Origin: Cytobacillus sp. NCCP-133
GTDB lineage: Bacteria > Bacillota > Bacilli > Bacillales > Cytobacillaceae
Direction of reading: 5' to 3'
Assembly (NCBI RefSeq): GCF_026011715.1
Contig: NZ_BRVM01000002.1
Location: forward strand, 1-64,000
Length of the DNA stretch: 64,000 bases
Shown here piece after piece: positions 1 to 64,000 of this stretch (its first letter is position 1; the number at the start of each line of letters is the position of its first letter). The notes under the pieces were generated by a model, which saw only the letters and a program-made list of their open reading frames with translations, ran no database searches and had not been told where the DNA came from. The position numbers were made by a program, and so were the translations under genes.

Positions 1-36
<36 letters not shown>

Positions 37-174
37 ATTGAGCTGGACAACGTATTGGTGAATACTCGGCAACACTTCTTCATGCATTATCTAGTTTTGA
101 GGGAACGAAAAAAATGAAATTTCCTCTTGAAAAATCCTAAAAAGACGATATAATAATACTTGTCTTTGAAAATA

Positions 175-292
<118 letters not shown>

Positions 293-311
293 TGTATCAT
301 AATACCACTAT

Positions 312-386
312 TCCGCAGTAGCTCAGTGGTAGAGCATTCGGCTGTTAACCGAACGGTCGTAGGTTCGAATCCTACCTGCGGAGCCA
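312..386 (+). tRNA. tRNA-Asn(GTT)
   Basis: Cloverleaf with acceptor TCCGCAG/CTGCGGA, anticodon loop CTGTTAA (GTT), T-arm GGTTCGAATCC and encoded CCA. First tRNA of the rRNA-linked cluster. Confidence 0.97.
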
Positions 387-389
387 AAT

Positions 390-480
390 GGAGAGCTGTC
401 CGAGTGGCCGAAGGAGCACGATTGGAAATCGTGTATACGCTAACCGCGTATCAAGGGTTCAAATCCCTTGCTCTCCGCCA
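390..480 (+). tRNA. tRNA-Ser(GGA)
   Basis: Class II tRNA with acceptor GGAGAGC/GCTCTCC, anticodon loop TTGGAAA (GGA), long variable arm TATACGCTAACCGCGTAT and encoded CCA. Confidence 0.97.
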
Positions 481-495
481 TTATAATTTTATAAT

Positions 496-570
496 GGCCC
501 CTTGGTCAAGCGGTTAAGACACCGCCCTTTCACGGCGGTAACACGGGTTCGAATCCCGTAGGGGTCACCA
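496..570 (+). tRNA. tRNA-Glu(TTC)
   Basis: Acceptor GGCCCCT/AGGGGTC, anticodon loop CTTTCAC region giving TTC, T-arm GGGTTCGAATCCC, encoded CCA. Confidence 0.97.
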
Positions 571-574
571 TTTT

Positions 575-650
575 GGAGGATTAGCTCAGCTGGGAGAGCA
601 TCTGCCTTACAAGCAGAGGGTCGGCGGTTCGATCCCGTCATCCTCCACCA
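575..650 (+). tRNA. tRNA-Val(TAC)
   Basis: Acceptor GGAGGAT/ATCCTCC, anticodon stem TCTGC/GCAGA around loop CTTACAA (TAC), T-arm GCGGTTCGATCCCGT, encoded CCA. Confidence 0.97.
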
Positions 651-659
651 TAATATTGT

Positions 660-733
<74 letters not shown>

Positions 734-736
734 TCT

Positions 737-813
737 GGTCCGGTAGTTCAGTTGGTTAGAATGCCTGCCTGTCACGCAGGAGGTCGCGGGTTCGAGTCCC
801 GTCCGGACCGCCA
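737..813 (+). tRNA. tRNA-Asp(GTC)
   Basis: Acceptor GGTCCGG/CCGGACC, anticodon loop CTGTCAC (GTC), T-arm GGGTTCGAGTCCC, encoded CCA. Confidence 0.97.
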
Positions 814-825
814 TTTTTTAAATAT

Positions 826-849
826 GGCTCAGTAGCTCAGTCGGTAGAG
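826..849 (+). pseudogene. tRNA-Phe 5' fragment (duplication)
   Basis: Twenty-four bases identical to the first 24 bases of the intact tRNA-Phe at 973 (GGCTCAGTAGCTCAGTCGGT then AGAG), after which the sequence diverges completely. No anticodon or T arm follows. About 123 bases of unrelated sequence separate it from the intact gene. It looks like a relic of an insertion or duplication at the tRNA-Phe position. Confidence 0.85.
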
Positions 850-972
850 GATTTATAAAGAATGCAGCTGCGAAGCTCTAACATCACTGAATGGCATGCT
901 TTTAAAATCTGCGACAAAGAACGCAGTACTTTGAAGCACAACGATCTAAGTTTAGGTGTAATAATTTTATGT

Positions 973-1048
973 GGCTCAGTAGCTCAGTCGGTAGAGCAAA
1001 GGACTGAAAATCCTTGTGTCGGCGGTTCGATTCCGTCCTGAGCCACCA
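973..1048 (+). tRNA. tRNA-Phe(GAA)
   Basis: Acceptor GGCTCAG/CTGAGCC, anticodon loop CTGAAAA (GAA), T-arm GCGGTTCGATTCCGT, encoded CCA. Its 5' 24 bases are duplicated at 826. Confidence 0.97.
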
Positions 1049-1063
1049 TTGATTAATCATTAA

Positions 1064-1139
<76 letters not shown>

Positions 1140-1183
1140 TTTATCTTATAAAGTAATATACTTATAAGATTGATAAATATATC

Positions 1184-1267
1184 GGAGGGGTAGCGAAGTG
1201 GCTAAACGCGGCGGACTGTAAATCCGCTCCTTCGGGTTCGGCAGTTCGAATCTGCCCCCCTCCACCA
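1184..1267 (+). tRNA. tRNA-Tyr(GTA)
   Basis: Class II tRNA: acceptor GGAGGGG/CCCCTCC, anticodon loop CTGTAAA (GTA), variable arm CTCCTTCGGGTTCGG region, T-arm with TTCGAATC, encoded CCA. Confidence 0.97.
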
Positions 1268-1274
1268 TTTTAAT

Positions 1275-1348
1275 AGGGGTATAGTTTAATGGTAAAACGA
1301 AGGTCTCCAAAACCTTTGATGTGGGTTCGATTCCTACTACCCCTGCCA
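1275..1348 (+). tRNA. tRNA-Trp(CCA)
   Basis: Acceptor AGGGGTA/TACCCCT, anticodon loop CTCCAAA (CCA), T-arm GGGTTCGATTCCT, encoded CCA tail. Confidence 0.97.
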
Positions 1349-1358
1349 ATATTATGTT

Positions 1359-1435
1359 GGCGGCTGTGGCGAAGTGGTTAACGCATCGGATTGTGGCTCC
1401 GACACTCGTGGGTTCGATTCCCATCAGTCGCCCCA
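1359..1435 (+). tRNA. tRNA-His(GTG)
   Basis: Acceptor GCGGCTG/CAGTCGC with the extra G(-1) opposite C73 expected of tRNA-His; anticodon loop TTGTGGC (GTG); T-arm GGGTTCGATTCCC; encoded CCA. Confidence 0.97.
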
Positions 1436-1493
1436 AAATTTTAAAGTAACAGTACGGGTTTATCTATCATATAAATATAACATGAATGATCAT

Positions 1494-1568
1494 TGGGCTA
1501 TAGCCAAGCGGTAAGGCACCGGACTTTGACTCCGTCACTCGCAGGTTCGAATCCTGCTAGCCCAGCCA
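1494..1568 (+). tRNA. tRNA-Gln(TTG)
   Basis: Acceptor TGGGCTA/TAGCCCA, anticodon loop CTTTGAC (TTG), T-arm AGGTTCGAATCCT, encoded CCA. Confidence 0.97.
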
Positions 1569-1572
1569 TTTT

Positions 1573-1647
1573 GCGGAAGTAGTTCAGTGGTAGAACATCA
1601 CCTTGCCAAGGTGGGGGTCGCGGGTTCGAATCCCGTCTTCCGCTCCA
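1573..1647 (+). tRNA. tRNA-Gly(GCC)
   Basis: Acceptor GCGGAAG/CTTCCGC, anticodon loop TTGCCAA (GCC), T-arm GGGTTCGAATCCC, discriminator T and encoded CCA. Confidence 0.97.
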
Positions 1648-1666
1648 GAACAATTCTTTAATTTAT

Positions 1667-1740
<74 letters not shown>

Positions 1741-1768
1741 AAACTTAAATCTTGATACGCTGATATAC

Positions 1769-1857
1769 GCCGGGGTGGCGGAACTGGCAGACGCACAGGA
1801 CTTAAAATCCTGCGGTAGGTGACTACCGTACCGGTTCGATTCCGGTCCTCGGCACCA
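1769..1857 (+). tRNA. tRNA-Leu(TAA)
   Basis: Class II tRNA: acceptor GCCGGGG/CCTCGGC (one wobble pair), anticodon loop CTTAAAA (TAA), long variable arm CGGTAGGTGACTACCG, encoded CCA. Confidence 0.96.
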
Positions 1858-1880
1858 CAAGATTTACTACATTTTAATAT

Positions 1881-1962
1881 GCCGGTGTGGCGGAATTGGC
1901 AGACGCGCACGACTCAAAATCGTGTTCCTTCTGGAGTGTCGGTTCGACCCCGACCACCGGTA
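1881..1962 (+). tRNA. tRNA-Leu(CAA)
   Basis: Class II tRNA: acceptor GCCGGTG/CACCGGT, anticodon loop CTCAAAA (CAA), variable arm TTCCTTCTGGAG, T-arm CGGTTCGACCCCG. No CCA is encoded after discriminator A. Last tRNA of the cluster. Confidence 0.95.
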
Positions 1963-1971
1963 TCTGAAAAA

Positions 1972-2002
1972 AACAGTTTCCCTGTTGGGAAACTGTTTTT
2001 TT
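1972..2002 (+). terminator. Terminator of the rRNA/tRNA cluster
   Basis: Perfect 11-bp stem AACAGTTTCCC/GGGAAACTGTT with a TGTT loop and a run of T, ten bases after the last tRNA. Confidence 0.9.
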
Positions 2003-2169
2003 GTTCTTAATGATTAGTGCAGTAAATGTTTGAGGTGGGGGAATAACATACAAAAAAGGGTTAATTCAGGCTATCGAACGATTCAGAGGATGGTTTCGAG
2101 TGGGGGTTTGGAGTGTTCGGAACCTGCTTCTGAATTGTAATAGCTAGAGTGATAACTATCTCGTAAAAC

Positions 2170-2763
2170 CTAAAAGATTATCTGTGAGCCTATTTGTTCT
2201 AAAAGACAAATAAAATGTGAAAGAGTGATAAATATCATTATTATTTTGTCCATAAATCGGTTAATTTGTGCTGGAAATATAGCAGGAAGATTTTTTGTGG
2301 CTTGATACAGATGAAATTCGGGGTTAATAAAAATAATGAAAGCCTTTAGAGGAGATTTATATCCGAGTTCCTGGAGAAGTCGCCTCAGCAGGGATTCGCT
2401 TCGCTGCAACTGAAGCAGAGGGTTTTTGACTTCATTAATCGTTGCAGTGTACGATCTATCTTGTTCGATCAAAAAATCACCTTCATAATTCTTTACTTCT
2501 ATAATTTAAATGCAGTCCTTAGTTATCAAAAGTGAAACTATCTGAAAGATGGTATTACTATAATCAAACAATAATCATTAAAAATTATCCAATCAGCAGG
2601 AAATTTCGCCAGCAGCTCATCAAACTGCTTCTCTCCAGAAAACCTTTTTCTTAATTAAGAAAATATCTGTTAACTTTAGGTGGGAGCTGCATTCATCCAT
2701 TCAAACTTCTAAGTATGTAGCATGATCAACTCTTCTGCTTCTTTTAGAGGTTTTAAAATCATG
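2170..2763 (-). pseudogene. Decayed NERD-domain protein
   Basis: Read leftward, 2763 begins an ATG with a short N-terminal stretch (MILKPLKEAEELIMLHT) and a stop. A second stretch near 2580-2650 reads GEKQFDELLAKFPADWIIF. A third (2170-2505) reads IEVKNYEGDF, then NEVKNPLLQLQRSESLLRRL and ends at 2170. These are blocks typical of Bacillus NERD (nuclease-related) proteins in the right order, but separated by stops and frame changes and with missing sequence between blocks. I therefore call it a pseudogene. Family assignment is from motif memory and no intact reading frame longer than about 100 codons remains. Confidence 0.65.
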
Positions 2764-2904
2764 TTTCACATCCTATATTTAACTTAACTTTATTGTACGA
2801 AAAATTTTCCATCCTTACAAACGTTAATACTATGATTCTCAAAGTCTTCCTTTGTTAAGAAGTCAAAATATTGCACCATTTTAGTCAATTTAGTCACCTA
2901 TATA

Positions 2905-2918
2905 TGAAAGCGTTTTCA
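2905..2918 (+). promoter_or_regulatory. cre (CcpA) site before the sugar locus
   Basis: TGAAAGCGTTTTCA fits the Bacillus catabolite-responsive element consensus TGWAANCGNTNWCA. A -10-like TATAAT follows at 2921, so bound CcpA would block the promoter region. A weaker half-similar site, GAAAAGCGCTTGGA, follows at about 2931. Carbon catabolite repression of the transporter operon is inferred. Confidence 0.8.
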
Positions 2919-2968
2919 AATATAATATAGAAAAGCGCTTGGAATAGTAGAGGGGGCGGTGAAGAGTA

Positions 2969-3910
2969 TTGGAAACAAAGATTCAGTACAAAGAACCAGC
3001 GGTAAAGTCAAAAATGAAAACAGTATCTAGGAAAAAAGCGAATTTGAAGAACATCCTAACATACAGTGCTTTTGTAGGGCCGGCGCTGTTATTATTCCTG
3101 GTCATTCAGATCATTCCTTTCACCTTGGGGATTTATTATTCGTTTACATCCTGGAATGGGGTTAGTTCTGCAGTTGAGTGGGTGGGTTTTGAAAACTATA
3201 GCAAGATTTTTAAGAATGACCCTAAGTTCCTTAACTCGTTTATTTTTACAACAAAGTTTATGTTTGCTTCGGTTATTATTAGTAATTTATTAGGTTTTGG
3301 ACTTGCTTTACTTTTAAATGCAGCATTAAAATCCAGAAATTTATTGCGGACTGTTTTCTTTATTCCGAATGTAATCGGAGGATTATTGCTGGGATTCATT
3401 TGGCAGTTTATTTTTGTAAAGGGGTTTGCAGCGATTGGTAATATTACCGATCTTTCCATGTTTAAGCTGCCTTGGCTTGGGGATGAAGCTACAGCATTCT
3501 GGGGCATTGTGATTGTTTTTGCCTGGCAGATCAGCGGTTACATGATGGTCATTTATATTGCGGCACTTCAGGGGGTTGATCAGACACTGATGGAGGCTGC
3601 AAGGATTGATGGGGCTTCCAGCTGGACGTTGCTGACCCAAATTATTATCCCGCTTATTTTGCCGGCGTTTACGATTTGTTTCTTTTTAACTATTTCAATG
3701 GCATTTAAAATCTTCGACCTGAATATTTCACTAACTGGCGGCGGGCCATTTAATTCAACACAATCAGTTGCAATCAATATCTATCAGGAAGCATTTCAGA
3801 ATAATCGTTATGGTCTTGGTACGGCGAAGTCCATTTTATTCTTCCTCGTGGTAGCTATTTTTACAACGGTACAGGTTATGATGACGAAGAAAAGAGAGGT
3901 TGAGGCATAA
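2969..3910 (+). CDS. Sugar ABC transporter permease (MalF-type)
   Basis: 313 residues, integral membrane permease of a carbohydrate uptake (CUT1) ABC transporter. Six hydrophobic segments are visible, the first after a basic N-terminal tail at about residues 30-55. The EAA loop that contacts the ATPase is visible as EAARIDGASSWTLLTQIIIP at about residues 210-230. The start is TTG at 2969, chosen because AGGGGGCGGTG lies 8-10 bases upstream; a later ATG lacks such a site. It overlaps the second permease gene by one base (TAATG), so the two are translationally coupled. No ATP-binding subunit is encoded nearby; in Bacillus a shared MsmX-type ATPase commonly serves such systems (inference). Confidence 0.9.
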   Translation: METKIQYKEPAVKSKMKTVSRKKANLKNILTYSAFVGPALLLFLVIQIIPFTLGIYYSFTSWNGVSSAVEWVGFENYSKIFKNDPKFLNSFIFTTKFMFASVIISNLLGFGLALLLNAALKSRNLLRTVFFIPNVIGGLLLGFIWQFIFVKGFAAIGNITDLSMFKLPWLGDEATAFWGIVIVFAWQISGYMMVIYIAALQGVDQTLMEAARIDGASSWTLLTQIIIPLILPAFTICFFLTISMAFKIFDLNISLTGGGPFNSTQSVAINIYQEAFQNNRYGLGTAKSILFFLVVAIFTTVQVMMTKKREVEA

Positions 3911-4737
3911 TGAATCCGAGATATACCAAGGTTACCTTCTTGCTGGAGATCATCGGGATTGTATTAGGAGTCATATTTCTCATTCCTTTCTATTTCGTTC
4001 TGATTAACTCCGTAAAAGGCTTTGCGGATATTTTGATTGATGCAGCGGCATGGCCGCAGGAATTTTTATTTTCCAATTACATGAAAGTATGGGATATCAT
4101 TAATTTCCCGCGGGCATTTTGGAATTCACTTATAATAACGGTAATCAGCAATATTGGACTTGTTGTCATTAGTTCCATGGCTGCCTGGAAGATGGTGAGA
4201 ACTCCGGGGAAATTCAGCAAGATCCTGTTTGTTCTGTTTGTATCTGCGATGGTCATCCCATTCCAGACCGTTATGATTCCGCTGATGAAGCTGGGTGGCG
4301 CATTAAATCTGACAAACAGCATACCTGGTCTCATCATTATGTATTTTGGCTTTGGCGTACCATTATCGCTTTTCCTGTATCACGGTTTTATTAAAACAGT
4401 TCCAATCGAGATAGAGGAATCAGCGAGGATTGATGGCTGCAGCCAATTCGGCGTATTCTGGAGAATTGTTTTTCCGCTTCTGAAGCCAATTACAGTAACG
4501 GTCATTATTTTAAATACATTATGGATCTGGAATGATTATCTGCTGCCGCTTCTTGTGCTTCAGGATGCAGAACTCAGGACGATTCCTTTGGCCACAAGCT
4601 CATTCTTTGCACAATATACAAAGCAGTGGGATATGGGACTGGCTGCCCTTGTTATGGGCATCACCCCGGTCATTATTTTCTTCCTGTTCCTGCAGAGACA
4701 TATTATTAAAGGTATTGCACAAGGTTCCATTAAGTAG
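3910..4737 (+). CDS. Sugar ABC transporter permease (MalG-type)
   Basis: 275 residues, second inner-membrane permease of the CUT1 transporter. Six hydrophobic segments; the EAA loop reads EIEESARIDGCSQFGVFWRI about two-thirds along, and the C-terminus ends in the HIIKGIAQGSIK type tail usual for MalG-like proteins. The start ATG overlaps the preceding stop codon. The substrate-binding lipoprotein follows after 72 bases. Substrate cannot be read from the sequence. Confidence 0.9.
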   Translation: MNPRYTKVTFLLEIIGIVLGVIFLIPFYFVLINSVKGFADILIDAAAWPQEFLFSNYMKVWDIINFPRAFWNSLIITVISNIGLVVISSMAAWKMVRTPGKFSKILFVLFVSAMVIPFQTVMIPLMKLGGALNLTNSIPGLIIMYFGFGVPLSLFLYHGFIKTVPIEIEESARIDGCSQFGVFWRIVFPLLKPITVTVIILNTLWIWNDYLLPLLVLQDAELRTIPLATSSFFAQYTKQWDMGLAALVMGITPVIIFFLFLQRHIIKGIAQGSIK

Positions 4738-4809
4738 TTATAGAGACTTTTGCGGCCAAAAGCAGGCTGTGAAAGTTTATATAAAAAAAATATTCAGGGG
4801 GGAAACAAA

Positions 4810-6096
4810 ATGAAACGCTTTGCTCTATTACTGCTGTCATTGGTTCTAATGGCAGGCATTGTGGCAGGCTGTTCTTCTTCCAGCTCTTCGGGGGATGAAA
4901 AGCCTCAGGATGATTCAAAGAATGAAGGAGAAGCCGTAACGCTGAACTTGTTCCAGTTTAAAGTCGAAATTGCCGAACAGCTTCAGGAAATGATTGCTGA
5001 ATTTGAAAAAGAGCACCCAAATATTAAAGTGAAGCTGGAAACAGTCGGTGGCGGAGCTGATTACGGTGCAGCATTAAAAGCAAAGTTTGCATCTGGCGAA
5101 CAGCCTGACATTTTTAACAATGGCGGATTTAAGGAACTTGAGCTTTGGAAAGAGCACCTTGCAGATCTTTCAAATGAGCCTTGGGCAAAGCATGTGCTCC
5201 CGATTGGCAAAGTTCCGATGACTGATACAGATGGCAAGCTTTACGGCATGCCAGTAAACCTTGAAGGATATGGATTTATTTATAATAAGGATTTATTTGA
5301 AGAAGCGGGCATTACCGAGCCTCCTAATACCATTTCTCAACTAAAAGATGCTGCTGAAAAACTAAAAGATAAAGGAATCACGCCATTCTCTGCCGGCTAT
5401 GGCGAGTGGTGGGTAATAGGGCAGCATCTGTTAAATATTCCATTTGCCCAGCAGGAAGATCCGGTTGCCTTTATTGAGGGTCTATATAGCGGATCTGAAA
5501 AGATCACTGGCAATGATAAATTTAAAGAGTTTAAAGAAGTACTTGATACTGAAATTAACTTCGGAAACGAAAATCCGTTAACGACTGACTACAATACCCA
5601 AGTGACGCAATTTGCATCCGGGAAAACAGCTATGCTTCAGCAGGGGAACTGGACAGAAAACATGATTCTTGAAATTAACCCTGAGATAAACATGGGCTTT
5701 CTTCCAATTCCGATGACTGATGATGAAGCTGCGGCAGACCGTTTGCCAGTAGGTGTTCCGAACAACTGGGTTCTAAACAAAAATTCAGAGCATCTTGAAG
5801 AAGCTAAAGTTTTCCTTGACTGGATGGTTTCTTCTGAAACAGGCAAGCGTTATATCACAGAAGAGTTTGCGTTTATCCCTGCATTTGATAATATTGAGCC
5901 GACCGGTTTAGGGCCGCTTGGCCAGCGCATTCTTGAGTATTCTAAGGAAGAGAAAACCATTCCTTGGACATGGTTCAGATGGCCGGATGGAGCAAATAAA
6001 GAGTTTGCTGCCACAATCCAGGAATACGCTGCAGGTAAAATTGATTACGATACAGTTGTTGAACGCTTTCAGGCATCCTGGGATAATTTGAAATAA
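4810..6096 (+). CDS. Sugar-binding lipoprotein (ABC transporter)
   Basis: 428 residues, extracellular solute-binding protein of family 1. A lipoprotein signal peptide is seen: MKRFALLLLSLVLMAG then lipobox IVAGC followed by a serine-rich linker, so the mature protein is anchored at Cys by diacylglycerol. The start at 4810 is preferred over upstream in-frame codons because the signal peptide begins there and GGGGGGAAAC lies 5-12 bases ahead. The body contains the family pattern ASGEQPDIF and GKLYGMPVN typical of sugar binders. It is placed after the two permeases, so it delivers the substrate to them. Confidence 0.92.
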   Translation: MKRFALLLLSLVLMAGIVAGCSSSSSSGDEKPQDDSKNEGEAVTLNLFQFKVEIAEQLQEMIAEFEKEHPNIKVKLETVGGGADYGAALKAKFASGEQPDIFNNGGFKELELWKEHLADLSNEPWAKHVLPIGKVPMTDTDGKLYGMPVNLEGYGFIYNKDLFEEAGITEPPNTISQLKDAAEKLKDKGITPFSAGYGEWWVIGQHLLNIPFAQQEDPVAFIEGLYSGSEKITGNDKFKEFKEVLDTEINFGNENPLTTDYNTQVTQFASGKTAMLQQGNWTENMILEINPEINMGFLPIPMTDDEAAADRLPVGVPNNWVLNKNSEHLEEAKVFLDWMVSSETGKRYITEEFAFIPAFDNIEPTGLGPLGQRILEYSKEEKTIPWTWFRWPDGANKEFAATIQEYAAGKIDYDTVVERFQASWDNLK

Positions 6097-6109
6097 TTTT
6101 GTGAAACAG

Positions 6110-6146
6110 GAAAGCATGTCTGCGGAAGATATGCTTTCTATTTTAT
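6110..6146 (+). terminator. Terminator after the transporter genes
   Basis: Stem GAAAGCAT/ATGCTTTC with a 13-base loop followed by TATTTTAT. The U-tract is short, so read-through into the sensor kinase gene is possible. Confidence 0.55.
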
Positions 6147-6246
6147 AACCCATTTATCTCGAATATGCTTAACAGCAAAAAGACATCCCCTAAAAGGGAA
6201 GTTTCGCTTTATACTATTGTAAAAGACATAGCAGCGGGGGATGTAA

Positions 6247-8061
6247 ATGTTCAAAAGGAGCATTAGAAATAAACTGATTGTTCTATTGATGGCAGCCACG
6301 ATCGTCCCATTTGGGGCCTCTATTGTCATCACTTATTACCATACAGCGGAATCCCTTAAAGATCAGGTTATTCAGGAAAATAGCAATCTATTATATCAAG
6401 GAAAAGTGAATCTGGAGGGCTACATAAATGAGCTGGATGGGTTAACACTATCCCTTTACAATAATCCAGGTTTAATAAACTTTTTAAAAGATCCCCAAAA
6501 GGAAAATAATTATCAAGCAGTCGAAGCTGTAAGAAATGTAATTTCTACCATCCTGTATGCTGAAGAAAATATCAAAAGAGTTAATATTGCTGTTGCGAAG
6601 GAAGATCGGCTCATAACAGCTTCCCGGCGCTCTACGGTTGTTTTTTCAAAAAAGCTTACAAATACCAATCAGGAATACTACAAAAGAGCCAAAGCAAGTC
6701 CAAGCCATATGTATTTGGAGCCGATTCATAAGATAAAGGAGCCGGAGGATAAAAAGCCTAAAAATGTAATTACGATGCACAGATCTTTAATCAATATTCC
6801 GTCTAATGATATATTGGCGTATATCTCATTGGAGTTCTCACCGGATCAAATAAACAATATCAGCCGTAACCTTTTTTTGGAAGGTAAGGAAGAATTCTAT
6901 ATTCTCTCTCCAGAAGGTGACCTCGTCTACCGTTCTGCTGATCAAGCTGATGGAGGCATTCAAACGCCTGATTGGATTAATTGGATCATCAGCACGAACA
7001 AAGAAAATGGCACAGTTGAATGGAAGGAAGATTCATTCAGCGGTGTAATGGTATACGAAAAATTATCGAAAAATTCTGGCGGATGGTATCTTGTTAAGCG
7101 TGTCCCTTATACCACTTTATATGAAAGTGCATTCAGCGTTGCGAAAATCAATATTATGTTTGGTGTTATTGGGCTTTTCCTGGTTATTCTTGCCACTCTA
7201 TTTATCTCTTTTAGAATTACTTCTCCGATTAGAGTCCTGCTGCATTACATTGATCAGGTTGAAAAGGGAAACCTTAATGTCCACTTTAAATCTTTTGGCA
7301 ATGATGAGGTTGGCTATTTGGGTGACCGGTTTAAGCAGATGATAGATAAAATTAATGATTTAATTAATCGGGAGTATAAGCTGCAGCTGGAAAACAAGAC
7401 AAACCAGCTGAAGGTTCTGCAGTCCCAGGTAAATCCGCATTTTTTATACAATGCATTGCAGTCAATCGGAACAGCCGCCTTAAAAAATCAGGGTCCGCAA
7501 ATTTATTCTTCTGTTACCCGCCTTTCAAAAATTATGAGGTACAGCATGAATATGGAAGAGGATTTGGTGCCTCTTCAAAAAGAGGTTGAACACACCAAAG
7601 CCTATCTGCTGCTGCAAAAAGAGCGGTTTGGAGATCAGCTGCAGTTCAATTTTCAGCTTGATGAAAGTGCATTGGGGTTTCCGGTGCCGAAAATGATACT
7701 CCAGCCAATAGTGGAGAATTACTTTAAGCATGGCTTTGATGCACGTGAAAAAACAGGAGAAATTAAGATTGCTTGCCGTCAGGATGAATTTTATCTGGAT
7801 ATTTTTATCGAGGATAATGGCACAGGAGTTTCGGAGAGCAGGCTGGAAGAAATCCAAAGGCATTTGATGAATGACCGGATAGGGCAAAAGGGTGAGTTGA
7901 CGAATATCGGACTGAAAAATATTTACGCCCGGTTAAAACTCTATTATGGCAATCGGGCATACCTGAAGCTTAAGAACCTTGAGCAAGACGGACTGATGAT
8001 TTCTATAAAACTTCCAAAAAGAATGGAAGGTGGTAAAGATGAAAGCAATTATTGTGGATGA
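6247..8061 (+). CDS. YesM-family sensor histidine kinase
   Basis: 604 residues. An N-terminal membrane segment (about residues 11-30) is followed by a large extracellular sensor region, a second membrane segment (about 295-315), a HAMP-like linker, and a His_kinase-type domain with the phospho-acceptor motif QVNPHFLYNALQSIG. A C-terminal ATPase domain has IVENYFKHG (N box) and EDNGTGV (G1 box). This is the architecture of YesM/LytS-type kinases that sense sugars or the binding protein. SD GGGGGATG precedes ATG 6247. The 3' end overlaps the response-regulator gene by 23 bases, so the pair is co-translated. Confidence 0.92.
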   Translation: MFKRSIRNKLIVLLMAATIVPFGASIVITYYHTAESLKDQVIQENSNLLYQGKVNLEGYINELDGLTLSLYNNPGLINFLKDPQKENNYQAVEAVRNVISTILYAEENIKRVNIAVAKEDRLITASRRSTVVFSKKLTNTNQEYYKRAKASPSHMYLEPIHKIKEPEDKKPKNVITMHRSLINIPSNDILAYISLEFSPDQINNISRNLFLEGKEEFYILSPEGDLVYRSADQADGGIQTPDWINWIISTNKENGTVEWKEDSFSGVMVYEKLSKNSGGWYLVKRVPYTTLYESAFSVAKINIMFGVIGLFLVILATLFISFRITSPIRVLLHYIDQVEKGNLNVHFKSFGNDEVGYLGDRFKQMIDKINDLINREYKLQLENKTNQLKVLQSQVNPHFLYNALQSIGTAALKNQGPQIYSSVTRLSKIMRYSMNMEEDLVPLQKEVEHTKAYLLLQKERFGDQLQFNFQLDESALGFPVPKMILQPIVENYFKHGFDAREKTGEIKIACRQDEFYLDIFIEDNGTGVSESRLEEIQRHLMNDRIGQKGELTNIGLKNIYARLKLYYGNRAYLKLKNLEQDGLMISIKLPKRMEGGKDESNYCG

Positions 8062-8767
8062 TGAGAAACATGTGCGGGAAGGCTTGATGCTGTTAGCAGA
8101 CTGGAGCCGTTTTGGGATTCATACAATCATGGAGGCTGTTGATGGAAATGAGGCTGTGAAACTAATCAAAGAGCATCGCCCGGAAATCATCTTTACAGAC
8201 ATGAGCATGCCAAAGAGAGATGGCATCAGTCTTTTGAAATGGATTCATTCTGCCGATCTTTCCAGCAAGACGATTGTTGTCAGCGGATATGATGATTTTG
8301 ACTATATGAGAAATGCCATCTGCTATAAAAGCTTTGATTATATCTTGAAGCCTATCGATCCGGACATATTGAACGAGACTTTAGAGAAAGCCATAAATGA
8401 ATGGAAACAGCAAAGTCCTCCAGGGGAATGCCAGCAGGAGCATGACGGGGAGATGAATGTGATTCAGCAAATAGAACAGTTTTTGCTGGAAAGCTATAAC
8501 AAGGAGATTAACCTGCAGGAAATTGCAGACAGATTTTATTTAAGCAGGGAGTACATTTCCAGAAAGTTTAAACAGGAATATCAGGCTACCATCACCGATT
8601 TTATAACGAATGTCCGAATGAACAAGGCAAAGGAACTTCTGCAGAACCCAAAACTAAAAATCTATGAAATTGCTTTCCAGGTTGGCTATCAGGATGAAAA
8701 GTATTTCAGTAAAGTGTTTAAAAAGACAGAAGGGATTTCCCCAAACGAATATAGAAGTATAAATTGA
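8039..8767 (+). CDS. YesN-type AraC response regulator
   Basis: 242 residues. The N-terminal receiver domain has [10 protein letters not shown] (acidic pocket), the phospho-acceptor Asp in [13 protein letters not shown] and the conserved Lys in DYILKPID. The C-terminal AraC-type double helix-turn-helix reads [20 protein letters not shown] and [19 protein letters not shown]. Start ATG 8039 follows GGAAGGTGG. It presumably activates the neighbouring transporter and catabolic genes once phosphorylated by the kinase it overlaps; the target sites were not identified. Confidence 0.92.
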
Positions 8768-8784
8768 CAGAAGGAGGATTGATC

Positions 8785-9525
8785 ATGATCAACGTGCTGG
8801 TATGGAATGAGAATCGACATGAACAAAAGGATGAAAGGGTGAGGGCTGTCTATCCCGATGGCATTCACGGTGCCATTGCGGATTTTTTAAAGGAAGAAGA
8901 GTTTAAGGTTAAGACAGCTACATTGGATGAACCAGAACATGGACTTAGTGATGCTGTTTTACAGAAAACAGATGTTTTGGTCTGGTGGGGACATCTCGCG
9001 CACGGGGAAGTTGAGGATTCGGCCATTGAAAAAGTAAAACAAAGAGTCTTGGATGGCATGGGGCTGATTGTCCTTCATTCCGGTCATTTCTCAAAGATTT
9101 TCAAAGCATTGATGGGTACTTCTTGTGATTTAAAGTGGAGAGAAGCTGATGAAAAGGAACGGATTTGGATTGTTGATCCCAGCCATCCAATTGCAGAGGG
9201 AATTGGCGAATATATTGAACTTGAAAAAGAGGAGATGTATGGGGAGCATTTTGATATCCCTGCACCGGATGAACTTTTAATGGTGAGCTGGTTTGAAGGC
9301 GGAGAAGTTTTTCGAAGCGGCTGTACATACAGGCGAGGTAAAGGGAAGATCTTTTATTTTCGTCCTGGACATGAGACGTATCCAACTTATTATCAAAAGG
9401 ACGTGCAGCGGGTTATTAAAAATGCTGTTAAGTGGGCTAAGTCAGCTGATCTTCCCGTACCGGTCTATGGAAATGCGAAACCATTGGAGAGAATCAGAGT
9501 GAGTCAAGAAGGAGTGGGAAATTAA
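8785..9525 (+). CDS. ThuA-like sugar-utilization protein
   Basis: 246 residues, resembling the ThuA family (glutamine-amidotransferase-like fold). Family-like stretches are [11 protein letters not shown] at the N-terminus, [27 protein letters not shown], and [19 protein letters not shown] near the C-terminus. In rhizobial thu loci ThuA works with ThuB, a Gfo/Idh/MocA dehydrogenase, on 3-keto-disaccharides; two such dehydrogenases follow here. Start ATG 8785 is chosen because AGAAGGAGG lies 8-15 bases upstream, against an earlier TTG. Precise reaction unknown. Confidence 0.8.
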
Positions 9526-9526
9526 A

Positions 9527-10555
9527 ATGAAACAGCTCAAAATGGGGATTATTGGATGCGGAAGTATAGCTAAGCATCGGCATATGCCTGAATATCATGC
9601 AAGCAGCGGGGCTGTCATTGCAGCGGTATGTGATATTTATGAAGAGCGTGCAAATGTGTTTGCCGGCTTATACGGGGCGAAGGTGTACACCGATTATAAA
9701 GAATTGTTGGCTAATTCAAATATAGATGCTGTGAGTGTCTGTACCCCGAATTATCTGCATGCTCCCATTTCAGTTGCAGCATTAAACGCTGGCAAGCATG
9801 TTTTATGTGAAAAACCAATGGCGACCTCTAAGGAAGAAGCACTGAAGATGATTAAAGCAGCCCGTAAAAATGGAAAGAAATTAATGATTGCACATAATCA
9901 GCGCTTTGTCCCTTCGCATAAAAAAGCAAAAGAACTGATTGAAAAAGGGAAAGCGGGAAAAATCTATAGTTTCCGTTCAGCTTTTGGACACGGCGGACCT
10001 GAAGGCTGGAGTGCAGATGGCAGGGATAGCTGGTTCTTCAAAAAAGGTCAGGCTTTTATTGGCGCCATGGGCGACCTTGGTGTCCATAAAACCGACTTGC
10101 TACGCTATTTGCTTGGAGAAGAGTTTACTGAGGTAGGAGCTTTTGTAGAAACAAGTGCCAAGAAAGGTGCTGATGTAGATGATACAGCGGTATGCGTGTT
10201 GAAAACAGAAAGCGGTGTGATTGGGACCTTAGCTGCAAGTTGGTCTTATGTGTCAAAAGAAGATAATTCAACTATTATTTATGGAGAAAAAGCCATTTTG
10301 AGATTAGAGGATGATCCCCTATACTCACTCATTGTGCAATATGCAAATGGTGAAACAGTGAAGTACGAACTCGGCGGAATCCAGACAAATGAAGAAGGCG
10401 GACAAAAGAATTCAGGCGTTATTGACCATTTTGTTGAAAGTATTTTGAATGACCAGGAGCCTGCTATTCCAGGATCAGAGGGAATGAAGTCGCTCCAAGT
10501 AATCCTGGCTGCCTTGGAGTCAAGCGAAACAAAGCAAATCGTCAGAGTAAATTGA
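9527..10555 (+). CDS. Gfo/Idh/MocA family oxidoreductase
   Basis: 342 residues. The N-terminal Rossmann fold has GIIGCGSIAKHRHMPEY as the NAD(P)-binding loop and ends with the family motif HVLCEKPMA. The C-terminal alpha/beta domain has GDLGVHKTDLLRYLLGEE, including the Asp/His pair usual in the active site. It probably oxidises a sugar or glycoside at a ring hydroxyl. It begins one base after the ThuA-like stop codon and is followed 9 bases later by a second family member, so the three are one operon. Confidence 0.88.
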   Translation: MKQLKMGIIGCGSIAKHRHMPEYHASSGAVIAAVCDIYEERANVFAGLYGAKVYTDYKELLANSNIDAVSVCTPNYLHAPISVAALNAGKHVLCEKPMATSKEEALKMIKAARKNGKKLMIAHNQRFVPSHKKAKELIEKGKAGKIYSFRSAFGHGGPEGWSADGRDSWFFKKGQAFIGAMGDLGVHKTDLLRYLLGEEFTEVGAFVETSAKKGADVDDTAVCVLKTESGVIGTLAASWSYVSKEDNSTIIYGEKAILRLEDDPLYSLIVQYANGETVKYELGGIQTNEEGGQKNSGVIDHFVESILNDQEPAIPGSEGMKSLQVILAALESSETKQIVRVN

Positions 10556-10564
10556 GGTGCATCA

Positions 10565-11602
10565 ATGAAGAAACTTCGAATCGGGATTATCGGAGCAGGG
10601 GGAATCGCTCAGTCCAGACACATGCCCGTTTTATTAAAACTATCGGATAGTGCTTCGGTAACAGCTGTATGCGATGTAAATGAGGAAACAGCAAAAGTGG
10701 CTGCAGAGAAGTTTGGAATTAGCAAAGCTTTTACAGATTATAAAGATTTATTAAGAGAAACAGATGCTGTGGTTATTTGTACACCGAATAAGTTTCATGC
10801 TGAAATTACGGTTGCTGCAATGGAGGCAGGGCTGCATGTGTTATGTGAGAAGCCAATGGCGATGACAGCAGAAGAATGCAGGAAAATGATTGATGCCAGA
10901 GAAAGGTCAAGAAAGGTATTGGCCATTGCTTACCACTACCGCTTTATGAAAGAGGCTCAGGCTGCAAAAAAACTCATTGCAGAAAATGAAATTGGGCTAC
11001 CATTTGCAGCCAGGGCAAGAGCGATGAGAAGGAGGAAGGTGCCTGGCTGGGGTGTTTTCACCAATAAGGAACTTCAGGGCGGCGGAAGTTTAATTGATTA
11101 TGGGTGCCACCTGCTTGACCTCTCGCTTTGGCTGCTGGGAAACCCGGAGGAAACCGAGGTTTCAGGGACAGCATACAATACATTAAGCAAAATGCCTGAC
11201 CAGGTAAATTTATGGGGAAGTTTTGACCATCAATCCTTTAATGTCGATGATCATGTGACAGCTTACATAAAGTTTGCCAATGGCGCATCCCTGCTTTTTG
11301 AAACCTCTTGGTCGGCCAATATCGAAAGGGATGAAGAAAGTGTCAGTCTTTCAGGGCAGCATGGGGGCATCGATCTATTTCCATTCAGGCTGAATCAATC
11401 CAAACATGGAATGCTGCTGAATGCTTGTTCAGAATGGCTGCCAGGGAATGACGACTATGCTTTTGCACAGGCACGGAATTTTATAAACAGCTGTTTGGGC
11501 AGGGAAGAATTTACGGTTAATGCCGAAGAAGCTCTGCAGACAACCAGAATAATTGATGCAATCTATAAAAGCAGTGAAATGGGCAGGAGAGAAAATATAT
11601 AG
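10565..11602 (+). CDS. Second Gfo/Idh/MocA family oxidoreductase
   Basis: 345 residues with the same two-domain build as its upstream neighbour: GIIGAGGIAQSRHMPV nucleotide-binding loop, LCEKPMAMT, and GSLIDYGCHLLDLSLWLLG in the C-terminal half. SD GAGGTG lies upstream of ATG 10565. The pair is clearly diverged (the C-terminal halves differ), so it is more likely a second step or a second subunit than a recent duplication. Confidence 0.88.
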   Translation: MKKLRIGIIGAGGIAQSRHMPVLLKLSDSASVTAVCDVNEETAKVAAEKFGISKAFTDYKDLLRETDAVVICTPNKFHAEITVAAMEAGLHVLCEKPMAMTAEECRKMIDARERSRKVLAIAYHYRFMKEAQAAKKLIAENEIGLPFAARARAMRRRKVPGWGVFTNKELQGGGSLIDYGCHLLDLSLWLLGNPEETEVSGTAYNTLSKMPDQVNLWGSFDHQSFNVDDHVTAYIKFANGASLLFETSWSANIERDEESVSLSGQHGGIDLFPFRLNQSKHGMLLNACSEWLPGNDDYAFAQARNFINSCLGREEFTVNAEEALQTTRIIDAIYKSSEMGRRENI

Positions 11603-11621
11603 AGAACAGGAGGGGATTCAT

Positions 11622-12590
11622 GTGAAGCTTGGTGTATTCACCGTTTTATTTGCTGATAAAAGTTTTGAAGAGATGCTTGCCCATGTAAAAGCTGCAGGGC
11701 TAACGGCTGTTGAGATCGGCACGGGTGCTTATCCGGGAAACGCTCACTGCAGCCTGTACGAGCTTTTGGAAAGTAAAGAACTGCGTGATGAATATTTGAA
11801 TAAGATAGCCTCAAAAGGACTTGAAATTAGCGCATTCAGCAGTCATGGCAATCCAATTTCCCCTGATAAAGCCTTTGCGGAAGAATCGGACCGAATATTA
11901 TACGAGACGATCAAATTAGCCAGCTTAATGAATGTGCCGGTTGTAAATTGTTTTTCAGGTACCGCAGGAGATGGGGAAGGGGCCAAGCATCCGAACTGGC
12001 CGATTGCTCCATGGCCAAACGAATATGGAGAAGTACTCAGATGGCAATGGGAAGAGAAACTTATTCCATACTGGAAGAAAGCCGGCCAATTTGCCAAAGA
12101 CCATAATGTGAAAATTGGTCTTGAACTGCATGGCGGTTTCCTTGTGCATACCCCTTATACACTTTTGAAATTAAGGGAAGAAACGTGTGACGCCATTGGG
12201 GTCAACCTTGACCCAAGCCATTTGTGGTGGCAGGGAATCGATCCTGTGGCAGCTATAAAGATACTGGGAAAAGAAAATGCCATTCATCATTTTCATGCCA
12301 AAGATACCTACATTGACCAGGAAAATGTAAATATGTATGGTTTAACGGATATGCAGCCGTATGGAAATGTACAGACTAGAGCGTGGACATTTAGGTCAGT
12401 TGGCTGCGGACACAGCCTGCAGGAATGGTCAGATATGATGAGCGCATTGCGTGCATTTGGGTATGATTATGTTGTCAGCATTGAGCATGAAGATCCGCTT
12501 ATGTCGGTAGAAGAAGGATTCACACGTGCAGTAAAGAATTTGAAATCGATCTTAATCGAAGAGAAGCCATCAGAAATGTGGTGGGTGTAA
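11622..12590 (+). CDS. Sugar isomerase/epimerase (AP-endonuclease-2 fold)
   Basis: 322 residues, TIM-barrel protein of the IolE/IolH-like sugar phosphate isomerase/epimerase family. Metal-site features are visible in order: GLELHGGF, GVNLDPSHLWWQG, IHHFHAKDTYID and YVVSIEHEDPL, which supply Glu, Asp/His, His and Glu ligands. GTG at 11622 is taken as the start because AGGAGGGG precedes it by 6 bases; the reading frame extends upstream into the previous gene without a ribosome site. With the dehydrogenases it could act on a 3-keto sugar (inference). Confidence 0.85.
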   Translation: MKLGVFTVLFADKSFEEMLAHVKAAGLTAVEIGTGAYPGNAHCSLYELLESKELRDEYLNKIASKGLEISAFSSHGNPISPDKAFAEESDRILYETIKLASLMNVPVVNCFSGTAGDGEGAKHPNWPIAPWPNEYGEVLRWQWEEKLIPYWKKAGQFAKDHNVKIGLELHGGFLVHTPYTLLKLREETCDAIGVNLDPSHLWWQGIDPVAAIKILGKENAIHHFHAKDTYIDQENVNMYGLTDMQPYGNVQTRAWTFRSVGCGHSLQEWSDMMSALRAFGYDYVVSIEHEDPLMSVEEGFTRAVKNLKSILIEEKPSEMWWV

Positions 12591-12611
12591 ACATAATTAC
12601 ACGAATAGGCA

Positions 12612-12641
12612 GAGAGGATTTTAAATCCTCTCCAGTTTTTT
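12612..12641 (+). terminator. Terminator of the sugar locus
   Basis: Stem GAGAGGATTT/AAATCCTCTC followed by CAGTTTTTT, 22 bases after the isomerase stop. Confidence 0.9.
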
Positions 12642-12662
12642 CGACAAATTTCTCAAAAGGGG

Positions 12663-12691
12663 TTGACTATTCAGGCTGAATTTAGTACTAT
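12663..12691 (+). promoter_or_regulatory. Sigma-A-type promoter for tRNA-Gly
   Basis: TTGACT, 17-base spacer, TACTAT; about 98 bases before the tRNA. The only gene downstream before a terminator is the tRNA. Confidence 0.55.
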
Positions 12692-12788
12692 TAAGTAGTT
12701 GATTCGACAGGATGATTTTTACTGTTGATAAGAATCGACATATCTTTTTATGATAATTCCATATATGATTCAATATAATTCACAAAAC

Positions 12789-12862
12789 GCGGGTGTAGTT
12801 TAGTGGTAAAACCTCAGCCTTCCAAGCTGATGATGAGGGTTCGATTCCCTTCACCCGCTCCA
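12789..12862 (+). tRNA. tRNA-Gly(TCC)
   Basis: Acceptor GCGGGTG/CACCCGC, anticodon loop CTTCCAA (TCC), T-arm GGGTTCGATTCCC, encoded CCA. Stands alone, outside the rRNA cluster. Confidence 0.97.
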
Positions 12863-12870
12863 TACATAGC

Positions 12871-12917
12871 CAACGCAGTGTTTCGTTCAAAAAGAACGAG
12901 GTATTGCGTTTTTTCAT
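12871..12917 (+). terminator. Terminator after tRNA-Gly
   Basis: AACGCA pairs with TGCGTT, with an inner CGTTC/GAACG hairpin, followed by TTTTTTCATTTT. Confidence 0.8.
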
Positions 12918-12982
12918 TTTCATGGCTATAAATAATAAAAAAATCGGGCGGTATCAAGACCACTCGATTTTTCTAAACTTTA

Positions 12983-13651
12983 TTAACATCCAATCACTTT
13001 AAAGTTTCCTTCGCCTCCATGCACTTGTGTATACATGTTCATTAATGATTCAACCATTTTTTCAGCTTGTCCTGTTTCTAGTAATGGGCGCAAATAAACG
13101 ATTTGAATAGCATTTTTTGTGTATACTGTTACTGCTGTTCTTTCTGAGTCAACAAATGGACTGCCGAAAGGTCCTTCAGCATCTTCGCTAATGATTAAAT
13201 TTGCCAGTGAATTAGGTCTTCCATTCAATCCATTATATTTTTCGCCTTCTTTGCCAACTCTGATAGCGAGATCACCGGAAAGCTTATCTGCATCATACAC
13301 ACCAATTGGGATTTGGTATTCCAATGAAAAGAAGTTGTTTATGTCAATGGAGCTATTGACCGGCTGCAGGTAGTTCTGCTTTTTTATTCTGCGGTATAGA
13401 GCTTCTGCGGAATGGCGGTAACGATTGGGATCTTTTCCTGCTGTTTTAAATATCTGTCTCCATTCTTTAATGCCATCCAGGTCTGTTACGTTTTTATCCT
13501 CCAAATCAAAATAGATAGATTCCTGGAACAGCTGTAGACGGCCTTTTACCATCTGTGGAGACTGCCCGACTTCAATGTTTTTATATGTAATAAAACCTAT
13601 TTTAAAATGGGGGATTTGTTTGCATAGCTCAGGAGAAATCGCAATTTCCAA
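12983..13651 (-). CDS. B3/B4 domain protein (tRNA synthetase editing-like)
   Basis: 222 residues from TTG 13651. The sequence resembles the B3/B4 domain that forms the editing site of phenylalanyl-tRNA synthetase beta chains, here free-standing, as in many Firmicutes. Visible features: GKDPNRYRHSAEALYRRI, followed by NSSIDINNFFSLEYQIPIG and GDLAIRVGKEGE, which are characteristic of the family. TTG 13651 is preferred because GGAGGTGGAAAGC sits just before it; an upstream ATG at 13690 has no ribosome site. A role in clearing mischarged tRNA is inferred, not shown. Confidence 0.75.
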   Translation of the reverse strand: MEIAISPELCKQIPHFKIGFITYKNIEVGQSPQMVKGRLQLFQESIYFDLEDKNVTDLDGIKEWRQIFKTAGKDPNRYRHSAEALYRRIKKQNYLQPVNSSIDINNFFSLEYQIPIGVYDADKLSGDLAIRVGKEGEKYNGLNGRPNSLANLIISEDAEGPFGSPFVDSERTAVTVYTKNAIQIVYLRPLLETGQAEKMVESLMNMYTQVHGGEGNFKVIGC

Positions 13652-13759
13652 GCTTTCCACCTCCAAATTCACTTTAAAATAGTTTATCATAATAAGCAGT
13701 GTTTCAATAAATTAACGGCTTTTATATAAATACTTTTTAAGAGAAAGGAGGTCTCGGAC

Positions 13760-14893
13760 ATGAATTTTGCTCAATTTAAGCAGGAAGTCATTGAATATAG
13801 TAAAACAATTGGCATAGATAAAATCGGTTTTACAACGGCAAGCACTTTTGATGAAATGAAAAACAGGCTGATTCGCCAGCAGGAGCTTCAGTATCAATCT
13901 GGCTTTGAAGAGCCTGATATTGAGAAAAGGGTTAATCCCGGACTTCTAATGGACAAGCCGCGGTCAATTATTTCGATTGCACTTGCGTATCCTTCGAAAA
14001 TGAAAGTGAGAGTTGTCAGCAAAAAAGGCGAAAGAAGAGGGATTTTTTGCCGTGCTTCGTGGGGTAAAGATTATCATCATCTATTGAGGGACCGTCTTCA
14101 GAAGCTTGAAGACTTTATTCAAGAAAGGATACCAGAAGCAAACTGCAAATCAATGGTGGATACGGGTGAACTGGTCGATCGAGCAGTGGCACAACGGGCT
14201 GGCATCGGCTGGAGCGGGAAAAACTGTTCTATTATTACACCTGAATTTGGATCATATGTATACCTTGGAGAGATGATTACGAATCTTCCTTTTGAACCTG
14301 ATGAACCGATGGAAGACCAATGCGGCAGCTGCAATAAATGTGTAGACGTGTGTCCGACGGGTGCTTTAATCCAGGGCGGTCAGCTTGATGCACAGAAATG
14401 TATTGCCTTTTTAACACTAACCAAAGGCTTCCTTGCAGAACCATACAGAGAAAAACTGGGGAACAGGCTTTATGGCTGTGATACTTGCCAAACGGTTTGC
14501 CCAGAGAATAAAGGAAAGGATTTTCTTTTCCATGAAGAGATGGAACCTGACCCGGAAGTAGCCAAGCCGCTTCTAAGGCCTCTCCTATTCATCAGCAACC
14601 GTGAATTCAAGGAAAAATTTGGTCCGGTATCAGGCTCGTGGAGAGGGAAAAAGCCAATTCAGCGAAATGCCATCATAGCACTTGCCCATTATAAAGATGT
14701 AACGGCTATAGTTGATTTGATAAAAGTCCTGACAACTGATCCGCGTCCTGTTATCCGTGGAACAGCGGCATGGGCATTGGGGAAGATAGGCGGCAGAGAG
14801 TCACTTGAGGCAATGGAAAAGGCTCTGGAGATGGAACAAGATGAAGAGGTTCTTTCTGAAATTGAAAAAGGTTTAAGTTATATCGAGCAATGA
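13760..14893 (+). CDS. queG: Epoxyqueuosine reductase QueG
   Basis: 377 residues. QueG reduces epoxyqueuosine to queuosine at position 34 of GUN-anticodon tRNAs, using cobalamin and two [4Fe-4S] clusters. Cluster motifs are visible as CGSCNKCVDVCPTGAL and CDTCQTVCPE. The conserved ..DTGELVDRAVAQRAGIGW region near residue 135 belongs to the cobalamin/active-site part. The C-terminal 80 residues form HEAT-like repeats (RGTAAWALGKIGGRESLEAM), as in the longer Bacillus form. SD GAAAGGAGG precedes ATG 13760. In B. subtilis the corresponding gene, yhbA, also lies next to yhbB and the trmL gene. Confidence 0.95.
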   Translation: MNFAQFKQEVIEYSKTIGIDKIGFTTASTFDEMKNRLIRQQELQYQSGFEEPDIEKRVNPGLLMDKPRSIISIALAYPSKMKVRVVSKKGERRGIFCRASWGKDYHHLLRDRLQKLEDFIQERIPEANCKSMVDTGELVDRAVAQRAGIGWSGKNCSIITPEFGSYVYLGEMITNLPFEPDEPMEDQCGSCNKCVDVCPTGALIQGGQLDAQKCIAFLTLTKGFLAEPYREKLGNRLYGCDTCQTVCPENKGKDFLFHEEMEPDPEVAKPLLRPLLFISNREFKEKFGPVSGSWRGKKPIQRNAIIALAHYKDVTAIVDLIKVLTTDPRPVIRGTAAWALGKIGGRESLEAMEKALEMEQDEEVLSEIEKGLSYIEQ

Positions 14894-14894
14894 T

Positions 14895-14921
14895 GAGAAG
14901 GTTCTGACCTTCTCTTTTTTT
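14895..14921 (+). terminator. Terminator after queG
   Basis: Stem GAGAAGG/CCTTCTC with a TTCTGA loop and seven T. Confidence 0.92.
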
Positions 14922-15109
14922 ATATGCTTTTTTGTAATGGCAAAAAGCTATCCTCGGAGAAATTGGGTTATAGGCAGATTGAATTTTTTTGTGCTGACAA
15001 ATTAGCATCTTACTCAAGAGAAGGGAGGAAACGAAGGTATTTATGCGAAAAATTTAAGCAAGGTCCATTCCCTGCCCTCATATGTATTGAGTAGAGAGGA
15101 GTGAGATTC

Positions 15110-15991
15110 GTGAGAGACCAGCTTCAGGAACTGTTAGTAAAAAGAGTGCAGCAGTGCGTTTCCCATTTAAGGAGTTCCATCCATACTTGCCCTAAAATCG
15201 AAAGGAAGAAAGAGTGCTTGTCTAAACGCTCGGGTGAGATCGTCAAAGCGCAGGCGACAGGCAAAATTACCAGGATCGGTGATGAGATCGATGGTGTCAA
15301 GCCGGTTGAATACAATGTGCACTTCAAATACTTAATTAAACATAAAGGCGTACTTTATATGGAAGAAGAGCTTGAAGAACGCAAAGCAGAATTTTATAAA
15401 GGGGTTCTAGTAGAGGATCAGGAAAAAAGTCCTTTTGCATATGCTTGGGAGGAAAAAGAAGAATTATCCCGTGAAAGTGAAGGGGAAGAAGAACGGGTTG
15501 AATATAAGTATGACCGGATGAAAGCAGTGCAGTATGCCGAAAAGTGGTGGAACAGCTATAATCCTGCTTATAAGAAATTTGAAGTGGATTGCACCAATTA
15601 TATTTCTCAGTGTCTTCATGTTGGCGGCGGGCCGATGAGAGGGTATCCCAACCGGGGAAAAGGCTGGTGGATGAGAAATGAAAACTGGAGCTACAGCTGG
15701 TCGGTCGCCAACTCGATGCGGTGGTATCTTCCCGGGTCAAATGCAGGATTGAGGGCAAAGGAGGTGTCCAATCCAGACCAGCTCCTGCTGGGGGATGTAA
15801 TCTGCTATGATTTTCAGGGGGACGGCCGGTTTGACCATACAACCATTGTTACCGGAAAAGATGCTGCAGGAATGCCTCTGGTCAATGCACATACCTATAA
15901 CAGCAGAATGCGATACTGGGCATATGAAGACTCGACAGCATACACTCCTGCTATTAAGTATAAGTTTTTCAGTATATCTGATGATCGGTAA
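15110..15991 (+). CDS. Amidase-domain protein (YhbB-like)
   Basis: 293 residues from GTG 15110 (AGAGAGGAG eight bases upstream). The first 130 residues are charged and unassigned. The last 150 form a putative amidase domain of the Amidase_6 type: AVQYAEKWWNSYNPAYKKF then DCTNYISQCLHVGG with the catalytic-type Cys, and DHTTIVTG with the His. No signal peptide is seen, so cytoplasmic or spore location is possible. Position between queG and trmL matches yhbB in B. subtilis; function unknown. Confidence 0.8.
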   Translation: MRDQLQELLVKRVQQCVSHLRSSIHTCPKIERKKECLSKRSGEIVKAQATGKITRIGDEIDGVKPVEYNVHFKYLIKHKGVLYMEEELEERKAEFYKGVLVEDQEKSPFAYAWEEKEELSRESEGEEERVEYKYDRMKAVQYAEKWWNSYNPAYKKFEVDCTNYISQCLHVGGGPMRGYPNRGKGWWMRNENWSYSWSVANSMRWYLPGSNAGLRAKEVSNPDQLLLGDVICYDFQGDGRFDHTTIVTGKDAAGMPLVNAHTYNSRMRYWAYEDSTAYTPAIKYKFFSISDDR

Positions 15992-16055
15992 TTTGTCTGG
16001 GGATTTCAAAGTGATATAATAACAGCATGCAGTGTGAATAATAGAGGTGAAAATC

Positions 16056-16529
16056 GTGGGATTGCATGTAGTTTTATATCAGCCAGAAATTCCGGCTAAC
16101 ACAGGTAACATAGCCCGCACTTGCGCGGCAACTGATACAACATTGCATTTAATCCGCCCGCTTGGCTTTTCAACAGATGATAAGATGCTGAAGCGTGCCG
16201 GATTAGATTACTGGCAATATGTAAATATCGTTTATCATGACTCACTGGACGATTTCTTTAAAAGCAGCGAAGGCGGTGAATGCTTCTATTTAACGAAGCA
16301 CGGATCGAAGCCTCATTCTACTTTTGATTACAGTGATGCGGCTGAAGATTATTATTTTATTTTTGGCAAGGAAACGACTGGCCTTCCAAAGGATGTTATT
16401 GAAAACAATAAAAACCGAGCTTTAAGAATTCCGATGAATGACAATGTAAGGTCGCTGAACTTATCAAATACAGCAGCTATTCTTATCTACGAAGCGCTGC
16501 GCCAGCAGGACTATTTACATTTAAAATAG
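16056..16529 (+). CDS. trmL: tRNA (cytidine/uridine-2'-O-)-methyltransferase TrmL
   Basis: 157 residues, SPOUT-class methyltransferase that 2'-O-methylates position 34 of tRNA-Leu species. Seen: LYQPEIPANTGNIARTCAA at the N-terminus, IRPLGFSTDDKMLKRAGLDY, and the C-terminal trefoil-knot AdoMet site FGKETTGLP and IPMNDNVRSLNLSNTAAI. Start GTG 16056 is placed by AGAGGTG about 7 bases upstream and by the usual N-terminus of the family. Formerly cspR in B. subtilis. Confidence 0.95.
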   Translation: MGLHVVLYQPEIPANTGNIARTCAATDTTLHLIRPLGFSTDDKMLKRAGLDYWQYVNIVYHDSLDDFFKSSEGGECFYLTKHGSKPHSTFDYSDAAEDYYFIFGKETTGLPKDVIENNKNRALRIPMNDNVRSLNLSNTAAILIYEALRQQDYLHLK

Positions 16530-16539
16530 CCCTATTTAA

Positions 16540-16570
16540 GGTCTGACTTAGAGTCAGGCCTTTTCCTTTG
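16540..16570 (+). terminator. Terminator after trmL
   Basis: AAGGTCTGAC/GTCAGGCCTT-type hairpin (one bulge) followed by TTCCTTT. Confidence 0.75.
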
Positions 16571-16627
16571 GAGAAAGCAATTCTTTCTGGGTAAAATGAA
16601 AATGAAAAAGGGAAAGGATGAGAAGTA

Positions 16628-17377
16628 ATGAATGAAGTTACTAATTTGCTTATGGCTCATAGTTCAGTGCGCCATTTTGAGGACAAGCCTCTATCCAGTG
16701 AGCAGATAGAAGCTATCGTCCTGTCTGCCCAGGCAGCTTCCACTTCAAGCTTTGTGCAGGCCTATTCAATAATCGGAGTGACGGATAAAGAAAAGAAAGC
16801 AAAGCTGGCGGAGTTTGCCGGCAATCAAAGGTATGTGGCTGAAAACGGACACTTCTTTGTTTTTTGTGCAGATTTGCATCGCCATGAGGTTATTGGACAA
16901 ATGGAAAACAAAGATGTGAAGCCTTCCATTGAAAGCACAGAAAAGTTTATGGTTGCGGTTATTGACGCTGCACTGGCAGCACAGAATGCTGCGGTTGCTG
17001 CTGAATCCATGGGACTTGGGATATGCTATATCGGCGGAATCAGAAATCATCTCGATGGTGTTTCCGAGCTTTTAAAAACACCGGATCGTGTGATTCCTCT
17101 GTTTGGTTTGGCAGTAGGCTACCCTTCCAAAAAGAACGATAAAAAGCCAAGACTTCCCCTTCAGCATATTTACCATGAAAATGAATATATGCAGGAAGAA
17201 GAAGCCTATCGCGAAGAACTTATAATGTATAACAGAATCATATCCGAGTATTATGAGGAGCGGACTGACGGCAAACGGATGGACACATGGACTGGCCAAA
17301 TCGGCGGCATGCTGGAGAAACAGACAAGGATGTATATGAAGGGTTTTGTTCAAGGGAAGAAGATGGATTTAAGATAA
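16628..17377 (+). CDS. nfrA: NfrA-type NADPH-dependent nitro/flavin reductase
   Basis: 249 residues, nitroreductase-family FMN oxidoreductase. Seen: SSVRHFEDKPLSSEQIEAIV near the N-terminus, the FMN-contacting SAQAASTSSFVQAYSIIGV, AAQNAAVAAESMGLGICYIG, and a C-terminal extension ending MYMKGFVQGKKM. SD GGAAAGGATGAG precedes ATG 16628. Electron transfer from NADPH to FMN and nitro compounds is expected from the family; physiological substrate unknown. Confidence 0.85.
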   Translation: MNEVTNLLMAHSSVRHFEDKPLSSEQIEAIVLSAQAASTSSFVQAYSIIGVTDKEKKAKLAEFAGNQRYVAENGHFFVFCADLHRHEVIGQMENKDVKPSIESTEKFMVAVIDAALAAQNAAVAAESMGLGICYIGGIRNHLDGVSELLKTPDRVIPLFGLAVGYPSKKNDKKPRLPLQHIYHENEYMQEEEAYREELIMYNRIISEYYEERTDGKRMDTWTGQIGGMLEKQTRMYMKGFVQGKKMDLR

Positions 17378-17444
17378 TTTTTAATATAATAAGGCTGTTT
17401 TCGCAAAGGGTGTTGCTTACAAACTAATTTTACTAACTGAGTTG

Positions 17445-17640
17445 ATTGGAGAGGAAGGCACTTGATCCTCGAAAATGCTGACGCATTTCCTTCGTGCGTG
17501 TTCATTCGAGGAAGCTTATTCGATGTCCTGCGGGAGGAGTGGGTGCGGGAGACCCCACAGGCGTGAAACGCCGAGGAGGCTTCCGTTCCTCCCCGCGGAA
17601 AGCAAGTGACTGGAGCGGAAATCAACGGGCAAGCTTTATA
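17445..17640. repeat. Dispersed Bacillaceae intergenic repeat, one copy
   Basis: A GC-rich block in an AT-rich gap: GGAAGGCACTTGATCCTCGA, TCCTGCGGGAGGAG, GCGGGAGACCCCACAGGCG, CCGCGGAAAGCAAGTGACTG and GGAGCGGAAATCAACGGGC. I recognise this set of blocks from intergenic repeats in several Bacillaceae genomes. Only one copy occurs in this window, so repeat status rests on recall. Open frames across it (17350-17754) are not convincing genes. Confidence 0.55.
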
Positions 17641-17683
17641 GTCCAAAAACAACAATCTATACGAAAAGAGCCTATAATAAAAA

Positions 17684-17711
17684 GAAAAAAGCTGCTGATA
17701 GTTCAGCAGCT
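17684..17711 (-). terminator. Terminator of the 31-residue peptide gene
   Basis: Read leftward: AGCTGCTGA/TCAGCAGCT stem followed by TTTTTTC, beginning at the stop codon of the peptide gene. Confidence 0.85.
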
Positions 17712-17806
17712 TATTTGTTGCTTACGCCTGGTTTGTCATCATAACCGGCAGTGAAAATAGCAGCTAGGAAAGTAACCATTACAGCGATAATAATAATTGT
17801 ACCCAT
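17711..17806 (-). CDS. Small membrane peptide, 31 residues
   Basis: ATG at 17806 with AAAGGAGGATTACAT just upstream, then 31 codons to TAA. The peptide begins MGTIIIIAVMVTFLAAIFTA, a single hydrophobic helix, and ends GYDDKPGVSNK, a short polar tail. Strong ribosome site and own terminator make this a real gene despite its size. Function unknown; a small bitopic membrane peptide beside sporulation genes. Confidence 0.75.
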   Translation of the reverse strand: MGTIIIIAVMVTFLAAIFTAGYDDKPGVSNK

Positions 17807-18009
17807 GTGTATGTAATCCTCCTTTAATGTGTATGTCTATAGGTAATCATAATAAGCTTATTATAGCCCAAAAAAGAAAAGCTGTGAATGAAAAGTGTGC
17901 AGTTTTTTTCAGCTTGGCTGATACAATAGATTACAAAACAAACCCGAGGGTCTGGCCCTCTCCTTTAACTTCCCCATTAATAGTACAAACAAACTCTCAA
18001 CAGATTTAC

Positions 18010-18038
18010 GCATGTTCAATTGCCGGGGTGCATAGAGT
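18010..18038 (+). promoter_or_regulatory. Sigma-E-like promoter of prkA
   Basis: GCATGTT, 14-base spacer, CATAGAGT; compare the Bacillus sigma-E consensus KMATATT - 14/15 - CATACANT. It lies 41 bases before the prkA start. In B. subtilis prkA is transcribed by sigma-E in the mother cell, which agrees. Confidence 0.6.
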
Positions 18039-18078
18039 ATATTAATCGTCTCTGATAATGCGACAGGGGGAGGTCCTT

Positions 18079-18957
18079 ATGGATATTCTAAAAAAAATTG
18101 AGATGTTTCGACATGAAGAGGAAAAGCTTAAATGGGAAGGGACTTTTGGAGAGTATCTAGAAATTGTTAAAGAGAAGCCATGGGTTGCCCAGTCAGCACA
18201 TTCTCGGGTATATAGCATGATCAAAGATGCAGGTGTGGAAGAAGTGAAGGGGCAAAAAAGATATCAGTTTTTCAGCAATCAGCTGTTTGGACTTGAAGAA
18301 GCACTTGAAAGGCTTGTAGAGGAATATTTCCATCCAGCAGCTAAACGCCTGGATGTCCGAAAAAGGATTCTTTTACTAATGGGGCCGGTCAGCGGCGGTA
18401 AATCAACATTAGTGACGATGTTAAAAAGAGGTTTGGAACAATATTCCCATAGTGATAGGGGAGCGGTCTATGCCATTAAGGGATGCCCGATGCATGAAGA
18501 CCCGCTTCATTTAATCCCGCATCATCTCCGCAAAGATTTTTATGATGAGTATGGAATTAGAATTGAAGGGAATTTATCGCCACTAAATAGTATGAGGCTA
18601 GAACAGGAGTATGGCGGCCGCATTGAAGATGTTTTGGTTGAAAGAGTTATTTTTTCTGAGGACCGAAGGGTGGGAATTGGAACGTTCAGCCCTTCAGATC
18701 CAAAGTCTCAGGATATTGCTGATCTGACAGGAAGCATTGACTTTTCAACCATTGCTGAATATGGTTCTGAATCAGATCCGCGCGCCTATCGTTTCGATGG
18801 GGAACTGAATAAAGCAAACCGCGGAATGATGGAATTCCAGGAAATGCTGAAGTGTGATGAGAAGTTTTTATGGCATTTACTTTCCCTAACACAGGAAGGC
18901 AACTTTAAAGCTGGACGTTTCGCCTTGATTTCTGCAGATGAATTTGTGGTAACTTGA
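18079..18957 (+). pseudogene. prkA: prkA 5' part, interrupted by prophage
   Basis: Codes for the first 287 residues of serine protein kinase PrkA (starts MDILKKIEMF), then five phage-derived codons and a stop. PrkA has an N-terminal AAA+ domain: Walker A GPVSGGKST is at residues 102-110. ATG 18079 follows GGGGGAGGT. The gene stops at ...GRFALISADE, exactly where the family continues DELIVAHTNETEY; that continuation is found at 53208. PrkA is a sporulation kinase/AAA protein of the mother cell. This fragment alone would lack the kinase-like C-terminal half. The break is caused by site-specific integration, not decay: both halves are otherwise intact. Confidence 0.95.
18938..18941 (+). other. 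attL core (prophage left end)
   Basis: ATGA, shared with attR at 53206-53209. To its left is host prkA; to its right ATTTGTGGTAACTTGATAAC then CTACTAAAA (18961-18969). The symmetric centre of the reconstructed attP arms falls on the GA at 18940-18941, the likely crossover dinucleotide (inference). Confidence 0.8.
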
Positions 18958-18960
18958 TAA

Positions 18961-18969
18961 CTACTAAAA
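18961..18969 (+). repeat. attP right arm repeat CTACTAAAA
   Basis: Inverted partner of TTTTAGTAG at 53180-53188; in the excised circle the two flank the core with a 40-base interval. The identical pair also lies before the recombinase gene (20621 and 20649). Confidence 0.75.
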
Positions 18970-18980
18970 GTATATTTAAA

Positions 18981-19010
18981 AGAACTCCCCTTTATGACAA
19001 AGAGGAGTTA
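18981..19010 (-). terminator. Terminator of the recombinase gene
   Basis: Read leftward, AACTCCTCTTT/AAAGGGGAGTT-type hairpin followed by CTTTTAAA; it overlaps the recombinase stop codon and lies between that gene and attL. Confidence 0.7.
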
Positions 19011-20608
19011 AAAAATATCTTAGGGTTAAACATAACATTTAGATCGAATGTTCCCTTTCCCGTTTTAGTGAGAACAATGTAATCAAAAATTCCACGAAGT
19101 AATTCATTCTTCTCTGTTTTATTTAATTCTTCATTTTTATAAACCTCAAGCAAGTCTTTTATTCCAGTCTGGATATCTTCAATGTTTATTTCCTCAATAC
19201 GATCTTTTTCTAAATCGGCTTGTATTTCTTCTAATAGGGTTTGTTTTTCATCCATTTGGTTTAAAACTTTTTCTTTAAGTCTATCGTAATCTTCCTTATT
19301 AAGTTCACCTTCTGCTCTCATTAATTGAATACCATCTAATTGTTTTTTAGACCTTGTTAATTCTTCCTTTAGTTTTTCAATTTGGTCTTCTGGATTAATC
19401 TTACTAGCATTAAGTTTATCAAAATCAATTAGTTCTTGGAGCCTTTCCTTCAATCTGTCTTGGTCAACCTCAATAACTTCACTTAGAAGTAACTGAATAA
19501 TAGACTTTTCAATATCCCAGTATTTTATATATACAGCACAAGGTAAGCACATCATAAATTCTTTTTTATAAATACTTTTCGTTCCGTCCTTCTTTGTGTA
19601 ATGTTGTGTACTGTATTGTCTAACCATTTTCTTTCCACAAGAAGAACAGATTATTAAACCAGCCAATACATTAGGTTCAAATTCGAGTTTGACAGATGGT
19701 TTATTCCTATTTTCTACCAGTTGCTCCTGTGCAGTCTGCCATATTTCACTGGTGACTATTGGTTCGAAGCAATCTGGAACAATAATTTGCTCTTCTGGAG
19801 GGACATCATGAATTTCACCATATTTCTTCTCTGTCATATGATACCTATACTCGCCTTTATACACTGGGTTAGAGAGGATAGTTCGAATTACTTTTGGAGA
19901 CCAATACTGTTTTCCTGTTTTGGTAGGTATGTTTTCTTTTCTTAAGATAGTACTTATCCCGTTATATCCTATTTTATCAATTACATAATGGTAGTATATC
20001 TTCTTTACAATAGGTGCTTGTTCATCATTAGGTATTAACTTTTGGGTATAACTGTCAAAGTCATAACCATAAGGAACGGCCTGACTACCTCCCATAAATC
20101 GCCCTTGACGAGCATATGAGTATTTCGCCTCCTTCATTCTTTGTTTAATCATATCTAATTCTAGATTACCCATAAACATATAGAACTTCAGGATTTGAAC
20201 ATGATGACTATTTAGTGGATCATACACTTGATATGGGGTAATAATATAGATGCATTTTCTTTGGAGTAATTTTAAAACCATACCCATTTGGTCTGGATCT
20301 CCACGTCCTAAACGGCTAATATCTTTAACTGCAATAGCAGCCTTTCTACTTCCTACATTCTTAAGTTCCTCCAAAAGAGACGAAAATCTAGGACGACTTG
20401 CTATTTCGTCTCCTCCTGATTGAATCTCCTCCCTCATAGAGTAAGGGATACCTTCTTCTTCTTGTATTTCTTTTAACATACCACCAATTAATTCTCTTTG
20501 TGCTGCTAGAGTATCTTGGTTTGTCTTCTTCTCACGGAGCATATCTTGACGGGAACGACGAATATATCCATAGATAAACTCAATAGTTTGTGGAATCTCC
20601 CTCTTCAT
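18992..20608 (-). CDS. Large serine recombinase (phage integrase/excisionase)
   Basis: 538 residues. The N-terminal resolvase domain has catalytic Ser19 in YGYIRRSRQD, ISRLGRGD and QILKFYMFMGNLELDMIKQR (long helix E). The central recombinase domain includes GGSQAVPYGYDF and YYHYVIDKIGYNGISTIL. A zinc-ribbon domain follows with CSSCGKKM and, after a linker, CLPC (about residues 330-370). A long coiled coil (EDQIEKLKEELTRSKKQL onward) follows. This is the standard large-serine-recombinase order. It should catalyse attP x attB integration on its own and excision with a directionality factor. ATG 20608 follows AAAAAAGGAGAATAAT. Its 3' end is 50 bases from attL, the usual place. Confidence 0.96.
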   Translation of the reverse strand: MKREIPQTIEFIYGYIRRSRQDMLREKKTNQDTLAAQRELIGGMLKEIQEEEGIPYSMREEIQSGGDEIASRPRFSSLLEELKNVGSRKAAIAVKDISRLGRGDPDQMGMVLKLLQRKCIYIITPYQVYDPLNSHHVQILKFYMFMGNLELDMIKQRMKEAKYSYARQGRFMGGSQAVPYGYDFDSYTQKLIPNDEQAPIVKKIYYHYVIDKIGYNGISTILRKENIPTKTGKQYWSPKVIRTILSNPVYKGEYRYHMTEKKYGEIHDVPPEEQIIVPDCFEPIVTSEIWQTAQEQLVENRNKPSVKLEFEPNVLAGLIICSSCGKKMVRQYSTQHYTKKDGTKSIYKKEFMMCLPCAVYIKYWDIEKSIIQLLLSEVIEVDQDRLKERLQELIDFDKLNASKINPEDQIEKLKEELTRSKKQLDGIQLMRAEGELNKEDYDRLKEKVLNQMDEKQTLLEEIQADLEKDRIEEINIEDIQTGIKDLLEVYKNEELNKTEKNELLRGIFDYIVLTKTGKGTFDLNVMFNPKIFFNSSLS

Positions 20609-20620
20609 ATTATTCTCCTT

Positions 20621-20657
20621 TTTTAGTAGATGTTATATATCTAGTATACTACTAAAA
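20621..20657. promoter_or_regulatory. Inverted repeat in the recombinase promoter region
   Basis: TTTTAGTAG (20621-20629) and CTACTAAAA (20649-20657), a perfect 9-bp inverted repeat with 19 bases between, starting 12 bases upstream of the recombinase start codon. Both halves are identical to the attP arms. It includes a -10-like TATACT on the minus strand. It is probably an operator bound by the recombinase itself or by its partner (inference). Confidence 0.7.
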
Positions 20658-20785
20658 ACATAACTGTAGTACATACCAAAAAGAAGAAAATCACAGTAAT
20701 AATCGGCTTTATATATACTCTCAAATCGTTGTTATAGGAGGTTTAGGGTATTCATATGAGGGAACAAAAAAAGACATAGCAGAGG

Positions 20786-21076
20786 CTATATCTTATCAAT
20801 GTATTTTATTTCGAATTGTTCGGCTCTTGATAATTGGATTATCAACGCTTTATCAAATTCATTATCAATATCTTTATTTATGTAGATCATGTCAATTTCA
20901 GAAAGTGGAGAATTAAGTAATTCCATTAGTTCCGTACCTTCATTATAAATATCCAGAAATACCCCTTTTATAATATGGTGGGTCTCTAAAAATTGTATCA
21001 ATTCATTGACACGGAGAACTGCCTGTTCGGTACTCTCGCCTTGCTCACAATTGTAGTAAATAACTACATTTGCCAC
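20786..21076 (-). CDS. Small protein resembling a serine-recombinase N domain
   Basis: 96 residues from GTG 21076 (GAGGTGA six bases upstream; a GTG at 21085 is also in frame). The layout MANVVIYYNCEQGESTEQAV, RVNELIQFLETHHI, GVFLDIYNEGTELMELL and DMIYINKDIDNEFDKALIIQ follows the beta-alpha pattern of a resolvase catalytic domain, with the Y-x-R-x-S active-site segment replaced by YYNCEQGES. It lies directly upstream of the recombinase on the same strand. It may be a regulator or directionality factor; unproven, and it could be simply an orphan phage protein. Confidence 0.6.
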   Translation of the reverse strand: MANVVIYYNCEQGESTEQAVLRVNELIQFLETHHIIKGVFLDIYNEGTELMELLNSPLSEIDMIYINKDIDNEFDKALIIQLSRAEQFEIKYIDKI

Positions 21077-21162
21077 TTGTTTCACCTCGTCCCAGAGGGT
21101 ATTGTAAAAAAGTAACTTTAATATTATAACATGTTATTCAACAAATTAACTATAAACTTTGC

Positions 21163-21168
21163 TATAAT
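21163..21168 (+). promoter_or_regulatory. Possible -10 element before the methyltransferase gene
   Basis: TATAAT at 21163 precedes the TTG start by 36 bases. No good -35 at 17 bases (AACAAA there; TTCAAC at 19). A TAACATGTTA palindrome lies at 21126-21135 in the divergent region and may be an operator for both directions. Confidence 0.4.
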
Positions 21169-21203
21169 TACACTAGGACAAGTGTTCGGGGAGGTAGACA
21201 ACT

Positions 21204-22199
21204 TTGTTATATCGTTTTATAGATTTATTCGCAGGTATCGGGGGCATAAGAACAGCCTTTGAGCCTTACGGGGAGTGTGTTTTTTCTTGTGAATGGGACT
21301 TAAAAGCACAAGAAACATATTTCGCTAATTTTGGCGAAAAACCAGTTGGCGATATCCGTGCAGTAGACGAAAAAGAAATACCTGACCACAACATATTGCT
21401 GGCAGGTTTCCCATGTCAGCCGTTTAGTATTGCAGGAGTAAGTAAGAAGAATAGTTTAGGAAGAGAACACGGTTTCCTTGATGAAACACAAGGGACTTTA
21501 TTCTTTGATATTGCACGTATTATCAAAGAGAAGCAGCCAGAGGCTTTCTTATTAGAGAATGTTAAGAACCTAAAAAGTCATGATAAAGGTAAAACATTTA
21601 AAGTAATAAAGAATGTATTAGAAGAATTAGGTTATACGGTATATACGGAGGTTCTAAATGCCAAAGGTCTTGTGCCTCAAAATAGAGAACGTATCTATAT
21701 TGTAGGCTTTAAGAAACCATTGAAGTTTGAGTTTCCAGAAATACCTAAAGAGGGTCCACCGTTGAGATCTATCCTTGAAGAAGAGGTTGATGATGTATTT
21801 ACATTGTCAGATAAGTTATGGCAGTACTTACAGGATTATAAAGAAAAACATAGCAAGAAGGGTAATGGTTTTGGCTTTGGTTTAGCAGATTTAGATTCAT
21901 ATTCTAGAACGTTGTCTGCTCGTTACTATAAAGATGGTAGTGAGATTCTAATTCCTCAAGGTGAAGGAAAAAATCCAAGAAGATTGACCCCTAGAGAATG
22001 TGCACGCTTGCAGGGATTTCCAGAAACGTTTAAGATTGTAGTATCGAGAACCGCTGCTTGGAAGCAGTTTGGAAATTCAGTAGCAGTTCCTGTCGTTTCT
22101 TTGATTGCTGAGCGAATGGTTCAAGCACTCGAACGAAACGAACTACTACCACTGGAAGAGGGTCAATTGGAGTATGCAACAGTCGGAAAAATTAACTAG
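21204..22199 (+). CDS. DNA (cytosine-5) methyltransferase of an EcoRII-like system
   Basis: 331 residues from TTG 21204 (GGGGAGG eight bases upstream). C5-methyltransferase motifs in order: motif I DLFAGIGG (residues 7-14), motif [10 protein letters not shown] with catalytic Cys, motif VI LENVKNL, motif [15 protein letters not shown], motif [13 protein letters not shown] and [16 protein letters not shown], motif [11 protein letters not shown]. It protects phage and host DNA against the nuclease encoded by the next gene, which it overlaps by 26 bases. Target is predicted to be CCWGG or a close variant because the partner is EcoRII-like; the exact site is inference. Confidence 0.95.
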
Positions 22200-23346
22200 T
22201 TTAATAGAGGCGACCAGTAGGACTGGTCGCTTTTATTGTAAGTTCATCACCGCAAATGATGCAGATTTAACAGGAGCCCACCAAGTGGGACTGCATATTG
22301 CTAAACCGGCATGGAATATCTTCTTTGAAGAGGAAGGGGTTAAAGGGGAAAATAAAGATAAGTATGTAAAAATACATATTGACGGTTACTATCCTTTTGA
22401 GAGCCGCGCAATCTATTACGGAAGAGGAACAAGGAACGAATATAGATTAACTCGTTTCTGGTCTAATTCACCTTTTGACAAAACAGAGCAAGTCGGAAAT
22501 CTTATTGTATTTTTGCCAATGTCTGAAGAGGATTTCAAAGTATATATCCTAGATACAGACGAAGAGATTGAAGACTTTACTGACCACTTTTCATTAAACT
22601 TAATGAACAACAATGCAGTCTATGATGGTGGGAGAGTTTCAGATATTGACCTCTCAAGAAGGTTAGAAGAGGAAATAGAATATGCAGTATCACAGTTTGA
22701 TGATTTTCCTATGACTGCTGATATGGCAGATCTTGCACGAAGAATACACCATGAAGTTTATAGAAGGAAACCATTCACACCTGACCTAATTTTACTTGAA
22801 TGGGTAAAAACTGAATACATTACATTTAAAGCATTAGAAAGAAATCTATATCAAGAGTATTTAACAACACCATTCGGAGAAGTAGATCCGCTTGTTGCTG
22901 TAGCCAATACTATCTTAAATAGAAGAAAAAGCAGAGCAGGTAAATCATTAGAGCATCATGTTGATTACTTATTTTCTTCTTTTAATCTACCATTCTCACA
23001 TCCCGGTAGGAGTGAGGGAAATAAGAAACCAGACTTCTTACTCCCTTCTAATAGAGCCTATGCAGATATGACCTTCCCTGAAACAGATTTAATCTTTTTA
23101 GGAGCAAAGACAACCTGCAAAGATAGATGGCGTCAGATTCTAAATGAGGCAAACAGAATACCAGAAAAGCACTTGCTAACACTACAACAAGGGATATCCC
23201 CGAACCAGTTGGACGAAATGGAAGAGGAAAGAGTAACACTAGTTGTACCTAAGCCTTACCATTCACTTTATCCAGAGCAATATAGAGATCGCTTATGGAC
23301 GGTTGAAAAGTTCATTGGATATGCTGAAGAAAAATACTCAATCTAA
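22174..23346 (+). CDS. EcoRII-like type II restriction endonuclease
   Basis: 390 residues, close to EcoRII (404). The N-terminal effector-binding domain shows [18 protein letters not shown] and [20 protein letters not shown], close to the EcoRII N domain. The C-terminal nuclease domain shows [20 protein letters not shown] then [20 protein letters not shown]; Lys312 and Lys316 have the spacing of the EcoRII catalytic lysines. This two-domain form suggests a type IIE enzyme that needs a second site for activation. ATG 22174 is the only start before the conserved region with TTGGAG upstream; the frame extends further into the methyltransferase gene. A terminator-like hairpin lies inside the 5' coding part (22210). 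Confidence 0.9.
22210..22236 (+). terminator. Terminator-like hairpin inside the endonuclease gene
   Basis: Perfect 9-bp stem GCGACCAGT/ACTGGTCGC with loop AGG followed by TTTTATT, 11 bases after the methyltransferase stop and 36 bases into the endonuclease frame. It would end most transcripts after the methyltransferase and so keep endonuclease low. Confidence 0.7.
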
Positions 23347-23370
23347 GGACCCGCTTGGGTCTTTTTTTTA
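23345..23370 (+). terminator. Terminator after the endonuclease gene
   Basis: AAGGACCC/GGGTCTT with a GCTT loop and eight T. Confidence 0.92.
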
Positions 23371-23498
23371 TGTCCCGTTCCTTATTTACACCTATATCGT
23401 CCCATGCTTAATGTGTTTTTCTATTCATGATATAAAGGTAAAGAGAACAACGAACATGCTATGGAGAGGAGAATACTCCTCTCTAAAATATTTTTTCA

Positions 23499-23584
23499 TT
23501 TTCTTCATTTTTTATAAAGAAATTAGCAGGGAACCTTTTAGAAATGTTTAATAGATAGGTAAATAGACGAGAACATTAGTTCTC
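23499..23584 (+). repeat. Leader repeat, copy 1
   Basis: Starts with a 37-base segment (TTTTCTTCATTTTTTATAAA, then GAAATTAGCAGGGAACC) identical to copy 2 at 27678. It ends with the palindrome GAGAACATTAGTTCTC (23569-23584), 32 bases before a small gene. Probably a promoter/operator or RNA leader shared by early genes. Confidence 0.8.
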
Positions 23585-23616
23585 ACTCTAGATAAATAGA
23601 AAAGGAGGAGATGATA

Positions 23617-23880
23617 ATGACACAATTTATCCAAGAAGAAACAATGTATGACAGAATGATGGCTGAACTTAGGCAACAGGAGGAATTACTGTTCTACAAA
23701 AAGATTGTAATTAGTTATATCAACAATGCAATCGAAGTTTTAAACGTAAGAGAGGCTGCTCTTGATTTATTGAATGGTTCTCTTGTTTCTATCCATACTG
23801 CAAAGACAAAAGAAGAAGTTGATTTCTATGTTAATAATGCAGAACACTTCATTAACAGTATTCAGGAAAACTTAAGATAA
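23617..23880 (+). CDS. Small phage protein, unknown
   Basis: 87 residues from ATG 23617, which lies 6 bases after AAAAGGAGGAG; an ATG at 23611 touches the ribosome site and is unlikely. Acidic, helix-rich sequence (MYDRMMAELRQQEELLFYKK) without recognised domain. Preceded by leader-repeat copy 1. First of a row of small early genes. Confidence 0.75.
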   Translation: MTQFIQEETMYDRMMAELRQQEELLFYKKIVISYINNAIEVLNVREAALDLLNGSLVSIHTAKTKEEVDFYVNNAEHFINSIQENLR

Positions 23881-23921
23881 CAGTTTGGAGTGGTTAATCC
23901 CACTCCTTATATCATAAAAAA

Positions 23922-23985
23922 TTTTCTTGATTATTTATGAAGAAACAGGCAGGGAACCAAAAAGTAAAGTTTAAATGTACTAACA
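23922..23985 (+). repeat. Leader repeat, copy 3 (diverged)
   Basis: TTTTCTTGATTATTTATGAA, GAAACAGGCAGGGAACC, then AAAGTTTAAATGTACTAACA; the last block is identical to copy 2. Lies directly before the gene at 24012. Confidence 0.75.
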
Positions 23986-24011
23986 CATAATAGGCAAAGG
24001 AGGTGGCTGAT

Positions 24012-24290
24012 ATGCCAAAATATTACCCTAATAGTGAAACTGGAGAATTACTTGAAGCCTCTAAGGTTTGGGGCAAGGATAAATCAGAATTAAAAGCAGA
24101 AGGTTATGTAACTGATTTCTTTAGACCACATTGCTACAACGGACAGGATTACTACATTTTAAGAAAAACACTAAGCAATGGAAAGTTTGCTTGGGAAAAA
24201 GTAAGCAGATTTGGAACTAAAAACAAACTACAACTATTCTTACTTCAAGGTTGGGAGATTTACCAAGAACCTACTGAAAAAGAAGAATAA
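24012..24290 (+). CDS. Small phage protein, unknown
   Basis: 92 residues from ATG 24012, five bases after AAAGGAGGTGG; the frame opens at a GTG at 24003 inside the ribosome site. Starts MPKYYPNSETGELLEASKVW; contains paired aromatic and basic residues (DFFRPHCYNGQDYYILRKTL). No family recognised. It has its own leader-repeat copy. Confidence 0.72.
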   Translation: MPKYYPNSETGELLEASKVWGKDKSELKAEGYVTDFFRPHCYNGQDYYILRKTLSNGKFAWEKVSRFGTKNKLQLFLLQGWEIYQEPTEKEE

Positions 24291-24369
24291 GAAGTCCAAC
24301 ACACTCCGACAGAGAAGGAATTACAAATGACAGAGCGTGCCTGTTGGCACAGAAAAGGGGTGTTTAAAA

Positions 24370-24786
24370 ATGCTAAAGCCTGAAACACATATTGCTATCG
24401 TAGACAAAGGGGACAATGATAAAGGTATTATCCTTTTTGGAGCAAAGTTTGAAGTTTTTTCTTTTATACATAAAGAAGAATTTGACGTTACTACTGTTCT
24501 TACAAGGGACGGACATAAGTATCATACATTTTATGATCTAGACGATTTTTATTCTTTCTTTATTGTTCAAATCTTAAAGCAGGAATGGGAAGTTCAAATG
24601 AGAACTAAACCTTCTAAGCAAAAATGGGAAGAGTACTTGAGTGCTAAAGACCGTTTCACTCAACACTTCATTTATACTTTTGCTACACTTTATGACCTAA
24701 TGAAAGCAGAAGGTTGGACTGAAGACCGTATTGAAAAGTCTGACCGTAGAGCCTACAAAATGTTAATGCAATACCTAAGCAATTAA
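24370..24786 (+). CDS. Phage protein, unknown
   Basis: 138 residues from ATG 24370, after AAAAGGGGTG. Starts MLKPETHIAIVDKGDNDKGI; beta-rich first half and a helical second half rich in charged residues (TKPSKQKWEEYLSAKDRFTQ). No recognised domain. Located just before the primase-helicase, so a replication or host-takeover role is possible but unproven. Confidence 0.7.
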   Translation: MLKPETHIAIVDKGDNDKGIILFGAKFEVFSFIHKEEFDVTTVLTRDGHKYHTFYDLDDFYSFFIVQILKQEWEVQMRTKPSKQKWEEYLSAKDRFTQHFIYTFATLYDLMKAEGWTEDRIEKSDRRAYKMLMQYLSN

Positions 24787-24889
24787 TCAACTGTCAAATG
24801 CAAATAAGGAGGAATGTGCAATCTAATCAGAACATGATTACAACAAAGATTACACTCCTTCCTTTTAAGGGAAAAGGAGGAGATGCAAA

Positions 24890-26449
24890 ATGACAATTTC
24901 AAAAATAACATCACATAATGTAAATACCACTTCAAAGGAATATATCGACGCTTTAATTGAAGCATCAAGAAAGAAAAAACAACCAGACACTATGATTGAC
25001 GAGGATATCTTTGAGGAAGATATTCCCGCTACTCAAATAAAAGAAAAGAAAGAAACAAAAAAAGCAGTTAAGAAAGAGGCTGGATTTAATGCTAAACAAG
25101 AAAAAGTTGTTTCTTACATTGCTCCATTCATTAAAGAAGGAAAGTTTGGTCCATATGTACATAGAGGACTCTTAGCAGAATATCTAATTACTGAAATTCC
25201 TGCCATCAACTCTGCTGGTCAACTTTATATCTATGAGAATGGTGTGTATCGTCTGGCGATACCAAAAGAGGAACAAGGGATAGTTAAGAAGTTATTAACT
25301 CCAGAGTTCTCAACAATGCCAATTATCAACGATGTTACACAACAATGGATGATTGATGAAAGAGTTAATAAGTCCACTGGAGAACTTAATGATAATCTCT
25401 ACAAGTTAAATCTTCTCAATGGATATATCAATTTAAAGAACGAAAAAGGGGAGTTAGTAAAGTCAGTTAATGATTTGAAACTTGAGGATCATACACCAGA
25501 TTACTTATCTACTATTCAAGTTCAAGCAAACTTCTCTAAGGAAGCAAAAGGAGAGCATTTCCTTAAATTCCTTGATAGTTCTGTACCAGACAAGAAAATG
25601 CAAATGCTGCTACAAGAAATGGTTGGTTACTCTTTAACAGGACTAACAGATTCCAAAAAGATGATTTTTATCTTTGACGGACCGGGTGATAGTGGTAAAT
25701 CAACATTCATTAATGCAACCCTTGAAAACCTACTTTCCGAGAATGCAAAGTCTCACGTAGAACTTCAGGAGTTAGGGGATAACGAATACAAGCAGGCTGA
25801 ACTCTTTGAGAAGGTAGTTAATATCTATGCTGATTTACCAAGTAAGGGTATTCAAGATATTGGTTATTTAAAGGCTGCTTCTGGTAACGACTGGATTACT
25901 GCCCGTCGTATCTATGGTCACCCATTCCAATTCAAGAATAAAGCAAAGTTTGTATTCTCCACAAACGGAATGCCTGCTAATTACAGCAAAGATACTAGCG
26001 ACGCTTTTTATAATCGCTTAACTATTATCCCTTTCAAACAAGTACCTAAGAAGAAGGACTTAACTTTAAAGGATAAACTGTTCAATGAGAAGGATTTTAT
26101 TTTCATGTGGGCTCTTGAAGGCTTACTACGTTTGGTGAACAACGGCTTCAAGTTCTCTGAAAGCGAAGTTGCTGACCAATTAATCCAAGACTACAAACAA
26201 GAAAACAATCCAGTAATGAGATTTGTTAATGAGGCTTGTGAGTTCGGAGAATACACCATTGCCCGTGCTTCTCTATATGCTGAATATGAAAACTTCTGTA
26301 AACTAAATGGTCATAACCCATTAAGTGCTATCAAGTTCAATAAAGAGTTAGAGAAGGCTTATCCAGAACTTCAGAAGAAACAACTTAGTGATGCAAGAAG
26401 AACTAAGGCTTGGGTTGGTATCCGAGTGCTAGACTTTATGGATATTTAA
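24890..26449 (+). CDS. Phage primase-helicase (P4/D5 type, SF3 helicase)
   Basis: 519 residues. C-terminal superfamily-3 helicase: Walker A GPGDSGKST at residues 264-272, Walker B-like VVNIYADLPS, and sensor-1 region AKFVFSTNGMP. A D5/P4-like region precedes it (LYKLNLLNGYINLKNEKGEL). The N-terminal 75 residues are charged and could hold DNA-binding function; a clear primase zinc motif was not seen, so priming activity is uncertain. ATG 24890 follows AAAAGGAGGAG. It is followed by a terminator and then by the iteron region it probably recognises. Confidence 0.88.
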   Translation: MTISKITSHNVNTTSKEYIDALIEASRKKKQPDTMIDEDIFEEDIPATQIKEKKETKKAVKKEAGFNAKQEKVVSYIAPFIKEGKFGPYVHRGLLAEYLITEIPAINSAGQLYIYENGVYRLAIPKEEQGIVKKLLTPEFSTMPIINDVTQQWMIDERVNKSTGELNDNLYKLNLLNGYINLKNEKGELVKSVNDLKLEDHTPDYLSTIQVQANFSKEAKGEHFLKFLDSSVPDKKMQMLLQEMVGYSLTGLTDSKKMIFIFDGPGDSGKSTFINATLENLLSENAKSHVELQELGDNEYKQAELFEKVVNIYADLPSKGIQDIGYLKAASGNDWITARRIYGHPFQFKNKAKFVFSTNGMPANYSKDTSDAFYNRLTIIPFKQVPKKKDLTLKDKLFNEKDFIFMWALEGLLRLVNNGFKFSESEVADQLIQDYKQENNPVMRFVNEACEFGEYTIARASLYAEYENFCKLNGHNPLSAIKFNKELEKAYPELQKKQLSDARRTKAWVGIRVLDFMDI

Positions 26450-26457
26450 GAAACATT

Positions 26458-26482
26458 GACGGGAGATTATCCCGTCTTTTTT
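26458..26482 (+). terminator. Terminator after the primase-helicase gene
   Basis: GACGGGA/TCCCGTC with loop GATTA and six T, overlapping no gene. Confidence 0.92.
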
Positions 26483-26501
26483 CATGCACTAAAAGGTACT
26501 A

Positions 26502-26810
26502 AACCAACTATGAACCGACTTTTATAGTTTATGAACCGAGTTGTAACCGACTTGTGAACCGAATTGAGCCTACAGCCACAAGGGATGAACCGACTGAACC
26601 GACTTTTTATAAAAGTTTTTAATAAGTAAAACAGTATTGTGTTTTATAGAAGATAGCATTGTTTGTGGAAGTTATTATAGGAGGCAGAAAAGTTTCGCTA
26701 AAAGTCGGTTCAGTCGGTTCAAAACCCGTCATATCAAGGTTTTCTTGGTTCATAACTCGGTTCAAAGTCGGTTCATAGTTGGTTCAAACTCGGTTCATCT
26801 TGGTTCGCTA
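26502..26810. repeat. Opposed iteron arrays, probable replication origin
   Basis: Left array (26502-26606) has repeats of TGAACCGA(C/G)T or close variants on the plus strand; right array (26699-26808) has the same motif on the minus strand (seen as AGTCGGTTCA, TCGGTTCA). The two inner ends form a long inverted repeat: TGAACCGACTGAACCGACTT near 26586 and its complement near 26700. Between them lie about 90 AT-rich bases. The arrangement directly after an SF3 helicase gene resembles a phage/plasmid origin such as that of P4. A small open frame at 26637-26858 across it is rejected. Confidence 0.75.
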
Positions 26811-26899
26811 ATTTTCTTTTATCAAAATAAAGGGAATATATGTTCGATATTGAAGTGATAAGTGTAAACTATTTTCTTAAGATAAAGGAGAATGTACAC

Positions 26900-27262
26900 A
26901 TGATAAAGGGAAAAGACAAACAGTTAGACTATGTAAAAACATTTCACGATCAATATGTAATCATTATCGCAAAGCACCCACGTTTCAATTGGGTGAAACA
27001 CACAGAGAATAAGGATATGTATTTTATCTACATTACAAGACTTGAAAAGCATTTCGTAGATAAAAAAACCGCTCAAATTGGCGAGTTTAATGTTCTTTGT
27101 TACCACAATGTATTTTTTAACTATCACGATATGATGTTAAGACTAGAGCCTATCTTGTCTGAATATATCTTGGATAGCAAGAAAATCTTTAAAATCGCAA
27201 TGTTAGCACAAGAGTTAGAATATCATTCCGAAGACCCACTTAAACAGGCCTCTGGAGAGTAG
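26900..27262 (+). CDS. Phage protein, unknown
   Basis: 120 residues from ATG 26900 (GATAAAGGAGAATG upstream); the frame opens 60 bases earlier without a ribosome site. Starts MIKGKDKQLDYVKTFHDQYV; alternating beta/helix pattern, no family recognised. First gene after the putative origin. Confidence 0.7.
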   Translation: MIKGKDKQLDYVKTFHDQYVIIIAKHPRFNWVKHTENKDMYFIYITRLEKHFVDKKTAQIGEFNVLCYHNVFFNYHDMMLRLEPILSEYILDSKKIFKIAMLAQELEYHSEDPLKQASGE

Positions 27263-27268
27263 CAACTA

Positions 27269-27299
27269 ACAGCAGGGAATTTTCCTTGCTGTCTTTTTT
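27269..27299 (+). terminator. Phage terminator
   Basis: ACAGCAGGGAA/TTCCTTGCTGT with one G-T pair, then CTTTTTTAT. Confidence 0.88.
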
Positions 27300-27396
27300 A
27301 TTTCCATTATTTACACCGTCTATAGATTGGAGCCGCTTCTCATAACGCTATAAAATAATAGTATAAGAGATTAACAACAAAGGAGGAGATTTATAT

Positions 27397-27624
27397 ATGA
27401 TTTATTTGAATGAAGGTTTCGTAGATAAATTTATTAAATTACACAATGAAGTGAGAATGGGTATTGCAGATTTAGAGGAAGTAGAGAACATGATCTTTAA
27501 TGTCTATAAAGAAGAAAAGTTATATGTAAAGATTGAGGAGAACGATATAGAGTGGAAGAGACTTCAAGATATGGAGAAGTACATGAACAAGCACGGTATA
27601 TACTATACAGCCAAAGCAGAGTAG
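27397..27624 (+). CDS. Small phage protein, unknown
   Basis: 75 residues, start ATG 27397 after ACAAAGGAGGAG. Acidic and helical (EVRMGIADLEEVENMIFNVY). A TTGGAG, 16-base spacer, TATAAA promoter-like pair lies at about 27330-27357. No domain recognised. Confidence 0.7.
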   Translation: MIYLNEGFVDKFIKLHNEVRMGIADLEEVENMIFNVYKEEKLYVKIEENDIEWKRLQDMEKYMNKHGIYYTAKAE

Positions 27625-27677
27625 ATTCTTTTTCTACTCTTTTTGTTTGTCCTTTAATGTCGAATTGTTTTTATTAT

Positions 27678-27763
27678 TTTTCTTCATTTTTTATAAAGAA
27701 ATTAGCAGGGAACCGTCTAGAAAAGTTTAAATGTACTAACAGATAACACAGAACATTAGTTCT
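27678..27763 (+). repeat. Leader repeat, copy 2
   Basis: 37 bases identical to copy 1, then AAAGTTTAAATGTACTAACA shared with copy 3, then AGAACATTAGTTCT (27750-27763), the palindrome shared with copy 1. Precedes the 44-residue gene at 27786. Confidence 0.82.
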
Positions 27764-27785
27764 TACACTTTAGGAGGTGATTGGT

Positions 27786-27920
27786 ATGTTATTGATTGAA
27801 GTTGAATTCAAAGACCGTAACGGTCATTACACTGTCCTTACTCTTTCCCAAGAGGAACAAGGTAACAGGTTAGGGTTCTATAATTACAAAACTCAAGAAG
27901 GTACTGAATTATATATCTAA
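27786..27920 (+). CDS. Small phage protein, 44 residues
   Basis: ATG 27786 follows TTAGGAGGTGATTGGT; 44 codons to TAA. Starts MLLIEVEFKDRNGHYTVLTL and ends TELYI; beta-rich. Below the size of most gene callers, but the ribosome site and the leader repeat support it. Function unknown. Confidence 0.7.
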   Translation: MLLIEVEFKDRNGHYTVLTLSQEEQGNRLGFYNYKTQEGTELYI

Positions 27921-28016
27921 TCCAATTCGGCTCGGCTGGTTCTCCAGTGGAGCCTTTGGAGATGAGAGGGTTATATCCCCTCTAACGATTTCCATACATA
28001 AAAGGAGGCGATAGAT

Positions 28017-28217
28017 ATGGAAGAAATTAAATTAACTTTTGGAGTTAGTGTTTTTGATAAATGGACTACAACCACCGTGTTACTAGAAGAAGGTTATTCA
28101 CTAGAAGAGATTGACCGCGCAATTGCAGTTGTATTAAATAATAAATCACAGTTCGCTCATATGAACTACTATTACGGATTTGAGGCTTGTGTCCGTTCCG
28201 TATTAGAAAGAGGGTGA
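28017..28217 (+). CDS. Small phage protein, unknown
   Basis: 66 residues, ATG 28017 after AAAGGAGGCGATAGAT. Contains ALEEGYSLEEID-like acidic turn (LLEEGYSLEEIDRAIAVVL). Followed 4 bases later by the next gene. Confidence 0.7.
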   Translation: MEEIKLTFGVSVFDKWTTTTVLLEEGYSLEEIDRAIAVVLNNKSQFAHMNYYYGFEACVRSVLERG

Positions 28218-28221
28218 TTAT

Positions 28222-28449
28222 ATGATGAACAGAAAATCTTATTACACTCTCATTGAGTTAATAGTTGTTCTGGTTGTTCTTGAATTATTGAAAGAAATAA
28301 AGATTCCAGAAATAGAAATATTTGAAGGATCACGTGAACAACAATTAAATGCTGACGCTCATAACATGCAAGAGGCAGTTAGATTGTATAGAGCAAAGTC
28401 AGATAAACAGAATATGAGAGTAGCATTACGAAAGTATTTCAGATTGTAA
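28222..28449 (+). CDS. Small protein with pilin-like N-terminal helix
   Basis: 75 residues from ATG 28222 (AGAGGGTGA upstream). The start MMNRKSYYTLIELIVVLVVL looks like a type IV prepilin N-terminus (basic leader, then TLIEL and a hydrophobic helix), though the Gly before the processing site is replaced by Ser-Tyr. The rest (DAHNMQEAVRLYRAKSDKQN) is polar and helical. It may be a small membrane protein with chance similarity to pilins. Confidence 0.65.
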   Translation: MMNRKSYYTLIELIVVLVVLELLKEIKIPEIEIFEGSREQQLNADAHNMQEAVRLYRAKSDKQNMRVALRKYFRL

Positions 28450-28543
28450 ATAACTTTAGATAGATAGCCTCCACTAAAGACAGTTCTTGTTTATACAAGG
28501 CCATATAGCCGTTATAGGCTCTGGGAACTGGGAGGTGATTGAT

Positions 28544-29401
28544 ATGGCATTAGGTAATATTCAAAATCGTTCAAAGGAAACGAAAACAGAAAGAGAATGG
28601 AGATTGTTTGGAGAGGAGTTAAGGAAGGAACACACTGGTTTTACATTTCAGAAAGGTACTTCTAATTCTTCTGATAATGGTATTAAGGAGCATACAGAGG
28701 CAAGAGAATCAACTTTTGATTTTGTCTTTAAATTTAAAGAATGGGATACACAAGTTTATGATAAGATTCCAAATTTCAAGAAGGGTAACTTCACTGGTAA
28801 TCTAAAAGGTTGGATGTGGGATTACAACTATCAGTTAAATGTAGAGGTTAAGCAGGTTGGAAGAGGTAATCTTGCTAGTGTTATGCCCGGCCGCTTTATG
28901 AAGGCTTTTAATATCCCATATCAAGACCGTAATAAGTGGTTAATAGTTGATTTCAGTAATGTTCTTAAACTACGAAACTTTGGTGGCATTATCTATGTCT
29001 TTGAAGATGGAGAAGAACAAGTCCACCATATCTTTGGTTCAATGATTGTAGAAGATGCTTGTATTGGTGAGTATCACTTTGATTGGGAAGGAGATCCAAC
29101 AGAGGTTGGAGGTGGAGCATATAAGGCTAAGACACTCCTTGATAAGAACTTCTCACTTAAATTTAAGTCATTTGAAGAGGTTAAGCAGTACATTCGGAAA
29201 GTGGCTAAATGTAAGTTAGAGAAGGAAAAACAATTAAACCGTAACTTGTTTAAGAATAACCTTGATAGCAAAAAGACTTCTATCATTGAGTATTCTGAAA
29301 ATAAAGTTGGCGAAGTTCGTCCAGTCATATATACAGACGGATACCTAGAACCCGCTCCTAAACAGCACATAGACTGTGAGGAGGTGAGTGTTCTTGAGTA
29401 A
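28544..29401 (+). CDS. Phage protein, unknown
   Basis: 285 residues from ATG 28544 (GGGAGGTGATTGAT upstream); the frame opens earlier at 28487 without a ribosome site. Starts MALGNIQNRSKETKTEREWR. Contains NVEVKQVGRGNLASVMPGRF and YQDRNKWLIVDFSNVLKLRN; the E-x-K within NVEVKQV preceded by an acidic region hints at a PD-(D/E)xK-like nuclease core, but this is weak. It overlaps the next gene by 8 bases. Confidence 0.7.
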   Translation: MALGNIQNRSKETKTEREWRLFGEELRKEHTGFTFQKGTSNSSDNGIKEHTEARESTFDFVFKFKEWDTQVYDKIPNFKKGNFTGNLKGWMWDYNYQLNVEVKQVGRGNLASVMPGRFMKAFNIPYQDRNKWLIVDFSNVLKLRNFGGIIYVFEDGEEQVHHIFGSMIVEDACIGEYHFDWEGDPTEVGGGAYKAKTLLDKNFSLKFKSFEEVKQYIRKVAKCKLEKEKQLNRNLFKNNLDSKKTSIIEYSENKVGEVRPVIYTDGYLEPAPKQHIDCEEVSVLE

Positions 29402-29795
29402 TTTATATAATGCTAAGAAGACATTGATGGACGGTATCTGGTTTGCTAGTAAAGCAGAAGCATATTTCTATTTACTTCTCAAACAAGAGAAGGAAGAAGG
29501 AAAAATACTAGATATTGAACTTCAACCGAAGTACACATTACAAGAAGGGTATTACCACAAGGGGGTTAAAATAATCGCTATTACCTATAAGGCAGACTTT
29601 AAGGTTACATATGCTGACGGTTCAGTTGTTGTTATTGATGTGAAAGGTAAGAAGACTGAAGCCTTCATGATTAAGGCTAAGTTGTTTATGAACCTTTATC
29701 CTGATATTGATTTCCGTTTATATAAGAGGTTAAGGAGTGGCAGATTTGAGGAAATCCCGCTCTACAAGAAAAGAAAGGGAGGTAATAAGAAATGA
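29394..29795 (+). CDS. DUF1064-like phage protein (nuclease-like fold)
   Basis: 133 residues from TTG 29394, seven bases after GAGGAGGTG; a GTG at 29388 is too close to that site. Resembles the DUF1064 family: NAKKTLMDGIWFASKAEAYF, LQPKYTLQEGY, AITYKADFKVTY and VVIDVKGKKTEAFMIKAKLF. The E ... D ... D-x-K pattern (EAYF, ADF, DVKGK) fits a small endonuclease fold. Possibly DNA recombination or packaging; unproven. Confidence 0.8.
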   Translation: MSNLYNAKKTLMDGIWFASKAEAYFYLLLKQEKEEGKILDIELQPKYTLQEGYYHKGVKIIAITYKADFKVTYADGSVVVIDVKGKKTEAFMIKAKLFMNLYPDIDFRLYKRLRSGRFEEIPLYKKRKGGNKK

Positions 29796-29905
29796 ATGAT
29801 ATTATCTTTGTTTTAGCAATAGCATGGTTTGGTGTACTGTTTTCTATATTGGTTACTTGCTATGTACTTTGTATTCGTAATTTAGGGAAGGGAGGTAGTG
29901 AATAA
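29792..29905 (+). CDS. Small membrane peptide, 37 residues
   Basis: ATG 29792 overlaps the previous stop; AAAGGGAGG lies upstream. One hydrophobic helix (IIFVLAIAWFGVLFSILVTC) then CIRNLGKGGSE. The stop overlaps the next start (TAATG), so it is in a coupled string. Function unknown. Confidence 0.7.
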   Translation: MNDIIFVLAIAWFGVLFSILVTCYVLCIRNLGKGGSE

Positions 29906-30219
29906 TGTATGTAGATATTGTTGATTATATATCATGTCCTCATTGTAAGAGTAAACACCAAGAGGTAGTTCTTCAATGTACTGACGAAGTAAGAGTTAAA
30001 TGTCAAGAATGTGGATTTATTTCATTTTACGACTATGAACTTCTAAAGGGTTTTATTAGAAAAGAATTAGAAAGGAGACCAATGCCAGTGGGTGATAATA
30101 GAGGACCAGTCCTTATAGCAAATGCACCATTCAGCAATGGATTCTTATATGAGACCTATAAGCAATATGAAGAGGAATTAAAGAAAATCAAAACAGCAGA
30201 GGAAGAGTTGGATAGTTAA
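29905..30219 (+). CDS. Small zinc-ribbon protein
   Basis: 104 residues. The N-terminal zinc ribbon is CPHCKSKHQE...CQECGF (two C-x2-C pairs, residues about 10-36). The C-terminal part is acidic and helical. Start ATG follows GGGAGG. Probably binds nucleic acid or protein; function unknown. Confidence 0.75.
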   Translation: MYVDIVDYISCPHCKSKHQEVVLQCTDEVRVKCQECGFISFYDYELLKGFIRKELERRPMPVGDNRGPVLIANAPFSNGFLYETYKQYEEELKKIKTAEEELDS

Positions 30220-30330
30220 TATCCTTCTCTTTTTTTTATTTTTGGTCCTGTTTCCGCAGAGGTAACGCGCTATAATGATTATACTAATAAAAATTGGTAA
30301 TAATAGAAATATAAGGGAGGTTGATAGATT

Positions 30331-30807
30331 ATGATAATTACTCCAATGAGGAATCCTAAGCAGCATAAAATTATATTTTGGTACTTCTTTTTATTTACTT
30401 CTTTTGTTTCGGCCTTATTCTATCCAATATTCAATAGTTACTTAGATACAACAGTTCTCATATATTATCTATCCTTCATGTCCTTTGCAGTAATAGGTGC
30501 AATGTTCTTCAAGAAGATGTTTGATGGGACAATGGATATGTGTTTATACAAGGGGAAGCAAGGAGTAACTCTATTCTGGAGTATATTCACTTGCTGGATG
30601 CATATCATTACTACTGTATTAGGTGCATACTTCCTTTGGGTAATGTTCGATAGTATGTCCTTTGCTGTTTTCCACTCGCTCATGTATATGGGTGGTGGAT
30701 TCATATATCTAATGTGTTTGGCTCAAATGTCAGATATAAATAGTGATCTTGATAAGAAATGGGAGTCTGGTCAACTTCCAATAATTGTTATCAAGAAAAA
30801 TAAATAA
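30331..30807 (+). CDS. Phage membrane protein, four helices
   Basis: 158 residues, ATG 30331 after TAAGGGAGG. Four hydrophobic segments (e.g. FWYFFLFTSFVSALFYP and YLSFMSFAVIGAMFF in the first half). A CTATAAT -10 element is seen at about 30269. No family recognised; could be involved in superinfection exclusion, unproven. Confidence 0.7.
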   Translation: MIITPMRNPKQHKIIFWYFFLFTSFVSALFYPIFNSYLDTTVLIYYLSFMSFAVIGAMFFKKMFDGTMDMCLYKGKQGVTLFWSIFTCWMHIITTVLGAYFLWVMFDSMSFAVFHSLMYMGGGFIYLMCLAQMSDINSDLDKKWESGQLPIIVIKKNK

Positions 30808-30922
30808 TTTAGCAGGAGTTGGTCACTCTTTGTCTAAATGATACTATACTACGATTAAGTGATAATGTGTTCTGATTTACGCTTTAATATTTTTAAACAC
30901 CTTTTTAAATATTAACGGTCAA

Positions 30923-30975
30923 AAGAGTAGTTCTTTACAGTTTACGGTACTGTTGAGAACTGCTCTTTTTCTTTT
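30923..30975 (+). terminator. Phage terminator
   Basis: AAGAGTAGTTCT/AGAACTGCTCTT (one G-T) enclosing an inner ACAG/CTGT, then TTTCTTTT. Lies in the 291-base gap 30808-31098, which otherwise shows no gene. Confidence 0.8.
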
Positions 30976-31098
30976 GTCTATTATTCTAATTCATCTTCAT
31001 TTCGTAGATAAAAAAGTCTTCTCTGAAATAAAGGAAAACCCTTACGGCTGTTGAAGTGAGAGGTAATTAGGCTGTGAGGAAAAAGGAGGAGATGCCGT

Positions 31099-31512
31099 AT
31101 GAATTTTAAAATAGAAAGAACGAATACAAATATACCAACTGAATATTATGAAACTCTTCAAATGGCTATTGTAAAAGAATTTCAGAAATATTATCAGAAG
31201 CAAGAAGAGGAATTAAAGAATTACATTAAGGAGAATGGAATTGACGAATATCTATGTTTTGATGTTTTCAGAACTTCAACAAAACTTGGGGAAAAAATCA
31301 CAAATGGAGAACTATATGATGCCATTGATTTCTTTTGTGAAGAGAAGGGATATGAAGCCCGCTATATTCACTTCAACTATTTAGTTCAAGAAACTAACTT
31401 CCTTTGCAAAGGTGATAGTTCAGATTTAAGTAGTTACGAATATAATGTGTTTCTATGTTCAAATAACCGTAGAAGTAATCTACCAATAAATAAACTTAAA
31501 GAGTATTTATAA
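31099..31512 (+). CDS. Phage protein, unknown
   Basis: 137 residues, ATG 31099 after AAAAAGGAGGAGATGCC. Starts MNFKIERTNTNIPTEYYETL; a coiled or helical central part (EFQKYYQKQEEELKNYIKEN). Followed by the sigma-like pair, so a regulatory role is possible. Confidence 0.7.
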   Translation: MNFKIERTNTNIPTEYYETLQMAIVKEFQKYYQKQEEELKNYIKENGIDEYLCFDVFRTSTKLGEKITNGELYDAIDFFCEEKGYEARYIHFNYLVQETNFLCKGDSSDLSSYEYNVFLCSNNRRSNLPINKLKEYL

Positions 31513-31550
31513 GGAGGTATAGCAACAAGGGGAAAAGGAGGAGATGCTAT

Positions 31551-31829
31551 ATGAATAAGAAATTCACAAGCGAGGAGGCTTGGCAATATGTTATAGACAA
31601 TGAGAAGTTAATTTGGTCTAGAATTTGGGGAAATGGAGTTCCTAAAGATTTTCATGACGATGTTATGTCAGAGGCAAGAATAGAGTTAGTACATAGGTTA
31701 CTGAAGAATGGTTTGGAGAACTTTTATTCACTGGTGGATAGTTCTGTTATAGACGGTTGGAAGAAATGTTATAAGACAAATGCTTCTGACTTCAATAGAC
31801 TTAAGAAACGTGGGGTGATTGCATGTTAA
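31551..31829 (+). CDS. Sigma region-2-like phage protein
   Basis: 92 residues, ATG 31551 after AAAAGGAGGAGATGC. The stretch FHDDVMSEARIELVHRLLKN, then LENFYSLVDSSVIDGWKKCY has the pattern of sigma-factor region 2 (acidic D-D-x-x-S/Q-E entry, helix, then aromatic/basic helix). It lacks region 4, which is supplied by the next gene overlapping it by 7 bases. Together they look like a two-subunit sigma factor for late genes, comparable in design to SigO-RsoA of B. subtilis. Inference from pattern only. Confidence 0.6.
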   Translation: MNKKFTSEEAWQYVIDNEKLIWSRIWGNGVPKDFHDDVMSEARIELVHRLLKNGLENFYSLVDSSVIDGWKKCYKTNASDFNRLKKRGVIAC

Positions 31830-32125
31830 ACCTCACACAAGAAGAAATCAAAAAGGAACAAAGAAAAGTAATTGAAAGATTAATTGAGAATTACCATTCA
31901 CTTTATGAAATTATTAGTTCACCTGAAGGGATACTTCCCAAAGTAGATCTAGATTTAGCAATTAGTTGTTTAGAGCCTTCAGAACAGAAAGTTATCACTC
32001 TAACCTGTTTACAAGGATATACATTAAGAGAAGTTGAATCAATGACTGGTATTCCAAAGTCAACGATTGGAGATTTAAAAAAGAAAGCACTTGATAAAAT
32101 AGTGGAAAAAATGTTAGAAAGATAA
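31823..32125 (+). CDS. Sigma region-4-like HTH protein
   Basis: 100 residues, ATG 31823 after GGGGTGA. C-terminal region-4 helix-turn-helix: CLEPSEQKVITLTCLQGYTL, then REVESMTGIPKSTIGDLKKK, matching the sigma-70 region 4 layout (L-x2-E-x-V-I-x-L, L-R-E-V/I, S-x-S-T-V/I). N-terminal half is helical. Position before the terminase genes fits a late-gene activator. Confidence 0.75.
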   Translation: MLNLTQEEIKKEQRKVIERLIENYHSLYEIISSPEGILPKVDLDLAISCLEPSEQKVITLTCLQGYTLREVESMTGIPKSTIGDLKKKALDKIVEKMLER

Positions 32126-32236
32126 TATTTCTTTCGGACAAACAGGAGGCTGAAATCGTATATATAGTGTAAGCCGTACTTACGCCATATGTAAATCACC
32201 TCCTTTTCCCTTTTACAGTTGTGGTACGGATATAAG

Positions 32237-32266
32237 CAGGGTAGCAATCGCTACTCTGTTTTTTAT
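32237..32266 (+). terminator. Terminator after the sigma-like pair
   Basis: Perfect 9-bp stem CAGGGTAGC/GCTACTCTG (one G-T) with loop AATC followed by TTTTTTATTT. Confidence 0.93.
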
Positions 32267-32268
32267 TT

Positions 32269-32482
32269 ATGTCTGCTCAAGGGAGATGCAAGACGTAAGG
32301 GCTTGATATGGTTCAATTCCATATAGCAGAGACTAATATATGTAGCAGGTCAAAAGGCGCTGCTATTCCCCACTATGTGCCGAGTGTAGTATTACTGCAT
32401 GTAAACCGTGCGAAAGATAGGGAAGGTTAATCCTGTTGGGGAACAGGTGATAAGGGATTACTCGGCTACCTTATTTTATTAC
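32269..32482 (+). ncRNA. Structured phage RNA candidate upstream of tRNA-Ile
   Basis: No credible frame. Pairings seen: TATGG/CCATA with a seven-base TTCAATT loop (307-323), a T-arm look-alike; TCTGCT with AGCAGA (32272/32325); TAGCAG/CTGCTA (32343/32360); a long-range GCCGAGT/ACTCGGC (32379-32385 with 32460-32466) enclosing GCATG/CGTGC (32397-32411) and CCTGTT/AACAGG (32432-32447). Several independent helices in 210 bases point to a folded RNA. Large ornate phage RNAs (GOLLD, ROOL) are often next to tRNAs; identity not established. Confidence 0.55.
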
Positions 32483-32553
32483 CGTCCAATAGTTTAAAGG
32501 TAGAACACTTGCCTGATTAGCGAGTAGTCTGGGTTCAAGTCCTAGTTGGACGA
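32483..32553 (+). tRNA. Phage tRNA-Ile(GAT)
   Basis: Acceptor CGTCCAA/TTGGACG, D-stem GTTT/AGAAC, anticodon stem CTTGC/GCGAG around CTGATTA (anticodon GAT), T-stem CTGGG/CCTAG with loop TTCAAGT, discriminator A; no encoded CCA. All four stems form. It would read AUC/AUU. Confidence 0.85.
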
Positions 32554-32614
32554 TTATGTATTAAATAGCCCTTCAATGGGTAGAGATGAAAATAAAACAA
32601 AGGAGAATATATAT

Positions 32615-32872
32615 ATGTGGAATGGATTCAAAGATGTAGTTATACAGTCAGCGAAAGAATCTGTAATGTTTACCATGAAGGCAATGATTTTACTTACTTT
32701 AGTGTTTGGAATCTTATTGGGCTTTGGTGTTGCTTTAGACTTATTCCTTTTCAGAGAAGAGGATATATTTACACCTTTTGAAATGTCACAACCTATTATT
32801 TATATTCTTTTATCATTATTTCTTAAAAGGTTTATATTACCAAGAGTTAAGAGAAGGGTTGTCCAGAAGTGA
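32615..32872 (+). CDS. Small phage membrane protein
   Basis: 85 residues from ATG 32615, after AAAGGAGAATATAT; the frame opens 69 bases earlier inside the tRNA. Two hydrophobic helices (AMILLTLVFGILLGFGVAL and PIIYILLSLFL) and a basic tail KRFILPRVKRRV. Its stop codon lies inside the next structured segment. Function unknown. Confidence 0.68.
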   Translation: MWNGFKDVVIQSAKESVMFTMKAMILLTLVFGILLGFGVALDLFLFREEDIFTPFEMSQPIIYILLSLFLKRFILPRVKRRVVQK

Positions 32873-32935
32873 ACTACACCGTATATCTAAATTGCCTAGA
32901 GGCATCAGACTTTTAATCTGACTTGATTTCACTTC
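32866..32935 (+). ncRNA. tRNA-Lys-like fold without T-arm
   Basis: An 8-bp stem GAAGTGAA/TTCACTTC closes 54 bases holding a small GCC/GGC hairpin (32894-32903) and a perfect anticodon arm: TCAGA, loop CTTTTAA, TCTGA (32905-32921), i.e. a Lys UUU anticodon loop. No T-arm follows. The order acceptor-like stem, D-like hairpin, anticodon arm is tRNA-like, but it is not a standard tRNA. Confidence 0.5.
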
Positions 32936-33029
32936 GCTATTCTCCCTTCCATTAACTTCTTTAAAGAAGTTAATGTAGGTTCATTAAATTGAACATAAAC
33001 AGACTAAATACCGTTAGCACGAAATTCTA

Positions 33030-33225
33030 GATAAGTACTGCTGTAAAAAACACACCCGTCGGCCAGAGGCGCGATAGTATGAGAAGTGGTTTTCCTCATA
33101 CGATAGGGGCAGGATAAAGGACATAGACCAGAAGGTTGCTATGTCGGATACCAAACTAATATGGTTAACGCTGTATTACTTGTAGGTATCCCAGTAGAGG
33201 CTATAATGCCTCTATTTTTGTTTTT
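33030..33225 (+). ncRNA. Structured phage RNA candidate before terminase
   Basis: Consecutive helices GTATGAG/CTCATAC (33077-33101), GACATAG/CTATGTC (33120-33145), GGATACC/GGTATCC (33146-33191), ending in a terminator TAGAGGC/GCCTCTA plus T-rich tail (33195-33225). No reading frame fits. The 24-bp palindrome with arm ATTAACTTCTTT at 32951-32974 lies just upstream. Looks like an independent small RNA or a leader ending in a terminator. Confidence 0.6.
33195..33225 (+). terminator. Terminator of the structured RNA
   Basis: TAGAGGC/GCCTCTA with loop TATAAT followed by TTTTTGTTTTT. The terminase operon begins 140 bases later, so a late promoter should lie between 33226 and 33350; none of sigma-A type is obvious there. 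Confidence 0.88.
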
Positions 33226-33364
33226 AAGGACTTATCATATGAATACCTTAGTTAGTCTTTAAAGTTGAAAATAGAGGTAATATAGAGCCGATTTTGGAGG
33301 TATTTAAGCGATACCTAACATAAACAACCCATGAAAAATCCATGACAGAAAGGAGGGGTTAGGA

Positions 33365-33931
33365 ATGGCTAAAAAGAAGGAGACCTACAAGGATCACCTC
33401 AATAAGACGGTGGCAGAAATCCTAGCGATGGAACGTAGGAAGAGACGGCTACCTGCTATGGCAGTGTATCTAAATAACTTTGATATGTCCGTGCAGGATG
33501 TGGCTGAACTTCTGGATATACCAGAGGGAACAGCAAAGGACTGGTCAAGCAAGGACGAATGGCATAAGACCAGAGAAGAAATAAAAGAAAATATAAAAAA
33601 TAAAATGAAAGTATCAGCAGAGACCGAGCATGTTCAACTATACGGAATTATCCTTTCTAACCTACTTCATAAGTTTATGGAGGCTTCAATGAATCCTAAT
33701 GTGAAGGTTATGGATATAAGGGATATGAAATTCCTTGCTGAAGCATTAGAGAAGAATTATAAAATTCTTGGTTTATTGAATGTTATTGAAGAGCCTGTTC
33801 AGAAGGTTGAACATAGTGGGGAGGTAACTCAAAACCATAATGTTTCAGAGTATGAAAGAAAACTAGATAAGTTTAATAGTATGCTAGGTATCATCTCTAA
33901 GCCGAAAGACGGTGAGGAGAATGGAGAATAA
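33365..33931 (+). CDS. terS: Terminase small subunit
   Basis: 188 residues, ATG 33365 after AAAGGAGGGG. An N-terminal DNA-binding helix-turn-helix (FDMSVQDVAELLDIPEGTAK), a helical central part and a charged C-terminus are typical of TerS. It recognises the packaging site and brings DNA to the large subunit encoded next, with an 11-base overlap. Confidence 0.8.
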   Translation: MAKKKETYKDHLNKTVAEILAMERRKRRLPAMAVYLNNFDMSVQDVAELLDIPEGTAKDWSSKDEWHKTREEIKENIKNKMKVSAETEHVQLYGIILSNLLHKFMEASMNPNVKVMDIRDMKFLAEALEKNYKILGLLNVIEEPVQKVEHSGEVTQNHNVSEYERKLDKFNSMLGIISKPKDGEENGE

Positions 33932-35228
33932 AAATGAAATACTAAGTTATCTAATGGCTACCATAGTTGATAATAAGTACATACCAGATACCTTCAAAGG
34001 TAAGGAGTTATTTCCAACAGAAAAACAATTGGAAGTCCTTATATCACCAGAGAAGGAAAAACTTTATGGTGGCGCTGCTGGTGGTGGTAAGTCGGTCCTT
34101 CTCATAATGGCCGCTCTTCAATATGTGGAGTATCCATTCTACAATGCTTTAATAGTGAGAAGAACATATAACCAATTATCACAATTGATTGATATGTCCC
34201 ATGTATGGTTACAGGGAACAAATGCTGAATGGAATGAGCAGAAGAAGATATGGCGATTTCCTTCAGGTGCTACTTTGACCTTTGGACATATGCAACACGA
34301 AAAAGATAAATATAATTATCAAGGTAAAGAATACCACTTTGTAGGCTTTGACGAATTAACCCAGTTTCAAGAGAGCCAATACCTATACCTACTATCCCGT
34401 ATCCGTAAGGATAAGGTAAGCATTATACCTAACCGTGTTCTATGCACCGCCAACCCCGGTGGAGAAGGTCACGAATGGGTGAAGCAAAGATTTATCATAG
34501 AAGGTAAAGAAAAAGGTAGGCTATTCATTCCTTCCCGTTTAGAGGATAACCCTCATATTGATAAAGAGGACTATGAGAAGCAACTTGCTGAACTTCCACC
34601 TTTAGAAAGGGAACAATTAAGGAATGGTAACTGGGATATACAACCACAAGGGACTATGTTCGACAGGACTTGGTTCAAGGTTGTAGAGGTTGCTCCTAAT
34701 GATTTAATTCAAGTTTTCCGTTTCTGGGACTTGGCTGCTACTGAAGATAACGGCAAGAACGATCCCGACTGGACGGCAGGGGCAAAAATAGGAAAATCAA
34801 AAAATGGAGATTATTATATTTTGGATTTACAGAAGGTTCGAGGGACTCCCCAAACCGTGCAGGATTTAGTCAAACAAACGGCTATCCTAGACGGCAAGGA
34901 AGTCCCTATTTATATGGAGCAAGAAGGAGGAAGTGGAGGAAAGAATACTATCGACTTTTATAGACGGTATGTATTAGACGGCTATGCTTTCTATGGTATC
35001 AGGGCTACTGGTAGTAAGGAGGCAAGAGCCGTTCCATTCTCCTCTACTGCAGAGGCTGGCAATGTGTATCTGGTTCGTGGGACTTGGATTAATGATTTTC
35101 TTAATGAGATTCATTCTTTCCCTCAAGGTACACACGATGACCAAGTGGATGCAGTGGTTGGTGGTTTCAATCAGTTGAACGAAAACCAACCTGTAAAGAT
35201 AAGGGCTAGAGGCTCTAGAAGAAGATAA
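33921..35228 (+). CDS. terL: Terminase large subunit
   Basis: 435 residues from ATG 33921. ATPase: Walker A GGAAGGGKS at residues 50-58, Walker B HFVGFDELTQF, coupling motif CTANP. C-terminal RNase-H-like nuclease: FRFWDLAATEDNGKNDPDWT, IYMEQEGGSGG and GTHDDQVDAV give the three acidic positions. It pumps and cuts phage DNA at the portal. Frame starts 9 bases upstream at a GTG embedded in the ribosome site. Confidence 0.95.
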   Translation: MENKNEILSYLMATIVDNKYIPDTFKGKELFPTEKQLEVLISPEKEKLYGGAAGGGKSVLLIMAALQYVEYPFYNALIVRRTYNQLSQLIDMSHVWLQGTNAEWNEQKKIWRFPSGATLTFGHMQHEKDKYNYQGKEYHFVGFDELTQFQESQYLYLLSRIRKDKVSIIPNRVLCTANPGGEGHEWVKQRFIIEGKEKGRLFIPSRLEDNPHIDKEDYEKQLAELPPLEREQLRNGNWDIQPQGTMFDRTWFKVVEVAPNDLIQVFRFWDLAATEDNGKNDPDWTAGAKIGKSKNGDYYILDLQKVRGTPQTVQDLVKQTAILDGKEVPIYMEQEGGSGGKNTIDFYRRYVLDGYAFYGIRATGSKEARAVPFSSTAEAGNVYLVRGTWINDFLNEIHSFPQGTHDDQVDAVVGGFNQLNENQPVKIRARGSRRR

Positions 35229-35246
35229 GGAAGGGAGGTTTTAAGT

Positions 35247-36701
35247 ATGGCAAAACCATTTGGATATGTTTCCACAAAAGGAAAGTTTGTTAAGAGTGAA
35301 ATATTAGAGAAGTTCTCATTGAAGGAAGCAGAAAGTAAAAAGATAACTGATAAGTTTGCTAGTCATTATGGATTATACGGTTTAATGGAACCTGTGATTA
35401 GTCCATTATTTCTTTCTACTCTTCTGTATTCAAATACATATCATTACCGAGCAGTGAAAACGAAGGCAAGGGATACAGCAGGCACAGGTTGGGAGTTGAA
35501 ACCTAAGCATAATGGAGCAAGTCAAGTAACAAAGAAAATACTTGAGGATTTCCTTACTGGTTTAAATCCTTCTCCGTCAGTTGTTTGGGAACAGGCTCTC
35601 ATCGACTATGAGGCAATAGGTCAAGGGTTTATAGAAGTAATTAGAGAAGACTATGAGCCGAATGCTAAGGTTATTGACCTTGAACATATCCCTGCTACAT
35701 ATGTCCGTTTCCATGCTGACAAGAATAAAATATGTCAGATAGTAGGAGTAGAATCTGTATGGTTTAAAAAGTTTGGATATGAGTTCGATGTTCATATGGC
35801 GACTGGAGAGGAATTTCCTTTAGGAACTCTTGAAGGAGAAGATAGAGCAAATGAATATATATCAATAATCAACTATTCACCTGACGACGAATACTATGGC
35901 CGTCCTGATGTCCTCCCCGCTTTGGGTGCAGTGCAAGGTGATATAGCACGAAGAGATTTTAATATCGGCTTTTTCGATAATTACGGTGTTCCTGCCTATG
36001 CAGTATTCGTTAGTGGTAACTATACAGACGAAGCAGATGAAGACGGGAAGTATTTAGAGGATATAATCAGAGAACACTTTGAACAAGTCAATGAGAACCC
36101 TCATAGTGTCCTTGTATTGGGAGTTCCAACAAGGAATGGGGAAAAGGTTGAGATTACCTTCCAACCCCTTAGTACGGACATTAAGGAGGCTTCCTTTAGA
36201 GAATACCGAATTGATAACCGAGACGAAATCTTGGCCGCTCACGGTGTGCCCCCTTACAGAATGGGTATTGCTGAGACGGGTTCATTAGGTGGTTCTACTT
36301 CAGTAGAGGCAACAGAGATTTATAAGCGATCTGTTGTTGAACCTCGTCAATCCTTGATTGAAGCGATAATGAATAAAATATTTAAAGAAGCCTTTAATAT
36401 TACTGATTGGGAATTTAAACTTCCAGACCTTGATATTGAGGACTTACAGAAAGACCTGACAATTGCAACAGGTCTTTTTTCTATGGGTGCAATGACACCA
36501 AATGAAATGATTAAATACTTTGGGAAAAAGTTTGGTATCACTCCTTCTTCTAACCCTGCTATGGATTGGCATTACATTGGAGGTCAACCTATTGACGCTG
36601 ATGTAGGTGTTATATCCGATCCCGCTACAACGGCTGAAATAGAGAAGGCTCTAAAAGGATTGAAGGATTCACTAGAAGTGGTGATTAAGAATGGAAACTA
36701 A
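35247..36701 (+). CDS. Phage portal protein
   Basis: 484 residues, ATG 35247 after GGAAGGGAGG. Portal features: LLYSNTYHYRAVKTKARDTA near residue 70, GQGFIEVIREDYEPNAKVID, the PDDEYYGRPDVLPAL motif, and GVPPYRMGIAETGSLGGS. It forms the dodecameric ring for DNA entry and exit. The 3' end overlaps the next gene by 11 bases. Confidence 0.92.
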   Translation: MAKPFGYVSTKGKFVKSEILEKFSLKEAESKKITDKFASHYGLYGLMEPVISPLFLSTLLYSNTYHYRAVKTKARDTAGTGWELKPKHNGASQVTKKILEDFLTGLNPSPSVVWEQALIDYEAIGQGFIEVIREDYEPNAKVIDLEHIPATYVRFHADKNKICQIVGVESVWFKKFGYEFDVHMATGEEFPLGTLEGEDRANEYISIINYSPDDEYYGRPDVLPALGAVQGDIARRDFNIGFFDNYGVPAYAVFVSGNYTDEADEDGKYLEDIIREHFEQVNENPHSVLVLGVPTRNGEKVEITFQPLSTDIKEASFREYRIDNRDEILAAHGVPPYRMGIAETGSLGGSTSVEATEIYKRSVVEPRQSLIEAIMNKIFKEAFNITDWEFKLPDLDIEDLQKDLTIATGLFSMGAMTPNEMIKYFGKKFGITPSSNPAMDWHYIGGQPIDADVGVISDPATTAEIEKALKGLKDSLEVVIKNGN

Positions 36702-37806
36702 AAGAGACTTAGCCCTAAAGCATTATCGTCGGACTATTGCTCACCTTGAAGTTCTCAAGGAAGTGGATAGACGAACCAGAGAAGCCGAGTTAAGGCTTGG
36801 GAGACGTATGGGTTCCATTATGGATAAGGTTAAAGAGGACACTCTTGCTGAACTCCATAGACAAGGTAAACTGCCTACCTCTGAAATAGAGAAGAAACAA
36901 ATAGAAAATAAAATAATGGACAACTCTGAAGACCTTGCAAAGGAAATGTCAGAGGATACCAAGCAAGCCGCTCAACTAGGAAGAAATAGAACAGTAAGTC
37001 ATTTACAAAACAAAGGCTTATCTATCCAACACAATCCAATGCCTGACCGTGTTATGAGAATGATAAGTGAACATACCTTTGAGGCTAGTTCTAGAACAAT
37101 GTCAAATGTGGTCGGTAATGTAATGGATAGTCTTGCCTCTTCCTATGCTGACGGATTAGGGATTGACGATGCCGCTGCTAGGCTAGGTGATACATTCCAG
37201 AATATGAAACAGAATGAACTAACTAGAATAGCAAGAACGGAAATCAATTCATTTCAAAATCTAGGAGTTTATGAAACTAACAAAGAGTTAGGTGTTAAAT
37301 ACCACCAATGGATTTCAGCAAGTGACAGTAGAACTCGTCATTCCCATAAAGAAATAAATGGGGAGATTGTTGAAATAGGTAAACCCTTCTCAAACGGACT
37401 ACTCCATCCCGGTGATCGTTCTGGTCCAATTGAAGAATGGATTAATTGCCGTTGTCGTTTAGTTCCTTATCTTATGCCTGAAGATATGGCTGCTCCTGTT
37501 GGTAAGGATTACTTCTATGAGAAGGACCTTGTTAAAAAGAAACCTGAAGAGAAGCAAACTATCACGGTTAAGCCTGAAGAGGAAGAAAAGAAGGAAGATA
37601 AAAAGGAAAGTCTTCTCAATGATATGACTAACTTCCTTGTAAGTGATGAAGGCAAACCTACGAAGCCTAAGCCTAAACAAGAGAAGAAACCTAAGAAGGA
37701 CAATAAGCGAAAAATGCTTACGAATGTCATTGACTTCTTGATTAGTGACGACGGAAGAAATGCAATAAACCTCTTCACTAAACGGAGGAAGAAAGGAGGT
37801 GACTAA
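36691..37806 (+). CDS. Minor head protein (SPP1 gp7 / Mu gpF-like)
   Basis: 371 residues. The family core is clear: NELTRIARTEINSFQNLGVY, WISASDSRTRHSHKEINGEI, FSNGLLHPGDRSG and EWINCRCRLVPYL. The last 110 residues are an extremely charged Lys/Glu-rich tail with two similar segments (DMTNFLVSDEGKP and VIDFLISDDGR). Acts at the portal vertex during head assembly or DNA delivery. Confidence 0.9.
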   Translation: METKRDLALKHYRRTIAHLEVLKEVDRRTREAELRLGRRMGSIMDKVKEDTLAELHRQGKLPTSEIEKKQIENKIMDNSEDLAKEMSEDTKQAAQLGRNRTVSHLQNKGLSIQHNPMPDRVMRMISEHTFEASSRTMSNVVGNVMDSLASSYADGLGIDDAAARLGDTFQNMKQNELTRIARTEINSFQNLGVYETNKELGVKYHQWISASDSRTRHSHKEINGEIVEIGKPFSNGLLHPGDRSGPIEEWINCRCRLVPYLMPEDMAAPVGKDYFYEKDLVKKKPEEKQTITVKPEEEEKKEDKKESLLNDMTNFLVSDEGKPTKPKPKQEKKPKKDNKRKMLTNVIDFLISDDGRNAINLFTKRRKKGGD

Positions 37807-37809
37807 AGT

Positions 37810-38769
37810 ATGGAAAAAAGAATTGTCTATGCTCCAGTCCTTATTCCAGACCGTCCAGATAGTGACGGTGATGTGGTAACTGCTGAACAGATTGAGAGTT
37901 GGAGTCATGAGTTTATGGCTCTTTATAGGAATGTTGATTTACAACATACCCTCAATAACACAGCCGTTCCTGTTGAGAGTTATATCCTTAAGGAAGATAA
38001 GGTTGTTGAGAGTTTCGGGAAACAAATTTCTTTACCAATAGGTACATGGGTTATGGCCGTTAAAGTGCTATCAGATGAAGTATGGCAAAAAATTAAAGAA
38101 GGTCATTATACGGGATTTTCCATAATGGCAGTTAAGCGAACTGTTATGGATGAAGTCAGTGCCAAAGGTAAAGAAGTGGAAATTCCAGAAGCCGCTATTA
38201 AGCGAACAACCTTGAAAGACTTGGGGACGGATTTGGCAGTGGTATTCGTTTCAATTGTAGACGAACCTGCCGTCCCCGATGCAACATTCTTTGCTTTTAA
38301 ATCTAAGGAAGATACTTGGTTTGATAGATTAAAGAATGCTTTTTCGAAGACTGCTAAAAAGTCTTCTGAAGGTGTAAAGAAGGAGGAGGATACTATGACA
38401 CCAGAACAATTTGAACAATTATTGGCTGCCGTTGGTGCAATCAATACTCGCCTAGACGCTTTAGAATCTAGTTCTACTGAAGAAGTAGTTAAAGCAGAAG
38501 GAGAGGAAGAAGAAGTAGTGGAGGAAGTTGTAGAAGAGACCCCTGCTGAAGAAGTTCCTGCCGAAGAAACTCCAGAGGAAGAAGTTCCTGCTGAAGAAAC
38601 TGAAGAGGAAGATGCTGAAGCATTGAAGGCTCAAATTGCAGAACTGCAATCACAACTTACTCAAGCAACAAAAGCAAGAAGTAAAAAATTAGTTCCACAG
38701 GTGACTACTGAACCTACAGTAGTAAGTAAATCTAAATTTACACGCGACGCATCTGGTCGCAGATTATAA
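37810..38769 (+). CDS. XkdF-like prohead protease with scaffold tail
   Basis: 319 residues. N-terminal 160: XkdF-type putative serine protease region (LIPDRPDSDGDVVTAEQIES, HTGFSIMAVKRT-like GHYTGFSIMAVKRT, VSIVDEPAVPDATFFAFKSK). C-terminal 120: acidic, coiled scaffold-like part with repeats of (A)EEVPAEET and ending KSKFTRDASGRRL. Protease and scaffold appear fused, and an internal start at 38395 may release the scaffold alone. Start ATG 37810 after GAAAGGAGGTGACTAAAGT. Confidence 0.82.
   Translation: MEKRIVYAPVLIPDRPDSDGDVVTAEQIESWSHEFMALYRNVDLQHTLNNTAVPVESYILKEDKVVESFGKQISLPIGTWVMAVKVLSDEVWQKIKEGHYTGFSIMAVKRTVMDEVSAKGKEVEIPEAAIKRTTLKDLGTDLAVVFVSIVDEPAVPDATFFAFKSKEDTWFDRLKNAFSKTAKKSSEGVKKEEDTMTPEQFEQLLAAVGAINTRLDALESSSTEEVVKAEGEEEEVVEEVVEETPAEEVPAEETPEEEVPAEETEEEDAEALKAQIAELQSQLTQATKARSKKLVPQVTTEPTVVSKSKFTRDASGRRL
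38395..38769 (+). CDS. Possible nested scaffold protein (internal start)
   Basis: In frame within the protease gene, ATG 38395 follows GAAGGAGGAGGATACT, a near-perfect ribosome site. It would give 124 residues starting MTPEQFEQLLAAVGAINTRL, i.e. just the coiled acidic scaffold. Comparable nested scaffolds are known in other phages (lambda C/Nu3). Predicted only. Confidence 0.5.
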   Translation: MTPEQFEQLLAAVGAINTRLDALESSSTEEVVKAEGEEEEVVEEVVEETPAEEVPAEETPEEEVPAEETEEEDAEALKAQIAELQSQLTQATKARSKKLVPQVTTEPTVVSKSKFTRDASGRRL

Positions 38770-38787
38770 GAGAGGAGAGGATAGGAT

Positions 38788-39744
38788 ATGAATACTAATA
38801 GTTTAATTGCAAATGTTTTAAAATCTATTACCGTTCAAGGTTTGGCCGCTGGTATTTTATTACCAGAAAAGTTTAATAAATTCGTAGACGAAATGCAGGA
38901 GGATGCAACTGTCCTTGCTAAATCTCGTTTAATGACAATGAATAGCCCTAAGTTACAAATTGACCGTATTTCTTTAGTAGGTCGTGTATTACGTGCAGGT
39001 GCTATCAATGGTGTTCACAATGTTTTAAGTGAGGATCAATATGCTGAATACAATACAGCAATGAATGAACTTATCGCTCGTGAGTTCCAAGCAACCACTT
39101 CTATTTATGACAATGCTCTACGTAGCAACATTGAGAAGACTGCTCTTGAAGGACATATTCTTCAATTGTTAGGTCGTGCTGCTGGTGTTGACTTTGAAGA
39201 ACTTGCTTTCTTCGGTGATAAGTCTAGTTCTGATACTTTCCTTAACCAAACTGACGGATGGATTAAGAAAGGTAAGAATAAAATTTATGGAGCAGGTACT
39301 ACTCCTGACTTTGATAAGGAGACTTCAACTGCTATCTTCAAATCATTGAAGGCTGCTTATCCAAAGCCATACTTAACTAAGCGTAAAGACAAGTTAGCGT
39401 TCCTTGTTTCTTACGAAGTTGAGGAAAACTACCGTGACGAATTGAAAGCACGTCCAACTACTCTAGGAGATCAAACTCTTGTGAATAGCAACCAGTTAGC
39501 ATATGACGGTATCCCTGTTATTTATGTTCCTGTGTTTGAGCGTTCTGCTATTGGTCGTGTTGCTATGTTAGTAGATTTCGACAACCTTGTATATGGTATC
39601 TTCCATGAGGTTACTGTTGAGCCTAGCCGTAAAGCAGAAGAAAGAAAAACAAACTTTGTTCTTACTATGGAAGGCGACGTTCATTATGAGAACGAAAATG
39701 TAGTAGCAATTGCATTGTTAGACCAAGCAAAACCTACTGCTTAG
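38788..39744 (+). CDS. Major capsid protein
   Basis: 318 residues, ATG 38788 after AGAGAGGAGAGG. Sequence includes KFNKFVDEMQEDATVLAKSR, MNSPKLQIDRISLVGRVLRA and VEPSRKAEERKTNFVLTMEG, matching the major-capsid type seen after XkdF-like proteases. Codon use is more biased than in neighbours, as expected for an abundant protein. Expected HK97-like fold. Confidence 0.85.
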   Translation: MNTNSLIANVLKSITVQGLAAGILLPEKFNKFVDEMQEDATVLAKSRLMTMNSPKLQIDRISLVGRVLRAGAINGVHNVLSEDQYAEYNTAMNELIAREFQATTSIYDNALRSNIEKTALEGHILQLLGRAAGVDFEELAFFGDKSSSDTFLNQTDGWIKKGKNKIYGAGTTPDFDKETSTAIFKSLKAAYPKPYLTKRKDKLAFLVSYEVEENYRDELKARPTTLGDQTLVNSNQLAYDGIPVIYVPVFERSAIGRVAMLVDFDNLVYGIFHEVTVEPSRKAEERKTNFVLTMEGDVHYENENVVAIALLDQAKPTA

Positions 39745-39800
39745 GGATTAGGAGTTAATTCTCTTAATCTCTTTTTAATTTAAAGAAGGAGGGATGACGA

Positions 39801-39998
39801 ATGGGTAAAAAATTCAAAGTCACCAACCTTACCAAACAAGTAGTTCGCAGAGGAGGAAAAGTATTCCTCCCTCTTGCTACTGTTGAGGTTGAACTTTTTA
39901 AATACCAAGAGGCAGAAGTTAAAGCCTGTGTTGATTTACATGTAGAAGAGATCAAGGCAGTAAAGAAAACCTCTAAGTCTAAAGAGGGTGATAATTAA
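39801..39998 (+). CDS. Small head/neck protein
   Basis: 65 residues, ATG 39801 after AAGAAGGAGGGATG. Basic N-terminus MGKKFKVTNLTKQVVRRGGK, beta-rich, Lys-rich end. Position between capsid and connector genes suggests a decoration or head-completion role; not recognised by sequence. Stop overlaps the next start (TAATG). Confidence 0.7.
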   Translation: MGKKFKVTNLTKQVVRRGGKVFLPLATVEVELFKYQEAEVKACVDLHVEEIKAVKKTSKSKEGDN

Positions 39999-40447
39999 TG
40001 CCACATATTGAAGAAAGAACAGTACTGTATTATTCCTCTGTTAAGGAGGTTATATTTTACACTGGTGTTCGATTTGACGATTTTAGTTTAGAGAATAAAC
40101 AAGAACTAATTGATTTACTTGGAGAATGGCTCATTGAGGCAAAGGATTATATAGATACATACATATCCCGAAATTTACAAAAGGAATTAGAGATTGGAAA
40201 GATTACAAATATACCCCCTCGCATTCATGACATTGCTACTCGCATTGTAGCCAATAAAGTGGCTCAAGCCGTTGCTCGTAGAACTACCCCCCTTGCAACT
40301 AAGGACAGTGTTCCCACTATTACTTTATCAGACAACATATTCACAGATTCTATAAAACAAGATTTAGACCAATTCATTGTTAATACTTCAAAGCCTACTT
40401 TAAGAATAAGTAGAGCAAGAAGTAAAACAGAAAGAAATGTGTGGTAA
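39998..40447 (+). CDS. Head-tail connector protein
   Basis: 149 residues. Helical region LIDLLGEWLIEAKDYIDTYI followed by IHDIATRIVANKVAQAVARR resembles gp6/gp15-type connectors. Start overlaps the previous stop codon. Builds the neck ring under the portal. Confidence 0.72.
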   Translation: MPHIEERTVLYYSSVKEVIFYTGVRFDDFSLENKQELIDLLGEWLIEAKDYIDTYISRNLQKELEIGKITNIPPRIHDIATRIVANKVAQAVARRTTPLATKDSVPTITLSDNIFTDSIKQDLDQFIVNTSKPTLRISRARSKTERNVW

Positions 40448-40449
40448 TC

Positions 40450-40884
40450 ATGCCTATCAATTTTGAAGGATTTAGTGTGCAAGATTTTGAGGGTTTAACA
40501 AGTGATACAAGAAAAACGGTAAGCAAAGCACTAGAATATACGGCAGAGGATATCTTCGCCAATATCAAGAGGGAAGCACCCGTAGATCATGGGAGGCTTG
40601 CTGGTTCTTTTCAGTTAAAGAAACTCAATGACTTACAATTTCAGATTTATTCTCAGGTAGAATACATTTGGTTTGTTCACGAAGGGACTGGTATCTATGG
40701 TCCACATAATACTCCAATTAAACCTGTTACTTCTCCAGTACTTCGATTCATGATTAATGGAAGATGGATAAGTAAGAAGGAAGTTAAAGGTCAAAAAGGT
40801 AATCCGTTTATGGATAGGGCTTTCGATAAGACGGAAACCAGATTGCAGGAATTTATTATCCGTGCAATTCAAGAAACCACATAG
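40450..40884 (+). CDS. HK97 gp10-like neck/tail protein
   Basis: 144 residues from ATG 40450. Family signature: EDIFANIKREAPVDHGRLAG, YSQVEYIWFVHEGTGIYGPH, and the C-terminal GNPFMDRAFDKTETRLQEFI. Gp10-like proteins join head to tail. No strong ribosome site; coupled to the upstream stop, which lies 3 bases before. Confidence 0.85.
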   Translation: MPINFEGFSVQDFEGLTSDTRKTVSKALEYTAEDIFANIKREAPVDHGRLAGSFQLKKLNDLQFQIYSQVEYIWFVHEGTGIYGPHNTPIKPVTSPVLRFMINGRWISKKEVKGQKGNPFMDRAFDKTETRLQEFIIRAIQETT

Positions 40885-40899
40885 TAGGAGGTGTTGGTA

Positions 40900-41367
40900 A
40901 TGATAGCAAATAAAGCCGCTATACCTTTAAGGTTAGCACTGGAAGAAATACAAGAAAAAATAAAGTCAATCCTTGAACAAGAGACTTTACCTGAAGGATA
41001 CCTTCAAGATGTTGAAACAGTGATACGTGGAGATCGTGCTAGACCAAAACCAGCAACTCCTGTTATTTGGTTATTTACTAATTCTGTTTCACCAGAAGGT
41101 AAGACTTTGGGATTAACCCAAGATAATGGTTTTTCAATAACCTTATCAGTAGTTTATAAAAATGACGACCCTTCAAAGGGATTTTCAATGGCGTCAGATA
41201 TTGCCTTAAGGGCAAGAGAAGTGATTTTAAGGGATAGAAAACTAGGGCTTGATTATGTATCAGATATAAAGGATATAAACACTACCCTATCCAATCCTGC
41301 AATGGCTAATGGAAACTTATACAATGCAGAATGGATGTTTTCCGTAAAGTTCACTTCCAAAAATTAG
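40900..41367 (+). CDS. Tail completion/terminator protein
   Basis: 155 residues, ATG 40900 after TAGGAGGTGTTGGTA. Beta-rich middle (NGFSITLSVVYKNDD) and a C-terminal LYNAEWMFSVKFTSK. Position between gp10-like and major tail protein is that of the tail terminator in siphoviruses. Assignment mainly by order. Confidence 0.65.
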   Translation: MIANKAAIPLRLALEEIQEKIKSILEQETLPEGYLQDVETVIRGDRARPKPATPVIWLFTNSVSPEGKTLGLTQDNGFSITLSVVYKNDDPSKGFSMASDIALRAREVILRDRKLGLDYVSDIKDINTTLSNPAMANGNLYNAEWMFSVKFTSKN

Positions 41368-41383
41368 AGAGGAGGAAATATAT

Positions 41384-42361
41384 ATGTCTAATATTTGTCG
41401 ATATGTAGGTTTATCAAAAGAAACAAGTTATAACATGGCAAGTAATCCACCTGAAGCAAAACATCACATTGATATCGCTTCTTCTAGTATGGATATAACT
41501 AGTGATAAGTTTATTGAAGTACCAACTGGATTAAATAGAACACTTAAACAAACAAGAGAAGGGTTTTCTTCAGCAGGTGGAAACATTGTCTATCCTTTAG
41601 ACGTTAATACTATTCCATTCGTTTTAGGAATGGCTCTTGGCGAGTATCAATATACTCAAGGCTTAACAGTAGAGGACTTTAATACATTTGAGTTTTGGAG
41701 AACCAAAGATTCTCTATTACCTTCATTTGTTTCCCGTATAGGTAAAGACTTATTTGAACATATCTTTACTGGTTGTGTGGCTGAGGGTTTTGATATTGCA
41801 GTATCAGATGTTATTACTGCAACTGTCAATGTAGTAGCAGCACAAGGTCAAAAGACTGCAATTAAATCTGAAGAGGCTTTAAACCTTTTCAAACAATATC
41901 CATTAGCATTTCACGAAGTAACAGCAATGTATGACGGAGTGGATAAGTCCAACCTCATTAAAGATTTTTCTTTATCTTTTTCAAACGGTGTAAGTGTAGA
42001 TACGGTAAAAACAATTGGGTCTAAGCATCCTACTTCTACACCAGTATCTGGTCGTGGGAGTGCAACGGTATCTACTAATCTCAAGTTTGTAGGAACTGAA
42101 GAAATCGAAAAGTATGAAAACGGAACTATCTTTAAAGTTGAATACTTCTTTGATAATGGTGCAGACGGTTTTATCCATATTATCCTACCTGCAGTTCAAT
42201 ACACTTCTGTCCCTACTACTGTTAGTGGTCAAGACGAGATTGTGCAAGGAACTGCATTTAAGGCTTTAGAGGGAACGGTAACATTAGCAAACGGTACAAC
42301 TGTAAATACAGATATTTTTGTAAAAGTATCTAACAAACTAGGAGAGGAGGAGATTTTCTAA
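41384..42361 (+). CDS. Major tail (tube) protein
   Basis: 325 residues, ATG 41384 after AGAGAGGAGG. Beta-rich; repeated substrate is the tail tube. The C-terminal 100 residues look like a bacterial Ig-like extension (GTVTLANGTTVNTDIFVKVS). Stop overlaps the next start (TAATG). Confidence 0.75.
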   Translation: MSNICRYVGLSKETSYNMASNPPEAKHHIDIASSSMDITSDKFIEVPTGLNRTLKQTREGFSSAGGNIVYPLDVNTIPFVLGMALGEYQYTQGLTVEDFNTFEFWRTKDSLLPSFVSRIGKDLFEHIFTGCVAEGFDIAVSDVITATVNVVAAQGQKTAIKSEEALNLFKQYPLAFHEVTAMYDGVDKSNLIKDFSLSFSNGVSVDTVKTIGSKHPTSTPVSGRGSATVSTNLKFVGTEEIEKYENGTIFKVEYFFDNGADGFIHIILPAVQYTSVPTTVSGQDEIVQGTAFKALEGTVTLANGTTVNTDIFVKVSNKLGEEEIF

Positions 42362-42792
42362 TGAACTTAAGAAGTTTAGTAATTAACGGCACGGATCATG
42401 TAGAGGAACATACTTTTGAGGTAAATGGTGGTGAGGTTACAGTGGCAATTCGTCCACTATCTGACGGTGAAATCCACCGTATCAACACTACTCAACAAGA
42501 AGCGAATGTAATTAAAGGTAATCCTGTTACTAAGAAGTTTGAGAATGTGGTTTCTATTAGTAAACAATTAGAGGCTAAGTATAAGGGGGACCTTTTAACT
42601 TGTGAATTAGGTATTGTAGATACACCTAAATGGACACAAGAAGATTTGAAGAAATTACCTGCTGGTTTACCTTCAGCGATTGCTCAAAAAATCCTTGAGA
42701 TTTCTGGAGCGACTAAAAAGAAAGAAGATAGCAAGGTTGAAGAGAACAACGAGGTGGTTCAACAATTAGAATCCTTTCGTGAAAACAACTGA
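42361..42792 (+). CDS. Tail assembly chaperone (G-type)
   Basis: 143 residues. Positioned between tail tube and tape measure as in lambda G. Its last codons read TTT CGT GAA AAC AAC TGA; a second frame (to 43012) opens exactly across this end, suggesting a frameshifted G-T fusion. Confidence 0.75.
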   Translation: MNLRSLVINGTDHVEEHTFEVNGGEVTVAIRPLSDGEIHRINTTQQEANVIKGNPVTKKFENVVSISKQLEAKYKGDLLTCELGIVDTPKWTQEDLKKLPAGLPSAIAQKILEISGATKKKEDSKVEENNEVVQQLESFRENN

Positions 42793-43012
42793 AGGTAAGA
42801 ATATTATTCGGCTACATAATATGGGATACCCTTTGGCAAGCAGTCAGAAAGACCTGACTCTTATCCAGAGGGTTTTTCTTGTTATGGGGGCTAATCAAGA
42901 GAATGAAGACCAGAAGAAGGCTATGGATAAATCCAAGCAGTCTAAAGGTTCCGCTTCTCAAGCAGACGTAGATTATGTCACTCAAAAGGCACGCGAAAGG
43001 AGGGGACAATAA
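42779..43012 (+). CDS. Tail assembly chaperone extension (T-type), probably by frameshift
   Basis: Frame +1 relative to the upstream gene; the upstream limit in this frame is a TAG at 42767. A GTG at 42779 exists but has no ribosome site, so a shift (+1, e.g. at TTT C, or -2) within 42770-42792 is more likely. Product is about 77 residues, charged, ending VTQKARERRGQ. The tape measure gene overlaps its stop. Confidence 0.65.
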   Translation: MKTTEGKNIIRLHNMGYPLASSQKDLTLIQRVFLVMGANQENEDQKKAMDKSKQSKGSASQADVDYVTQKARERRGQ

Positions 43013-44946
43013 TGGATGCTGTAATGGATATTTTAGTTCAAGCCCAAGACGAAGCCTCCTCTGTAATTGAGCAGATAGGCGATGTTGGTGTTGAAGCCGC
43101 TCGTGAGTTAGAACGAGCAATGGAGCAAGCAGGAGACGCAATGGATTCCATTGGGGATGATGCAAGAGAAGCAATGCAACAAGTAGAAAGGGCAACTGAA
43201 GATGCAGAAGCCGCTCTTGACGACTTAGCAGATGCAGCCGAACAAGCAGGGGAAGATATGGAAGCCGCTGCTCAAGAACAAAAAGAGGCTATGCAAAGTG
43301 TTGTTGAAGGTATAGGTATGGCAGGAGCCGCTATGACTGCATTTGCTGAAGTCCAACAAGAATCAATAGTTAAAATGGAGAAGTTTGCTCTTCTAACTGG
43401 TATGTCTAAAGACAGTGTTTCTGACCTTGTTGATTCTATTTCCGACGCTTCCTTTAATTTAGAATCTACTGTTCTAGTTTTAGAAAAAGGAAGAAAAGAA
43501 GGATTAAAAAGTGAGGAACAATTGAAGCGATATGCTGAAGGTTGGAAGACAGTAGCAAAAGCAACAGGTTTAGAAGCAGAAGAACTTTTGGAGTTTGCTC
43601 CAATCCTTGATCGTGCCAATGCAAGTTTAGCAGATAGCACAGAGGCTATGGACGCATTCGGTTGGGTAACTTCCAACACAACTTCAAGTGTCCCTGAATT
43701 TATGGATGCCGTAGCAGGTTCAATGATGGATATTGGAGATGCCGAGATTAAATTAAATCAAATGGCCGCTGCTTTAAAAATTGTTGAAGAAATGTATGGT
43801 GTAACTGGTCCAGAAGCAATAGCAGTATTTCAGGGTAAAATTGGAGAGGCCGCAGGTGCTGTTGACGAGAACGGTAATGAGTTAGGTTGGAGTATGGAAA
43901 CCTTTGCCGATGCAATAGGTACAACTACTGAAGAAATCAACAAATTAGCAGAAGGTGTTGAAGGCTCTGGTAAGACTATGGAGGACTTAGCAAAAATCAC
44001 TGACGAAAATGCTTCTATGTTTGACAAGTTAATGGCTAAGGTTGGAGACTTCACTGCTCAACACGGAGATGCGATACAAGTAATGGGTTCAATGGGAACT
44101 ATCATGTCTGGATTAACTCCTATTATTCTTCTTGCTATGAACGCAACTGCAATTTGGACAACTGTTACTGCTGCCGCTACTGGAGTAGGTGCTGCCTTTG
44201 GGGCTGTAATGGCTTTTATAACTAGCCCTGCTATGTTAGTAGTAGCCGCAATTGCCGCTATTATTGCAATAGGTTATCTACTTATCAAACATTGGGATAC
44301 TGTCAAAGAGGTAGCCGCTGCTGTTTGGGACGGTATAGTTACTATTCTAGAAGCAGCATGGGAAGGAATTAAGAAGGGTGCAGAAATTGCTTTCAAGGTT
44401 CTCACATGGCAATGGCAATTAATGTATTTCGTTATTAAGAAAGCCATTGAGTGGATTATGGAAATCGGTCCTAAAATGTGGGAAGGTATCAAGAACGGTG
44501 CAAAGGCCGCTTTTGATTTTGTAAAAGGAATATGGACTGGAATGGGAGAGTTCTTCAAAAATCTATTTGAAGGAGTAGTTGCCTTCCTAAAAGCACCATT
44601 TAACTTTGCAATTGACGGAGTAAATATGTTAATCAATGCACTTAATAAAATTAATATTAAAATTCCAGACTGGGTTCCGCTTCTTGGTGGTAAAGATTTC
44701 GGCTTTGATATTCCTAATATCCCACGTCTCCACACTGGAGGTATCTTCCACGCTCCTAACGGATTAGAGGAAGGCTATGCTTTACTCAAAGAAGGGGAAA
44801 TGGTTGTAGACCCTATGCAAACAAGAAGAATGACAAGTGAAGGAGATGGCGAATCGTATACGTTCATCATTGAGTTAGACGGAAAGGTTCTTGCTAAATC
44901 CACTGGTAAACATTTACCGAAATATTTAAAACTGAGAGGAGTGTGA
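43012..44946 (+). CDS. Tail tape measure protein
   Basis: 644 residues. Long acidic coiled-coil start (Ala/Glu/Asp-rich to about residue 100), central hydrophobic segments (about 355-425, AIIAIGYLLIKHWDTV), and a Trp-rich segment KHWDTVKEVAAAVWDGIVTI typical of tape measures. C-terminal HTGGIFHAPNGLEEGYALLK, a common tape-measure end. Sets tail length: 644 residues predict a tail near 95-100 nm at about 1.5 angstrom per residue. ATG overlaps the preceding stop. Confidence 0.93.
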   Translation: MDAVMDILVQAQDEASSVIEQIGDVGVEAARELERAMEQAGDAMDSIGDDAREAMQQVERATEDAEAALDDLADAAEQAGEDMEAAAQEQKEAMQSVVEGIGMAGAAMTAFAEVQQESIVKMEKFALLTGMSKDSVSDLVDSISDASFNLESTVLVLEKGRKEGLKSEEQLKRYAEGWKTVAKATGLEAEELLEFAPILDRANASLADSTEAMDAFGWVTSNTTSSVPEFMDAVAGSMMDIGDAEIKLNQMAAALKIVEEMYGVTGPEAIAVFQGKIGEAAGAVDENGNELGWSMETFADAIGTTTEEINKLAEGVEGSGKTMEDLAKITDENASMFDKLMAKVGDFTAQHGDAIQVMGSMGTIMSGLTPIILLAMNATAIWTTVTAAATGVGAAFGAVMAFITSPAMLVVAAIAAIIAIGYLLIKHWDTVKEVAAAVWDGIVTILEAAWEGIKKGAEIAFKVLTWQWQLMYFVIKKAIEWIMEIGPKMWEGIKNGAKAAFDFVKGIWTGMGEFFKNLFEGVVAFLKAPFNFAIDGVNMLINALNKINIKIPDWVPLLGGKDFGFDIPNIPRLHTGGIFHAPNGLEEGYALLKEGEMVVDPMQTRRMTSEGDGESYTFIIELDGKVLAKSTGKHLPKYLKLRGV

Positions 44947-44953
44947 TGTCGGT

Positions 44954-46654
44954 ATGTTGCAAGTTTTCATTGACGGTAATGAAGTTGATGTTCAGGCTGG
45001 CTCCCTTAGTTGGGAAAGAAACACTACCGATTTCGACAACCTCTCTTTTAATATATTTACCTTTCGGGAAAAGGATTTCTTTGAAGAAGGTCAAGAAGTA
45101 GAATTGTACAACAATGGTAAATTACAATTCGGTGGTGAAATCCTAACTGTTGGAGAATCTGGAGCAAGGAATAATTACTTAGTCCATCGCATTGACTGTG
45201 TAGGACATGAGAAGTTATTAGAAAATAGAACAATAGCAAAGGCTTACGAACTGGAATACAGTGGGGATATTATAGCCTATATGTCTAATGATATTCTCTT
45301 CAATGAGGGTATTCAGCCCGGTGTAATTGAAAGGGGTTTATTACTTAATGAAGTGAGATTTGGATATATCAGTTGTTTACAGGCTATCCAATCTCTTGCT
45401 GAACGATCAAACTACTGGTTTCGTATAGACCAATTTAAGAAATTACATTTTAGAAGTAAATCAGGATATCCTTCTCCATTTCCTCTACGTTGGGATAATG
45501 TCATTTCTGATAGTCTTAATGTAGAAAAAGGAAATTCAGAATATAGAAACACTCAATACTTGCTAGGCAGTCAAGCCGTCACAAGTGAGAGGACTGAAGA
45601 AAAGAAAGGAAATGGAACAAATACGGAATTTATCATTGGTTTTCCTTTAGCAAAGAAACCTAAGATTTATGTGAGTAGAAATGGTGGACCATTTGAAGAG
45701 CAAACTGTTGGACCAAAGGGAGTTGTGGACACGGGCTACGACTTTTTTGTTGCTCTTGAAGACAATGTAATTGTACAGGATAAGATAGGAACCCCCCTTA
45801 CAGAAACAGATGTAATCCGAATTGTTTATCAAGGCTTTTACAATATAGTTGTAAAGAGCCAAATAAACTATGAGATTAATAAAAGAAATCAAAAAGGAAG
45901 GGGAACGGGGATTGTTGAAAGAGTGGAGACTGCTTCGTATAGAGGAGAGGGTGCTGCTCGTCAAGCAAACCTTCAAATCCTGAACAAATATGCAACTCAA
46001 GATTGCTTTGTCATTACATATGAGACTGAATTAGACGGTCTTGAACCGGGTATGATGCAACCTGTCCATTTACCAGAACATAACATTACAAATGTTGAAG
46101 GATTAATCACTTCTATTTCAGCAAGTGATGATAATGGAGTATTAGTTTATTCTGTTCGTTGTGTTCGTGGTCCAGTAGACCAAGATTGGACTGCTTTCTT
46201 CTCTAAACCTAAAAGAGATGTTGATACAAATATTATAGAAGGTGACGAATTGATACAGCCTGTCTATTCATATGAGAAGACTTGGACACAAGGAGAGTTT
46301 CCTAACCTATTCGCTACTGGTGTATATCCAAGTAATACTACATTTCCTTCTTCAACCTTATATCCTTCATTAAGCCCAAGTCAGAAGATTAAATTTCTGG
46401 CTTATTTTATTGGAGACGTAGAGGCTGGAAGAATACCTATTACTCAACAAGATATTAAAAGTGATTCAGTATTCACTATTTGTCTAATGGGCTTTGACGT
46501 GGAAGGAGTAATCACGAAACTTGCATGGGTTGGAGGCTATTCTGCTACTGAACAACTCGGAACAGGGATATACCTTGATATCCAAAATGTAAATCTAATA
46601 AAAACCGATATGGAAATCTTCCAGATTGAGAAGATTGATAGGAAGGGGTGGTAA
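44954..46654 (+). CDS. Tail tip / baseplate hub protein
   Basis: 566 residues, ATG 44954. N-terminal IDGNEVDVQAGSLSWERNTT and a beta-rich ring-like domain (EGQEVELYNNGKLQFGGEIL), then IQSLAERSNYWFRIDQFKKL. Matches the order of tail-associated hub proteins after the tape measure. No separate Dit-type gene is seen, so both roles may be in this protein. Confidence 0.75.
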   Translation: MLQVFIDGNEVDVQAGSLSWERNTTDFDNLSFNIFTFREKDFFEEGQEVELYNNGKLQFGGEILTVGESGARNNYLVHRIDCVGHEKLLENRTIAKAYELEYSGDIIAYMSNDILFNEGIQPGVIERGLLLNEVRFGYISCLQAIQSLAERSNYWFRIDQFKKLHFRSKSGYPSPFPLRWDNVISDSLNVEKGNSEYRNTQYLLGSQAVTSERTEEKKGNGTNTEFIIGFPLAKKPKIYVSRNGGPFEEQTVGPKGVVDTGYDFFVALEDNVIVQDKIGTPLTETDVIRIVYQGFYNIVVKSQINYEINKRNQKGRGTGIVERVETASYRGEGAARQANLQILNKYATQDCFVITYETELDGLEPGMMQPVHLPEHNITNVEGLITSISASDDNGVLVYSVRCVRGPVDQDWTAFFSKPKRDVDTNIIEGDELIQPVYSYEKTWTQGEFPNLFATGVYPSNTTFPSSTLYPSLSPSQKIKFLAYFIGDVEAGRIPITQQDIKSDSVFTICLMGFDVEGVITKLAWVGGYSATEQLGTGIYLDIQNVNLIKTDMEIFQIEKIDRKGW

Positions 46655-46657
46655 TCA

Positions 46658-46996
46658 ATGGCTTATACAAAAACGTATTGGGATGAACTAACTGCAATTA
46701 CGGCAGGATTATTAAACAAAATCGAAACTGGTATTACAGAGGCTCATGATTGGGATATTATGCACGATAATATCATGCGTAATTATGCACAGCAAGGAGA
46801 TTTCAATAAAGTTCCAGTTACTTGGGCTGATATTGGACCTAGAGGGAATGGAGATCAATATGGTTTCGATTCAGGAACTGCAAGTGAACAAATTAGGAAT
46901 GATGGTTCTCACCCATTAGTTGTTCAACTAAGAACAGATGACCCAGACCCTGCAACTGCTTATGTTGGAATGATTTATTTAAGAACTGATTTATAA
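46658..46996 (+). CDS. Small tail/fibre-associated protein
   Basis: 112 residues, ATG 46658 after AGGAAGGGGTGGTAATCA. Contains WDELTAITAGLLNKIETGIT, a short motif common at the N-terminus of Bacillus phage tail-fibre or baseplate proteins, and RTDDPDPATAYVGMIYLRTD. Probably links hub and fibre. Confidence 0.7.
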   Translation: MAYTKTYWDELTAITAGLLNKIETGITEAHDWDIMHDNIMRNYAQQGDFNKVPVTWADIGPRGNGDQYGFDSGTASEQIRNDGSHPLVVQLRTDDPDPATAYVGMIYLRTDL

Positions 46997-47015
46997 GAGA
47001 GGAGGGGATAGTTAT

Positions 47016-48971
47016 ATGGAATTAGTTTTAAATTATGAGATTACTAAATTAGAAGATAAACAAATTGTTGATTTATCCCCTCTTCCTAAATTTATTGAGG
47101 GAAGAGACGGATTAGTTAATGTAGAGGAATATTATGCAGATGTAAAGGATTTAGTTTTAAAGGGGGCAGACATATCTGGAAACCCTAAAGCAATTGAATA
47201 CTTAGATTTAATTACTAACTTTACTATTCCACATTTTCACGGACAAGTAGAAGTATATGACACTGCTGCTTTAATTACTGCTTCTCCTAGAAATGAAATG
47301 ATTTCATTAAAGGAAAAAGAAAACGGACTACATATTCAAAGGGAATTAGTTTGGATTGATGGTGCAGAAACCTCTAATGGTGTCATTATTCTTCCTTATG
47401 ACGATTACGATACTGTCTATGTGGTTAAAGGAACGAAGGAACAGCCAGAAGTTATATTTATTGCAGAAGGACAAGAAGGAGACGTTGCTCCATTTTATGA
47501 AAAGAAAGAAGGAAAGACATATATTCATATGGAAGGCTTCTCTGGTGGTGGAGGAACACAAAGCGATCCTTATTTAGTAAGTACTCCGCAAGATGTTATA
47601 AATTTAAGTTCTAAGTCTAGTTCTGCTTGGTTTACTCAAACAAACAATATCAATATGAGTGGTTTAACCTATAATACACCTACGGTTGACTTTTCAGGTG
47701 TGTATGATGGAGGAAATTATCTTATAGAAAATCTCAATATTAAAACAAACGGAAGTCATACAGGGCTTTTTAGAGAACTTATAGATAGAGGAAAAGTAAT
47801 AAATGTTAGGTTGAACAATTTTCTTATCGAAAATGGAAGTGGATATGTTGGAAGTATCTGTGGGTATTCTACTCAGAACACATCAATTGAAAATTGTATG
47901 GCTAGTGGGTCAATAACAACTTCAGGAACTGTATATTCTGTTGGTGGAATATGTGGTTCAATGTCTTATACCTCTATTGTTGAAAGGTGTTTTACAGACA
48001 TAAATATAAATACAACAGCAAATATTGTCGGTGGAATTATTGGGAATTTGACTGGTGATGCAAAAGTAAACAATTCATACTCAACAGGGACTATAAAGGC
48101 AGGTTCTGAAGTTGGTGGACTCGTTGGAAGGGCTGGATACAATACATATAAAGGGTATATATATAACTGTTATTCTAAAGTCCTATTAACATCTAGTGGT
48201 AGTTATACAGGGGGGTTAATCGGTAAAAACAATAATGGAGTAATAACAAGCAGTTTTTGGGATAAGACCGTAAGTACTAAAACGACTTCAGCAGGAGGAA
48301 CTGGCAAGACGACAGAAGAAATGAAACAACAATCGACTTATGTAGGTTGGGATTTCGCTGCTATTTGGATAATGGTTGATTATCCAGAATTAAGAGTAAA
48401 TAGACAAACCAACCCTTTACCTTCAGACACTACTCCACCGGGAGAAGTTACTATTACTTCAACAAGTACTACTAAACAGGCAGACGGTTCCTACTTTGCT
48501 GATATCACATGGACTTCTCCTACTGATATTGACCTTGCCTCAATTAGTGTTTACAAAGACGGGCAGTTACTAGTGAATGGAACTCCTGAAACAACAGCAG
48601 GTTATCATGATGAAGGTCTAGTAGAAAATCAAACATACATATATAAAATAACTACAATAGATACTTCAGGAAATGAGTCTCAAGGTGTAGAGGTTAGTAT
48701 TACTCCTGTGCAAACAGTTCCTACTCCTATTGGTTTCCTTTATTTAATTACTGGTAAGACAGTTGATAGTAAACCTCTCAAGATTGAAATACTAGATCCT
48801 AACGAGCCGCTTGCTAAATATAAATATTTAAGAATTGTTTTAAACAACGGACAGGTTGGAATATTTTATTTACACAAACTTGAGGAAATAAGTAATCCCG
48901 GTGATTATCCTTTACGAATGGTTTCAAAGGATGGCATTATGCTTATTTCAACAAGACCATATGACCTATGA
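47016..48971 (+). CDS. Tail fibre with GLUG repeats and Fn3 domain
   Basis: 651 residues, ATG 47016 after AGAGAGGAGGGG. Region about 180-460 carries repeated GLUG-type motifs (VGSICGYS, VGGICGSM, VGGIIGNL, VGGLVGRA, TGGLIGKN), usually in surface adhesins. About 475-565 is a fibronectin-III-like domain (PPGEVTITSTSTTKQADGSY, then DTSGNESQGVEVSITP). Probable receptor-binding fibre; target unknown. Confidence 0.85.
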   Translation: MELVLNYEITKLEDKQIVDLSPLPKFIEGRDGLVNVEEYYADVKDLVLKGADISGNPKAIEYLDLITNFTIPHFHGQVEVYDTAALITASPRNEMISLKEKENGLHIQRELVWIDGAETSNGVIILPYDDYDTVYVVKGTKEQPEVIFIAEGQEGDVAPFYEKKEGKTYIHMEGFSGGGGTQSDPYLVSTPQDVINLSSKSSSAWFTQTNNINMSGLTYNTPTVDFSGVYDGGNYLIENLNIKTNGSHTGLFRELIDRGKVINVRLNNFLIENGSGYVGSICGYSTQNTSIENCMASGSITTSGTVYSVGGICGSMSYTSIVERCFTDININTTANIVGGIIGNLTGDAKVNNSYSTGTIKAGSEVGGLVGRAGYNTYKGYIYNCYSKVLLTSSGSYTGGLIGKNNNGVITSSFWDKTVSTKTTSAGGTGKTTEEMKQQSTYVGWDFAAIWIMVDYPELRVNRQTNPLPSDTTPPGEVTITSTSTTKQADGSYFADITWTSPTDIDLASISVYKDGQLLVNGTPETTAGYHDEGLVENQTYIYKITTIDTSGNESQGVEVSITPVQTVPTPIGFLYLITGKTVDSKPLKIEILDPNEPLAKYKYLRIVLNNGQVGIFYLHKLEEISNPGDYPLRMVSKDGIMLISTRPYDL

Positions 48972-49034
48972 GTTCTCTTATTGAGGGCTCTATTTTTTAT
49001 TTAAGGAGGTGTATATAGAGAGGAGTTGGGACAA

Positions 49035-49484
49035 ATGAATTTCATTAAAGAATTTTATAACTTAATTGTTGGTGTTGTTGCAGGTGTTTTTGGAATTGCA
49101 GTTAGTAATGGTTTAGTAGATAAACTGGCTTCAATGTTTTTACTTCTTAGTTTATTTACTATTGGAGTATTGGCTGCTGAATATACAGTCCTTCTCATAG
49201 AGAAGAAAAATAAAATTAGAGAATTAACAGAACCATTGGTTAAGGCATTCTGTACCTTAGCCATTTTTTTATTTCTAAGCATTGGCTCTGTTATTGCTAT
49301 TGGTATTGATAACAATATCCATACTGGACTTTACTTTCTTACTTGGTCTTACACGGGAATTATAGTGAGTGCTTATATCATTCAGTTACTTCACTTTGGG
49401 AAAAGATTAGGTCTTCCCGGTATGGCTAAGTTAATTGAGATTGTGGAGAACTTCTCTTCAATCTTTACTAAGTTTAAAAAATAG
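49035..49484 (+). CDS. Phage membrane protein (holin-like candidate)
   Basis: 149 residues from ATG 49035 (GAGAGGAG nine bases upstream; the frame opens at TTG 49026 inside the site). Four hydrophobic segments and a short amphipathic end (IEIVENFSSIFTKFKK). Directly before the endolysin, so lysis-related, but not typical of one holin family. Confidence 0.65.
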   Translation: MNFIKEFYNLIVGVVAGVFGIAVSNGLVDKLASMFLLLSLFTIGVLAAEYTVLLIEKKNKIRELTEPLVKAFCTLAIFLFLSIGSVIAIGIDNNIHTGLYFLTWSYTGIIVSAYIIQLLHFGKRLGLPGMAKLIEIVENFSSIFTKFKK

Positions 49485-49500
49485 ATTCTGATGTTTGATG

Positions 49501-49526
49501 AAGCCCTAAATTTTAGGGCTTTTTAT
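49501..49526 (+). terminator. Phage terminator before the endolysin gene
   Basis: AAGCCCTAAA/TTTAGGGCTT-type hairpin with a T-run (TTTTTATT). Confidence 0.88.
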
Positions 49527-49564
49527 TATGTTCTTTTAAGAGAACAAGAAAGGAGAGGATAATA

Positions 49565-50398
49565 ATGAGTAAATTGATTGCAATTGACGCAGGACACGAA
49601 TATAACACTGCAGGTAAAAGAACTCCAAAGTTTGATAACGGAGACTTTATGCACGAATGGGAATTTAACTATGCTGTTGCTATTGAGTTAGAAAAAATCC
49701 TTAAGAGATGTGGATTCAGAACATTAAATGTAAATCCAGATAAGAGTGAGACTTCTCTTGCTCAACGTGTAAGTAAAGCGAATACAGCAGGTGCTGATTT
49801 CTATATTAGTATCCATGCAAATGCTCTTACTGGTAAATGGGGAAATGCAAAAGGAATTGAAACTTTCGTATGGCCTTCTAAAAATGGAAGTAGCGAAAAA
49901 ATTGGCCGCTTAATTCATAAACACCTTATGACTGGAACAAATATGGTTGATCGTGGAGTAAAGGACGGCTCTTGGTTATATGTAATTAAGCACACAAAGA
50001 TGCCAAGTGTCCTTGTAGAATGTGGATTTATGGATAATCTTAGAGAGGCTAAACTCCTTATGAGTAGTTCATACCGTCAAGAATGTGCAGTAGAGATTGC
50101 GAAGGGTATTTGTGAGGGTTTCGGAGTGAAATATGTATCTGAACCTGTAAATAAAGAAACACCAAAACCTGCTCCTTCTCCAAAGAAAGAGAGCAATAAA
50201 GGAGTAAAGATTATCTGTTCTGCTCTTTGGACATATAACTCCAAAGATTGGAATGATAAAGCCGTTATAGTTCATAAAGACGAAGTATTCACAATCATCT
50301 CTGACAAAATCAAAGTTGATGGAGGATATATGTATCAAATCAAGAGTGGTTTATATATCACTGCTAGTTCTAAATATGTTCAAGTAGTTAACCTTTAA
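49565..50398 (+). CDS. Endolysin, N-acetylmuramoyl-L-alanine amidase
   Basis: 277 residues, ATG 49565 after GAAAGGAGAGGATA. N-terminal Amidase_3 domain with zinc ligands in DAGHEYNT, HEWEFNYAVAIELEKIL, ISIHANAL and catalytic Glu in VLVECGFMDN. C-terminal about 85 residues after a Pro/Lys linker (PKPAPSPKKESNKG) form a beta-rich wall-binding part. Cleaves peptide from glycan at lysis. Confidence 0.95.
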   Translation: MSKLIAIDAGHEYNTAGKRTPKFDNGDFMHEWEFNYAVAIELEKILKRCGFRTLNVNPDKSETSLAQRVSKANTAGADFYISIHANALTGKWGNAKGIETFVWPSKNGSSEKIGRLIHKHLMTGTNMVDRGVKDGSWLYVIKHTKMPSVLVECGFMDNLREAKLLMSSSYRQECAVEIAKGICEGFGVKYVSEPVNKETPKPAPSPKKESNKGVKIICSALWTYNSKDWNDKAVIVHKDEVFTIISDKIKVDGGYMYQIKSGLYITASSKYVQVVNL

Positions 50399-50494
50399 TC
50401 ATTATCAATTGAGATGTTTTATTCATAATAATTCATCTCTTTTATAATGATTATTTTCATTAATAAAGAAGATGAATGAAAGGAGTTGATTATT

Positions 50495-50791
50495 ATGATT
50501 AGTAATGAATTACTTCTATTAATAGGGATTGTAATTTCTATTGTAGTAGTTGTATTTACCCCCTTTGCAAAATCGAAAGCAGTACAAGTCTATAACTTCA
50601 TAGTTAAGAAACTTGGAAAAGACTTTGCTAATATCCTTGTGGCACTTTCTAAGGCTTTAATTTCCTACATAAAAGATAACAAAGGTAAGATATACTCTGC
50701 TGTTTCCAAGAAAACCAATGGAAAGGTAAGTAAAGAGGACATTGAGAAGATAGAAGAAGGATATAAGAAAGGAAAAGATATAATAAAGTAA
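50495..50791 (+). CDS. Holin candidate (LL-H-like)
   Basis: 98 residues from ATG 50495 (GAAAGGAGTTG upstream; TTG 50486 also in frame). One N-terminal hydrophobic helix (ELLLLIGIVISIVVVVFTP) followed by a basic helical tail (VQVYNFIVKKLGKDFANILV). This build resembles LL-H type holins. Adjacent to the endolysin. Confidence 0.68.
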   Translation: MISNELLLLIGIVISIVVVVFTPFAKSKAVQVYNFIVKKLGKDFANILVALSKALISYIKDNKGKIYSAVSKKTNGKVSKEDIEKIEEGYKKGKDIIK

Positions 50792-50797
50792 CACTTT

Positions 50798-50825
50798 GCC
50801 TCCCGTTTTGGGAGGCTATTTTTCT
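50798..50825 (+). terminator. Terminator after the lysis genes
   Basis: GCCTCCC/GGGAGGC with loop GTTTT and TATTTTTC. Confidence 0.9.
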
Positions 50826-50859
50826 ATTTTTATTAGTAAAACCTTACTAATGATAGAGC

Positions 50860-50963
50860 CGAAAATAAACCAAAACAGGGGACGAAAATAATAGATATTT
50901 GAGGTTTTTATAACTTCCGAAAATAATCCCTAATAGAGGAATTGGGTAGCAATTCCTCTATTA
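50860..50963. repeat. CGAAAATAA repeats and a long hairpin
   Basis: CGAAAATAA occurs at 50860, 50883 and 50918, followed by a perfect 13-bp inverted repeat TAATAGAGGAATT/AATTCCTCTATTA around GGGTAGC (50931-50963) without a U-run on the plus strand. The 417-base gap 50792-51208 shows no gene. May be regulatory. Confidence 0.5.
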
Positions 50964-51208
50964 AAAATAATCTCCTTGACGAAAGAATAAGGTTTTCAAC
51001 GACATTTATTCAATACATTTTATTCTGTTACATTCCGTGAGAATACTGGATTTATTAAGAAACGGAGGATATCCACCAATTTTCGGATCACTTTTTATCT
51101 ACGGAAAAAATATTAAGAAACTCATAGATAAAAAAGCAGGATAATGTCTTTAGAAAATTAACTGTAGAGTATAAGCATTTAAATCTAAAGATAGAGGAGG
51201 AGATTCTC

Positions 51209-51466
51209 ATGATAGAATTTCTGGAACAGTTTGGACAAAAATTTATGGAGCAAGATAAATTTCTTGCTTGGGTTGACCACATGGCATATATAAGTATTGT
51301 TGTTATGGGCATATGGCTGGTAATTGGATTAATCTATGTATTCTTAGAGTCATTTGTTGACAGTACATTTAGTGAAAATGTAAGTGGGAAATTTAAAATG
51401 GTTGTAGGTTCATTTACTCTCATTTCTATGAACTGTATTTACATTTACGCTTTATTATTTTACTAA
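51209..51466 (+). CDS. Phage membrane protein, unknown
   Basis: 85 residues, ATG 51209 after AGAGGAGGAGATTCTC. Two to three hydrophobic segments (VVMGIWLVIGLIYVFLES; FTLISMNCIYIYALLFY). Polar N-terminus. Not recognised. Confidence 0.68.
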   Translation: MIEFLEQFGQKFMEQDKFLAWVDHMAYISIVVMGIWLVIGLIYVFLESFVDSTFSENVSGKFKMVVGSFTLISMNCIYIYALLFY

Positions 51467-51505
51467 AAAAAGGTGTTCAAAAAATATTAAAGGGAGGTTG
51501 TTTAT

Positions 51506-52069
51506 ATGGACTATAACCAACTAACTAGACCTTTTGATAAAGGTCAAATCAAGGTAAGACAAGGCCGAAAGAATATGTCTTACCAATATGTTCCTTCTCA
51601 CATTGTGATTGACCGTCTCAATGAGATTGGAACATTTAATTGGAACTTTCTTGTAAAGGAAAGTAAAGAAATAAATCAAGAGGCAGTTGTACTTGGTAGT
51701 CTTCAAATTGGTAACACAATAAAAGAGGCATACGGTTCTGCAAGTATAGATGAAAAGAGAACGGCAGGGGATAGTTTTAAAACGGCTCAAGCCCTTGCTC
51801 TCACTAAAGCCGCTTCACTCTTTGGTGTTCCGTGTATCTTCCATAGTAATGTATCTAATCCAGATACACAGAAGTATCAAGAACCGTTTAACCCTAATGA
51901 GCATAAGCCTTCTATGTGGGAAGAGCCAAAGGAATGGTGTGCTGATTGTGGTCAGGTACTTACTGAACCAGAAGTTCAGTTTAGTCAAAAGTGGTCTGAC
52001 ACTTACCAGCATAAACTCTTATGTAAAGAATGTCAGTTACCATACAGAAATGTGAGAAGAGTGAAATAA
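51506..52069 (+). CDS. Rad52-like single-strand annealing protein
   Basis: 187 residues, ATG 51506 after AAAGGGAGG. Core: LTRPFDKGQIKVRQGRKNMS, YVPSHIVIDRLNEIGTFNWN, DSFKTAQALALTKAASLFGV, the layout of Rad52/22-type annealing proteins. C-terminal zinc ribbon CADCGQ...CKECQ. Probably anneals phage ssDNA in recombination. Its location after the lysis genes, away from the replication genes, is unusual. Confidence 0.8.
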   Translation: MDYNQLTRPFDKGQIKVRQGRKNMSYQYVPSHIVIDRLNEIGTFNWNFLVKESKEINQEAVVLGSLQIGNTIKEAYGSASIDEKRTAGDSFKTAQALALTKAASLFGVPCIFHSNVSNPDTQKYQEPFNPNEHKPSMWEEPKEWCADCGQVLTEPEVQFSQKWSDTYQHKLLCKECQLPYRNVRRVK

Positions 52070-52084
52070 CCTCTTCTCTTTTTT
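52055..52084 (+). terminator. Terminator at the end of the annealing-protein gene
   Basis: AGAAGAG/CTCTTCT with a TGAAATAAC loop and CTTTTTT; overlaps the stop codon. Confidence 0.85.
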
Positions 52085-52124
52085 ATGTATAATAGAAGAA
52101 ACATGATTTAGGGAGACTGGTCTA

Positions 52125-52313
52125 ATGATTTGTAAATGTGGTGGAGTATTAAATGTAATTAGAATTGAAGAGTATCCAAATGACATAAAAGACAAGATAG
52201 GCTATAAAAGATTGTGTGATGTAGAGTGTCTTAGTTGTGGAGAGGTACAATATAGTCAGCCCTATGATTGGGGGAATAGAATTAATGAGATTAAGGATTT
52301 AAAGAAAAAATAA
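52125..52313 (+). CDS. Small zinc-binding protein
   Basis: 62 residues, ATG 52125 after GGGAGACTGGTCTA (moderate site). Cysteines C-x-C near the start (MICKCGGVL) and C-LSC (VECLSCGEVQ) form a zinc ribbon. Unknown role. Confidence 0.65.
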   Translation: MICKCGGVLNVIRIEEYPNDIKDKIGYKRLCDVECLSCGEVQYSQPYDWGNRINEIKDLKKK

Positions 52314-52543
52314 TGTATTTACAGGTATATTTTTCTAATATATAATTAATACTACATTATATATACATTAATATACTTGCTTTACCTATTATACTAATAC
52401 ACGAATATATCTATATAACTCTTTCTTTACATAGTTGAGGAAAAAATACACTTAATTAAATAGTCATTCCATGCACATTCTAGAGGTGTGTCTGTATGGC
52501 TGTGTATTTTTGAATCCATCTATGAAGGGAGGAGTTTTTTATT

Positions 52544-52780
52544 TTGGAGAAGATCTATATTAGTGACTACTTTGAGTATGAAGATAAAAGAAAAGAGTAT
52601 ATCACTAACTTTAAAAACATCTTATCAGTTTGTGGAGAAGTAGAAACATTCGATTTACTAAGATTAATGTTAGTTGAACTTTCTAAACTAAAACTAGAAA
52701 CAACTAATGACTTTGTAAATGCTATTTCAATTTTAAAGAATAATGTTTGTTTCACTGATATCCAAAGGACGGATATCTAA
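52544..52780 (+). CDS. Small acidic phage protein, unknown
   Basis: 78 residues from TTG 52544 (GGGAGGAG about 9 bases upstream). Starts MEKIYISDYFEYEDKRKEYI; helical. It follows a very AT-rich 230-base gap (52314-52543). Near attR, so a directionality-factor role may be considered. Confidence 0.62.
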   Translation: MEKIYISDYFEYEDKRKEYITNFKNILSVCGEVETFDLLRLMLVELSKLKLETTNDFVNAISILKNNVCFTDIQRTDI

Positions 52781-52841
52781 CAGAAAAATCTGAGGGAGCA
52801 GTAAATATTCAACAGGGAGGTATATGACTGGAGGAAGTCAT

Positions 52842-53093
52842 ATGCTAAACAGAAAGGAAAAATTACAGTTAAATTCAAAGGGACCCGCTCATAGACTTAA
52901 TAAAAAGAATATGGGAGGGAAACCTTTGGAGAGCCTTCAAACGGAACAACCAGTAAAACAGATTGAGGGCAAATTCGGAGCAATCAACATACTAGTACCT
53001 GACCGAGAAGTTTCAGCAACAGACGAAGATATCCATTCACTCATTGCTCGTATTCTTTTAATGAAACAAAAACGCTTAGCCACTAGAGAATAA
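52842..53093 (+). CDS. Small basic phage protein next to attR
   Basis: 83 residues from ATG 52842 (TGGAGGAA six bases upstream; ATG 52824 is in frame but only 3 bases from its site). Starts MLNRKEKLQLNSKGPAHRLN, basic; then acidic helix DEDIHSLIARILLMKQKRLA. Last phage gene before attR; candidate directionality factor by location and size only. Confidence 0.65.
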   Translation: MLNRKEKLQLNSKGPAHRLNKKNMGGKPLESLQTEQPVKQIEGKFGAINILVPDREVSATDEDIHSLIARILLMKQKRLATRE

Positions 53094-53113
53094 TCTCTGG
53101 TGGTTCTTTTTTT
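53080..53113 (+). terminator. Right-end phage terminator
   Basis: 10-bp stem CCACTAGAGA/TCTCTGGTGG (one G-T) with loop ATAA then TTCTTTTTTT; insulates phage transcription from the host gene. Confidence 0.88.
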
Positions 53114-53136
53114 ATTAAAAATCTGTTATAAATGTA

Positions 53137-53165
53137 TTGACAAAACATTTTATAAGGGTTTGATA
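53137..53165 (+). promoter_or_regulatory. Sigma-A-type promoter at the right end pointing outward
   Basis: TTGACA, 17-base spacer, TTGATA (or GATAAT at 19). Lies between the last phage terminator and attR, so it points into the 3' part of prkA in the lysogen. Consensus -35 is perfect, -10 is moderate. Confidence 0.45.
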
Positions 53166-53179
53166 ATAAGATTTTTCTA

Positions 53180-53188
53180 TTTTAGTAG
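53180..53188 (+). repeat. attP left arm repeat TTTTAGTAG
   Basis: Inverted partner of CTACTAAAA at 18961; 17 bases before the ATGA core on this side, 19 on the other. Pairing extends imperfectly (TTTTAGTAG-A/T-TAT). Confidence 0.75.
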
Positions 53189-53205
53189 ATATGATAGCAC
53201 TGCGA

Positions 53206-53209
53206 ATGA
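53206..53209 (+). other. attR core (prophage right end)
   Basis: ATGA shared with attL at 18938-18941; left of it is phage sequence CACTGCGA, right of it host prkA sequence GCTAATTGTC. Phase: codon GAG at 53208 matches the interrupted codon at 18940. Confidence 0.8.
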
Positions 53210-54242
53210 GCTAATTGTCGCTCATACAAATGAAACGGAGTATCGTTCATTCATTTCCAATAAGAAAAACGAAGCTTTGCATTCCAGGATTATTGTCATG
53301 CCAGTTCCTTATAATCTAAAAGTTTCAGAGGAAGAAAAAATTTATGAAAAAATGATCCGTGAAAGTGATGTTTCGGATGTGCATATTGCGCCGCATACTT
53401 TAAGGGTTGCAGCGATGTTTACGATCTTAACCCGTCTAAAGGATCCGAAAAAAGGTGATATTGACTTAGTTAAGAAGATGAGACTGTATGATGGTGAAAG
53501 CGTTGAAGGATACAATAGAACGGACGTGGATGAATTGAAGAAAGAGCATTCAGATGAAGGCATGAGCGGAATTGATCCGCGTTATGTCATCAACCGGATT
53601 TCTTCAACAATCATACGCAAAAATATCACAAGCATCAATGCACTGGATGTATTGCGTTCCTTAAAGGAAGGTTTGGATCAGCACCCATCCATTACTTCGG
53701 AACTAAAAGAAAGATACCTGAATTTTATTTCCTTGGCTCGCAAAGAGTATGATGATATTGCGAAGAAAGAAGTCCAGAAGGCGTTTGTCTATTCATACGA
53801 GGAGTCTGCGAAGACGCTTATGGAAAACTATCTGGATAATGTCGAGGCTTACTGCAATAAGGCGAAGCTTCGTGATCCATTAACCGGTGAAGAGATCAGT
53901 CCGGACGAGAAGCTAATGCGTTCCATCGAGGAACAAATCGGCATTTCGGAAAATGCGAAGAAAGCATTCCGTGAGGAGATTCTTATCCGTATTTCAGCTT
54001 ACGCAAGAAAAGGAAAGCGGTTTGATTACAATTCACATGACCGCTTACGTGAGGCTATACAAAAGAAGCTGTTTGCTGACTTGAAAGATGTCGTCAAGAT
54101 TACAACATCCTCCAAGACTCCAGATGAGCAGCAGCTGAAGAAGGTTAATGAGGTTGTAGCAAGATTAATAGATGAGCATGGCTATAATTCAACCTCGGCA
54201 AATGAATTGCTGAGGTATGTGGGAAGCCTGCTGAATCGTTAA
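53208..54242 (+). pseudogene. prkA: prkA 3' part, interrupted by prophage
   Basis: 344 codons of the C-terminal part of PrkA, beginning ELIVAHTNETEYRSFI, including IIVMPVPYNLKVSEEEKIYE, DVHIAPHTLRVAAMFTILTR and the PKA-like C-terminal region with SIEEQIGISENAKKAFREEI. Without excision there is no start codon with a good ribosome site; the first in-frame ATG is 53298. The upstream frame to 53100 is phage sequence. Joined to the left part it gives 631 codons with no missing or extra residue. Followed by a host terminator. Confidence 0.95.
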
Positions 54243-54253
54243 AATAATATTGA

Positions 54254-54284
54254 GCCTGGCAGGAATGGCTGCCAGGCCTTTTTG
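54254..54284 (+). terminator. prkA terminator
   Basis: GCCTGGCA/TGCCAGGC with loop GGAATGGC, then CTTTTTG. Confidence 0.9.
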
Positions 54285-54539
54285 TATGCTGGTTTGAAAA
54301 CTTGTATTTATATCTGACCATCAAGTGAACTTGCCCCAAAAGTTCTAACAATAATTGCTTTGGGTAAATTATCAGAGTGACATAACCGAAAAAGGCGGCC
54401 TAATTAAAGAAGATACTTTACATAAAAAGTCCGAGAAAATAAGCAATATAATGATTTTAAATAAAAACTAACATGATTAAATTTTTACTCCCAACCCAGG
54501 CATGAAAATGTTTAAACCCCGTCCATACTGATAGATGAC

Positions 54540-54690
54540 ATAAACAGGTTCAGTGCGTGCTTTTTTTTGGTGACTTCGATCCTGTAATAAAAACTGCTTG
54601 AATGAGTTTGGAGTTCAACCCTTTGTGAGCACCCGTTTTCGGGTGACTACGGACAGAAAAATACTTATTGTCAAACTCATTCACTGTTTA
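54540..54690 (+). ncRNA. Probable IS110 bridge RNA
   Basis: Directly upstream of the transposase: hairpin ACAGG/CCTGT (54544-54548 / 54581-54585) with a 32-base loop, then a 12-bp stem TGAATGAGTTTG/CAAACTCATTCA (54599-54610 / 54672-54683) enclosing CACCCG-TTTT-CGGGTG (54630-54645). Two stem-loops with large internal loops before an IS110 transposase are the known layout of bridge (seek) RNAs that pair with target and donor DNA. Loop assignment not attempted. Confidence 0.6.
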
Positions 54691-54717
54691 TGATCTTAAT
54701 CAGAATAGGTGGTTCAA

Positions 54718-55860
54718 ATGGAAGTATTGTTGGAACGCTGTGCGGGTTTAGATGTTCATGCGGAAAGTATTGTTGTTTGTGTACTTATAGGTAACGGTGA
54801 AAATGAGTTAATAACTGAGATTGAGACTTTCCCTACCTTTACTAAAGATTTATTTCGTCTCTTAAAATGGATGGAAGAAAAAGAAGTTACACATATTGCA
54901 ATGGAAAGTACAGGTGTTTACTGGAAGCCGGTGGTTAATATTTTGGAAGATTATTTTGATATAACCCTAGCTAACGCCCAAAGAATTAAAAACGTTCCTG
55001 GTCGTAAGACTGATGTATGTGATGCAGAATGGATAGCCAAGTTATTAAGAGTAGGTTTGATAGAAAAAAGTTTTATCCCACCATCAGACATACGTGAACT
55101 TCGAGATCTCACTCGGCTTCGAAAGAAGTGGATAGGTCATATTACTTCTGAAAAGAACCGTATTCAAAAAACCTTTGAGTGTTCGAATATCAAGTTGAGT
55201 TCCGTCATTTCCGATGTCTTTGGAGTATCTGGCCGAAAGTTGCTTGTACGTCTTCTAGAAAAAGGCTATATAGATGAGGAGGAAGTAGAATCCTTTATTC
55301 ATGGACGGATGCAGCACAAGAAACAAAGAATTTCTGATTCCTTATTTGGAACGATTAATGATCATCAACTGTTTTTAATCAGACAGTCTTGGAAGCATAT
55401 TGAATATTTAGAGTCTCTGACCGATGAAATTGACCGGAAAATTGACCAAATACTCATGTCCTTCCAAGAGGAAGTAGCTATCTTAACATCTATACCAGGT
55501 ATAAGTAGAAATACTGCTTCGGTGATTATTGCAGAAATCGGGGTGGATATGAGTCAGTTTCCTTCATCTGAACACCTTGCTTCCTGGGCAGGATTGTCAC
55601 CTGGAAATCACGAAAGTGCAGGAAAGAGAAAGAGTACACGTACAACCAAAGGGAATCCTCATATTAAATCTGCTTTGTGTGAAGCTGCATGGGCAGCCTC
55701 AAGGAGTAGAAATAAATGGTTCGCCCTAAAGTATTGGTCTACTGCAGCAAGAAGAGGAAAGAAAAAAGCACTCGTAGCGACGGGCCATCGAATGCTTCGT
55801 ACGATTTACTCTATGTTAATCAACAAAGAGCTATATAAAGAACCGCTACAAACTATTTAG
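54718..55860 (+). CDS. IS110-family transposase (DEDD)
   Basis: 380 residues from ATG 54718 (AGGTGG five bases upstream). N-terminal RuvC-like DEDD domain: GLDVHAESIVVCVL, IAMESTGVYWKPVV, KNVPGRKTDVCDAEWIAKLL. C-terminal Tnp domain: LTSIPGISRNTASVIIAEIG, SWAGLSPGNHESAGKRKSTR with the catalytic-type Ser (NHESAGKRKS), TTKGNPHIKSALCEAAWAAS. Intact, so possibly active. Uses the adjacent bridge RNA for target choice. Confidence 0.95.
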   Translation: MEVLLERCAGLDVHAESIVVCVLIGNGENELITEIETFPTFTKDLFRLLKWMEEKEVTHIAMESTGVYWKPVVNILEDYFDITLANAQRIKNVPGRKTDVCDAEWIAKLLRVGLIEKSFIPPSDIRELRDLTRLRKKWIGHITSEKNRIQKTFECSNIKLSSVISDVFGVSGRKLLVRLLEKGYIDEEEVESFIHGRMQHKKQRISDSLFGTINDHQLFLIRQSWKHIEYLESLTDEIDRKIDQILMSFQEEVAILTSIPGISRNTASVIIAEIGVDMSQFPSSEHLASWAGLSPGNHESAGKRKSTRTTKGNPHIKSALCEAAWAASRSRNKWFALKYWSTAARRGKKKALVATGHRMLRTIYSMLINKELYKEPLQTI

Positions 55861-55995
55861 TATAGCCAAAACCACAATAATTTAAACGAGATACCTCTCC
55901 ACAAGGTAGCTCAGCTTTCTTATTGTCAAATTTAGGATGACCACTCAAGTAATGATCTATACCTACTAATAGATCAAAGATTATTTTCACAGAAA

Positions 55996-56014
55996 AAGAG
56001 GCTTATCGCCTCTG
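55996..56014 (-). terminator. Terminator of the small zinc-ribbon gene
   Basis: Read leftward: AGAGGC/GCCTCT with GATAA loop, then TTTTTCTG. Confidence 0.8.
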
Positions 56015-56016
56015 CA

Positions 56017-56154
56017 TCATTCTTTTTCAGCCTTTTTTACAGAATGATCACTTTTCTTCTGGCATTCTGGACAAACAGGCTTGTTTTCAATATAGGCAGT
56101 CCGATCGTAAATGGATAATTCACCGCACCAGAAGCAGCAAAGGAATTCGCTCAT
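56017..56154 (-). CDS. Small zinc-ribbon peptide, 45 residues
   Basis: ATG at 56154 after GGGGGGATCTT; 45 codons. Starts MSEFLCCFWCGELSIYDRTA and has CPECQKKSDHSVKK: two Cys pairs (CFWC, CPEC) form a zinc ribbon. Strong ribosome site and terminator support it. Too small for most gene callers. Function unknown. Confidence 0.72.
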   Translation of the reverse strand: MSEFLCCFWCGELSIYDRTAYIENKPVCPECQKKSDHSVKKAEKE

Positions 56155-56269
56155 AAGATCCCCCCTTTGGTTAAATCATATTGTCGCCTGGACATATTTA
56201 TGCAGATGACAGTTGGCAAAAGTTTAGACGTGCCCAATAGGGGGTATATAACAAGCAGAGGTGATATCT

Positions 56270-56455
56270 ATGAAGAAGAAAGAATTGGATAAGGATTATA
56301 CACCGAGAAACAGCTCAATGGCAGAAAACGTGGAAGAAATGGAAAATCTGGGGAAGCAGATGGAAAATCTGCGAACCAATAAAGAATTAAAAGAGGATTA
56401 TGAGAAATATCCTGATCCTATCCAAAATAAAAAGAAAGACAAGGACCTTCGATAA
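56270..56455 (+). CDS. Small charged protein, unknown
   Basis: 61 residues from ATG 56270 (GAGGTGATATCT upstream; an upstream ATG at 56261 lies inside that site). Highly charged and helical: MKKKELDKDYTPRNSSMAEN, then EDYEKYPDPIQNKKKDKDLR. No family recognised. Confidence 0.65.
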   Translation: MKKKELDKDYTPRNSSMAENVEEMENLGKQMENLRTNKELKEDYEKYPDPIQNKKKDKDLR

Positions 56456-56474
56456 AATCGGAGGTTCCTTTTTG
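56441..56474 (+). terminator. Terminator after the small charged gene
   Basis: AAGGACCTTCGAT pairs with ATCGGAGGTTCCTT (one bulge) followed by TTTGTG. The rest of the gap to 56778 shows no gene and presumably carries the yhbH promoter. Confidence 0.75.
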
Positions 56475-56778
56475 TGTATATGAAAATAAGATAGACAAAT
56501 AGGCACGTACACATTTTTAAAAAAAGGTTTGTTTAAAAGGGCTTACGAATGTCTTATAGTCAAAATTATTTGTAAATTATTTTGTCTTCTTGCATAAGAT
56601 AGAGTAATAAACATTTCTTTTATTGGAGCCTTTTAGAATGGGCTGCCAGGAATTGAGTCTATGGAAAAGCAGGCAGACTGCTGATTTAGGGATGATGCAT
56701 CTTTTTTGACACTCGCGATATTGTATGTTAAAAGGCTGGAATGTGTGAAAAAATTAAATTTTTAAAGGAGGGGTTAAA

Positions 56779-57951
56779 ATGACGAATGTCAATAACCATC
56801 AGTTTGTGATATCCCAAGAAGATTGGTCCCTCCATCGCAAAGGCCATGATGACCAGCAGCGTCATCAGGATAAAGTTCAAGAAGCAATCCGCAACAATTT
56901 GCCTGATTTAATAACGGAAGAGAACATTGTGATGTCGAATGGGCGGGAAGTAGTAAAAATACCAATTCGTTCATTGGACGAATACAAAATCCGTTATAAC
57001 TATGATAAAAATAAACATGTCGGCCAAGGCGATGGAGATAGCCAAATTGGAGATGTAGTGGCACGCGATGGTTCCGGCAGCCAAAAAGGGCCCGGAAAAG
57101 GGCAGGGAGCAGGCGACCAGGCAGGAGAGGATTATTTCGAAGCAGAAGTTTCATTAATGGAAATTGAGGAAGCACTTTTTAAACAGCTGGAATTGCCTAA
57201 TTTGAAGAAAAAAGAACAGGATGAAAACCTGGTGGAAAACATTGAATTTAATGATATCCGGAAAACCGGCCTCATGGGCAATATTGACAAGAAGCGGACG
57301 ATGATGACGGCATTCAAGCGAAATGCCATGAACGGCAAGGCTGCCTTCCACCCGATTTATAAGGAAGATTTGAAGTTCAAAACATGGAATGAAATCGTGA
57401 AACCAGATTCAAAAGCAGTTGTGCTTGCGATGATGGATACGAGCGGTTCTATGGGGATTTGGGAAAAGTACATGGCTAGAAGTTTCTTCTTCTGGATGAC
57501 ACGGTTCCTGAGGACCAAGTATGAAACCGTTGAAATTGAATTTATTGCCCACCACACTGAAGCTAAGGTGGTCTCAGAAGAAGACTTTTTTTCTAAAGGG
57601 GAAAGCGGAGGAACGATTTGCTCCTCTGCGTACCGTAAAGCGCTAGAATTGATTGATATGAAATATGATCCACGGAAGTACAATATTTACCCATTCCACT
57701 TTTCTGACGGTGATAACCTGACATCTGACAATGCCCGTTGCGTAAAGCTAGTGGAAGAACTGATGAAAGTATCCAATATGTTTGGATATGGCGAGGTCAA
57801 CCAATATAACCGCCACTCAACTCTTATGTCTGCGTATAAAAACGTCAAAAATGATGATTTCCGATATTTTATCCTTAAGCAAAAAGCAGACGTATTCCAT
57901 GCTATGAAGAGCTTTTTTAAGCAGGAGGATAATAAGAAAATGTATGCATAA
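56779..57951 (+). CDS. yhbH: Sporulation protein YhbH
   Basis: 390 residues, ATG 56779 after AAAGGAGGGG. UPF0229/YhbH family: N-terminal [20 protein letters not shown], low-complexity glycine-rich linker near residues 95-115, central VWA-like domain with [20 protein letters not shown] (MIDAS-type DxSxS) and [12 protein letters not shown]. In Bacillus it lies next to prkA and is expressed in the mother cell; PrkA and YhbH probably act together. Intact here, unlike its partner. Confidence 0.92.
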
Positions 57952-57976
57952 AAGAGGGGGAAACCTCTCTTTTTCT
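57951..57976 (+). terminator. yhbH terminator
   Basis: AAAGAGG/CCTCTCTTT with a GGGAAA loop followed by TTTCTG. Confidence 0.85.
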
Positions 57977-58154
57977 GTGTGGAAAAACTTTTTGCAGCTG
58001 AAGGTTTTTCAGCACAGGAAACCAGGCAAATGGGACATCGATGGCTTAAAAAAACATCATGGGTAACACTTTTACGTCTTTACATATAAGTCGCAGTAGA
58101 TGCCGCCTTGCAGCAATCAAACAAGCCCCCAAGATAGGGGCTGTACGAAAATAT

Positions 58155-58964
58155 TTATAGATGTTCAGAATGCTTGTTTGCTTTATGGTGAGCTTTAATA
58201 TCTACTTCTTCACGCTCCACATTCTCGGTTATTATCTCCATATCCTGGACTTTCTTTTTCCCAATTACGATCTCTTCTGTTACAACGGGCTTTTTTTCAA
58301 AATGCAGAACTTCTTCTTTCAGAGGTACGTGGATGATCTCATCCTGATCAATAGGCGTTTGCTCCTCTGCATTTATGGTTGCCCGTTTGCGACTCTTAAT
58401 AAAAGCTACTTCATTTGAAACTGGAACGCCAATATTCTGCTGTTCCTTAACAACTTTTTTTGCTGGTTCTACATCTCCTGACTTTTCAGCCAGCTTTTTA
58501 ATATCCAGCTTCTCTTCTTTCTCGCGGGCAGAGGCATGTTCACGGTAAGCTTCTGAATGGTCATTAGCCTGAACCTGGCTGCCTTTCTCTGAAGAAGGGG
58601 AGATCCCATAGTGATCCACAATTAATGCATACTTTCCATCAAAAACCATGCTGGCGTATTCATCCAGATCATGTTGATCAAATCGGGTTCCATCTTTTTT
58701 ATCAGGTTCCAGTCCCGAGTTTGAAGCGGGATTTTCTCCCATAAAAAGAGCCTTTACTGAATCGAGAAAGCGCTGATTGCCAAGCTCCTGGGATCCGACA
58801 ATTCTTAGGTTTACCCCATAATTATCAGCAAAGCTTTCAAGGTTTGCTCCATCCTTTGACACAATTACTAGACTTTCCTTTTGGTATCCGTTCGACTCAG
58901 CACCGGCAATTGCTTCTTTCAGCTCTTCCTGTGTATCGTAACCGCCGACTAATATATTTTTCAT
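58155..58964 (-). CDS. ysnF: YsnF-like general stress protein (YflT + DUF2382)
   Basis: 269 residues, ATG 58964. N-terminal YflT-type domain (MKNILVGGYDTQEELKEAIA, FADNYGVNLRIVG), variable Glu/Lys-rich linker, and C-terminal DUF2382 domain: IPLKEEVLHFEKKPVVT-type segment (IIHVPLKEEVLHFEKKPVVT) and MEIITENVEREEVDI. B. subtilis YsnF is sigma-B controlled; a sigma-B-like promoter is seen upstream here. Function in stress unclear. Confidence 0.85.
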   Translation of the reverse strand: MKNILVGGYDTQEELKEAIAGAESNGYQKESLVIVSKDGANLESFADNYGVNLRIVGSQELGNQRFLDSVKALFMGENPASNSGLEPDKKDGTRFDQHDLDEYASMVFDGKYALIVDHYGISPSSEKGSQVQANDHSEAYREHASAREKEEKLDIKKLAEKSGDVEPAKKVVKEQQNIGVPVSNEVAFIKSRKRATINAEEQTPIDQDEIIHVPLKEEVLHFEKKPVVTEEIVIGKKKVQDMEIITENVEREEVDIKAHHKANKHSEHL

Positions 58965-59001
58965 TAGTTGTCCACTCTCCTAAATATTTGTTTCCTTCTC
59001 C

Positions 59002-59027
59002 TTTCCCGCTGGAGGGGCTTTAAAAAC
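59002..59027 (-). promoter_or_regulatory. Sigma-B-like promoter of the ysnF-like gene
   Basis: Read leftward: GTTTTT, 14-base spacer, GGGAAA; sigma-B consensus is GTTTAA - 12/14 - GGGTAT. Four of six positions match in each box. Confidence 0.45.
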
Positions 59028-59221
59028 TTTATTAAGAGATTTAGGGAAGCAGACACGAAAAAGCAGGAGTTCAATTGAATAAGACAAGCAAATAAGATTG
59101 CATTAATAGAGGATTTCGAATATTTAGCAGCTGTAAGCCGTATGAATTAATAAATCCATGTAAATACAGTATGATAAAGTTATTATTCTATTATCTGGAA
59201 CTTGCTGCTGGAGGTGGATAT

Positions 59222-59830
59222 ATGGAGATTGAGAAGCTGGCTAATAGGCTAAAGAACAGAACACCCGTTATTTTAGGAAGTGAACGATTTTCGAAATTTG
59301 CCATCTTGCTTCCGCTGGTGGAGATAGAGGGTGAAATACACGTTCTTTTTGAAGTGCGTTCACACCAAATGAGGAGGCAGCCTGGCGAGGTATGTTTTCC
59401 AGGCGGGCGGATTGATTCAGGGGATCGGGATGAAAAGCATACTGCCATCCGTGAAACCTCGGAAGAGCTTGGCATTAGTGAAGATAGCATTATTAATATT
59501 TCCCCGTTGGATTATATGATCTCATTTGGACAGATCATATACCCATATGCAGGCATCATAAAAACTCCAAACGAGATTGTCCCTAACCCGGCGGAGGTAG
59601 AAGAAGTGTTTACCATCCCCCTTTCATTTCTTAAGGAAGTGAAACCGGAGACTTATCATATAAATTTTAAGGTAGAACCGGAAGAGAATTTTCCTTTTGA
59701 CTTAATCGTTGGAGGCGAAAATTATAACTGGCAAACTAGAAAGGCGGAAGAAATATTTTACTTTTTCAAGGACAAAGTTATATGGGGGCTCACTGCCCGG
59801 ATTCTAAAGCATTTCCTTGAAATTGTATAG
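59222..59830 (+). CDS. Nudix hydrolase (CoA pyrophosphatase type)
   Basis: 202 residues from ATG 59222 (GGAGGTGGATAT upstream; the frame opens 51 bases earlier). Nudix box: GGRIDSGDRDEKHTAIRETS then EELG, with the RE and EE metal ligands. The FEVRSHQMRRQPGEVCFPGG segment before it is the UPF0035 signature of CoA-specific Nudix enzymes. Likely hydrolyses CoA to phosphopantetheine and ADP. Confidence 0.88.
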   Translation: MEIEKLANRLKNRTPVILGSERFSKFAILLPLVEIEGEIHVLFEVRSHQMRRQPGEVCFPGGRIDSGDRDEKHTAIRETSEELGISEDSIINISPLDYMISFGQIIYPYAGIIKTPNEIVPNPAEVEEVFTIPLSFLKEVKPETYHINFKVEPEENFPFDLIVGGENYNWQTRKAEEIFYFFKDKVIWGLTARILKHFLEIV

Positions 59831-59891
59831 GAAACTTCTGTTCAGGACCCCAAGAAGTGAAAGCGGTTTAAAATAATTTTCAAAAAATGGG

Positions 59892-59920
59892 TTGACGGAG
59901 CACATTTAAATCGTTATGAT
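59892..59920 (+). promoter_or_regulatory. Sigma-A promoter of the S-box leader
   Basis: TTGACG, 17-base spacer, TATGAT; about 30 bases before the riboswitch. Confidence 0.75.
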
Positions 59921-59949
59921 TTATCTTATTAATTTAAATAATGAGAAAC

Positions 59950-60052
59950 TTCTTATCAAGAGAGGCGGAGGGACTGACCCTATGAAGCCTCGGCAACCAG
60001 CAATTTTGCCCGGTGCCAAATTCAGAGGAATTTTATTTTCCGAAGATGAGAA
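59950..60052 (+). promoter_or_regulatory. SAM-I (S-box) riboswitch
   Basis: Conserved blocks in order: CTTATCAAGAGAGGCGGAGG, GACTGACCCTATGAAGCC, TCGGCAACC, CCGGTGCCAAATTC, and closing GATGAGA that pairs with TCTTATC in P1. This is the S-box consensus. High SAM should favour the following terminator and switch off hom. Confidence 0.95.
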
Positions 60053-60077
60053 GGCGGTATGGACTGTAAGTTAATTC

Positions 60078-60117
60078 AAACCCCTTCTTGTCTGTTATGG
60101 GCAGAAGGGGTTTTTTT
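60078..60117 (+). terminator. Riboswitch-controlled terminator
   Basis: AAACCCCTTC/GAAGGGGTTT with an inner loop followed by TTTT, between the S-box and hom. Confidence 0.9.
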
Positions 60118-60167
60118 GTATTGTAAATGCTGGGCAGGGAAATTAAAAAAGCAGGGGGTATGCAAGC

Positions 60168-61385
60168 ATGTCAGTAATAACCGTTGGACTTTTAGGGTTT
60201 GGAACAGTAGGAAAAGGCGTTTACGAGACGATCATTAACCATCAGGAACGGCTTCAAGCCATCCTTGGAAAAGAAGTGAAGGTAGCGGCCATTTTGGTAA
60301 AGAATATTGAAAAGCATGATTTTCCGGATAAGGATGTGCTTTTGACCGATGATTTTCAAAAGATAATAGAGCTTCCAAAGCTAGATGTCGTGATTGATGC
60401 AATCGTTGGCAAGGAGCCAGGCTATACATATTTGCGCCATGCTGTTAAAAGAGGCTGTCATGTGATAACAGCAAATAAAGAGATGTTTGCACATCATGGC
60501 AGTGAATTAAAGAGTCTTGCAAAAAAACATAATGTCTCTTTGGGCTTTGAAGCAACAGTCGGGGGCGGAATTCCAATTATCCAGACATTAAAAAAGCTGC
60601 TTAATGCCAATCAAGTTGAACGGATCGAGGGCATCTTAAATGGAACTTCTAATTTTATTCTGACCAGTATGCGCGAAGAGAAGCTTTCTTTTGAATCTGC
60701 TTTGAAAATCGCACAGGAAAAAGGGTATGCAGAAGCAGATCCTGAAAATGATATTGAAGGGTACGATGCTTTTTATAAAGCAGTCGTTCTAAGTGAACTT
60801 ATTTACGGGAAGGCGCCTGTGTGGGAAAAATCGACAAGAATTGGCATAACTGATATAACACCAGAGCAAATTAGCATTGCTTCATCCCTGGGACTTAGAT
60901 TTAAACATGTGGCTTCTCTTGAAAGAGATCAAAAGGGTGTTCGATGTACAGTAAAGCCAGTTCTGGTTGGTGAGTCGCATCCTCTGTATAGAGTTGAAGG
61001 TGTTCAAAACGCTGTTTCAATTGATGCCGATATAGTGGGAAATATAAGTCTTCAAGGTCCAGGAGCGGGCATGTTTCCAACAGCAAGTGCAATTGTAGAG
61101 GATTTGATCCATCTGGAAACGAATGATTTTCCGGAGATTTTTGCAGAAGGTGAAGGCGAAGGAATAGAGGCTGCATTACCAGTTTGGGCAATGATTGGAA
61201 ATTTAAGCAATCTTGAACTGCCTAATGGCTTTGAAGTCATTTCTTATTCTTCAGATAATGCTGTAATTGTGAAATCTTCCGAAGATGCAGCCGCTTCAGT
61301 TGCAAAGGATGATCTCATAGCGTATCAAATACTTGGAAACCACCATTTTTCTGATGTACGGACCGATCAAGTGCAGCCGGTATAA
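60168..61385 (+). CDS. hom: Homoserine dehydrogenase
   Basis: 405 residues, ATG 60168. NAD(P)-binding start VITVGLLGFGTVGKGVYETI; catalytic region GFEATVGGGIPIIQTLKKLL, GILNGTSNFILTSM and the Lys/Asp-containing GYAEADPENDIEGYDAFYKA; a C-terminal regulatory tail of about 60 residues. Converts aspartate semialdehyde to homoserine for threonine and methionine. Placed under an S-box, so likely dedicated to methionine supply. Confidence 0.95.
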   Translation: MSVITVGLLGFGTVGKGVYETIINHQERLQAILGKEVKVAAILVKNIEKHDFPDKDVLLTDDFQKIIELPKLDVVIDAIVGKEPGYTYLRHAVKRGCHVITANKEMFAHHGSELKSLAKKHNVSLGFEATVGGGIPIIQTLKKLLNANQVERIEGILNGTSNFILTSMREEKLSFESALKIAQEKGYAEADPENDIEGYDAFYKAVVLSELIYGKAPVWEKSTRIGITDITPEQISIASSLGLRFKHVASLERDQKGVRCTVKPVLVGESHPLYRVEGVQNAVSIDADIVGNISLQGPGAGMFPTASAIVEDLIHLETNDFPEIFAEGEGEGIEAALPVWAMIGNLSNLELPNGFEVISYSSDNAVIVKSSEDAAASVAKDDLIAYQILGNHHFSDVRTDQVQPV

Positions 61386-61402
61386 ATGCCTTAAAAATCA
61401 AA

Positions 61403-61434
61403 CAGGAGGAGCAGATCATGGTCTGCTCCTCCTG
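61403..61434 (+). terminator. hom terminator
   Basis: Perfect 13-bp stem CAGGAGGAGCAGA/TCTGCTCCTCCTG; weak U-run on plus strand, may serve both directions. Confidence 0.65.
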
Positions 61435-61460
61435 CATTATTCATATAGAAATGGTGGATG

Positions 61461-61655
61461 TTATGCCTGCTGGTTCTTCAATAAAGACTGATTTAAACCG
61501 GAGTATAGGTCTTTCACATGAACCGTTACGATTTTAGCGCCAATCTGGACATGGACCATATTATCAAAAACAGCTGTTACCAGGCCATTTAACGAAACAT
61601 TTGCACCAATATTTAAATCTTTATTAGGAACTTTCATATTCTTCTTATCTGCCAT
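61461..61655 (-). CDS. DUF2187 (YkvS-like) protein
   Basis: 64 residues from ATG 61655 (GGATGGTG upstream; ATG 61670 is also in frame). NIGANVSLNGLVTAVFDNMV and ITVHVKDLYSGL-type core (IVTVHVKDLYSGLN) match the small DUF2187 family. Probably a single beta-barrel domain, function unknown. Confidence 0.75.
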   Translation of the reverse strand: MADKKNMKVPNKDLNIGANVSLNGLVTAVFDNMVHVQIGAKIVTVHVKDLYSGLNQSLLKNQQA

Positions 61656-62090
61656 CGTAACACCATCCATTCCGTTTTATTAAAAATGATTCATACATAG
61701 AATATTGCCCTTTTATAGTAAAGTAAACGCTTATATGAAAAAAGTCCAGTAAAAAAGCTTGTTTTTTTATCGACAAATTCCTTGGGATCAGGTCTTGTAA
61801 ATTCTACCGGAATACACCAGTCAGAACATCAAATTGGCCTCATTTCCATAGTGCAAAGAGTCATATAAAAGCATAGAGCGCATTCAATCTATTCTTCCCC
61901 TTAAAGAACGGCAAAGCATCATTTCTATAATATCCAAATGAAATAATTATATAAATTTCGGGTCAGGGTCTTTAACCTTCATTGTTCTAAAATTTCCTAA
62001 AACCTATAAATGGATCGAAATGGCAGGGATTAAATTAGCAGTTAAAGGGTAATGATAGTCCATACTATATGAAAAGGATTGATATACTGC
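61656..62090. other. Intergenic gap, no feature found
   Basis: About 435 AT-rich bases between divergent genes. Short frames only, without ribosome sites. A promoter for the antiporter gene is expected near 62020-62070, but no clear -35/-10 pair was found. Confidence 0.5.
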
Positions 62091-63230
62091 ATGAATATGC
62101 CTCTTGCAATAGGGCTCATCTTCCTAGTCTTATTTATAACCGCATTAATCGGGATTAAAATTTTAAGGATACCTGATATTGTTATTTATATTATCTTAGG
62201 GGCCGGAATCGGCTTTTTGGGGTATTACCAGGATACAAAAGTGATTGAGGTTGCCGGTGAAATAGGTTTAATTCTATTATTCTTCCTGCTGGGCATGAAG
62301 TTTTCCGTTCGCGAATTAAGGAAAAATGGGAACAAAGTTTGGAAGCCAGGGCTGTTGGACGTCCTGCTGGGTATTGGAGTGACTACAGGGATTGTTTACA
62401 TCGCTGGTCAAAGCCTTTTTGTTTCATTATTAATTGGCGGGCTTGTATACGCTACAAGCTCTTCTATTACCGTCAAATTGCTGGAGAGCAAAAATCGCCT
62501 TGATGATAAAGATTCCGAATATATGCTTTCCCTTTTGATTTTCGAAGATCTCATTGCCCCGATTCTCGTAACAGTTTTAATAGGATTAAAAGGAGAAAAC
62601 TTCTCGCTTGCGGAATTCTTGTTTATTTTCCTTAAAGTGGCTATTTTAGCTGGGATTGCTATTTTGATGAGCAGAATAGTGCTTCATAAAGCCCAGCATT
62701 GGATGAAAAAGGTTGCAAATGAAGACTCTTTTTTAATACTGGTTTTGGGAGTTGCCATTACTTATGGCGGTTTTGCGGTTTTTCTTGGACTCTCTGAGGT
62801 TATTGGCGCCTTTCTTGCCGGTATCATGCTTGCCGGCACTGTCGTAAAAGAAAAAGTGGAAGAAGTGGTTCTTCCTGTAAGAAATCTCTTCCTGCCATTC
62901 TTCTTCCTTCATTTTGGTCTATCACTTGAATTTAAAGAAGAAATCCCATCGCTCGGTCTATTGGCTATAATTTTTTTATGGTCCATCATTCATAAGCTTA
63001 CAGTTGGTTATTTCGGCGGCCAGTGGTATGGATTATCAAAAACAGATTCTCTCAAATCAGGTTTTTCATTAGCTTCAAGGGGGGAATTCTCCGTTATTAT
63101 TGCAGGGTTGGCAACAGGAGGGCTTAAGGTATTTGCGGGTGCATATATCTTAATTGCTGCCTTAGCAGGAATGCTGCTGTTTCAGCTGGCTCCACTTCTT
63201 CAGTCAAAATTTGCAAAGGAAAGAAAATAA
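62091..63230 (+). CDS. CPA2 cation/proton antiporter (KefB/KhtU-like)
   Basis: 379 residues from ATG 62091; TTG 62079 and ATG 62097 are alternatives, as the only ribosome-like site AAAAGGA lies at 62071. Twelve or so hydrophobic segments; family motifs LILLFFLLGMKFSVRELRKN, LVYATSSSITVKLLESKNRL, LIFEDLIAPILVTVL, and GLSEVIGAFLAGIMLAGTVV. No TrkA-N domain, similar in size to KhtU; the KhtT-like regulator is not adjacent. Probably K+ or Na+/H+ exchange. Confidence 0.85.
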   Translation: MNMPLAIGLIFLVLFITALIGIKILRIPDIVIYIILGAGIGFLGYYQDTKVIEVAGEIGLILLFFLLGMKFSVRELRKNGNKVWKPGLLDVLLGIGVTTGIVYIAGQSLFVSLLIGGLVYATSSSITVKLLESKNRLDDKDSEYMLSLLIFEDLIAPILVTVLIGLKGENFSLAEFLFIFLKVAILAGIAILMSRIVLHKAQHWMKKVANEDSFLILVLGVAITYGGFAVFLGLSEVIGAFLAGIMLAGTVVKEKVEEVVLPVRNLFLPFFFLHFGLSLEFKEEIPSLGLLAIIFLWSIIHKLTVGYFGGQWYGLSKTDSLKSGFSLASRGEFSVIIAGLATGGLKVFAGAYILIAALAGMLLFQLAPLLQSKFAKERK

Positions 63231-63250
63231 ATCGGAAGAACCGCTCTATG

Positions 63251-63976
63251 CTAATGATAGAGGAGCGGCTCTTCCGGTTTGTATTTATCATCTTTTAACG
63301 AAATGTGAAGTTCTCTTTTTCCGTTAACAGCAGCGTAAAATACATCTTCTGTGTTTTTAACTTTCTTTTTTGATAATTCTTGTTTCAGCCATTCCTCGCT
63401 TATGTCTCTCCTTCGCATAACATTTTTGTAAACAATCCCATCTATTATGATTGGAAGTTCCCAGCTGCTCTCCCGTTTGGGAGAAGTAAAATGCTCTGCC
63501 CGGGCTGTTTCTTTTTGCGGGATTAACTTTACAGATAGCTCTCCATTCGCTTCAATAATAGCCATTTCAACATCCGTTACATTAAATACATTTTTTTCGC
63601 GAAGCATTTGAAGGACATTGTCGATTGAATATTTTATTGTTTGCATGTTTTTGACCAGAAACTTTCTTTTGTAAATGAAGATTGTAGGCTCAAAAGTAAC
63701 GAGCCTGCCGAATTTTCGATTCTTACCTTTTATATATGAAACGAGCATCTGCAGAGAGGCAATGGCTATCACGGCGAACATAGTGAAAAGATGATTGACC
63801 TTTGGTTCCGCTATATCGGCTCCGACTACTGATCCTAGAGTCAGGATGACTAAAAAATCAAATACCGGCAGCTCGCCAATCGACCTTTTTCCCATTATTA
63901 AGGTTACAGCCAATAATAAAGGCAAAATCGTATAAATTCTTCCTATTACTTTAAGCAAATCAATCATAGAATCCAT
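63251..63976 (-). CDS. DUF421 / YetF-type membrane protein
   Basis: 241 residues, ATG 63976 after GGGGGCACGCTA. Three N-terminal membrane helices (ILPLLLAVTLIMGKRSIGEL, FDFLVILTLGSVVGADIAEP, LFTMFAVIAIASLQMLVSYI) then DUF421 soluble domain with GRLVTFEPTIFIYKRKFLVK and LREKNVFNVTDVEMAIIEAN. Function unknown; family often sporulation-linked. Confidence 0.85.
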   Translation of the reverse strand: MDSMIDLLKVIGRIYTILPLLLAVTLIMGKRSIGELPVFDFLVILTLGSVVGADIAEPKVNHLFTMFAVIAIASLQMLVSYIKGKNRKFGRLVTFEPTIFIYKRKFLVKNMQTIKYSIDNVLQMLREKNVFNVTDVEMAIIEANGELSVKLIPQKETARAEHFTSPKRESSWELPIIIDGIVYKNVMRRRDISEEWLKQELSKKKVKNTEDVFYAAVNGKRELHISLKDDKYKPEEPLLYH

Positions 63977-64000
63977 TAGCGTGCCCCCTAAAACCTTTAT

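Follow-up and report, generated by a model that had tools for sequence, protein, structure and literature searches.

Several elements are known that split a sporulation gene and leave during development. SPbeta of Bacillus subtilis, 134 kb in size, lies in the mother-cell gene spsM, which is under sigma-K control, and SprA together with SprB is sufficient for its excision during sporulation, according to the parts of PMC4191935 available to us. The skin element carries a serine recombinase (SpoIVCA), splits the mother-cell gene sigK and is removed in sporulation. The prophage-like or non-phage elements vfbin, gin and yin split spoVFB, gerE and yabG, respectively, as given in the available text of PMC10747680 and PMC5595907.

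A sequence-only reading of the window, that is, the whole 64,000-nucleotide stretch of Cytobacillus sp. NCCP-133 DNA analysed here, had proposed that a prophage in prkA is another developmentally excised element. Our analysis supports this proposal short of proving it, based on a SprA-related integrase, a probably SprB-related small gene, repeats in attP and recurrence in other genomes. We consider it likely that the prophage at this locus intervenes in prkA, carries an excision module of the SPbeta type and would be excised in the mother cell to rebuild the gene. Like SPbeta, the element sits in a mother-cell gene, with the integrase at one end and a SprB-type small gene at the other. Unlike SPbeta, it measures 34 kb, its host gene is prkA (sigma-E) rather than spsM, and the ten best matches of the window's terminase are methanogen and Gordonia phages, none of them SPbeta-like. 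Of the features of a Spbetavirus it has the SprA/SprB-related excision module, but neither SPbeta-like virion genes nor the genome size. From skin, vfbin, gin and yin it differs in having prkA as host gene. In common with sporulation-gene-intervening elements, it cuts a mother-cell gene whose frame can be rebuilt in silico, and it has an intact recombinase of its own.

The 34,268-bp prophage cuts prkA (631 codons) after codon 287, which ends at 18939; an in-frame stop follows at 18955-18957. Joining the flanks by script gave a single 631-codon frame, as expected from the 287 + 344 codons in the same phase that the earlier reading had counted, and an alternative, automatically chosen core gave a 630-codon prkA. 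Both halves are intact, as had also been claimed: each is an open frame with Pfam PrkA domains (AAA_PrkA 2-278 in the 5' part; AAA_PrkA 273-357 and the PrkA C-terminal domain in the 3' part). The strain's own genome contains three PrkA matches, namely the two parts and one under the family cut-off, and no further PrkA above that cut-off. Cytobacillus gottheilii FJAT-2394 carries a 17-kb element with other cargo at the same prkA codon, so the split is not an assembly artefact.

Table 1. Features of the interrupted prkA locus (positions in the window).
Feature	Positions	Strand	Basis
prkA promoter region, presumed sigma-E type: -35 GCATGTT, -10 CATAGAGT, ribosome-binding site	18012..18078	+	
prkA 5' part: 287 codons, 5 element-derived codons, stop	18079..18957	+	frame reading, Pfam
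attL: core ATGA and attP arm CTACTAAAA	18938..18969	.	
Large serine integrase, 538 aa, SprA-related	18992..20608	-	
Inverted repeat TTTTAGTAG...CTACTAAAA in integrase promoter; 9-mer identical to attP arms	20621..20657	.	
DNA methyltransferase and EcoRII-type restriction enzyme	21204..23346	+	
Primase-type replication protein	24890..26449	+	
Packaging, head and tail genes: terminases, portal, head protease, structural protein, tape measure	33365..46654	+	
Endolysin (amidase)	49565..50398	+	
RNA hairpin covering ribosome-binding site and start of small gene	52819..52845	+	
SprB-related candidate directionality factor, 89 aa (83 aa if start is 52842)	52824..53093	+	
attR: attP arm TTTTAGTAG and core ATGA	53180..53209	.	
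prkA 3' part: 344 codons and stop, without own start	53208..54242	+	frame reading, Pfam

Both prkA parts are under purifying selection (dN/dS 0.029 and 0.010), and no relaxation was seen in dN/dS of the 3' part. The element may have entered prkA so lately that decay would not yet be visible. That the insertion is fixed and dead, with PrkA permanently lost from the strain, would account for the interruption itself and nothing more. This is extremely improbable, given that the two prkA parts are intact, as are the integrase, the att sites and the phage genes, and that the 3' part lacks signs of relaxed selection.

Upstream of prkA, GCATGTT and CATAGAGT are spaced by 14 bp, and by comparison with the sigma-E consensus we take them to be promoter elements of that type. 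The arrangement has a p of 0.015 against shuffles; aligned by eye, GCATGTT occurs at the same place in 21 of 22 genus members and GCATA in all 22. This is the sigma-E-like promoter noticed at first reading. Transcription of prkA by sigma-E and a drop in sporulation upon its loss are reported for B. subtilis (PMC4415436, available in part). PrkA has been linked to stress as well, in the accessible part of PMC13001217, which would fit a switch unrelated to sporulation: stress-driven exit of the element, and perhaps its return, would toggle prkA in vegetative cells. We regard such a switch as very improbable, because the sigma-E-type promoter is conserved in the genus and restoration of prkA in vegetative cells would yield little product.

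The large serine recombinase said to lie 50 bases inside attL is indeed there, its stop at 18992. Its open frame encodes resolvase and recombinase domains, with serine 19 and the zinc cysteines conserved. In a comparison with 50,697 phage records, SprA of SPbeta and its kin came out as the closest relatives from named phages; the integrase is related to SprA over its length (32.7%, E 4e-68) and is also closest to the solved SPbeta integrase. Note that relatives were retrieved only with alignment queries; the single integrase sequence gave no matches to genome contigs or viral contigs. Of the nine integrases that come closest to it in a set of 397 Bacillales genomes, six are inside prkA and three inside spsM-type genes, and the large serine recombinases in split sigK (G010, G148) fall outside this prkA/SprA group. 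We tentatively suggest that prkA is a main, perhaps ancestral, home of a sporulation-gene-specialised SprA/SprB integrase group, the spsM site of SPbeta being a later switch. If so, this lineage would have delivered phages, islands of non-phage type and an almost minimal element of 4 kb to a single codon in hosts across Bacillales.

At the element end opposite the integrase lies a small gene whose family is matched by SprB, the SPbeta directionality factor, and is present in the elements at this prkA codon (site A). Comparison with SprB by hhalign gave a modest score (probability 44%, E 2.3e-4). The small gene is probably related to SprB, and from this and its position we infer that it may serve as the directionality factor. 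Searching the PDB by profile with this protein gave six hits (best E 1), all of them irrelevant. Its AlphaFold model (mean pLDDT 62.7) has a hairpin and a long helix mostly at 70-90 and an unreliable stretch over the first 34 residues; it was not counted as evidence. Immediately ahead of the small gene in the window, we saw no convincing promoter of mother-cell type (sigma-E scan p 0.825), and only one (G381) of seven site-A elements scored below 0.05. Proven SprB itself scores 0.29 in the same scan, which is therefore weak both ways.

The core common to both ends is only ATGA (18938-18941 and 53206-53209); serine integrases require little core identity. The attP of the element has inverted repeats, and the predicted attB junction is TCTGCAGATGAGCTAATTGT. 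Because the cut-out tools are related to those of SPbeta, which is excised in sporulation, prkA is probably rebuilt by removal of the virus. We infer that this would occur in sporulating mother cells, as follows. The integrase alone would hold the prophage in place. Sporulation would bring about synthesis of the SprB-related factor in the mother cell, and phage induction would do so independently; in its presence the integrase would recombine attL with attR and the 34-kb circle would leave. The 631-codon prkA would then be restored under its sigma-E promoter in the mother cell, which leaves no descendants, while the spore would retain the prophage.

The arrangement recurs in distant relatives. 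Elements between 4 and 43 kb in size occupy site A in another six Bacillales genomes, C. gottheilii FJAT-2394 among them, and six additional virus contigs have prkA broken at the same codon. Three genomes make use of a second site (site B), and two contigs have prkA cut at both; a site-B integrase was not found in the examined parts of these two. Exact in silico removal gave a 631-codon prkA in 9/9 complete cases (the window's element and eight more), and prkA remains open in every complete split case. Not counted were G067 (contig edge), G230 (extra partial prkA copy beside the broken one), G321 (frame break near the prkA start), G244 (two full copies), G179 and G051 (one 81% complete, both with prkA pieces at contig ends) and G061 and G062 (paralogues). 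In G137, G146 and G055, large serine recombinases near prkA are located at the yhbH 3' end, not in prkA. All ten split-prkA genomes contain spoIVA, which discriminates little because most Bacillales carry sporulation genes.

The window's prophage looks complete from its gene content, with virion, lysis and replication genes all there, and plain lytic excision would explain an intact module too. It could be a prophage of the ordinary kind, for which a conserved coding sequence happens to serve as attB and which leaves only for lytic growth, its lysogens managing without PrkA. Large serine integrases are frequently inserted within conserved genes, as stated in the available part of PMC10083194, and the lack of a recognisable mother-cell promoter at the small gene would also fit. 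However, we think this unlikely: all nine close integrases sit in prkA or spsM-type genes, prkA is open throughout the complete cases, and the G010, G286 and G381 elements, whose scanned proteins include no virion-structure family, retain integrase and candidate directionality gene.

Our literature search found no naming of prkA as host gene of a sporulation-excised element; host genes given in the available text of PMC10747680 are sigK, spsM, spoVFB, gerE and yabG. Developmental excision from prkA would add an early (sigma-E) gene to this short list, one with a product that reportedly acts on sigma-K, and a programmed deletion would precede the late mother-cell programme. If prkA is indeed a main home of the SprA/SprB integrase group, it would be a developmental gene that is rearranged in many hosts, some strains having it in three pieces and needing two excisions. 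The doubly cut contigs raise the question of excision order. With 4 to 43 kb of cargo at one codon, the elements are natural replicates for asking which of their parts selection keeps. C. gottheilii FJAT-2394 has sigK split too, so that the timing of both predicted deletions could be followed within the same cell.

The sequence-only reading had proposed that a prophage interrupts prkA after codon 287, with the gene resuming in phase on the far side, and this was upheld. The two parts are separated by 34,268 bp, and the Pfam match to the PrkA AAA domain is broken at position 278 and taken up from 273 in the 3' part. No second PrkA match above the family cut-off was found in the window's genome (4.3 Mb, 62 contigs). 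The large serine recombinase placed just inside attL was likewise confirmed (see table). Comparison of 40 ORFs with PHROGs gave prophage genes for a methyltransferase, an EcoRII-type enzyme, a primase-type protein, a Holliday junction resolvase, a sigma-like regulator, terminases, portal, head, tail and tape measure proteins and an endolysin. Two genes at the right end, of 78 and 89 aa, had no Pfam or PHROG match. The same holds for a 99-aa gene adjoining the integrase, which is kept in the element of Cytobacillus gottheilii FJAT-2394 (G010). Among phage records, the large terminase is nearest (about 50% identity) to those of the methanogen phages psiM2 and psiM100. ARAGORN called a tRNA-Ile (gat) within the prophage.

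Features of the window, and of related genomes (G) and virus contigs (L)
Feature	Location	Remark
prkA, 5' part	window, from 18079	break after codon 287
prkA, 3' part	window, 53208-54242	in phase
Large serine integrase	window, stop 50 bases inside attL	538 aa, minus strand
Inverted repeat of 9-mer	window, 20621-20657	integrase promoter
99-aa gene	window, 20786-21085	adjoins integrase
tRNA-Ile (gat)	window, 32483-32553	
Large terminase	window, 33912-35228	
RNA hairpin	window, 52819-52845	at small gene
IS110-type transposase	window, 54709-55860	between prkA and yhbH
yhbH	window, 56779-57951	
prkA piece, residues 138-291	L126, 7639-8100	between two elements
prkA piece, residues 138-291	L130, 7585-8043	between two elements
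yhbH-end integrase	L038, 4231-5778	
yhbH-end integrase	L039, 3894-5441	
yhbH-end integrases	L031, L168, L175	
Split sigK	G010:C1:1583481-1611597	
Split sigK	G286:C51:47010-127384	
Split sigK	G148:C1:3922048-3960040	

A search for uninterrupted prkA in sister strains, as that reading had advised, returned a single whole PrkA match in 33 of the 36 genomes of the genus, none in one and a split gene in two, the window's and G010. The genome without any match (G008) is listed as 100% complete, and its lack of PrkA reflects either loss or an assembly gap. After follow-up of odd cases, these two splits were the only ones among 193 genomes of the family. The G010 element (17 kb) has the attP arms and the methyltransferase region in common with the window's; its integrase and right-end small protein are 46% and 45% identical to their counterparts. 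Among ten other G010 element proteins scanned, there were matches to a primase, a regulator, a restriction enzyme and an acetyltransferase, and none to a head, tail or packaging family.

From a sample of 397 genomes of the order, 11 with several PrkA pieces were examined further, and prkA proved split in 9 (8 of 396 if the window's genome is set aside). The window's break recurs in five more genomes (G295, G286, G381, G411 and G475, the last with the two prkA parts on two contigs), and three (G228, G252, G246) are broken at a second site, near residue 138-141. Elements measure 34.3, 17.0, 35.8, 4.0, 14.5 and 42.9 kb at the window's site and 26.3, 20.5 and 45.8 kb at the second. Ten proteins, 3 of the 4-kb element and 7 of the 14.5-kb element, were scanned, and none had a match to a virion family. 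Scripted removal restored 631 codons in all nine complete cases; for the window and G246 the automatically chosen cores gave 630 and 626, and the next-best cores 631. The rebuilt G246 junction, judged by eye, would be MQADP, not MHEDP. This wider recurrence is stronger than the single case of the window.

IMG/VR yielded 29 contigs with related integrases. In seven, the integrase adjoins a piece of prkA that stops at residue 288-292; in many of the others the integration site is unreadable because the contig ends at the integrase. One of the seven, L120, yields a match equal to that of G411; the two are probably one element, leaving six further contigs. In two of the seven, L126 and L130, the prkA part is limited to residues 138-291, and the foreign DNA in front of it has a right arm, GGGTTACTTATGGTATGCA, that resembles the second-site GGGTTACTTACAGTATGCA of G246. 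Judged from these sequences, prkA therefore appears to be cut at both sites at once in the two contigs. No second-site integrase was found in the parts examined, and the left element runs off the contig.

The best named phage matches to the window's integrase are SPbeta, the prophage in spsM of B. subtilis, and its kin (SPBc2 YokA, 32.7% identity over 98% of the query, E 4e-68); in the PDB, E 0.001 or better was reached only by the integrase of SPbeta and by a fusion of it to YotN. When seven integrases from the window's site were searched against the order, with three candidates scored per genome, nine matches reached E 1e-150 or better, of which six lie in prkA and the other three are orthologues (70-76% identity) of SprA, the SPbeta integrase. 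All remaining matches were at E 4e-94 or weaker. The one SprA orthologue scanned lies in a Polysacc_synt_2 gene, which we take to be spsM, adjoining a SelR-domain gene, presumably msrB. A tree built from 37 integrases places SprA among those of prkA, as it does two others located at an AIM24-family gene. Starred branches require at least two target changes and the best tree three; the root depends on long-branched outgroups. prkA could be the older target.

Read from the two element ends, the attP flanks are TTTTAGTAG and CTACTAAAA. A 9-mer of these arms occurs four times in the window, once in each arm and twice in the integrase promoter; 3 of 100 shuffles contained at least four copies. The promoter copies form an inverted repeat, kept in G010. 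The integrase may bind and control its own promoter.

The 89-aa gene (hereafter small gene) is a candidate directionality factor. When a profile was built from its products in the window, G010 and G295, the G286 protein was recovered (E 0.0012) among 1955 ORFs and, with G286 added, those of G381 (2.2e-4), G411 (0.003) and, weakly, G475 (0.35). Its position is close to attR in the window, G010, G295, G411 and G475, directly before the integrase in G286 and internal in G381. With the profile of seven rows, 6 of 20 IMG/VR records gave a match, which lay at the far end from the integrase in five and next to the integrase in the sixth. SprB, the SPbeta directionality factor, is annotated at the same place in its element. 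A profile built without SprB scored four SprB proteins at 9.2-18.8 bits (equalled by 0, 1, 1 and 4 of 9985 shuffles) and ranked SprB first of 45 ORFs in the SPbeta right end; hhalign of the family against SprB gave E 2.3e-4 and a probability of 44%. Homology to SprB is therefore probable on sequence grounds. The window's protein had no tblastn match in phage records. In the small gene, both ribosome-binding site and start are enclosed in a strong RNA hairpin (z -5.3), which suggests translational control. Inverted repeats upstream were also seen by eye in G010 and G295.

According to PMC4415436, B. subtilis PrkA is transcribed by sigma-E, is present in the spore coat, is needed for full sporulation and acts on sigma-K. 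Excision of SPbeta during sporulation is described as needing SprA and SprB, which also suffice for it, with sprB served both by a mother-cell promoter and by a separate route that responds to DNA damage (PMC4191935). By relationship and layout, we would expect the window's element to be excised in sporulation as SPbeta is; weighing against this, a sigma-E scan upstream of its small gene gave nothing convincing. Developmental excision is the best available interpretation. The sporulation protein SpoIVA was found in all ten split genomes tested and in 1 of 14 controls (B. subtilis only). dN/dS against the nearest relative (28 sequences; G246 left out for length) was 0.029 (5') and 0.010 (3') for the window's prkA and 0.007 and 0.016 for G010, with finite values of 0 to 0.031 for unsplit pairs; no decay is apparent, though the insertion could be recent. 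Full-text searches, with supplements, preprints and most subscription papers outside their scope, returned no paper recognisable as naming prkA among the host genes of elements of this kind. PMC10747680 lists sigK, spsM, spoVFB, gerE and yabG, and prkA is absent from the main text of the integrase survey PMC10083194.

sigK is also split in 2 of the 10 prkA-split genomes and in a further genome, G148; the window's genome has an uninterrupted sigK. In the window, prkA and the next gene, yhbH, are separated by an IS110-type transposase. Serine integrases of a separate group occupy the 3' end of yhbH, leaving that gene whole, and prkA-yhbH is a hot spot for integration.
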